Virus record (IMG/VR): IMGVR_UViG_3300042904_000139
Coordinates: 1-22,922 of that record
Strand: one strand, 5' to 3'
From: a virus
DNA length: 22,922 nucleotides
In this document: positions 1 to 22,922 of the stretch, in pieces
How the letters are laid out: each line of letters starts with the position of its first letter
Numbering within the stretch: position 1 is the stretch's first letter
The notes under the pieces: generated by a model
The model's input: the letters and a program-made list of their open reading frames with translations, nothing else
What the model was told of the DNA's origin: nothing
Database searches by the model: none
Made by a program: the position numbers and the translations under genes

Positions 1-19
1 ACCAACAAAGGAGGTCGTT

Positions 20-235
20 ATGAGAGTAGCGGTCACTCTCGCGTGCAGCATTCTTGCTATCTGTGCGTGGTGCCTGGTTCGCGGTCGAATCTTTCTGTTC
101 CTGTTCCTGCTGTTTCAGCCCAATCTGGCGCTCGCGTCGTGCACCACGAGCACCGTTACGATGGGCGACGGGCGTCTCATGCTGTGCACCACCTGCTGCA
201 GTGCAGCCGGGGTGTGCGACACTCATTGTTTCTAG
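20..235 (+). CDS. Small exported Cys-rich protein, possible lipoprotein
   Basis: A 71-residue protein preceded by a strong ribosome binding site (AAAGGAGG, 6 bases before ATG). Residues 4-20 and 24-38 are hydrophobic. They are followed by L-A-S-C (residues 38-41), which fits a lipobox with Cys41 as the modified residue, or simply an export signal. The remaining tail has six cysteines (41, 56, 59, 60, 66, 70) in a C-x14-C-x2-C-C-x5-C-x3-C pattern. Small Cys-rich exported proteins of this general look are seen in other phages, but I know of no established function. It is separated from the regulator gene by 154 bases, so it may be the last gene of an operon that starts outside the window. Lipoprotein, disulfide-rich peptide and zinc binding all remain possible. 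Confidence 0.6.
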   Translation: MRVAVTLACSILAICAWCLVRGRIFLFLFLLFQPNLALASCTTSTVTMGDGRLMLCTTCCSAAGVCDTHCF

Positions 236-296
236 GACAGGTAACTTGGCAAATAACCTGGAGGAAAAGTGATACTAATTTCCACATCAATTCCAC

Positions 297-325
297 TTGT
301 GGGAGAGTTCTACCTAGAGTATACT
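297..325 (+). promoter_or_regulatory. Possible host sigma-70 type promoter for regulator-integrase operon
   Basis: TTGTGG (297-302) and TATACT (320-325) are separated by 17 bases, which is the preferred spacing for a sigma-70 promoter. The -10 box matches consensus at 5 of 6 positions; the -35 box matches only about half. The predicted start falls near 332, inside the TTACATGG repeats, so a protein bound there would block transcription. This is inference from sequence only. Confidence 0.4.
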
Positions 326-328
326 TCT

Positions 329-358
329 TTACATGGATTTTACATGGAGGTTACATGG
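329..358 (+). repeat. Three TTACATGG direct repeats with 11-bp period
   Basis: TTACATGG occurs at 329-336, 340-347 and 351-358, each exactly 11 bases after the last, so all copies face the same side of the helix. They lie between the putative promoter and the start of the MarR-like gene at 390. This arrangement suits an operator for cooperative repressor binding. A role as distal integrase arm sites is less likely because they are far from the tRNA. The binding protein is unknown; the adjacent MarR-like protein is the obvious candidate, although MarR sites are usually inverted repeats. Confidence 0.55.
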
Positions 359-389
359 CAACGAACTTTAGACCGACAGCGGAGGGCGT

Positions 390-728
390 ATGTTGAAAGA
401 ACTGAGCAGACTGTCAACGGCATTGTCGACCGTGCGAGTGCTCGACGATTCAATGCCTGTCCAGACCCTCGCGGTGCTAATCGAAGTGGCAAAGACGCCA
501 ACAATCAGCGTCTCGGAATTGGCAATTAAGGTGGGCATCGCGCAGTCATCTGCATCACGCAACGTCGCAGCCTTGTCCGACTGGCACTGGCTGAAGAAAC
601 CAGGATTGGGTTTGGTTGTCACAGACCTCGACCCGATGGACCAGCGGAAGAAATTCGTGCGTCTCACAACGAAGGGACAGAAGCTCGTCGACAACATCGT
701 CACCGTTATGAAAGCAGGAGGACAATAA
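390..728 (+). CDS. MarR-like winged-helix transcriptional regulator
   Basis: A 112-residue protein. Residues about 23-75 form a helix-turn-helix region, with the recognition helix around the segment AQSSASRNVAAL. It is followed by the MarR-type wing signature D-P-M-D-Q-R-K-K-F-V-R-L-T-x-K-G (about residues 81-96). It is shorter than typical MarR proteins (about 140 residues) and lacks much of the usual dimerisation helices. ATG 390 follows GGAGGG. The stop lies two bases before the integrase start, so the two genes are probably co-transcribed and coupled. By position it may control lysogeny or integrase expression. No CI-like repressor is visible in the window, which makes this the best candidate for an immunity regulator, but that is inference. 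Confidence 0.75.
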   Translation: MLKELSRLSTALSTVRVLDDSMPVQTLAVLIEVAKTPTISVSELAIKVGIAQSSASRNVAALSDWHWLKKPGLGLVVTDLDPMDQRKKFVRLTTKGQKLVDNIVTVMKAGGQ

Positions 729-730
729 AC

Positions 731-1765
731 ATGAAACTTCCAACCGGCATCCGGCAGCGTGGCAACAGCTTAATTGTCGATGTGACCGTGAACGGTGTGC
801 GTCGTACCGGCACGGTGGCAGGGCTAGACGTGGTGAAGGCAGTCGCATTGCAGGCAGAGTTGAAATCGGGAATGCTCAAGAGCATTGTTGGCGAGCAGCA
901 ATCGCGCAACGTCTGGACGCTGAAGCAAGCGTATGAGAAAACATGTGAGCTACATTGGAACGAACGTGAGTCGAAGTCCTGGGAGCAACTGCGTGCGAAC
1001 GGTGAGCAAGCCCTCGCGTACTTTGGCGAGGCGGCAACCGTGGACAGCATCACGAGTGAACGCCTCGATGCATACGCGAAGTCTCTGGAGGATGCCGGTC
1101 TCGTTGGTGGCACCGTGAACCGGAAGATGAGTGCCATCAGCAAGCTACTCACGGTCGCCATTCAGAAGGGCAAGCTCACGGCGCGTCCGCACGTTGAACG
1201 CAAGAGAGAATTCGCCGGTCGTCTCCGGTGGCTCTCCGACGATGAAGAGAAGGTCATCCTCAGTGTGTTCGATCAGTGGGGGATGGATGAAGTATCGGAA
1301 GCGATCTGTGTCCTGGTCGACACTGGATTGCGTCCGTCTGAACTGTGGGTGTTGGAACGACGCGACATTGATTTCACGACCAATTTTATCCATGTGTGGG
1401 ATAGTAAAAACGATGATGCCAGGTCGGTGCCCATGATGGAACGCACGCGGGACATTCTCAAGCGGCGGTGCGAGATCACGAAGAAAGGCCCCTTGTTCCC
1501 GTACGACAACTTCTGGATGCATCGCGCCTGGTCTCGCATGCGGACGCACCTGTCCATGGATCACGACAAGGAATTCATTCCCTATGTCCTGCGCCATACC
1601 TGTGCGAGTCGCCTGGTGCAGAACGGTGTGCCCTTGGAGCACATCCGTATTTGGCTTGGGCACAAGAGCATCATCACGACGCAGCGGTATGCGAAGACGT
1701 GCCCTCAGAACCTAGTCGATGCCGTCAAGATTCTGGAACAGAAGAAACGCAGCGGAACCGCATAA
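731..1765 (+). CDS. int: Tyrosine recombinase (phage integrase)
   Basis: A 344-residue protein that would catalyse site-specific recombination between phage and host attachment sites. The N-terminal half holds an SAM-like core-binding domain (about 63-150). The catalytic domain shows box I T-G-L-R-P-S-E-L (Arg201), a beta-hairpin Lys (Lys226), Y-V-L-R-H-T (Arg288), L-G-H (His311) and the nucleophile in T-Q-R-Y (Tyr320). The usual His of the H-x-x-R motif is Tyr285 here, a substitution found in some family members. ATG 731 follows AGGAGG inside the end of the regulator gene. Repeats and a tRNA-Leu gene start 26 bases after the stop, the classic position for an attP site next to its integrase. 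Confidence 0.95.
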   Translation: MKLPTGIRQRGNSLIVDVTVNGVRRTGTVAGLDVVKAVALQAELKSGMLKSIVGEQQSRNVWTLKQAYEKTCELHWNERESKSWEQLRANGEQALAYFGEAATVDSITSERLDAYAKSLEDAGLVGGTVNRKMSAISKLLTVAIQKGKLTARPHVERKREFAGRLRWLSDDEEKVILSVFDQWGMDEVSEAICVLVDTGLRPSELWVLERRDIDFTTNFIHVWDSKNDDARSVPMMERTRDILKRRCEITKKGPLFPYDNFWMHRAWSRMRTHLSMDHDKEFIPYVLRHTCASRLVQNGVPLEHIRIWLGHKSIITTQRYAKTCPQNLVDAVKILEQKKRSGTA

Positions 1766-1790
1766 ACAAAGACGAATCCTGATGTCGACC

Positions 1791-1841
1791 ATGTTGCGGC
1801 AAATGTTGCGGGGATGTTGCGGAGAGGCTACTATGTTACGG
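1791..1841 (+). repeat. Four ATGTTGCGG direct repeats, probable integrase arm-type sites
   Basis: ATGTTGCGG occurs at 1791-1799, 1803-1811 and 1814-1822, and a one-mismatch copy ATGTTACGG at 1833-1841 ends two bases before the tRNA. Three exact 9-mers in 32 bases cannot plausibly be chance. Related TTGCGG cores lie beyond the tRNA as an inverted pair (2065-2071 and 2081-2087). Direct repeats flanking a tRNA next to an integrase gene are what arm-type binding sites look like. This is inference; binding is not shown. Confidence 0.7.
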
Positions 1842-1842
1842 T

Positions 1843-1929
1843 GCGACGGTGGCGAAATTGGCAAACGCACAGGGCTTAAAACCCTGTGTCCGCAAGGACT
1901 TGAGGGTTCGATCCCCTCCCGTCGCACCA
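1843..1929 (+). tRNA. trnL-UAA: tRNA-Leu (anticodon UAA)
   Basis: An 87-base class II tRNA. Acceptor stem GCGACGG (1843-1849) pairs with CCGTCGC (1919-1925), then discriminator A and an encoded CCA (1927-1929). The anticodon stem CAGGG/CCCTG encloses loop CTTAAAA, with anticodon TAA at 1877-1879. A long variable arm (TGTCCGCAAGGACTT) and a T arm GAGGG-TTCGATC-CCCTC complete the fold. The gene looks intact, not just the 3' fragment usually found in an attP. It may be a working tRNA reading UUA, a codon that looks uncommon in these genes, or a complete copy captured from a host attachment site. Confidence 0.96.
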
Positions 1930-1988
1930 CGCCAAGCAGACTTAAAAGACTGTGCGTTCAGTTTCCATTCGTGGGTTCTTCTCAGATT

Positions 1989-2030
1989 GCCCCGTTAAAT
2001 CAACTGGTTTGGCGGGGCTTTTTATTTGTT
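1989..2030 (+). terminator. Intrinsic terminator after integrase/tRNA
   Basis: GCCCCG (1989-1994) pairs with CGGGGC (2013-2018), with an inner AAATC/GGTTT helix. TTTTTATTTGTTTT follows. It would end transcripts from the regulator-integrase-tRNA unit and insulate the RNA polymerase gene. Confidence 0.85.
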
Positions 2031-2095
2031 TTCATACATCCATCAGTGCATGGAATCAGCTCCAGTTGCGGGGTTCGTTGCCGCAACAAGGGGCA

Positions 2096-2111
2096 AAGGT
2101 AACACCTGTAG
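2096..2111 (+). promoter_or_regulatory. Phage RNA polymerase promoter, copy 1 (before RNA polymerase gene)
   Basis: The 16-base core AAGGTAACACCTGTAG, identical at four places in the window, ends 22 bases before the RNA polymerase ATG. By analogy with T7 and SP6 promoters (CTATAG), transcription would start at the final G (2111). This copy and copy 2 share a longer left flank (GGGCA) and a downstream ACAAACC. Its position implies that the polymerase transcribes its own gene. Confidence 0.8.
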
Positions 2112-2133
2112 CGTGCACAAACCAGGAGGGGAC

Positions 2134-4569
2134 ATGAGCACCATCTATGACCGGCAGGTTGAGTTAGAGCAGGAAATGCAGGGCCTGGGGGCCAAGCGTT
2201 TCTTCGAGGAAGTGACCAGGGCAGTGCAGGATGGGGAGGAATCCAGCACAGTCTATGGGCAACAGCTTGCGAAGAACACGGTCCTTCCGTTGGCGGAGGC
2301 CATCGAGCAATACCTTGAGCAGACCAAGGAAAACCAAGCTGCCCATGGCCGGAGAACCCCAATAGCCTGTAAGTACCTGCAACAGATTGATCCGAAGGTG
2401 GCCGCGTTCATCACGGTCAAGACGGTGATCGATTGCATTACCGTTCGGCGCACCCTGCAGAAGACAGCTATTGCGATAGCCTCGGGCATCGAGGACGAAG
2501 TACGGTTCCGCCTATTCGAGGGACAGAACAAAGCCCTGTGGGGGAAGGTGACGCGAGACCTCGACAAGCGTAGCAAGAATCAGAAGCACAAGCGCACCGT
2601 CCTGATTCACTCCATGAACAAGGCTGCAGCGAAGGATGTCAACCTTGAGTGGAAGGAGTGGGGACAGCAGGACAAGTTCCACCTGGGGACTCGCTTGCTC
2701 GACCTCCTCGAAGCACACACGGATATGCTGAGGGTGATCACGCTCGAAGAGGGGAAGCGCACGTCATCAACGGTGGTCGAAGCAACGGAGACCACGATGC
2801 AGTGGATCGAGGAGAAGAACAGCCGGTGCTCTCTGTTGTCGCCGGTGTTCTTGCCGACAATCATTCCGCCGAAACCGTGGACGAATCCATACGAAGGCGG
2901 ATACCACACGCGAGCGATTAGACCGCTGCGTTTGGTCAAGACTCGCAACCAAAATTACTTGGAGGAATTACATCATCGCGTTGACGAAATGCCTGCGGTC
3001 TACCAGGCCGTCAATGCGGTGCAAGCAACAGCGTGGAAGGTGAATGAGCCGGTGCTCGTGGTCATGCAGCAGGTGTGGGATGAAGCCCTCGACGTGGCAG
3101 CGGTGCCATGCCGTCAGGATACTCCGCTCCCTCCCAAGCCGCATGATATCGAGACCAACAAGGAGGCACGCACCGAATGGAAAAGAGCGGCGAGCAAAGT
3201 GCACGAGGCGAACACGAAGCTCCGGTCGAAGCGGTTGCAGATGGCAAAGATTCTGTACATGGCGGAGAAGTTCGTTGGCGAAAAGGCTATCTACTTCCCA
3301 CATCAACTGGACTTCAGAGGCAGGCTGTACGCCGTGCCGTCATTCCTCAATCCGCAGGGCTGCGACATGGCGAAATCGTTACTGCAATTCGCGGAGGGCA
3401 AGTCTATCGGTTCAAGTGGATTGAAGTGGATTAAGATTCACGCCGCAAATTGCTTCGGTGAAGACAAATGCTCGCTCGACGGTCGCGTGAAGTGGGCCGA
3501 CGAGAACATGAAGAAGATCGTGGCATGCTCCATCGACCCGCTCTCTGAGCAGTGGTGGACGGAAGCCGACAAGCCGTGGCAGTTCCTGGCCGCGTGCTTC
3601 GAACTGCATGCCGTCATTCTCAACCCAGACCATGTGAGCCACCTGCCTGTCAGTGTGGACGGGAGTTGCAATGGACTTCAGAATTTCAGCGCCATGCTCA
3701 GAGACGAAGTTGGCGGACGTGCGGTTAATCTGCTGCCGTCCGAGCTACCAGCCGACATATATGCTCGGGTTGCGGAAGTTACGAAAGCGAAAGTACAGGC
3801 TGATGCAGATAACGGTGACGCAGTTGCTATTGCGTGGCTGTACTTTGGGTTCGATAGGAAGGCGACCAAGCGTCCGGTCATGACGTTGCCGTATGGCGCG
3901 ACTCAGTACAGTGCGCGTCAGTACGTCATGGACTACATCACTGAGCGTGGTCATCATCCGTTCGGTGAGGATGCGTTTCCCGCTGCAGTCTACCTCGCTC
4001 GCCACATTTGGTCGAGCATCGGAGAGGTTGTTGTCGCAGCACGCAATGCGATGGACTGGTTGCAGAAGACCGCGAGCATCGCTGCGAGCGAAGGCTTGCC
4101 GGTCAACTGGCGCACGCCGGTAGGGTTTCCTGTGCTTCAATCGTATCCTGAGATGAGCATGCGCCGTGTGAAGACGAAGATCGGTGACACCATTCTGCTG
4201 TACGCACTGCAGAACGAGACCGATCAGATCGACAAGCGGAGGCAGTCGTCTGGAATTTCTCCGAACTTCGTGCACTCGATGGACGCATGCGCGTTGATGA
4301 TGAGCGTGCGCCGTGCGCTGAGTTGCGGAGTGACTAACTTCGGAATGGTGCACGATAGCTACGGCACGTTGGCTGCGGATATGGACACCATGGCCACATG
4401 CCTGCGCGAGGCGTTCGTCGAACTGTACGAGACGGACGTACTCGAAGAGTTCCGCAACAGTATCCTCGCCGGTCTCAATGCGAAGAATCAGAAGGAGGTT
4501 CCGCCGTGTCCACCAAAGGGCAACTTGGATTTATCGGCGGTGAAACAAGCAGTGTATTTCTTTGCCTAG
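2134..4569 (+). CDS. Single-subunit DNA-dependent RNA polymerase (T7 gp1-like)
   Basis: An 811-residue polymerase (T7: 883) that transcribes the phage genes from its own promoters. Visible landmarks are the Y-F-P-H-x-x-D-F-R-G-R segment (387-397), motif A V-D-G-S-C-N-G-L-Q (catalytic Asp509), the conserved R-D-E-V-G-G-R-A-V-N-L-L-P-S stretch, motif B K-R-P-V-M-T-L-P-Y-G (Lys579, Tyr587) and motif C V-H-D-S-Y-G-T (catalytic Asp741). It ends in Y-F-F-A, like the aromatic C-terminal foot of T7 polymerase. The promoter specificity loop should lie about 672-705. I chose ATG 2134 because it follows AGGAGGGG and lies after the phage promoter. An upstream in-frame ATG at 2026 would put the promoter inside the gene. 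It is flanked by phage promoters on both sides. Confidence 0.98.
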   Translation: MSTIYDRQVELEQEMQGLGAKRFFEEVTRAVQDGEESSTVYGQQLAKNTVLPLAEAIEQYLEQTKENQAAHGRRTPIACKYLQQIDPKVAAFITVKTVIDCITVRRTLQKTAIAIASGIEDEVRFRLFEGQNKALWGKVTRDLDKRSKNQKHKRTVLIHSMNKAAAKDVNLEWKEWGQQDKFHLGTRLLDLLEAHTDMLRVITLEEGKRTSSTVVEATETTMQWIEEKNSRCSLLSPVFLPTIIPPKPWTNPYEGGYHTRAIRPLRLVKTRNQNYLEELHHRVDEMPAVYQAVNAVQATAWKVNEPVLVVMQQVWDEALDVAAVPCRQDTPLPPKPHDIETNKEARTEWKRAASKVHEANTKLRSKRLQMAKILYMAEKFVGEKAIYFPHQLDFRGRLYAVPSFLNPQGCDMAKSLLQFAEGKSIGSSGLKWIKIHAANCFGEDKCSLDGRVKWADENMKKIVACSIDPLSEQWWTEADKPWQFLAACFELHAVILNPDHVSHLPVSVDGSCNGLQNFSAMLRDEVGGRAVNLLPSELPADIYARVAEVTKAKVQADADNGDAVAIAWLYFGFDRKATKRPVMTLPYGATQYSARQYVMDYITERGHHPFGEDAFPAAVYLARHIWSSIGEVVVAARNAMDWLQKTASIAASEGLPVNWRTPVGFPVLQSYPEMSMRRVKTKIGDTILLYALQNETDQIDKRRQSSGISPNFVHSMDACALMMSVRRALSCGVTNFGMVHDSYGTLAADMDTMATCLREAFVELYETDVLEEFRNSILAGLNAKNQKEVPPCPPKGNLDLSAVKQAVYFFA

Positions 4570-4609
4570 ATGCTTCCATGAATGGGATGATCCTATGCCT
4601 GGACGGGCA

Positions 4610-4625
4610 AAGGTAACACCTGTAG
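4610..4625 (+). promoter_or_regulatory. Phage RNA polymerase promoter, copy 2 (early small-gene cassette)
   Basis: Exact copy of the 16-base core in the 103-base gap after the RNA polymerase gene. The predicted start G is 4625, 48 bases before the first small gene. It would drive the cassette running to 7987. Confidence 0.8.
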
Positions 4626-4672
4626 ATCAGACAAACCGTGGCTCACTAACTAACAACCAGGAGGGACAGATC

Positions 4673-4747
4673 ATGACGGACAACACGAAGCAAATCGTTC
4701 TGAAATTGCAGGCCGCGAAACGGGCACAGCAGAAGGAGGGTAAATGA
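4673..4747 (+). CDS. Very small protein of unknown function (24 aa)
   Basis: ATG 4673 follows CAGGAGGG with good spacing and directly follows promoter copy 2. The peptide is short, basic and probably helical (it ends A-K-R-A-Q-Q-K-E-G-K). Its stop overlaps the next start as ATGA, so it may also act as a leader that couples translation to the next gene. I do not recognise it. Confidence 0.5.
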   Translation: MTDNTKQIVLKLQAAKRAQQKEGK

Positions 4748-4938
4748 GCGAGGCCAGTGACCGGCTCAACTACAACCTAGTCAAGACGCACCTTCCTCAG
4801 CAGTACGAAAGGATCGTGGCATTCTGCTCGACCTGCAATCCAGCCGGTATGGAAGTGCGTGAACGGGCGAAGATCGAAAGGTTCGTGATGGAGCAAGTGG
4901 CAGCAACCCTATTTCGATTCAAGGAGGACTTTAGCTGA
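4744..4938 (+). CDS. Hypothetical early protein (64 aa)
   Basis: ATG 4744 follows AAGGAGGG and overlaps the previous stop by 4 bases. The protein is probably helical, with C28-S-T-C31, which alone is not enough for a zinc site. I do not recognise it. Its place at the head of the first phage-promoter operon is that of host-takeover genes in T7, but no function can be read from the sequence. Confidence 0.7.
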   Translation: MSEASDRLNYNLVKTHLPQQYERIVAFCSTCNPAGMEVRERAKIERFVMEQVAATLFRFKEDFS

Positions 4939-5198
4939 TGGCAAGAGTTGATCGGACAATCCGTCGCATTCAAGAGAAGAAGACCATGAAGAACCGCATC
5001 AAGAATCTCCGCCAAGCTGCACAAGTGGCGTTCAAGGCGGGGAAGGAAGCGGTCCTCTTCGCAGCACATGGCCTGTCATACGGGGAGGGATATGAAGTCG
5101 TTGCTGACAGTGTGGGTAGTGGCAGTACTGACACTCCTGATGTTGTGGTCGTGGACTCTAACGAGAAACCATCCGTCCCACTCATCATACCAGCCTAA
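4938..5198 (+). CDS. Hypothetical early protein (86 aa)
   Basis: ATG 4938 overlaps the previous stop by one base (TGATG) and is preceded by AAGGAGG. The first 30 residues are strongly basic (R-R-I-Q-E-K-K, K-N-R-I-K-N-L-R) and probably helical; the rest is neutral to acidic. The last 107 bases overlap the next gene in another frame. No family is recognised. The basic N-terminus could bind nucleic acid, which is only a guess. Confidence 0.6.
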   Translation: MARVDRTIRRIQEKKTMKNRIKNLRQAAQVAFKAGKEAVLFAAHGLSYGEGYEVVADSVGSGSTDTPDVVVVDSNEKPSVPLIIPA

Positions 5199-5442
5199 GT
5201 TTCACGCCAATCAGTGCTTCAACCATAACGGAATTCGTGAGCCGTGGGAGACCAATGGTCCCGACGGCATCATCGTTATGAAGGGCTACGAATCTTACCT
5301 CGTCATGTTCCGGTCGGAGGCGGAACGGCGAAGTCTCGGTGAGAAGTACGGCTCACCATTCTCGATTGAGTGGTTCGACGAATCACACTACGAAGTCAAA
5401 TGTCCTGACGAATGGATCAATCACACAAGGAGGAAGTCATGA
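5092..5442 (+). CDS. Membrane-anchored hypothetical protein (116 aa)
   Basis: ATG 5092 follows GGGGAGGG. Residues 3-23 form one hydrophobic segment (L-L-T-V-W-V-V-A-V-L-T-L-L), with the remaining 90 residues probably on the outer side of the inner membrane. That domain has two cysteines (C42 and one near the end) that could form a disulfide. It overlaps the previous gene by 107 bases in a different frame, and the next gene by 4 bases. The nested arrangement recalls spanin pairs, but the upstream partner has neither a lipobox nor a membrane segment, so I do not call it a spanin. Confidence 0.65.
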   Translation: MKSLLTVWVVAVLTLLMLWSWTLTRNHPSHSSYQPKFHANQCFNHNGIREPWETNGPDGIIVMKGYESYLVMFRSEAERRSLGEKYGSPFSIEWFDESHYEVKCPDEWINHTRRKS

Positions 5443-5675
5443 AGGCAGTTGTTGAACATGAAAAGGTTGTCGCTCCCGTTGCGAAAGTCGTGATCGAACT
5501 TACTCCCGAAGAGGCGCGGCTGTTGAAGTACATCCTCAACTACCGCAACCGCGTGTCCATGGAAATCTACCGTGCGACCGGCGACAACGATCTTGCGCGG
5601 CGGATTCTCGACTTCACGTTCGGTCTGTGGCGTTCGCTGCATGACCAGGGTGTCCATGCCAAAGATCAACTGTAA
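5439..5675 (+). CDS. Hypothetical early protein (78 aa)
   Basis: ATG 5439 follows AAGGAGGAAG and overlaps the upstream stop as ATGA. The protein opens with an alanine/valine-rich stretch. It then has a likely helical core beginning at I-E-L-T-P-E-E-A-R-L-L and ending near L-W-R-S-L-H. It is compact, soluble and uncharacterised. It shares the early operon with other small proteins of unknown role. Confidence 0.7.
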   Translation: MKAVVEHEKVVAPVAKVVIELTPEEARLLKYILNYRNRVSMEIYRATGDNDLARRILDFTFGLWRSLHDQGVHAKDQL

Positions 5676-5790
5676 CGACGATGCCAGCCTGGATCAACCG
5701 GAGGAAGTCGAGCACTGCTTCATCTGCAAAGAAGCCCTCGACGAAGTTGCGGGGTGCTCGTGCACGAAAGGTGAAACGGACGGAGAGTAA
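5656..5790 (+). CDS. Tiny zinc-knuckle-like protein A (44 aa)
   Basis: ATG 5656 lies inside the end of the previous gene, with a modest AGGG 5 bases upstream. The sequence has E-V-E-H-C-F-I-C followed nine residues later by G-C-S-C (C21, C24, C34, C36), which suits a single four-Cys zinc site. The same pattern recurs in the next small frame (E-F-E-I-C-L-A-C ... F-C-L-C). The two may therefore be duplicated genes or two halves of one protein separated by a frameshift. Function is unknown. Confidence 0.55.
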   Translation: MPKINCNDDASLDQPEEVEHCFICKEALDEVAGCSCTKGETDGE

Positions 5791-5875
5791 GTTCGTCGAG
5801 TTTGAAATCTGCCTAGCCTGCGATGAGCAGATAGACGATTTCGGTTTTTGTTTGTGCGACCGGAAAAAATTTTAA
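5771..5875 (+). CDS. Tiny zinc-knuckle-like protein B (34 aa, start uncertain)
   Basis: Read in the +1 frame relative to protein A. The coding signal is the C-x2-C-x11-C-x-C pattern in E-I-C-L-A-C ... F-C-L-C, nearly the same spacing as protein A. The start is weak: GTG 5771 is the nearest codon and has only a poor ribosome binding site; ATG 5681 in the same frame would add an unlikely Ser/Lys/Arg-rich leader lying wholly within protein A. A +1 frameshift near 5765-5790 joining A and B into one two-knuckle protein is an alternative. Confidence 0.4.
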   Translation: MKRTESKFVEFEICLACDEQIDDFGFCLCDRKKF

Positions 5876-5904
5876 CCACAACAATCCATTGGAGGAACTA
5901 TCTC

Positions 5905-6561
5905 ATGAGTGAACAGAAGCGTGAACCCTTAACGTCCCCGAAGGGTGTGGCCAAGTGGATCACCATTAACCAGCCCGACACGAAGTTCAAAGACGAGGGC
6001 GAGTACCGCGTGTCGCTGTTGCTGAAGGGCAAGGATGCCGACACGTTGAAGGCGAAGATCGACGAAGCGATTCGTCTGTCCATCGTCGAGGCCAAAGCGA
6101 ACAAGGACAACGCGAAGCACAAGACCATCAAGGCTTCACAGTATGTCCCGTACGCTGCCGACACGGACAAGGAAGGGAACGAGACCGGCTTCACCGCGTT
6201 CAAGTTCACGGCGAAAGCCAGCGGTGTCAGCAAGAAGACCAAGAAGGAGTGGACCTTCAAGCCTCGCGTGTTCGATGCCAAGGGTGTCCCCATGAACATC
6301 GACAAGACGCAGGTGTGGGGTGGTTCCACCGTCAAGGTTGCCTTCGAGATCGTGCCCTACGGCGTTCGTCAGTACTCACCGACGATGGGCGTGGGCGTGA
6401 GCTTGAAGTTCTCGGCGGTGCAAATCCTCGACCTCAAGACCGGAACCGGCAAAGACGCGAAGGCGTTCGGGTTCGGTGAGGAAGAGGGCTACAGCCAGGG
6501 TGCCTTCACTGACGCGGAAGCAGAGTCCGCACAGGCAGGCGACGAGAGTGAGGAATTTTAA
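5905..6561 (+). CDS. Single-stranded DNA-binding protein (T7 gp2.5-like)
   Basis: A 218-residue protein (T7 gp2.5: 232) with the OB-fold layout of this family. It starts with L-T-S-P-K-G-V-A-K-W-I-T and has a long lysine-rich centre. The acidic tail ends D-E-S-E-E-F. The terminal aromatic residue after acidic residues is the hallmark that gp2.5 uses to contact the DNA polymerase and helicase. It coats ssDNA and coordinates the replisome. ATG 5905 follows TTGGAGGA. An in-frame ATG at 5848 lies inside the previous reading frame and lacks conserved sequence. Its end overlaps the endonuclease gene. Confidence 0.93.
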   Translation: MSEQKREPLTSPKGVAKWITINQPDTKFKDEGEYRVSLLLKGKDADTLKAKIDEAIRLSIVEAKANKDNAKHKTIKASQYVPYAADTDKEGNETGFTAFKFTAKASGVSKKTKKEWTFKPRVFDAKGVPMNIDKTQVWGGSTVKVAFEIVPYGVRQYSPTMGVGVSLKFSAVQILDLKTGTGKDAKAFGFGEEEGYSQGAFTDAEAESAQAGDESEEF

Positions 6562-6955
6562 TCGCTGGCGAAACTTCAACCGGCAACGTCAACAAAGCGG
6601 GAAGCGATCTGGATTGGAGGTCCAGGTCGCTGCCCAACTCGACAAGCTCGGTGTGAAGTACGCCTATGAACCGAAGGACGGCAAGATTGATTACGTCAAG
6701 CACGAGGAAAAGAAATATGCACCGGACTTCGTGCTGGACAGATTCATTGTCGAGACCAAGGGGGAGTTCACATCCAAGGATCGGAAGAAACATCTTCTGA
6801 TCAAGGAACAACACCCCGACCTCGACATTCGCTTCGTCTTCTCAAATCCAAATCAACGCATCGGCAAGGGGAGTAACACGACGTACGCGATGTGGTGCGA
6901 CAAGCACGGCTTCATGTACGCGAAGGGTTTCATCCCTGTGGAGTGGCTCACATGA
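6548..6955 (+). CDS. Endonuclease I, Holliday-junction resolvase (T7 gp3-like)
   Basis: A 135-residue protein from GTG 6548, near the T7 size of 149. It cuts branched DNA and contributes to host DNA breakdown. The catalytic set is complete: Glu24 (S-G-L-E), Asp60 (P-D-F), Glu69 and Lys71 (V-E-T-K-G), followed by the family-typical D-R-K-K-H-L-L-I-K-E-Q-H-P segment. The start is not certain. GTG 6548 gives the length and N-terminus expected of the family and overlaps SSB by 14 bases; another GTG at 6476 would add 24 basic residues with no counterpart in T7. The stop overlaps the next gene as ATGA. Confidence 0.93.
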   Translation: MRNFNRWRNFNRQRQQSGKRSGLEVQVAAQLDKLGVKYAYEPKDGKIDYVKHEEKKYAPDFVLDRFIVETKGEFTSKDRKKHLLIKEQHPDLDIRFVFSNPNQRIGKGSNTTYAMWCDKHGFMYAKGFIPVEWLT

Positions 6956-7164
6956 TTTCAATGAACAGATGGTATCGCGTTCGGGAGCGGTCGCGAACAT
7001 ACGGATTTCCTAGCGGACCAAAGCAGACGTTTGTCGGCGTCGTCCGTGTCCGTGTCAGCCCATCGCACACTCACTACCTGGAGACCAGGAGCGGCAACAA
7101 GTACATCGTCCGCAACACCTGGGTTGTCTGCCAGATCAAGGGTGGGGACTGGATTGATCCGTGA
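6952..7164 (+). CDS. Hypothetical small basic protein (70 aa)
   Basis: ATG 6952 overlaps the endonuclease stop and its own stop overlaps the lysozyme GTG, so it is locked in a coupled cassette. The sequence alternates hydrophobic and polar residues (F-V-G-V-V-R-V-R-V, Y-I-V-R-N-T-W-V-V), suggesting a small beta-barrel. It is strongly basic. No homologue is recognised. In T7 short genes also sit between gp3 and gp3.5. Confidence 0.65.
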   Translation: MISMNRWYRVRERSRTYGFPSGPKQTFVGVVRVRVSPSHTHYLETRSGNKYIVRNTWVVCQIKGGDWIDP

Positions 7165-7601
7165 GAAAGGCAACCAACTACATCGTCGTCCACTGCTCCG
7201 CTACGAAGGCGAGCGCAACGAAGGTGGACGCAAAAGAGATCGACCGATGGCACCGGCAAAGAGGGTGGCTGATGATCGGCTACCACTTTGTGATCACACG
7301 TGATGCCACGTTGCAGAAAGGACGGGAACTGAATGCGGCAGGGGCGCACGTCGCGGGGCATAACCACGAGTCTATCGGGGTTTGCCTTGTTGGGGGAATC
7401 GCCAACGACGGATCACCGGAAGACAACTTCACGAAGGAACAGAAGGATGTCCTTCTCGCAATTCTTCGTGAACTGCGTGCGGTCTATCCGAAGGCTCGCA
7501 TCATCGGACACTACGAACTAGAGCCGAAGAAAGCGTGCCCGTCATTCAACGTACAGCAGTGGCTCAAAGACAAACCCGAACTGAAGGAGGTGGTGCATTG
7601 A
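7161..7601 (+). CDS. N-acetylmuramoyl-L-alanine amidase (T7 lysozyme, gp3.5-like)
   Basis: A 146-residue zinc amidase that cleaves the amide bond between muramic acid and the peptide stem. In T7 it also inhibits the RNA polymerase. Zinc ligands are His11, His117 and Cys126, with Tyr41 (G-Y-H-F) and Lys124 as catalytic partners, at the same relative spacing as T7 H17, Y46, H122, K128 and C130. The N-terminus is about six residues shorter than in T7, where that region contacts the RNA polymerase, so regulation may differ. The start is GTG 7161, overlapping the previous stop as GTGA. The next gene begins TTGA on its stop. Confidence 0.95.
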   Translation: MRKATNYIVVHCSATKASATKVDAKEIDRWHRQRGWLMIGYHFVITRDATLQKGRELNAAGAHVAGHNHESIGVCLVGGIANDGSPEDNFTKEQKDVLLAILRELRAVYPKARIIGHYELEPKKACPSFNVQQWLKDKPELKEVVH

Positions 7602-7987
7602 GACTCTGGCAACTGAAACTGAAGTACGCTGCGAAGAAAGAGAGCCTTCGCAACTGGCTGTTCATCAAGTTTGGTGGACAGGAGGAACTGCGTCGGCGGG
7701 AATGCGCCATGCGGAACTACCTCGCAGACCAACACGCGCAAGCCGTGCGGAGAGAACGCGACCAACTCGCTGCGTTGATCCGCCCGTTGATTCGCGTGAG
7801 TGCCTCGCACAATTTCAACACGTTTGATCTATCGTACACCGTCTCGATCAGCGACTACCTATTGTACAACAGTCGCAATGATCGGAAGGCAATGATCGGA
7901 TACCTCGCAGAGCAGATCGCTCACGAGTTGATGAACGTGCAGCCGGTCAGCCATCAAGGTGTGTCACCGACGTATCGGACACACTAA
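7598..7987 (+). CDS. Hypothetical protein (129 aa), TTG start
   Basis: TTG 7598 follows GAAGGAGG and overlaps the lysozyme stop (TTGA). No ATG gives a sensible reading. The first half is charged and likely helical or coiled (E-E-L-R-R-R-E-C-A-M-R, A-V-R-R-E-R-D-Q-L-A-A-L). The second half is more globular and ends in a Pro/Ser/His tail. Its stop codon TAA overlaps promoter copy 3 (AAGG begins at 7986). No family is recognised. It is the last gene before the terminator at 8010. Confidence 0.7.
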   Translation: MRLWQLKLKYAAKKESLRNWLFIKFGGQEELRRRECAMRNYLADQHAQAVRRERDQLAALIRPLIRVSASHNFNTFDLSYTVSISDYLLYNSRNDRKAMIGYLAEQIAHELMNVQPVSHQGVSPTYRTH

Positions 7988-8001
7988 GGTAACACCTGTA
8001 G
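7986..8001 (+). promoter_or_regulatory. Phage RNA polymerase promoter, copy 3 (before DNA metabolism genes)
   Basis: Exact copy of the 16-base core, with a different left flank (CACACT). The predicted start G is 8001. The hairpin of an intrinsic terminator begins only 9 bases later, so initiation here either reads through or makes an RNA of about 45 bases. Confidence 0.78.
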
Positions 8002-8009
8002 CCAAACGA

Positions 8010-8045
8010 ACCCGAGGGCAATCACGCTCTCGGGTTTTTCTTTTT
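8010..8045 (+). terminator. Intrinsic terminator at end of early cassette
   Basis: ACCCGAG (8010-8016) pairs with CTCGGGT (8029-8035); the helix extends inward by a G-T and two G-C pairs around loop AATCAC. TTTTTCTTTTTC follows. This may act like the T7 early terminator, stopping host RNA polymerase while the phage enzyme starting at copy 3 reads on. Confidence 0.88.
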
Positions 8046-8076
8046 CTAAACCAATCCATCAACGGAGGGAATTTCC

Positions 8077-8355
8077 ATGAACGCAGAAGCCACGGTTCCT
8101 ACACCCAGCATGTTCAACGTCCGCACTGCCGCGAGCCTCATCGCGAGAATCCCGACCACGAATCAATGCCACCCAATCCTCAACCATCTAATCATGAAAG
8201 GCTCGATCAGTCCGTTGGAAGCTGACTCACTGTATCGAGTGAAGCGGCTGACCTCCCGCATTCATGACCTCAAGAAATTGGGCGTGAACATCACGGGAGA
8301 ATTCCGGCGTGACCTGACGGGGAAACGCTATGTCCGCTACTACATCGCAGGCTGA
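8077..8355 (+). CDS. Small winged-helix DNA-binding protein (92 aa)
   Basis: ATG 8077 follows ACGGAGGG. The segment around residues 31-75 (P-I-L-N-H-L-I-M-K-G-S-I-S-P-L-E-A ... R-L-T-S-R-I-H-D-L-K-K-L-G-V-N-I) matches a short helix-turn-helix pattern common in phage proteins: a low-complexity spacer, an eA-type helix, then a recognition helix reading R-x-x-R-I-x-x-L-K-K-x-G. It may regulate transcription at this module boundary or assist replication. It is the first gene after promoter copy 3 and overlaps the primase-helicase start by 26 bases. Confidence 0.75.
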   Translation: MNAEATVPTPSMFNVRTAASLIARIPTTNQCHPILNHLIMKGSISPLEADSLYRVKRLTSRIHDLKKLGVNITGEFRRDLTGKRYVRYYIAG

Positions 8356-9979
8356 GGAATCCCATTTCATTCGGCATGAACCGTGTCCGTCCTGTGGTAG
8401 CCGGAACAACCTGGCTCGCTACAGCGATGGACACGGCCATTGCTTTGGCTGTGGTCACTACGAAAAAGGGGAGGGAGCGCCCTCTGCAGAAGATAGGAGG
8501 TCACGCATCGTGAGCTTAGGACTTGTTGAGGGCGGAGAAATAAAGGCCCTGCAGAAGCGGGGCATCACAGAAGAAACGTGCGCGAAGTTCGGGTATCGCG
8601 TCGGCGCTGACGCCAACGGTGTGCCGGTGCAGATCGCTCCGTACTACGACGCCGACGGAAAGATCATCGCGCAGAAGCTCCGATACAAGGGGAAGGAATT
8701 CACCTGCGCCGGTGAAATGAAGAAAGCAATGCTGTTCGGACAACAGCTATGGCGAGACGGCGGAAAGATGGTCGTGATCACCGAGGGTGAGATCGACGCA
8801 ATGACCATCAGCCAGTTGCAAGGGAACAAGTGGCCGGTCGTATCGCTGCGGAACGGAGCACAAGGTGCCCACCGCTGCGTCAAGAATTCAATCGAGTGGT
8901 TGCAGAACTTCGAGACAGTGGTCCTGGCGTTCGATATGGACGAACCAGGTAAGGAGGCTGTCGAGAAAGTCATTCCACTGTTGCCCCCTGGCAAGGTGAA
9001 AGTCTGGAACATCCCGCTCAAAGACGCGAACGAAATGTTGCTCGCCGGTCGCGAGAAGGAAATCCTCGACGCGATTTGGGGAGCGAAAGTCTACAGGCCG
9101 GACGGCATTGTGAGTGCCGCCGACACGTGGGACTTGGTGATCACCGAAGAACAGAACGCTTGCGTGCCGTATCCGTGGGCTGGTCTCAACACCATGTACG
9201 ACGGAATGCGGTTGCGCGAGATCGTCACCTTCTGTGCTGGCTCCGGCATCGGCAAGTCAGCGGTGTGTCGCGAGATCGCAGCGCACCTGATCACGCTCGG
9301 AGAGAACGTGGGCTACATCGCCCTCGAAGAATCCGTGAAGAAATCCATGCTCGGTCTCATGAGCATCTTCGCGAACAAGCCACTGCATCGGCAGGCGGTT
9401 CGCAGTGTGACAACGCAAGAGGAAATGCGTGCGGCCTGGGAGAAGGTCAAGGATCGAGTGTTCCTCTACGACCATTGGGGCAGCACGGACAGCGACAACC
9501 TGATGAACAAGATTCGCTACCTCGCGCATGGGTGCGGGTGCAAGTGGATCATCCTCGATCACTTGAGCATCGTCGTCAGTGGACAAGCAGAAGGTGAGGA
9601 ACGACGGCTGATTGACAACACCATGACTGCCCTTCGCGGGTTGGTCGAGGAGTTGAACATCGGCATGCTGTTGGTCTCCCACCTAAAGCGACCGGAGGGC
9701 AAGGGCCACGAGGAAGGCGCACAGACTTCACTGGCGCAGCTTCGTGGGTCTGCAGCCATCGGCCAGTTGTCAGACGGAGTGATCGGTGCGGAGCGGAATC
9801 AGCAGGACAAACTGAATTCGCACATCACCACACTTCGCGGACTGAAGAATCGTTACGCAGGCGAGACAGGCATTGCAACGTACCTCTCGTACAACAGGGA
9901 GACCGGACGACTCGTCGAGTTGTCTGAGTGTCCCTTCGTTGACGAAACAGAAGGAGAAGGAAGTGGCACCACTGAGTGA
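8330..9979 (+). CDS. Primase-helicase (T7 gp4-like)
   Basis: A 549-residue bifunctional replication protein (T7 gp4A: 566) that makes RNA primers and unwinds DNA at the fork. Domains in order: zinc-binding domain with C19-x2-C22 and C38-x2-C41; TOPRIM primase with T-E-G-E-I-D-A-M (Glu152, Glu154) and F-D-M-D-E-P-G (Asp202, Asp204); RecA-type helicase with Walker A G-S-G-I-G-K-S (304-310), Walker B W-I-I-L-D (406-410) and an L-R-G-L-K-N-R segment (502-508) corresponding to the arginine finger. The tail is acidic but lacks the terminal Phe found in T7 gp4. ATG 8330 is the only start that retains the zinc domain. Confidence 0.97.
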   Translation: MSATTSQAEESHFIRHEPCPSCGSRNNLARYSDGHGHCFGCGHYEKGEGAPSAEDRRSRIVSLGLVEGGEIKALQKRGITEETCAKFGYRVGADANGVPVQIAPYYDADGKIIAQKLRYKGKEFTCAGEMKKAMLFGQQLWRDGGKMVVITEGEIDAMTISQLQGNKWPVVSLRNGAQGAHRCVKNSIEWLQNFETVVLAFDMDEPGKEAVEKVIPLLPPGKVKVWNIPLKDANEMLLAGREKEILDAIWGAKVYRPDGIVSAADTWDLVITEEQNACVPYPWAGLNTMYDGMRLREIVTFCAGSGIGKSAVCREIAAHLITLGENVGYIALEESVKKSMLGLMSIFANKPLHRQAVRSVTTQEEMRAAWEKVKDRVFLYDHWGSTDSDNLMNKIRYLAHGCGCKWIILDHLSIVVSGQAEGEERRLIDNTMTALRGLVEELNIGMLLVSHLKRPEGKGHEEGAQTSLAQLRGSAAIGQLSDGVIGAERNQQDKLNSHITTLRGLKNRYAGETGIATYLSYNRETGRLVELSECPFVDETEGEGSGTTE

Positions 9980-10334
9980 CACCGGAAAGAAAGCCCTGCT
10001 GCACCTTTGCTACATGACGGTGCGGCAGGTCGCTCCGAAGCACGGCAGCTTTGATTCCCTCACGCAGGCAACAGTGGCGGAGGGGCTGGCTGACAAGCTC
10101 GAACAATTCATCAAGGCACAACCCAACAACAACGTAATGGAGTTCGAAGTCCAAGACGCAGATACGTTCGATTACCTCTGCGACATTCTGGACACACTCC
10201 AAAAGACGCTCCCGTTCATGAACCGCTTCAACGTGGTTCTGCACATCGAGCGTCTCGTAAGGGAGGAACCGAAGGATGCAGCCGCAGCTATTAACCGTGA
10301 TCGAGAAGGAGACTCTGAAGACCTGGACTTCTGA
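9963..10334 (+). CDS. Hypothetical acidic protein (123 aa)
   Basis: GTG 9963 follows GAAGGAGAAGGAA and overlaps the end of the primase-helicase gene by 17 bases. The protein is mainly helical. It contains a small acidic block (M-E-F-E-V-Q-D-A-D-T-F-D-Y-L) and ends E-D-L-D-F, an acidic tail closed by Phe. That ending resembles the replisome-docking tails of T7 gp2.5 and gp4. Its neighbours are helicase and ligase, so an accessory replication role is possible but not shown. Its end overlaps the ligase start by 59 bases. Confidence 0.65.
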   Translation: MAPLSDTGKKALLHLCYMTVRQVAPKHGSFDSLTQATVAEGLADKLEQFIKAQPNNNVMEFEVQDADTFDYLCDILDTLQKTLPFMNRFNVVLHIERLVREEPKDAAAAINRDREGDSEDLDF

Positions 10335-11136
10335 CGAATGGAAGAACTGGCAGATCGAGGCGAAGCGTGATGGCTTCCGGCTTCTGATCGTAGGTGGTGT
10401 CCCGCAGTCCCGCTCCGGTAAACCCCTTCACAACATAGATCACATCCTCAAAGAACTTGGGAACTACTCCAGCGTGGTGTTCGACGGCGAACTTCACGGC
10501 GACACCTGGGAGCAGACCTCTCACGTTGCTCGCGCCTCCAAGTCGGAGCGCGAAGAGAAGCTGACGTACACCATCTTCGATGCTCTGTCCGTCTTCGAGT
10601 GGGAGAACCAACAGTGTGAGCGGCAACTATGGGAACGCCAAGCCGTGTTGCGCCACCACATCAAGCAGACCGAACACATCAGGATCGCCTATCCCTACCA
10701 GTGTCGGAGCTACCAGGAGTTCGAGGGTATGCACGACAGCCATCTAAAGACCGGCTGCGACGGCACGGTGCTGAAGCGCAAGGACTCCCTCTACGAGTTC
10801 AAGCGCACGAAGACCTGGCTGAAGGTGAAGCCTGCGCTCGACTGCGATGCTCTCGTGGTCGACATGGTGGAAGGCACCGGCAAGTACAAGGGGATGCTCG
10901 GTGCGCTCGTCGTACTGCCTGCGCTGAATGGCGTGGACGGCAAGCCTGTCGCTGTGACCACCAAGGTCAGCGGCATGGACGACGATTGCCGACGCGCATG
11001 GTGGGAGCAGAGACACTTCTCCAACGGTGGACCTCTGAACATCATGGGCAAGGTCATCGAAGTGACGTACCGCAAGGTGAACCCAAGCGGTCGTCTCGTC
11101 GAGCCGCGCTTCGTTCGAATCAGGACCGATCTATGA
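10276..11136 (+). CDS. ATP-dependent DNA ligase
   Basis: A 286-residue ligase (T7 gp1.3: 359) that seals nicks between Okazaki fragments. Nucleotidyltransferase motif I is E-A-K-R-D-G-F-R with the adenylated Lys30; motif III is F-D-G-E-L; D-G-T-V-L-K-R and W-L-K-V-K are motifs IV and V; the OB domain ends with R-F-V-R-I-R-T-D. The reduced length leaves the catalytic and OB domains but little N-terminal extension. ATG 10276 follows AAGGGAGGAA. In T7 the ligase is an early gene far from the polymerase; here it lies inside the replication cluster. The stop overlaps the next start as ATGA. Confidence 0.94.
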   Translation: MQPQLLTVIEKETLKTWTSDEWKNWQIEAKRDGFRLLIVGGVPQSRSGKPLHNIDHILKELGNYSSVVFDGELHGDTWEQTSHVARASKSEREEKLTYTIFDALSVFEWENQQCERQLWERQAVLRHHIKQTEHIRIAYPYQCRSYQEFEGMHDSHLKTGCDGTVLKRKDSLYEFKRTKTWLKVKPALDCDALVVDMVEGTGKYKGMLGALVVLPALNGVDGKPVAVTTKVSGMDDDCRRAWWEQRHFSNGGPLNIMGKVIEVTYRKVNPSGRLVEPRFVRIRTDL

Positions 11137-11294
11137 ACCAACAACAACTCGATTGGTACAACGAGGGCGTCATCATGCTGATGGCCCTCATGAACGGTCG
11201 CGGCATCGTTGCTCGGGGAAGTGCCGAAAGGAAAGTCTTCGAGCAATGGCGCATGCGCGGCCATCTGATCGACCAACTAACGGAGGACAAATAG
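11133..11294 (+). CDS. Hypothetical small protein (53 aa)
   Basis: ATG 11133 overlaps the ligase stop by 4 bases, so translation is probably coupled; no strong ribosome binding site is seen. The peptide is helical and soluble (D-W-Y-N-E-G-V-I-M-L-M-A-L-M ... E-R-K-V-F-E-Q-W-R). No family is recognised. Its end provides the CGGAGG binding site for the next gene. Confidence 0.55.
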   Translation: MNQQQLDWYNEGVIMLMALMNGRGIVARGSAERKVFEQWRMRGHLIDQLTEDK

Positions 11295-11296
11295 TC

Positions 11297-11455
11297 ATGG
11301 GCTTTCTGGAAGTCATCACAGTCGTGTTCATCGTTGCAAAGCTGATTGGCGTCATCAACTGGTCGTGGTGGCTGGTGCTGCTGCCGACCCTGATCGAGGG
11401 CGTCATCGTGATTCTGATTGCGTTCTTTCTCCTCGCTACTCGTCCCCGTCGCTAG
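11297..11455 (+). CDS. Small two-helix membrane protein (52 aa)
   Basis: ATG 11297 follows ACGGAGGACA. Residues 5-19 and 24-47 are hydrophobic and separated by N-W-S-W-W, with a basic end (R-P-R-R). The sequence style, a short helix then I-N-W-S-W-W-L-V-L-L-P and a second helix, is common in small phage membrane proteins sometimes labelled Fragile-X-F-like. Function is unknown. Two close segments would be compatible with a holin-like or membrane-associated role, but nothing proves it. Confidence 0.7.
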   Translation: MGFLEVITVVFIVAKLIGVINWSWWLVLLPTLIEGVIVILIAFFLLATRPRR

Positions 11456-11492
11456 TTCCAAACCCTAACAACGCAACTGAAAGGAGGGCCGC

Positions 11493-11921
11493 ATGCTCGG
11501 CATGTGTCTCGCTCCGCTCATTCTCATGGGGCAGATGTTCACCATCGAGACCCCGACGCACAAATCCAAAGAGAACCACGATAGCCAGATCGTCGAAATG
11601 CAAACGTGCGAGACGGGGCTAGGGATGCATGCCAAGGCATCGGCCAATGGCTTCTACGGTCTCGGCTTCCAGTACGGAGTGAAGCTGTTCGAAAGCGGGA
11701 AGTGGAGTGCGGTCCTTCAACCGAAGGCTGGCATGTCCTACGTCGACCATCCGGTCTACGAACTTCCGCAGCGCACGCAGTTCGAAGTCGGTGGGCAACT
11801 CCTTCTCGGCTACGGCAACGCGAGGATGGGAGTTGAGTACTGGCACTTGTCCAACGCAGGCATGACCAAGCCGAACATCGGGCAGGACTTCCTGGTCCTC
11901 TCGATGGGATGGAGGTTCTGA
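11493..11921 (+). CDS. PagL-like outer-membrane beta-barrel (lipid A deacylase family?)
   Basis: A 142-residue protein with a short hydrophobic N-terminus (residues 1-17) and alternating aromatic/glycine strands typical of a beta-barrel, ending with W-R-F as outer-membrane proteins do. Near the C-terminus lies Y-W-H-L-S-N-A-G (His118, Ser120), the hallmark of the PagL lipid A 3-O-deacylase family, which uses a His-Ser-Glu triad. The acidic residue expected 14 positions after the His is Asp132 rather than Glu. Such an enzyme could alter lipid A in infected or lysogenic cells and change host surface properties. ATG 11493 follows AAAGGAGGG. It may be shorter than bacterial PagL, and activity is unproven. 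Confidence 0.7.
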   Translation: MLGMCLAPLILMGQMFTIETPTHKSKENHDSQIVEMQTCETGLGMHAKASANGFYGLGFQYGVKLFESGKWSAVLQPKAGMSYVDHPVYELPQRTQFEVGGQLLLGYGNARMGVEYWHLSNAGMTKPNIGQDFLVLSMGWRF

Positions 11922-12130
11922 TGCTCGAACCATTCGCAAGCTACTTCCTCGTGATCATCATTCACTTCTCTGTCGGAGTGAAAGAGGACTTGAGGATTTT
12001 CGATCCGAAACAAAAACCGATTGAGTCTCTAGCCGCATGTGAGAAGGCGGCAGAGAGAGCAGTCAACTGGCTACACCAGGACTTCGCCAACGTGGAAGCC
12101 CTGTGCGTGCCGGTGAACAAAGTTAGTTAG
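11921..12130 (+). CDS. Hypothetical protein with N-terminal membrane/signal segment (69 aa)
   Basis: ATG 11921 overlaps the previous stop by one base and follows GGAGG at 11911. Residues about 6-20 (A-S-Y-F-L-V-I-I-I-H-F) are hydrophobic; the rest is charged and helical with two cysteines. A secreted or inner-membrane-anchored small protein is likely. Coupling with the PagL-like gene suggests both act at the cell envelope, which is inference. No family is recognised. Confidence 0.65.
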   Translation: MLEPFASYFLVIIIHFSVGVKEDLRIFDPKQKPIESLAACEKAAERAVNWLHQDFANVEALCVPVNKVS

Positions 12131-12138
12131 GAGACCAC

Positions 12139-14037
12139 ATGCGAGAGATCATTTTCGACATCGAGACGAACGCACTTCTCGAAGACCTAACCAAGGTCCA
12201 CTGCATCGCGTTATACGATTCAGACTGGCCTGCGTTGGGTGTGCAGTCCTTCAACGGACCAGCCATAGAGAATGCTCTCGCCATGTTGGGGCAGGCTGAT
12301 GTTCTTGTTGGTCAGAACATTCTGAAGTTCGACCTCAAGGCACTCAAGAAAGTGTATCCGCACTTCACCTATCGAGGAAAAGTGCGGGACACTCTTGTCT
12401 GTTCCCGCTTGGTGTGGCCTGAGATCATCACGCAGGACTACGCCCTCGTTCGCAACAACGCCAACTTCCCGACAACCCTCATGGGGAAACACACGCTGAG
12501 AGCCTGGGGCTATCGCCTCGGAATTCTCAAAGGTGAATTCGGGAGCGGCGAAAGTGACGAGGCGGTGTGGGACACGTGGTCGCAGGCTATGGAGGATTAC
12601 TGCAAGCAGGACGTGGCTGTGACGCAACGCCTGTGGAAGCTAATCCAATCCAAGGGCTACTCCGAAGAATCCATTCAACTCGAACACGACTTCGCTGCGA
12701 TCATCCACGAACAGGAGTTGGAGGGCTTCCCGTTCGATGAACAAGCAGCAACGGAATTCTATATCGAACTCTGCGCCAAGCGTGCGGAGATCGACAAGCA
12801 GATCATGCCGTACTTCCCACCGTGGAAGACGTACTCGACGTTCACGCCGAAGGTCAACAACAAGAAGCGTGGCTACGTCAAGGGCGTGCCGTTCACGAAA
12901 GTGAAAGAGCACACCTTCAATCCTGCCTCTGACAAACAGATCATCGACCGGCTCAAGGAACAGCGGAAGTGGGAGCCGGTGGACTTCACTGAGAACGGCA
13001 ACCCGAAGATCGATGGCGACACGCTGCGTCTGCTAGGGAAGCAATGGCCGGAGTGCAATCTTCTCGCAGAGCGTGCGGACGTTGACAAGATCATCGGCAT
13101 GTTAGCCGAAGGCGACAACGCCTGGTTGAAGCTCTGTAAGAAAGGCCGCATTCACGGTGCGGTCATTACGAACGGAGCCGTGACAGGACGGTGCGCTCAC
13201 TTCAAACCGAACCTCGGGCAAATCCCGAAGGAAGGTGAAATGGGTTCGCGCTGCCGGAAGCTGTTCACGTCGATACCAGGGTGGAGTCTGCTCGGGTGGG
13301 ACGCATCCGGTCTCGAACTCCGCATGCTCGGAAGCTACATGGGCAAGTACGACGGCGGAGCGTACGTGTTGATCGTCACGCAAGGTGACGTGCACACCGA
13401 GAATCAAAAGGCTGCGGGTCTGCCGACGCGCACCAACGCGAAGACCTTCATCTACGCCTTCCTCTACGGAGCCGGTGGTCACAAGATCGGCCTCATTGTG
13501 GGAGTGAAGGACGAAGAGATTCCTGAGTTGAAGAAACTCGGTCTCTGGAACCAAGCGAAGTCCACGCTCGAACGACGAAACATGTCCACGTCGGATATCA
13601 ACGTCGCGCTCGAAGTGAAGGGACGCATGCTGAAGTCGAAGTTCATCAAAGGACTTCCGGCTCTTGGCATGTTGAAGGAAGCGGTCGAGATCAAAGCAAA
13701 GACGCAGGGATTTCTGAAGGGCATCGACGGGCGACTGATCCCCACACGATCACCGCACTCGGCGCTCAACACCCTGCTGCAATCCGCCGGTGCCATCGTG
13801 GTGAAAAAGGCCACGATCATTTGGCACGAGAAGCTGAAGCAACATGGCCTAGCGGACAAGGTTCGTCAGGTCGTTCACGTTCACGACGAAGTGCAGGCCC
13901 TCGTGAAAGAGGGTCATGAACAGGAGGTCGGACAACTTGCAAGAGAAGCCATCAAAGAAGCAGGCGTCTACTTCAAGTTGCGATGCCCTCTCGACGGTGA
14001 GTTCAAAGTCGGACGCAACTGGAAAGAAACTCACTAA
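12139..14037 (+). CDS. DNA polymerase, family A (T7 gp5-like)
   Basis: A 632-residue replicative polymerase. The 3'-5' exonuclease has D7-I-E9, K-F-D65 and Y154-C-K-Q-D158. The polymerase has motif A D388-A-S-G-L-E-L-R, motif B R431-T-N-A-K-T-F-I-Y439 with Lys435, and motif C V-H-D583-E. It is about 70 residues shorter than T7 gp5 (704). The segment between G-F-P-F-D (about 196) and the F-N-P-A-S block (about 260), where T7 carries its thioredoxin-binding loop region, is much reduced. Processivity may thus not depend on thioredoxin. ATG 12139 follows TTAGGAGA. Confidence 0.97.
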   Translation: MREIIFDIETNALLEDLTKVHCIALYDSDWPALGVQSFNGPAIENALAMLGQADVLVGQNILKFDLKALKKVYPHFTYRGKVRDTLVCSRLVWPEIITQDYALVRNNANFPTTLMGKHTLRAWGYRLGILKGEFGSGESDEAVWDTWSQAMEDYCKQDVAVTQRLWKLIQSKGYSEESIQLEHDFAAIIHEQELEGFPFDEQAATEFYIELCAKRAEIDKQIMPYFPPWKTYSTFTPKVNNKKRGYVKGVPFTKVKEHTFNPASDKQIIDRLKEQRKWEPVDFTENGNPKIDGDTLRLLGKQWPECNLLAERADVDKIIGMLAEGDNAWLKLCKKGRIHGAVITNGAVTGRCAHFKPNLGQIPKEGEMGSRCRKLFTSIPGWSLLGWDASGLELRMLGSYMGKYDGGAYVLIVTQGDVHTENQKAAGLPTRTNAKTFIYAFLYGAGGHKIGLIVGVKDEEIPELKKLGLWNQAKSTLERRNMSTSDINVALEVKGRMLKSKFIKGLPALGMLKEAVEIKAKTQGFLKGIDGRLIPTRSPHSALNTLLQSAGAIVVKKATIIWHEKLKQHGLADKVRQVVHVHDEVQALVKEGHEQEVGQLAREAIKEAGVYFKLRCPLDGEFKVGRNWKETH

Positions 14038-14422
14038 GCGGTGCTCTCGTTGTCGAACGGAGAAAGACTTGCACGAATTCGGAAAGCACAAGACCAATCC
14101 GCAGGGGAGGCAATCCTACTGCAGGGTCTGTCTGGACGAATACCTTGTGATCAAGCGGTATGGAATGAGGCCGGAAGAATACAACCGGCTGCTCGATGAG
14201 CAAGACCATGCCTGTGCGATCTGCAGGGAACAATGCATCACGAAGGCGCGACTCGCTGTTGACCACGATCACAAGACGGGTCGCGTCCGTGCACTTCTCT
14301 GTGACCGATGTAACAAGGGTCTCGGCTTATTCCGAGACGACTCTTGGTTGTTGGTTGCGGCAGCGGAGTACTTGAAAAAATTTTCACCTGATTCATCCAC
14401 TGATGGAAAGGAAGCGTCATGA
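13997..14422 (+). CDS. HNH endonuclease of the endonuclease VII type
   Basis: About 141 residues from GTG 13997. Two CxxC pairs (C16/C19, C42/C45) form an N-terminal zinc site. Then come C73-A-I-C76, the catalytic D89-H-D-H92, C102-D-R-C105 and N106, the zinc and His-Asn pattern of T4 endonuclease VII-like HNH proteins. Such proteins in phages are either resolvases or freestanding homing endonucleases. The start is uncertain: GTG 13997 overlaps the polymerase by 41 bases without a clear binding site, while ATG 13916 has AGAGGG upstream but would overlap by 122 bases and add a non-conserved leader. The position directly after the polymerase is typical of homing elements. Confidence 0.85.
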   Translation: MSSKSDATGKKLTKRCSRCRTEKDLHEFGKHKTNPQGRQSYCRVCLDEYLVIKRYGMRPEEYNRLLDEQDHACAICREQCITKARLAVDHDHKTGRVRALLCDRCNKGLGLFRDDSWLLVAAAEYLKKFSPDSSTDGKEAS

Positions 14423-14658
14423 CAAAGGAAGAACTTGCATCGTTCGAGAAAGAAGGTTTCGGGCGTTTCAACTTGAGACAGTCGGCAGAGGTTCATCCCG
14501 CGAAGCGCACGCGCACAGGGCCGCGTCGTGTGATCACGAACAGACCAACGCGAGAACTCGTGTCGGTCGGATATGACCGCACCAAGTACGTGCCGCGCAT
14601 TGTGAAGGATGCGATGGGCAACGATGTTCGGGTGTTGGTGAAGAAAGGAAACTCATGA
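14419..14658 (+). CDS. Hypothetical basic protein (79 aa)
   Basis: ATG 14419 follows GGAAAGGAAG and overlaps the HNH stop as ATGA. The middle is rich in Arg, Lys and Thr (K-R-T-R-T-G-P-R-R), followed by a probably folded C-terminus ending V-R-V-L-V-K-K-G-N-S. A nucleic-acid-binding role is conceivable from charge alone. No family is recognised. Its stop overlaps the next start. Confidence 0.65.
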   Translation: MTKEELASFEKEGFGRFNLRQSAEVHPAKRTRTGPRRVITNRPTRELVSVGYDRTKYVPRIVKDAMGNDVRVLVKKGNS

Positions 14659-14894
14659 AGTACGAAGACTTCAGAGGAACAGAAATAAAAGTCGGCAGCG
14701 GCGTCGTGTACGCGCAGCGCAAAGGATCGAGCCTGTGGATGGAAGAAGGAACAGTCGTCGAACTGACCACGCAGGAAGGTTGGCACGGTGGGCCTTATCC
14801 AGCGATCAAGGTTCGAAAGATCAAGGAAGACGGTTCGATGAGCGAGAGAATCAGCAAGCTCTCGCGGCTGGACCGTGTGACGGTGGTTGCTTGA
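14655..14894 (+). CDS. Hypothetical protein (79 aa), SH3-like beta pattern
   Basis: ATG 14655 follows AAGAAAGGAAAC and overlaps the previous stop. The pattern of short strands and turns (G-S-G-V-V-Y-A, E-G-T-V-V-E-L, A-I-K-V-R-K-I, D-R-V-T-V-V) suggests a small SH3-like barrel. It is coupled through TTGA to the exonuclease, so a partner or accessory role is possible. The family is not recognised. Confidence 0.65.
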   Translation: MKYEDFRGTEIKVGSGVVYAQRKGSSLWMEEGTVVELTTQEGWHGGPYPAIKVRKIKEDGSMSERISKLSRLDRVTVVA

Positions 14895-15679
14895 AGAGAG
14901 TCCTACTCATAGACGGAGACATTCTCGTCTACCAAGTTGCGTCCGCAGCGGAGAAGCCCTTCTATTGGGGCGACGATCTGTGGACGCTGCACTCGGATAT
15001 GAACGAGGCGCTCCCGACCTTTGTCGAGCGGATCGATCAGATCAAGGAAGAACTCAAGGCAGACCACATTTGCTTTGCGCTCACGACAACCGGCGTGAAC
15101 TTCCGCAAGCTGGTCTATCCGAACTACAAAGCCAACCGCAAAGCCGTTCGCAAGCCGCTCGTGTGGAAGCCTCTGCGGGAATACCTGCACGCCAACTACG
15201 AGACGTTCGAACGGGACGGTCTGGAGGGGGACGACTGTCTCGGCATCCTCTGCACGAGCAAGTTCTCATTCACGAAGGAGTACGGCGACGACGTTGAGAA
15301 GATCATTGTCTCCATCGACAAAGACTTCAAAACAATTCCAGGCAAGTACTACCACATGCAGAAGCGCGAGTTGGTCGAGGTCAGTGAACGGGAGGCCGAC
15401 TACTGGTTCTACTTCCAGACGCTGACTGGTGACACCACTGACGGCTATCCAGGCTGTCCAGGTATCGGGCCGAAGAACGCTGAGAGAATTCTCAAGCCGA
15501 TCTTCGACGCCGGTGTGAACGAGCGTGCTTCTGCATGGGCTGCAGTGATCGAAGCGTACAAGGCGAAGGGACTAGGGGAGGGTGTCGCGCTGCAGATGGC
15601 GCGGTGCGCTCGCATCCTTCGTCACTCGGACTACGACTTCAAGAACAAGAAACCAATTCTCTGGGAGGCACCACAATGA
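14891..15679 (+). CDS. 5'-3' exonuclease (T7 gp6-like), TTG start
   Basis: A 262-residue FEN-type nuclease (T7 gp6: 300) that removes RNA primers and degrades host DNA. Landmarks are L-L-I-D-G-D, Y-P-N-Y-K-A-N-R-K-A-V (helical arch), L-E-G-D-D, S-I-D-K-D-F-K-T-I-P and G-D-T-T-D-G-Y-P-G-C-P-G-I-G-P-K with the helix-hairpin-helix, covering the metal-binding acidic residues. TTG 14891 overlaps the previous stop as TTGA and gives the N-terminus directly before the conserved core. The upstream in-frame ATG would add a non-conserved leader inside the previous gene. The binding site is weak, so translational coupling is likely. Confidence 0.95.
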   Translation: MKRVLLIDGDILVYQVASAAEKPFYWGDDLWTLHSDMNEALPTFVERIDQIKEELKADHICFALTTTGVNFRKLVYPNYKANRKAVRKPLVWKPLREYLHANYETFERDGLEGDDCLGILCTSKFSFTKEYGDDVEKIIVSIDKDFKTIPGKYYHMQKRELVEVSEREADYWFYFQTLTGDTTDGYPGCPGIGPKNAERILKPIFDAGVNERASAWAAVIEAYKAKGLGEGVALQMARCARILRHSDYDFKNKKPILWEAPQ

Positions 15680-15795
15680 ATAACTGGCATACGGTCGCAG
15701 TCGTGTTCTTCGTGCTGCTCTTTGTAGCATCGTGGTTCATTGCTGCGGCCATCATGCTTGTCGACTTCGTGGTCGAAAGGATGAAGAACAAATGA
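15676..15795 (+). CDS. Single-span membrane peptide (39 aa)
   Basis: ATG 15676 follows CTGGGAGG and overlaps the exonuclease stop; its own stop overlaps the next start. Residues 6-33 are almost wholly hydrophobic, followed by V-E-R-M-K-N-K, so the C-terminus should be cytoplasmic by the positive-inside rule. Small membrane peptides are common in T7-like phages; no function can be assigned. Confidence 0.6.
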   Translation: MNNWHTVAVVFFVLLFVASWFIAAAIMLVDFVVERMKNK

Positions 15796-16031
15796 AGATC
15801 ATCTACAAGCCATACATCGTGAAGGAAATGCATGCTGCCTACGACAAGGCGTGTAACCTAAATCGTGTGATCAACAAGTTTGTTCTCACGAAGGAAGAGT
15901 TCGCACAGTTCAGCATCGAGACGGAGAACATGAAACCGCAGATGCGCTTCAACGAGACTCGCTACGATCTGCGAACGGACGAATACAGCACTGTCTGGAA
16001 ATTCCTCGGTGCAGAAGTGGAGGTTGAATAA
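15792..16031 (+). CDS. Hypothetical protein (79 aa)
   Basis: ATG 15792 overlaps the previous stop as ATGA. No strong binding site is seen beyond GGATGAAG, so coupling is likely. The protein is a mixed helical, soluble domain with an acidic end (G-A-E-V-E-V-E). The stop overlaps the next start by one base (TAATG). No family is recognised. Confidence 0.65.
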   Translation: MKIIYKPYIVKEMHAAYDKACNLNRVINKFVLTKEEFAQFSIETENMKPQMRFNETRYDLRTDEYSTVWKFLGAEVEVE

Positions 16032-16471
16032 TGGGGTACGGAGGAAGTGACAGCTATCAACGCGAGTGCGAACGAAAAGAGGAAGACGCTCGCCGTAGAG
16101 GGCCTGTGAGCCATTCACCAGCCCCCGACGCACCGGTCGGAGAACTCGTGCAGGGTGGCCGCAAGGACGACGGTGAGAAAGTCCGCACGGACCTCTACTC
16201 GATTCCCGCCTACCTCGGCACCTGCCGTGTCCTCACGTTCGGCGCGAAGAAATACGCCGCGTGGAATTGGAGCAAGGGCATCCTGTACATGCGGATATTC
16301 GGAGCGATCCTCCGCCACCTGTTCGCCTGGGTGACGGGCGAGGACAACGATCCAGAGACCGGCCTACCGCACCTGGATCACGCTGCCTGCGAACTGATGT
16401 TCCTGCAGCATTTCACGAAGGACGGGAAGTACCGGCAGTACGACGACCGGCCATACGGCAAGGTAGCCTAA
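16031..16471 (+). CDS. dATP/dGTP pyrophosphohydrolase-like protein (DUF5664 / MazZ-like)
   Basis: A 146-residue protein. After a charged, Pro-containing leader (1-40) comes the family core: D-D-G-E-K-V-R-T-D-L (46-55), L-T-F-G-A-K-K-Y-A-A-W-N-W (68-80), G-A-I-L-R-H-L-F-A-W (91-100) and G-E-D-N-D-P-E-T-G-L-P-H-L-D-H-A-A-C-E-L (103-122). This all-alpha MazG-related fold hydrolyses dATP or dGTP to the monophosphate. In some phages it works with PurZ to replace adenine by diaminopurine; no PurZ is in this window, so a nucleotide-pool role is the safer reading. It is the last gene before the terminator at 16484. Confidence 0.85.
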   Translation: MGYGGSDSYQRECERKEEDARRRGPVSHSPAPDAPVGELVQGGRKDDGEKVRTDLYSIPAYLGTCRVLTFGAKKYAAWNWSKGILYMRIFGAILRHLFAWVTGEDNDPETGLPHLDHAACELMFLQHFTKDGKYRQYDDRPYGKVA

Positions 16472-16483
16472 TCTGACGGGAAC

Positions 16484-16533
16484 AAAATAGAGGGACAACA
16501 GTGGGGCAACCCATTGTCGTTCCTCTATTTTTT
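16484..16533 (+). terminator. Intrinsic terminator at end of DNA metabolism module
   Basis: AAAATAGAGG (16484-16493) pairs perfectly with CCTCTATTTT (16522-16531), with inner GACAA/TTGTC and TGG/CCA helices and TT after the stem. The A-tract/T-tract ends make it potentially active in both directions. Promoter copy 4 begins 29 bases later. Confidence 0.85.
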
Positions 16534-16561
16534 CGTGCTCCGCAAGCAAGTACTGTGCCCA

Positions 16562-16577
16562 AAGGTAACACCTGTAG
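16562..16577 (+). promoter_or_regulatory. Phage RNA polymerase promoter, copy 4 (late structural module)
   Basis: Exact copy of the 16-base core between the terminator and the first structural-module gene. The predicted start G is 16577, 34 bases before GTG 16611. It is the only recognisable phage promoter for the morphogenesis genes in the window, including the capsid gene 4.4 kb downstream. Confidence 0.8.
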
Positions 16578-16610
16578 AGAACCAACTTCGGACTATGGAG
16601 GAACAACACA

Positions 16611-16823
16611 GTGAGTCAACAGGCCCCGCCGATCCCCTTAAACGTCGTGGAATACCTTGAGAGGATTTTTCCCGATAAGGCCCCAAGCCTGACTGACTTC
16701 GAAGACGCTGGCGTGAAGGCAATCTTCAAAGCCGGAGCCGTCCATGTTGTTCGCCACCTGCGGGTTCAGTACGAAGAACAGGTCAAGAATTTTTCCGTAC
16801 AAAGATTGAAGGAGAACTACTAA
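16611..16823 (+). CDS. Hypothetical late protein (70 aa)
   Basis: GTG 16611 follows ATGGAGGAAC with correct spacing and is the first start after promoter copy 4. The peptide begins with a Pro-rich stretch, then L-N-V-V-E-Y-L-E-R-I-F-P, then a helical region. Small proteins of this look are found just upstream of portal genes in other T7-like phages, but their role is not established to my knowledge. Confidence 0.7.
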   Translation: MSQQAPPIPLNVVEYLERIFPDKAPSLTDFEDAGVKAIFKAGAVHVVRHLRVQYEEQVKNFSVQRLKENY

Positions 16824-16826
16824 GTC

Positions 16827-17081
16827 ATGTGCATGTCAGGACCAAAGTCGGCAGGTGTGGCTCCGGCTCCTCCGCCCCCGCCTCCGCCTCCTCCGCCTCC
16901 GGCACCAACCGCACAAGGGTTGACCGTCGGTGCGAATCGCGGTTTGCCAACAATCAAGGGGCAACTCGATAAAATTCTCGGCGCAAACAAGAGAAAAACC
17001 CCTCGGCTCAACATCCCGCTTGGCGGCATCGATCCCAATGTTGGCAACGGGGTGAACATCCCTGGTTACAACGCAGGCTAA
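16827..17081 (+). CDS. Proline-tract small virion-type protein (gp7.3-like position)
   Basis: An 84-residue protein from ATG 16827 (GAAGGAGA upstream). It starts M-C-M-S-G-P-K and then carries a proline tract with eleven consecutive prolines (about 15-25). The end is gly/asn-rich, with R-L-N-I-P-L-G-G-I and G-V-N-I-P-G. Small proteins with a Met-Cys start and a proline run commonly sit next to portal genes, and the I-P/G-G/N-I ending recalls T7 gp7.3, a tail assembly protein. This equivalence is a guess from position and composition. The long polyproline should stall ribosomes unless EF-P is present. Confidence 0.6.
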   Translation: MCMSGPKSAGVAPAPPPPPPPPPPPAPTAQGLTVGANRGLPTIKGQLDKILGANKRKTPRLNIPLGGIDPNVGNGVNIPGYNAG

Positions 17082-17084
17082 TTC

Positions 17085-18686
17085 ATGCCGAACAACGCAA
17101 CCTCTCAGGCCGCGCCTGGGGTAACAGCCCAGAGCCGCTATGACTCTCTCACAACGAATCGAGACCCGTTCTTGCGGAGAGCCTGGGATTGCGCCGAACT
17201 GACAATCCCTAGTTTGCTTCCGCGAGAAGGTCACAACAGTGCCTCCGTTCTGCCGACACCGTGGCAGGGGATGGGCGCACGTGGTGTGAATAACCTCTCC
17301 GCGAAGTTACTCATGACTTCGCTCCCTCCGAACACCCCGATGTTCCGCATGCAGATCGACGAGATCATGCTTGACCAATATCAGGTGTCGGAAGATCAGT
17401 TGACCAAGATGGAATCCGCGCTCGCCAAGTTCGAGCGTGCGGTTATGAAAGAGATCGAGATGAGCGGCGACCGCGCTGGCATCTTCGAAATGATCAAGCA
17501 TCTTGTTGTCACTGGCAACGCCCTCGTTCATGACAGCGCACTCGGCTTCCGTGTGTACACGCTGAACAACTATGTCGTGAGACGTGATCCCTCCGGCAAC
17601 TTGCTAGAGGTCATTGCGAAAGAGAACGTCGATCCGGTCGTACTGCCGGACAGTCTGCGGGAATTCATTTCCAAAGATGAGAAGTACAAAGACAAGAACA
17701 GCGTGACGCTCTACACGCGAATCCTTCGCACAGAGCGGAACTGGGAAGTGTACCAAGAGACGTGCGGGAAGGTGATCGAAGACACCAAAGGTCATTACCC
17801 GCTGGACAAGAATCCGTGGCAAGCCCTGCGCTTCGTCCGTGTAGACGGCGAAGACTACGGGCGCGGCTACGTCGAAGAATACCTCGGTGATTTACGCTCG
17901 CTCGAAGACCTCTCTCAAGCCCTCGTCGAGGGTGCGCGTGCAGCCGCGAAGCTGTTGTTCCTGGTGAACCCCAACGGGACGACTCGGCAGAAAGACCTGG
18001 CCGAATCCCCGAACGGTGCAATCATCACGGGCAACAAGGAAGAGGTCGGAACACTTCAAGCAGAGAAATTCCACGACTTCCAAACCGCCGAACGTCAGGC
18101 GCGTGTGATCGAGGAGAGGTTGGCGCAAGCCTTCCTATTGAACTCCTCGGTGCAACGCGATGCTGAACGTGTCACGGCGGAAGAAATCCGCTACATGGCG
18201 GCAGAGTTGGAGACCACGCTCGGTGGTTTCTACACACTGTTCGCCCAAGAATTCCAACTGCCGTACATCACGATCAAGATTGCGAAGATGCAGAAGGCTC
18301 GACGCCTGCCGCAACTTCCGAAGGGCATCGTGCGTCCGACCATCGTCACTGGTGTTGAAGCACTAGGACGCGGGAACGACCGACAGAAGTTGGTCAACTA
18401 CGGTCTCACACTGCGACAAGCCTTTGGCGAGCAGGGTGCCATGACCATGATCAACAAGTCCGAATTCGCAGAACGCCTTGCTGCAGCCGACGGTATCGAG
18501 ACGAAGGGTCTCGTGCCCACTCGCGAAGAATTGGCACAGCAGGAGCAAGCCGCACAGCAACAGGCAATGATCCAGTCGCTTGGTCCGCAGACAATCACTG
18601 CGGGAGGCAAGCTGATGGGTGAAGCAATGAAACTTGGAGGGGCATCAAATGGACAGTCTGGACCTAGTGGGCCTCAAGCAGGTTAA
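17085..18686 (+). CDS. Portal protein / head-tail connector (T7 gp8-like)
   Basis: A 533-residue protein (T7 gp8: 536), forming the ring at the capsid vertex through which DNA is packaged. Typical features are the N-terminal R-Y-D-S-L-T-T-N-R-D-P-F-L-R-R-A-W, the N-N-L-S-A-K-L-L segment (about 69-76), the V-T-G-N-A-L-V stretch, and A-E-E-I-R-Y-M-A-A-E-L-E with the following F-A-Q-E-F-Q-L-P. The C-terminus is a Gln/Ala and Gly-rich tail. ATG 17085 lies 4 bases after the previous stop, with no strong binding site, suggesting coupling. The end overlaps the next small gene by 38 bases. Confidence 0.96.
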   Translation: MPNNATSQAAPGVTAQSRYDSLTTNRDPFLRRAWDCAELTIPSLLPREGHNSASVLPTPWQGMGARGVNNLSAKLLMTSLPPNTPMFRMQIDEIMLDQYQVSEDQLTKMESALAKFERAVMKEIEMSGDRAGIFEMIKHLVVTGNALVHDSALGFRVYTLNNYVVRRDPSGNLLEVIAKENVDPVVLPDSLREFISKDEKYKDKNSVTLYTRILRTERNWEVYQETCGKVIEDTKGHYPLDKNPWQALRFVRVDGEDYGRGYVEEYLGDLRSLEDLSQALVEGARAAAKLLFLVNPNGTTRQKDLAESPNGAIITGNKEEVGTLQAEKFHDFQTAERQARVIEERLAQAFLLNSSVQRDAERVTAEEIRYMAAELETTLGGFYTLFAQEFQLPYITIKIAKMQKARRLPQLPKGIVRPTIVTGVEALGRGNDRQKLVNYGLTLRQAFGEQGAMTMINKSEFAERLAAADGIETKGLVPTREELAQQEQAAQQQAMIQSLGPQTITAGGKLMGEAMKLGGASNGQSGPSGPQAG

Positions 18687-18837
18687 TGCAGACGAAGAGA
18701 ATCCGCTCGCGCCGGAAGATTTCAAGTCCGGTGATCCTGATACCGTCGTGACCCAAGCGCAGCCGGTGGCACCACCGCAGCCTGCGAAGGGTGTGTCGGT
18801 GAAGATGTTGAGCGGGACGGTTCGCACAGATTTCTAA
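18649..18837 (+). CDS. Hypothetical small acidic late protein (62 aa)
   Basis: ATG 18649 follows TTGGAGGGG and starts inside the portal gene. A TTG five codons earlier is possible but less favoured. The sequence is acidic at first (A-D-E-E-N-P-L-A-P-E-D), then Pro/Gln-rich, then basic, and looks largely disordered. No family is recognised; a head-assembly accessory is plausible from position. Confidence 0.6.
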   Translation: MDSLDLVGLKQVNADEENPLAPEDFKSGDPDTVVTQAQPVAPPQPAKGVSVKMLSGTVRTDF

Positions 18838-18867
18838 ACCTCTAACACTCTCGAAGGAAATTTTCAA

Positions 18868-19290
18868 ATGGCAATGCAAGAATACCGCCCGATCCCGACT
18901 GGCTCTACCAAAGTGTCGATCTATGTCGAGATGAAGGACGCTGCAACACCGTTCCAACCGAAGGCCGCGTTCGCGTTCGACACTGCCGGAATCGTGGTGT
19001 CGTACTGCAAGAAACGGGGCGCTCGCGTGGCGATCACTCCGGTGACTCTCGCTGCGATCACGACTGCCTGGACGGTCGGTGGAGTGAAGCTCGTGGACGA
19101 CACAAACATGGTCGGTCTCGTTCGCTTCGATCTTCCCGACGCTATGTTCTCGCCGGATGGCGTCTCGGATGAAGTGTTCTTCTCCGTGAAGGCCACTGGT
19201 TTCGAGCCGATGACTGTCCGCATCCCTCTGGTCGATCCGATCAAGAAGGACGTGACTCTCAGCGGAACCACGACCAAGACGAACAGCTAA
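18868..19290 (+). CDS. Putative beta-sandwich virion protein (140 aa)
   Basis: ATG 18868 follows CGAAGGAAA. The sequence is nearly all predicted beta-strands. It opens G-S-T-K-V-S-I-Y-V-E and includes L-V-R-F-D-L-P-D-A-M-F and the strand-rich end E-V-F-F-S-V-K-A-T. The phrase of the kind G-x-x-R-x-D-L-P-D-A-x-F is typical of beta-sandwich modules in phage head or tail accessory proteins. Lying between portal and scaffold genes, it could be a capsid decoration or head-fibre protein. No exact family is recognised. Confidence 0.65.
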   Translation: MAMQEYRPIPTGSTKVSIYVEMKDAATPFQPKAAFAFDTAGIVVSYCKKRGARVAITPVTLAAITTAWTVGGVKLVDDTNMVGLVRFDLPDAMFSPDGVSDEVFFSVKATGFEPMTVRIPLVDPIKKDVTLSGTTTKTNS

Positions 19291-19300
19291 TCAGTAACTC

Positions 19301-19330
19301 GGCGGGGGTCTCTTCACTGAGGCTCCCGCC
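19301..19330 (+). other. 12-bp RNA hairpin without T-tract before scaffold gene
   Basis: GGCGGGGGTCTC (19301-19312) pairs along its full length with GAGGCTCCCGCC (19319-19330), with two G-T wobbles and a six-base loop. AAACCC follows, so it is not an intrinsic terminator. It ends just before the scaffold binding site (AAGGAGG, 19338-19344). It may mark an RNA processing or stability element, as RNase III sites do in T7. Confidence 0.6.
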
Positions 19331-19347
19331 AAACCCAAGGAGGAAGT

Positions 19348-20202
19348 GTGAGAGAAGGGGACAACGGAATTTACAGTGTTGCCATCGAGCCGACTATTGC
19401 AGGACCGGACGCGCCGGTAAAAGGTGAGAGACCCACGCAGGAAGCTCCGAAGAAACCGGACTATCTTCCTGACAATTTCTGGAAGGACGGCAAAGCTGAT
19501 TACGAGGCTCTTGCGAAGTCCTATTCAGAGCTGCGGAAAAAGCAGGACAGCAAACCCGCTGCCCCTGCCGGTGAACCAAAAGTCACCGAGAAGCCTGCCG
19601 GTGAACAAACACCGAAGGCTGGTGAACAGAATTCACAAGACAAGCCCAACGGTGAACAAACTCCGAAGGCTGACGCAGCGACCACTGTTCCTGGTGTGAC
19701 CGCCGAACAGACTGAGAAGTACTCCAAGGAAATCGCTGAGGGTGGGAAACTCTCGGAGACTTCCTACGAGGAACTGTCGAAAGCCGGTTATCCGAAGAAC
19801 GTCGTGGATGCCTACCTCAGAGGTCTACAAGCAGAGCAGGCTGCAGCCGAAACACAGATCAGCGAAGTGAAGAAGCTCGCTGGCGGTGAAGAGGGCTACA
19901 GTGCAATGGCCGACTGGATGGCAAACAACCTGTCTGAAGCTGAACTCAGCGAGTACAACGAACTCGTGAACAGCGGGAAGCCAGCCGTGATCAAGCATGC
20001 CGTCAAGAGCATGCATGAGCGGTACACAGAAACCATGGGCGGACAAGAGCCGAAGTTGCTCGGCGGGAAACCGAACGGGCCGACCGGCGAACACTTCCGC
20101 TCGAATGACGAACTCAAAGCAGCCATGCGTGATCCTCGGTACAAGAAAGATGCACAGTACCGGAAGGACGTAGAGGCGAAACTGAAGAGGAGTAAATTCT
20201 AG
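19348..20202 (+). CDS. Capsid assembly scaffolding protein (T7 gp9-like)
   Basis: A 284-residue acidic, low-complexity protein (T7 gp9: 307) that templates the procapsid and leaves on maturation. The N-terminal third contains P-D-N-F-W-K-D-G-K-A-D-Y-E-A-L, then a Gly/Glu/Pro/Lys-rich repeat segment (75-108). A helical region follows, and the C-terminus reads S-N-D-E-L-K-A-A-M-R-D-P-R-Y with a basic end, the usual capsid-binding tail of such scaffolds. The start is GTG 19348 after AAGGAGG. It lies upstream of the capsid gene as in T7, but with a holin-like gene and a long untranslated region in between. Confidence 0.9.
   Translation: MREGDNGIYSVAIEPTIAGPDAPVKGERPTQEAPKKPDYLPDNFWKDGKADYEALAKSYSELRKKQDSKPAAPAGEPKVTEKPAGEQTPKAGEQNSQDKPNGEQTPKADAATTVPGVTAEQTEKYSKEIAEGGKLSETSYEELSKAGYPKNVVDAYLRGLQAEQAAAETQISEVKKLAGGEEGYSAMADWMANNLSEAELSEYNELVNSGKPAVIKHAVKSMHERYTETMGGQEPKLLGGKPNGPTGEHFRSNDELKAAMRDPRYKKDAQYRKDVEAKLKRSKF
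19570..19671 (+). repeat. 51-bp (17-aa) tandem duplication inside scaffold gene
   Basis: GGTGAAC recurs at 19570, 19600, 19621 and 19651, spaced 30, 21 and 30 bases. This reads as two 17-residue units, each ending in G-E-Q-T-P-K-A. The segment is likely a flexible linker that has grown by in-frame duplication. Confidence 0.75.
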
Positions 20203-20204
20203 CC

Positions 20205-20624
20205 ATGTGGGAGAAAGCTCTCTCCATATTGGGCGGGAGCGTCTTCACTGGCATTGCCGAAATCATCGGCAAGGTTGTCACTGATCCCACCAAACTAGCG
20301 GAACTCACCGCGATGCTCAACAAGCTGGAAGCCGAAACAACGGTGAAGCTGGCTGAACTCGCAGTGAGCGACCGCAACAGTGCACGCCAACGTGAGATGA
20401 CTCTGAGGGATTGGACACCCTCTACACTCGCGTGGCTCATTGTGATCATCTTCGCTGCCGCTCAGTGGTACGTCTTCACCCACTCCCTGCCTACGGGGAG
20501 CGAGACGTTGGTTGCACGAGTGTTGGGTACTCTCGACATGGCTCTTGGCCTTGTCCTGGGTTACTACTTCGGCTCGTCCGCTTCCAGCGAAAAGAAGACT
20601 GAGTACCTTCTGAAGAGTAAGTGA
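20205..20624 (+). CDS. Holin-like membrane protein (GTA holin 3TM type)
   Basis: A 139-residue protein. An amphipathic N-terminal helix (5-25) is followed by a helical linker with S-D-R-N-S-A-R-Q-R-E (55-64). Then come membrane segments about 74-92 and 105-123, and a Ser/Lys-rich charged tail. The D-R-x-S-A-R-x-R-E linker followed by two or three hydrophobic helices is characteristic of holins of the gene-transfer-agent 3TM family. It would form lesions that let the amidase reach the wall. T7 keeps its holin gene at the far end of the late region, so a position between scaffold and capsid is unusual. ATG 20205 follows AAGAGGAG. Confidence 0.72.
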   Translation: MWEKALSILGGSVFTGIAEIIGKVVTDPTKLAELTAMLNKLEAETTVKLAELAVSDRNSARQREMTLRDWTPSTLAWLIVIIFAAAQWYVFTHSLPTGSETLVARVLGTLDMALGLVLGYYFGSSASSEKKTEYLLKSK

Positions 20625-21014
20625 TCCCCACCTCCCTGCCGAACCGCCACTCGAAATGAGGCTGGTGCTTCCGCAGCGACACTGGCGATCACTCTGCGTC
20701 GAGGCATTGCCTCCGCCGTCTACTGGCGCGTCAGCCCAGCCACCCCTTGCATCGCTTCGGTGATGCAATGAGAGAAGGTTATGAGGGTGTGCCCCCTCCT
20801 CACATCCTCATAACCAACTCTCGCTCTCCCAATGAGATGACCCCTTTTTAGGGGCACTCGGGAATCCAGCAATCAGCCTCGATGCACTCCTGGCCTTCTA
20901 GCGGACCTCTGCGGAGCTTCGTGCGGAAGACAACCTGCTGAGAGAAGTGTGCTGCTGCTGTCGTGAATCCCACCACAACCACAATCCGATTTTTCTAAGA
21001 GGGTTTTACCTACC
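20625..21014 (+). other. 390-base non-coding, hairpin-rich leader before capsid gene
   Basis: No credible gene is found on either strand. The + strand can form a series of hairpins: GAGGC/GCCTC (20701-20713), CGCC/GGCG (20714-20728), a 9-bp stem with a TTCG tetraloop (20747-20768), and a long stem GAGAG-AA-GGTTATGAGG paired with CCTCATAACC-AA-CTCTC plus inner TGTG/CACA (20770-20822). CCCC/GGGG (20841-20854) completes the series. GTGATC (20621) can also close on GATCAC (20687). The rest, to about 20990, shows nothing clear. The capsid binding site AAGAGGG ends 11 bases before ATG 21015. No copy of the phage promoter is present. Confidence 0.7.
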
Positions 21015-21980
21015 ATGGCGAACGCCACTGTCTCGCGTATCGGCCAGCAAGATGCTGCCGGTGATGCGTTAGCACTGTTTCTGAAAGTATTCGCGAACGA
21101 AGTCCTCGTTGCATTCGAGGAAGCCAACATCATGTTCAACGGTGATGTTGATGGTTCCAGCATGCACTTGGTCCGCACCATCGAGAGCGGAAAGTCCGCA
21201 TCCTTCCCGTCCACCTGGAAGGCAGCTTCGGAGTACCATACTCCTGGTGCTGAAATCGTGGGTGCTGCGATCCGCCACAACGAGCGGGTCATCTCCATCG
21301 ACTCTTTGCTGATCGCACATGCGTTCATTGCAAAGCTCGATGAAGCCATGAACCACTACGACGTGCGGTCGATCTACACGTCAGAGTTGGGTCGTGCGCT
21401 TGCTCGCACCGCCGACAAGAACCTCCTGCAGTTAGCAGTTCTGGCCGCACGCACCGCTGCCAACATCACTGGCGCGTTCGGTGGAACTCAGTTGACCAAC
21501 GCTGCATACGAGAACACTGCCGACACGCTCGCGCAGGGTATTTACGATGCCGGTCAGACGATGGACGAGAAAGACGTTCCCGAAGCGGATCGTTATTGCG
21601 TCCTCCGTCCGGCTCAGTACAACTTGCTCGTGCAGTCCAGCAAGTCCATCAACCGTGACTGGAACGCAGGTTTCGACAACGGGACGTACGCTGAAGGCAA
21701 AATCTTCCGCGTGAACGGTATCGCAATCAAGAAGTCGAACCACCTCCCGTCCGCAAACTTGGCGCAGGTTGCCGGTACGAACAACACGTACCATGGTGAC
21801 TTCACCAACACCATCGGCGTGGTCTTCCACAAGACTGCCGTCGGGACTGTGAAGTTGCTCGACCTCGCGATGGAAAGCGCATACGACATCCGTCGGCAGG
21901 GCACGCTGTTCGTGGCGAAATACGCCATGGGCCACGGCGTTCTGCGACCGGAGTGCTCGGTTGAGTTGAAGAAAGCATAA
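21015..21980 (+). CDS. Major capsid protein (T7 gp10A-like)
   Basis: A 321-residue HK97-fold capsid protein (T7 gp10A: 345). It shows A-L-A-L-F-L-K-V-F-A-N-E-V-L-V-A-F-E (18-35), the F-P-S-T-W-K-A loop, E-R-V-I-S-I-D-S-L-L-I-A-H (89-101), the helical L-A-R-T-A-D-K-N-L-L-Q segment and R-P-A-Q-Y-N-L-L in the second half, as in T7-like capsids. It ends E-C-S-V-E-L-K-K-A directly before TAA. No slippery site for a T7-style 10B frameshift is apparent. ATG 21015 begins M-A-N. Codons are strongly biased towards C/G endings, as expected for a very highly expressed gene. Confidence 0.96.
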   Translation: MANATVSRIGQQDAAGDALALFLKVFANEVLVAFEEANIMFNGDVDGSSMHLVRTIESGKSASFPSTWKAASEYHTPGAEIVGAAIRHNERVISIDSLLIAHAFIAKLDEAMNHYDVRSIYTSELGRALARTADKNLLQLAVLAARTAANITGAFGGTQLTNAAYENTADTLAQGIYDAGQTMDEKDVPEADRYCVLRPAQYNLLVQSSKSINRDWNAGFDNGTYAEGKIFRVNGIAIKKSNHLPSANLAQVAGTNNTYHGDFTNTIGVVFHKTAVGTVKLLDLAMESAYDIRRQGTLFVAKYAMGHGVLRPECSVELKKA

Positions 21981-22017
21981 TTACTAATTCTGACCGAGTT
22001 AGTAGTTAGTAGTAGTT

Positions 22018-22056
22018 GGGGCAGTCCTGGTGATCCTGGGGCTGCCCCATTTTTTC
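22018..22056 (+). terminator. Intrinsic terminator after capsid gene (T7 T-phi position)
   Basis: GGGGCAG (22018-22024) pairs with CTGCCCC (22042-22048) and is followed by ATTTTTTC. It lies 38 bases after the capsid stop, the same place as T-phi in T7, which stops most but not all phage RNA polymerase. No phage promoter follows before the tail genes, so leaky termination must feed them. Confidence 0.88.
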
Positions 22057-22069
22057 TTGAAAGGGAAAC

Positions 22070-22654
22070 ATGGCAGACACACTCATGACGGAGTTGGAAG
22101 CCGTCAACATCATCCTCGGTTCGATTGGCGAAGCTCCCATCAATACCCTCAGCGGTACGCTCCCTGTTGACGTGAACACTGCCGTGGACGTTCTGAAGGA
22201 AGTCCGAAGGAAGGTCTGCGAGCAGGGCTGGAACTTCAACACGGAGTACGAAATCCAGTCCACGCTGAACGGCAGCGGTGAAGTGATCCTTGCTTCGAAC
22301 GTCCTCAAATGCGAGCCGACGTATCCCTCGTGGGATTTGCAACTCGTGCAACGCGGCAGCAGACTCTACGATAACAAAAATCACACCTACGTTTTCACGC
22401 AAGCTCCCAAGCTCGACATCATCTACTTCCTCACCTGGGACGAACTCCCGCAGGCCGCACGCGAGTACATCACGCACCGTGCCGCTCGGACGTTCCAAGG
22501 AAGATACATGGGTTCACCGGAGTTGGAGAACACGGTGAGTCGCGAGGAAATGCTCGCGCTCGCTGCACTCAAGGCGTGGGACGACCAAACCTCGAATCAC
22601 AACATCTTTAACAGCTACGACATGGCGCGGCTGCACCTGTACCGGAGACGCTAA
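22070..22654 (+). CDS. Tail tubular protein A (T7 gp11-like)
   Basis: A 194-residue protein (T7 gp11: 196) that forms the ring joining portal and nozzle. The opening E-L-E-A-V-N-I-I-L-G-S-I-G-E-A-P-I-N-T-L and the V-R-R-K-V-C-E-Q-G-W-N-F-N-T-E segment are family hallmarks, with Y-I-T-H-R-A-A-R-T-F-Q later. ATG 22070 follows GAAAGGGAAAC. The stop overlaps the next ATG by one base. Confidence 0.95.
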   Translation: MADTLMTELEAVNIILGSIGEAPINTLSGTLPVDVNTAVDVLKEVRRKVCEQGWNFNTEYEIQSTLNGSGEVILASNVLKCEPTYPSWDLQLVQRGSRLYDNKNHTYVFTQAPKLDIIYFLTWDELPQAAREYITHRAARTFQGRYMGSPELENTVSREEMLALAALKAWDDQTSNHNIFNSYDMARLHLYRRR

Positions 22655-22922
22655 TGCTTGTCAGTAAAACCATTCCCACCCTGATCAACGGGGTGTCACA
22701 GCAGCCTGACTCCTTGCGACTCCCGACGCAGGCAGCAGGGCAAGTGAACATGTATTCCTCCGTGGTCGAGGGTCTCAAAGATCGCCCACCGATGGAACAC
22801 ATCAAGAAGGTCTTCTCTGGGGACATCGGGAATGCGTCCGCTCACATCATTAACCGAGACGCAGCGGAGAAATACCTCGTCCTGATTCAGAACGGAGACC
22901 TCTTTGTTCACGATCTGGATGG
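22654..22922 (+). CDS. Tail tubular protein B (T7 gp12-like), cut by window end
   Basis: The first 89 or so residues of a long nozzle protein (T7 gp12: 794). The start P-T-L-I-N-G-V-S-Q-Q-P-D-S-L-R-L-P-T-Q, then V-E-G-L-K-D-R-P-P, is the signature N-terminus of this family. ATG 22654 overlaps the gp11-like stop (TAATG). The rest lies outside the window. Confidence 0.93.
   Translation, partial: MLVSKTIPTLINGVSQQPDSLRLPTQAAGQVNMYSSVVEGLKDRPPMEHIKKVFSGDIGNASAHIINRDAAEKYLVLIQNGDLFVHDLD

Follow-up and report, generated by a model that had tools for sequence, protein, structure and literature searches.

Gene Content and the Four Repeats

What do four identical 16-bp sequences do in the genome of an uncultured virus, and which protein reads them? 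The stretch of DNA analyzed here (the window) is a 22.9-kb contig of 22,922 bases, comprising a whole IMG/VR record. It carries a MarR-like winged-helix gene (390-728), a putative lysogeny regulator that shows weak matches to Pfam MarR_2 and HTH_27 and is placed as in the phages LUZ100 and CRP-125. This is followed, on the same + strand, by a tyrosine integrase gene (731-1765; PHROG 1, E 5e-46; Pfam PF00589), a tRNA-Leu(taa) gene (1843-1929), an intrinsic terminator (1989-2018), and a gene for a T7-type single-subunit RNA polymerase of 811 aa (2134-4569). Then come genes for SSB, endonuclease I, amidase, primase/helicase, ATP-dependent ligase, and DNA polymerase, and finally those for endonuclease VII, an exonuclease, dATP/dGTP diphosphohydrolase, portal, capsid, and a tail protein. 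This is the gene set of a temperate T7-like phage: the window has the phage's own RNA polymerase, the integrase, the MarR-like gene, and the T7 gene order that mark temperate T7-like Autographiviridae of the LUZ100 and CRP-125 kind. Judged by its genes, the window is thus from an uncultured temperate T7-like phage. The RNA polymerase (PHROG 414, E 4e-280; Pfam RNA_pol and RPOL_N) is complete, with the equivalents of T7 D537, K631, Y639, and D812 all present, and its similarity to the solved T7 polymerase (E about 1e-156) settles its fold.

Megablast of the window against 50,697 phage records gave only short matches in the DNA polymerase gene, and single-protein searches with the polymerase, primase, and portal found no close relative. 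Three primase relatives (L124-L126) were 61-63% identical and lacked the window motif. Since the RNA polymerases of L125 and L126 were merely 42-44% identical to that of the window, primase and polymerase were evidently not inherited together.

The sequence AAGGTAACACCTGTAG was found in four exact copies, at 2096-2111, 4610-4625, 7986-8001, and 16562-16577, all on the + strand as originally predicted; no further copy was present on either strand of the window with up to three mismatches. The repetition had been held not to be due to chance, and indeed shuffles averaged 0.07 and none of 100 reached four, while a reversed control pattern had zero matches. Each copy is intergenic or overlaps a stop codon at a module boundary, again in line with the prediction. 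The first lies between the terminator (1989-2018) and the polymerase ATG (2134), and the second 41 nt past the polymerase stop. The third shares bases with the stop codon TAA (7985-7987) of a small ORF that follows the amidase gene, and directly after it stands an intrinsic terminator (8008-8037, + strand; fold -21.1 kcal/mol, z -5.7) that begins at +9. The fourth is located between the dATP/dGTP diphosphohydrolase gene and the structural genes. The extended motif reads CAAAGG in all copies but one, which has CTAAGG. A conserved, repeated motif at module boundaries, pointing with transcription, is the pattern expected of phage promoters. Elsewhere in IMG/VR, the 16-mer occurred as one copy each in ten stretches, none of which encodes a T7-like polymerase, and these matches were taken as chance. 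The proposal that the promoter-polymerase pair is new was therefore upheld as regards its sequence.

The Repeats Occupy the Places of Mapped Promoters

In LUZ100 (OP329100), which is among the isolates nearest in polymerase sequence (43-45% identity to that of the window), phage-specific promoters have been mapped by ONT-cappable-seq (PMC10134795). One precedes the polymerase gene, a tandem pair follows it, one stands after the amidase gene with a terminator directly downstream, and others lie toward the structural genes. The four window sites fall at the same places, including the order of promoter then terminator at the third site. Thus, putative promoter 1 (2096-2111) corresponds to LUZ100 phi1, promoter 2 (4610-4625) to phi2/phi3 and to T7 phi1.1A/B after the polymerase gene, promoter 3 (7986-8001) to phi4 and to T7 phi3.8 after the amidase gene, and promoter 4 (16562-16577) to phi6 and to a CRP-125 site at 16907. 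Only four sites are known, the record being partial; by analogy with LUZ100 (phi8) and CRP-125 (36551), the complete phage probably has one more after the terminase gene.

An exact repeat might instead be bound by another phage protein, as an arm site of the integrase or a replication-origin repeat, and a promoter followed by a terminator, as at the third site, could prime replication. The integrase arm-type repeats of this phage, however, are of a different sequence, ATGTTGCGG, and the 16-mers stand at transcription-module boundaries that match the places of mapped promoters. We regard this explanation as extremely improbable. The reading of the 16-mers as promoters of the phage's own polymerase is strongly supported by the sequence comparisons, and we consider it highly probable that they are the cognate promoters of that enzyme. 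The original prediction of this role was borne out by the synteny with mapped promoters, by motif homology, and by a residue-base code, the latter two of which are described below.

Promoter Motifs of Related Polymerases

Relatives of the polymerase were drawn from IMG/VR, bacterial genomes, and named phages, and repeated motifs were sought around them without an assumed sequence. As a control, the motif finder recovered the established promoters of T7 and SP6; it gave de novo motifs in more than 25 relatives, at places matching the window sites. A tree built from 109 polymerases paired the window enzyme with that of L020 (46-48% identity, support 0.93). The L020 motif is TTAGGTTGCACTACTAAAGGG, and those of the near relatives L021, L026, and L033 are TTAGGTTGCACTAGTGAACC, TTAGGTTGCACCTAAGAAT, and TTAGGTTCCACTAAAACGG, respectively. 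The Roseobacter phage CRP-125 (OR420743), whose record has no promoter annotation, yielded the motif AGGTTGCACCATAG in the present analysis, compared here as TTAGGTTGCACCATAGCAT; it shares with the window an AGGTnnCACC core and has sites before and after the polymerase gene, after the lysozyme gene, and before the structural genes.

The motif had been described as SP6-like. The SP6 motif, TTAGGTGACACTATAGAAG, and its window counterpart, AAAGGTAACACCTGTAGC, do have the core AGGTnnCAC in common, but it is found equally in CRP-125, L020, L021, L026, L032, and L033. The SP6 polymerase is only 35% identical to that of the window and lies far off in the tree. Moreover, the window has AA at -9/-8 and CTGT at -4 to -1, whereas SP6 promoters have GA and TATA at these positions, and SP6 has no copy before its polymerase gene. 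On these comparisons, the core is a property of a broad clade, not of SP6 specifically. The added base proposed for the SP6 alignment proved unnecessary, since alignment on the core fits without a gap.

The AGGT-AAC-ACCT dyad within the 16-mer, noted earlier as imperfect, is in fact perfect over 4 bp per side. Such a dyad, together with the MarR-like gene in the window and the MarR sites thought to lie near the polymerase promoter of LUZ100, would suit an operator bound by a dimer of the MarR-like repressor rather than a promoter. However, each of the four copies has the orientation of transcription, and whereas an operator should be symmetric, the invariant sequence continues past the dyad at its 3' end (CTGTAG). 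Furthermore, the dyad is missing from the motifs of most relatives at the same places, and the loop residues of the polymerase covary with motif bases. We therefore judge it very improbable that the 16-mers are MarR operators in place of promoters, and treat the dyad as incidental because the promoters of most relatives do without it. A dual role of promoter 1, as a promoter and a MarR site, is possible.

Nearly all integrase-bearing relatives with a recognized motif had a promoter copy ahead of the polymerase gene, in most cases by 40-260 bp, L020 being the sole exception, although this tally is biased in that many other loci were found via that copy. The upstream copy was absent in T7, SP6, and IME-DE1, none of which showed an integrase gene ahead of the polymerase gene (T7 examined from 2800); T7 likewise has no promoter annotated at this place, unlike the window. 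A self-driven polymerase promoter, termed peculiar in LUZ100, is thus suggested to be common in integrase-bearing T7-like phages, which would bear on their choice between lysis and lysogeny.

Register and Start Site

When the promoters were aligned on their cores, base 14, counted from the A of AGGT, was a purine in almost all of them and was taken as +1. The recognition core AGGTAACAC then has CAC at -7 to -5, as in T7, whose promoters share this architecture, and all four window copies have A at +1 and G at +2. The predicted +1 positions are A2110, A4624, A8000, and A16576, each with the neighboring G at +2. Core alignment also gives A at +1 in T7 phi2.5, YIMV22061, L069, L030, and L033. In the same register, arithmetic on the annotation places the LUZ100 promoter ends at +1 to +3, so that the register should be good to about two bases.

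Some features count against the promoter reading. The predicted +1 is A instead of the usual G, and the window copies at -17 to -14 (gcaA, actA, ccaA) are less AT-rich than T7 or the relatives (CAATT), just the last three of the five positions from -17 to -13 being AT in most copies. The final TAG had been taken to fit initiation at G, and with T7-type enzymes starting mostly with G, the promoters might start at G2111 and its equivalents behind a spacer one base longer than usual. The LUZ100 promoter ends fit either A or G. Core alignment, however, places +1 on A2110, not G2111, as it does on A in the five other cases named above, and we consider the G start unlikely, though with a considerable chance of being correct.

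A Proposed Residue-Base Code for Promoter Recognition

By alignment to T7, the specificity hairpin of the window polymerase spans residues 671-700 (4144-4233, + strand), with K680 equivalent to T7 N748 and L689 to T7 Q758. In T7, N748 contacts -10/-11, R756 contacts -9, and Q758 contacts -8 (PMC5937735). Promoter bases from -13 to -5 were tabulated against the loop residues of the window polymerase and 34 others, extending a first round of 28 polymerases that included the window. With K or R at 748 (T7 numbering), G was found at -11 in 21/21 cases, as compared with 2/13 for other residues (p 3e-7); with an aromatic residue at 758, G was found at -8 in all nine cases, as compared with 1/25 for the others (p 2e-7), the window being left out of both counts. 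Computed likewise without the window, the pairs 758/-8 and 748/-11 ranked first and second of 198 residue-position pairs, with registers assigned manually on the basis of CAC and the +1 purine, in a few cases once the pattern was already apparent. After thinning to below 50% identity (18 polymerases), which alone was used to handle ancestry in the p-values, they ranked first and third (p 7e-4 and 1.5e-3). The top covarying pairs coincide with the published T7 contacts. These data suggest that residue 748 with -11 and residue 758 with -8 form what appears to be a simple natural code.

Later loci found through the primase agreed with the code for the most part. Those with K (L197, L163, and L187) had G at -11, and L126 (E), L192 (Q), and L196 (D) did not, whereas L191 (D748) was an exception in having G at -11. 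In a pair of close relatives, L037 (K748; GGTTGCAC) and L063 (E748; YCCTGCAC), the promoters differ mainly at -13 to -10, with GGT in the former and YCC in the latter at -12 to -10, and TGCACAATTGGA is common to both. Several loci did not enter the code. L073 (R748; AGCCCACCAAGCGG) had no confident register, and no clear promoter was found by motif search for L125 (H748) and L035. The palindrome-like repeats next to the polymerase in L023 and L102 permit no register and may be operators.

K680 and L689 of the window fit its G at -11 and A at -8, and two other lineages, LUZ100 and L112, likewise combine L with A at -8. A basic residue at 748 is shared with SP6. The LUZ100 motif, ATTACCACACAGGTATGGA, has CC at -12/-11 with D748, in contrast to GG with K in the window; CRP-125 has TG at -9/-8 with Y at 758, in contrast to AA with L; and T7 has CGACT at -12 to -8 with N748/Q758, in contrast to GGTAA with K/L. 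Orthogonality to T7, as judged from these bases, is plausible to likely. From the comparisons made here, the predicted specificity for GGTAA at -12 to -8 is new, as are the two polymerase residues that seem to read it, but switches of this kind are well established. Finding that a T7-type polymerase has cognate promoters is ordinary; it is the sequence that is new, and it adds a polymerase-promoter pair of previously unseen specificity. The code could permit promoter specificity to be predicted from a phage polymerase sequence alone, which would be useful for interpreting metagenomic phages and picking orthogonal expression systems.

The repeats, their positions and homology, and the residue-base covariation can be read from the sequence, and from these we infer the start sites, promoter activity, read-through, and MarR control as follows. 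The hairpin would read the major groove of the recognition core (-13 to -5), with K680 placed at the G of -11 and L689 at the A of -8, and the polymerase would melt CTGT and start at A2110 or its equivalents, possibly at the adjoining G. The first polymerase would presumably be made when the host enzyme reads past the terminator at 1989-2018; from promoter 1, the phage enzyme would then drive expression of its own gene, forming a positive loop, with promoters 2 and 3 serving the replication genes and promoter 4 the structural genes. During lysogeny, the MarR-like protein would keep promoter 1 off, as proposed for LUZ100, whose model is followed by analogy in this step and in the start-up step.

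Position of attP and Possible Control of the Polymerase

The ATGTTGCGG repeats lie on both sides of tRNA-Leu, itself the probable attP core. Probable integrase arm sites of the P arm are found at 1789-1841 (+ strand; three exact copies and one variant within 1791-1841), and further copies at 2065-2091 (- strand), one of them inverted at 2078-2091, would form the P' arm and adjoin promoter 1. Because the flanking repeats resemble integrase arm sites, attP is placed between the integrase and polymerase genes. T7-like cyanophages are known to have attP on the downstream side of the integrase (PMC8776855). In the openly accessible literature searched, we did not find a statement of what this position means for control of the polymerase.

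Among nine relatives from bacterial genomes, six (G001, G002, G003, G004, G007, and G009) have an integrase on the same strand as the polymerase and 34-42 kb downstream of it. In a Pseudomonas putida prophage, each end carries the same 55-bp piece of tRNA-Leu, repeated exactly; the polymerase lies inward of one copy and the integrase inward of the other. Given these layouts and an attP lying between them, integration should part the MarR-integrase genes from promoter 1 and the polymerase. If so, transcription reading through from the lysogeny operon would no longer reach the polymerase after integration, and excision would restore this link. We put forward tentatively, as a serious possibility of somewhat less than even chance, the combined view of an orthogonal class (GGTAA at -12 to -8) under a two-residue code across temperate T7-like phages, with an autogenous promoter controlled by integration through an attP between the MarR-integrase genes and promoter 1. 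A tRNA-Leu gene between integrase and polymerase was also found in L020, L027, L073, L125, L197, and YIMV22061. In LUZ100, which resembles the window in the places of phi1-phi8 and in having MarR and integrase genes upstream, tRNA-Leu stands before the integrase gene, whereas in the window it stands after it.

Results and Discussion

The close relatives L037 and L063, two of the polymerase loci, carry lysine and glutamate, respectively, at position 748 (T7 numbering) in the specificity hairpin of the polymerase. Their promoters are nearly identical apart from bases -12 to -10, which read GGT in L037 and YCC in L063. Judged from these sequences, the pair appears to be a specificity swap made by nature.

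In the free phages, the integrase gene lies directly upstream of the polymerase gene, whereas in the integrated relatives L100/G001, L101/G002, L102/G003, L103/G004, L111/G007 and L117/G009 it lies 34-42 kb downstream, suggesting that integration separates the two genes. At 1789-2091 in the window, arm-type repeats, ATGTTGCGG with one inverted copy, occur on both sides of tRNA-Leu. Since the right-hand copy ends at 2091, at most 2 bases from position -17 of promoter 1 (2096-2111, + strand), binding of integrase to this copy might influence the promoter of the polymerase gene. Repeats likewise lie close to promoter 1 in the relatives YIMV22061 and L027. Palindrome-like repeats flank the polymerase gene on either side in L023 (near 135 and 2861; TAGTGC-TT-GCACTA) and L102 (near 9155), and are perhaps MarR operators.

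Diverged phages repeatedly carry a predicted or, in LUZ100, mapped promoter with an intrinsic terminator no more than about 30 nt downstream, mostly directly 3' of the amidase gene: at 7986-8037 in the window, L026 4008, L120 7557, L034 4910, L031 7088, L073 11044, L123 25803, and phi4/T6 of the Pseudomonas phage LUZ100. Such a pair would produce a very short RNA, and perhaps serves as a replication primer or an insulator.

Elsewhere in the window, a small ORF (16827-17081) with a long proline run lies directly 5' of the portal gene.
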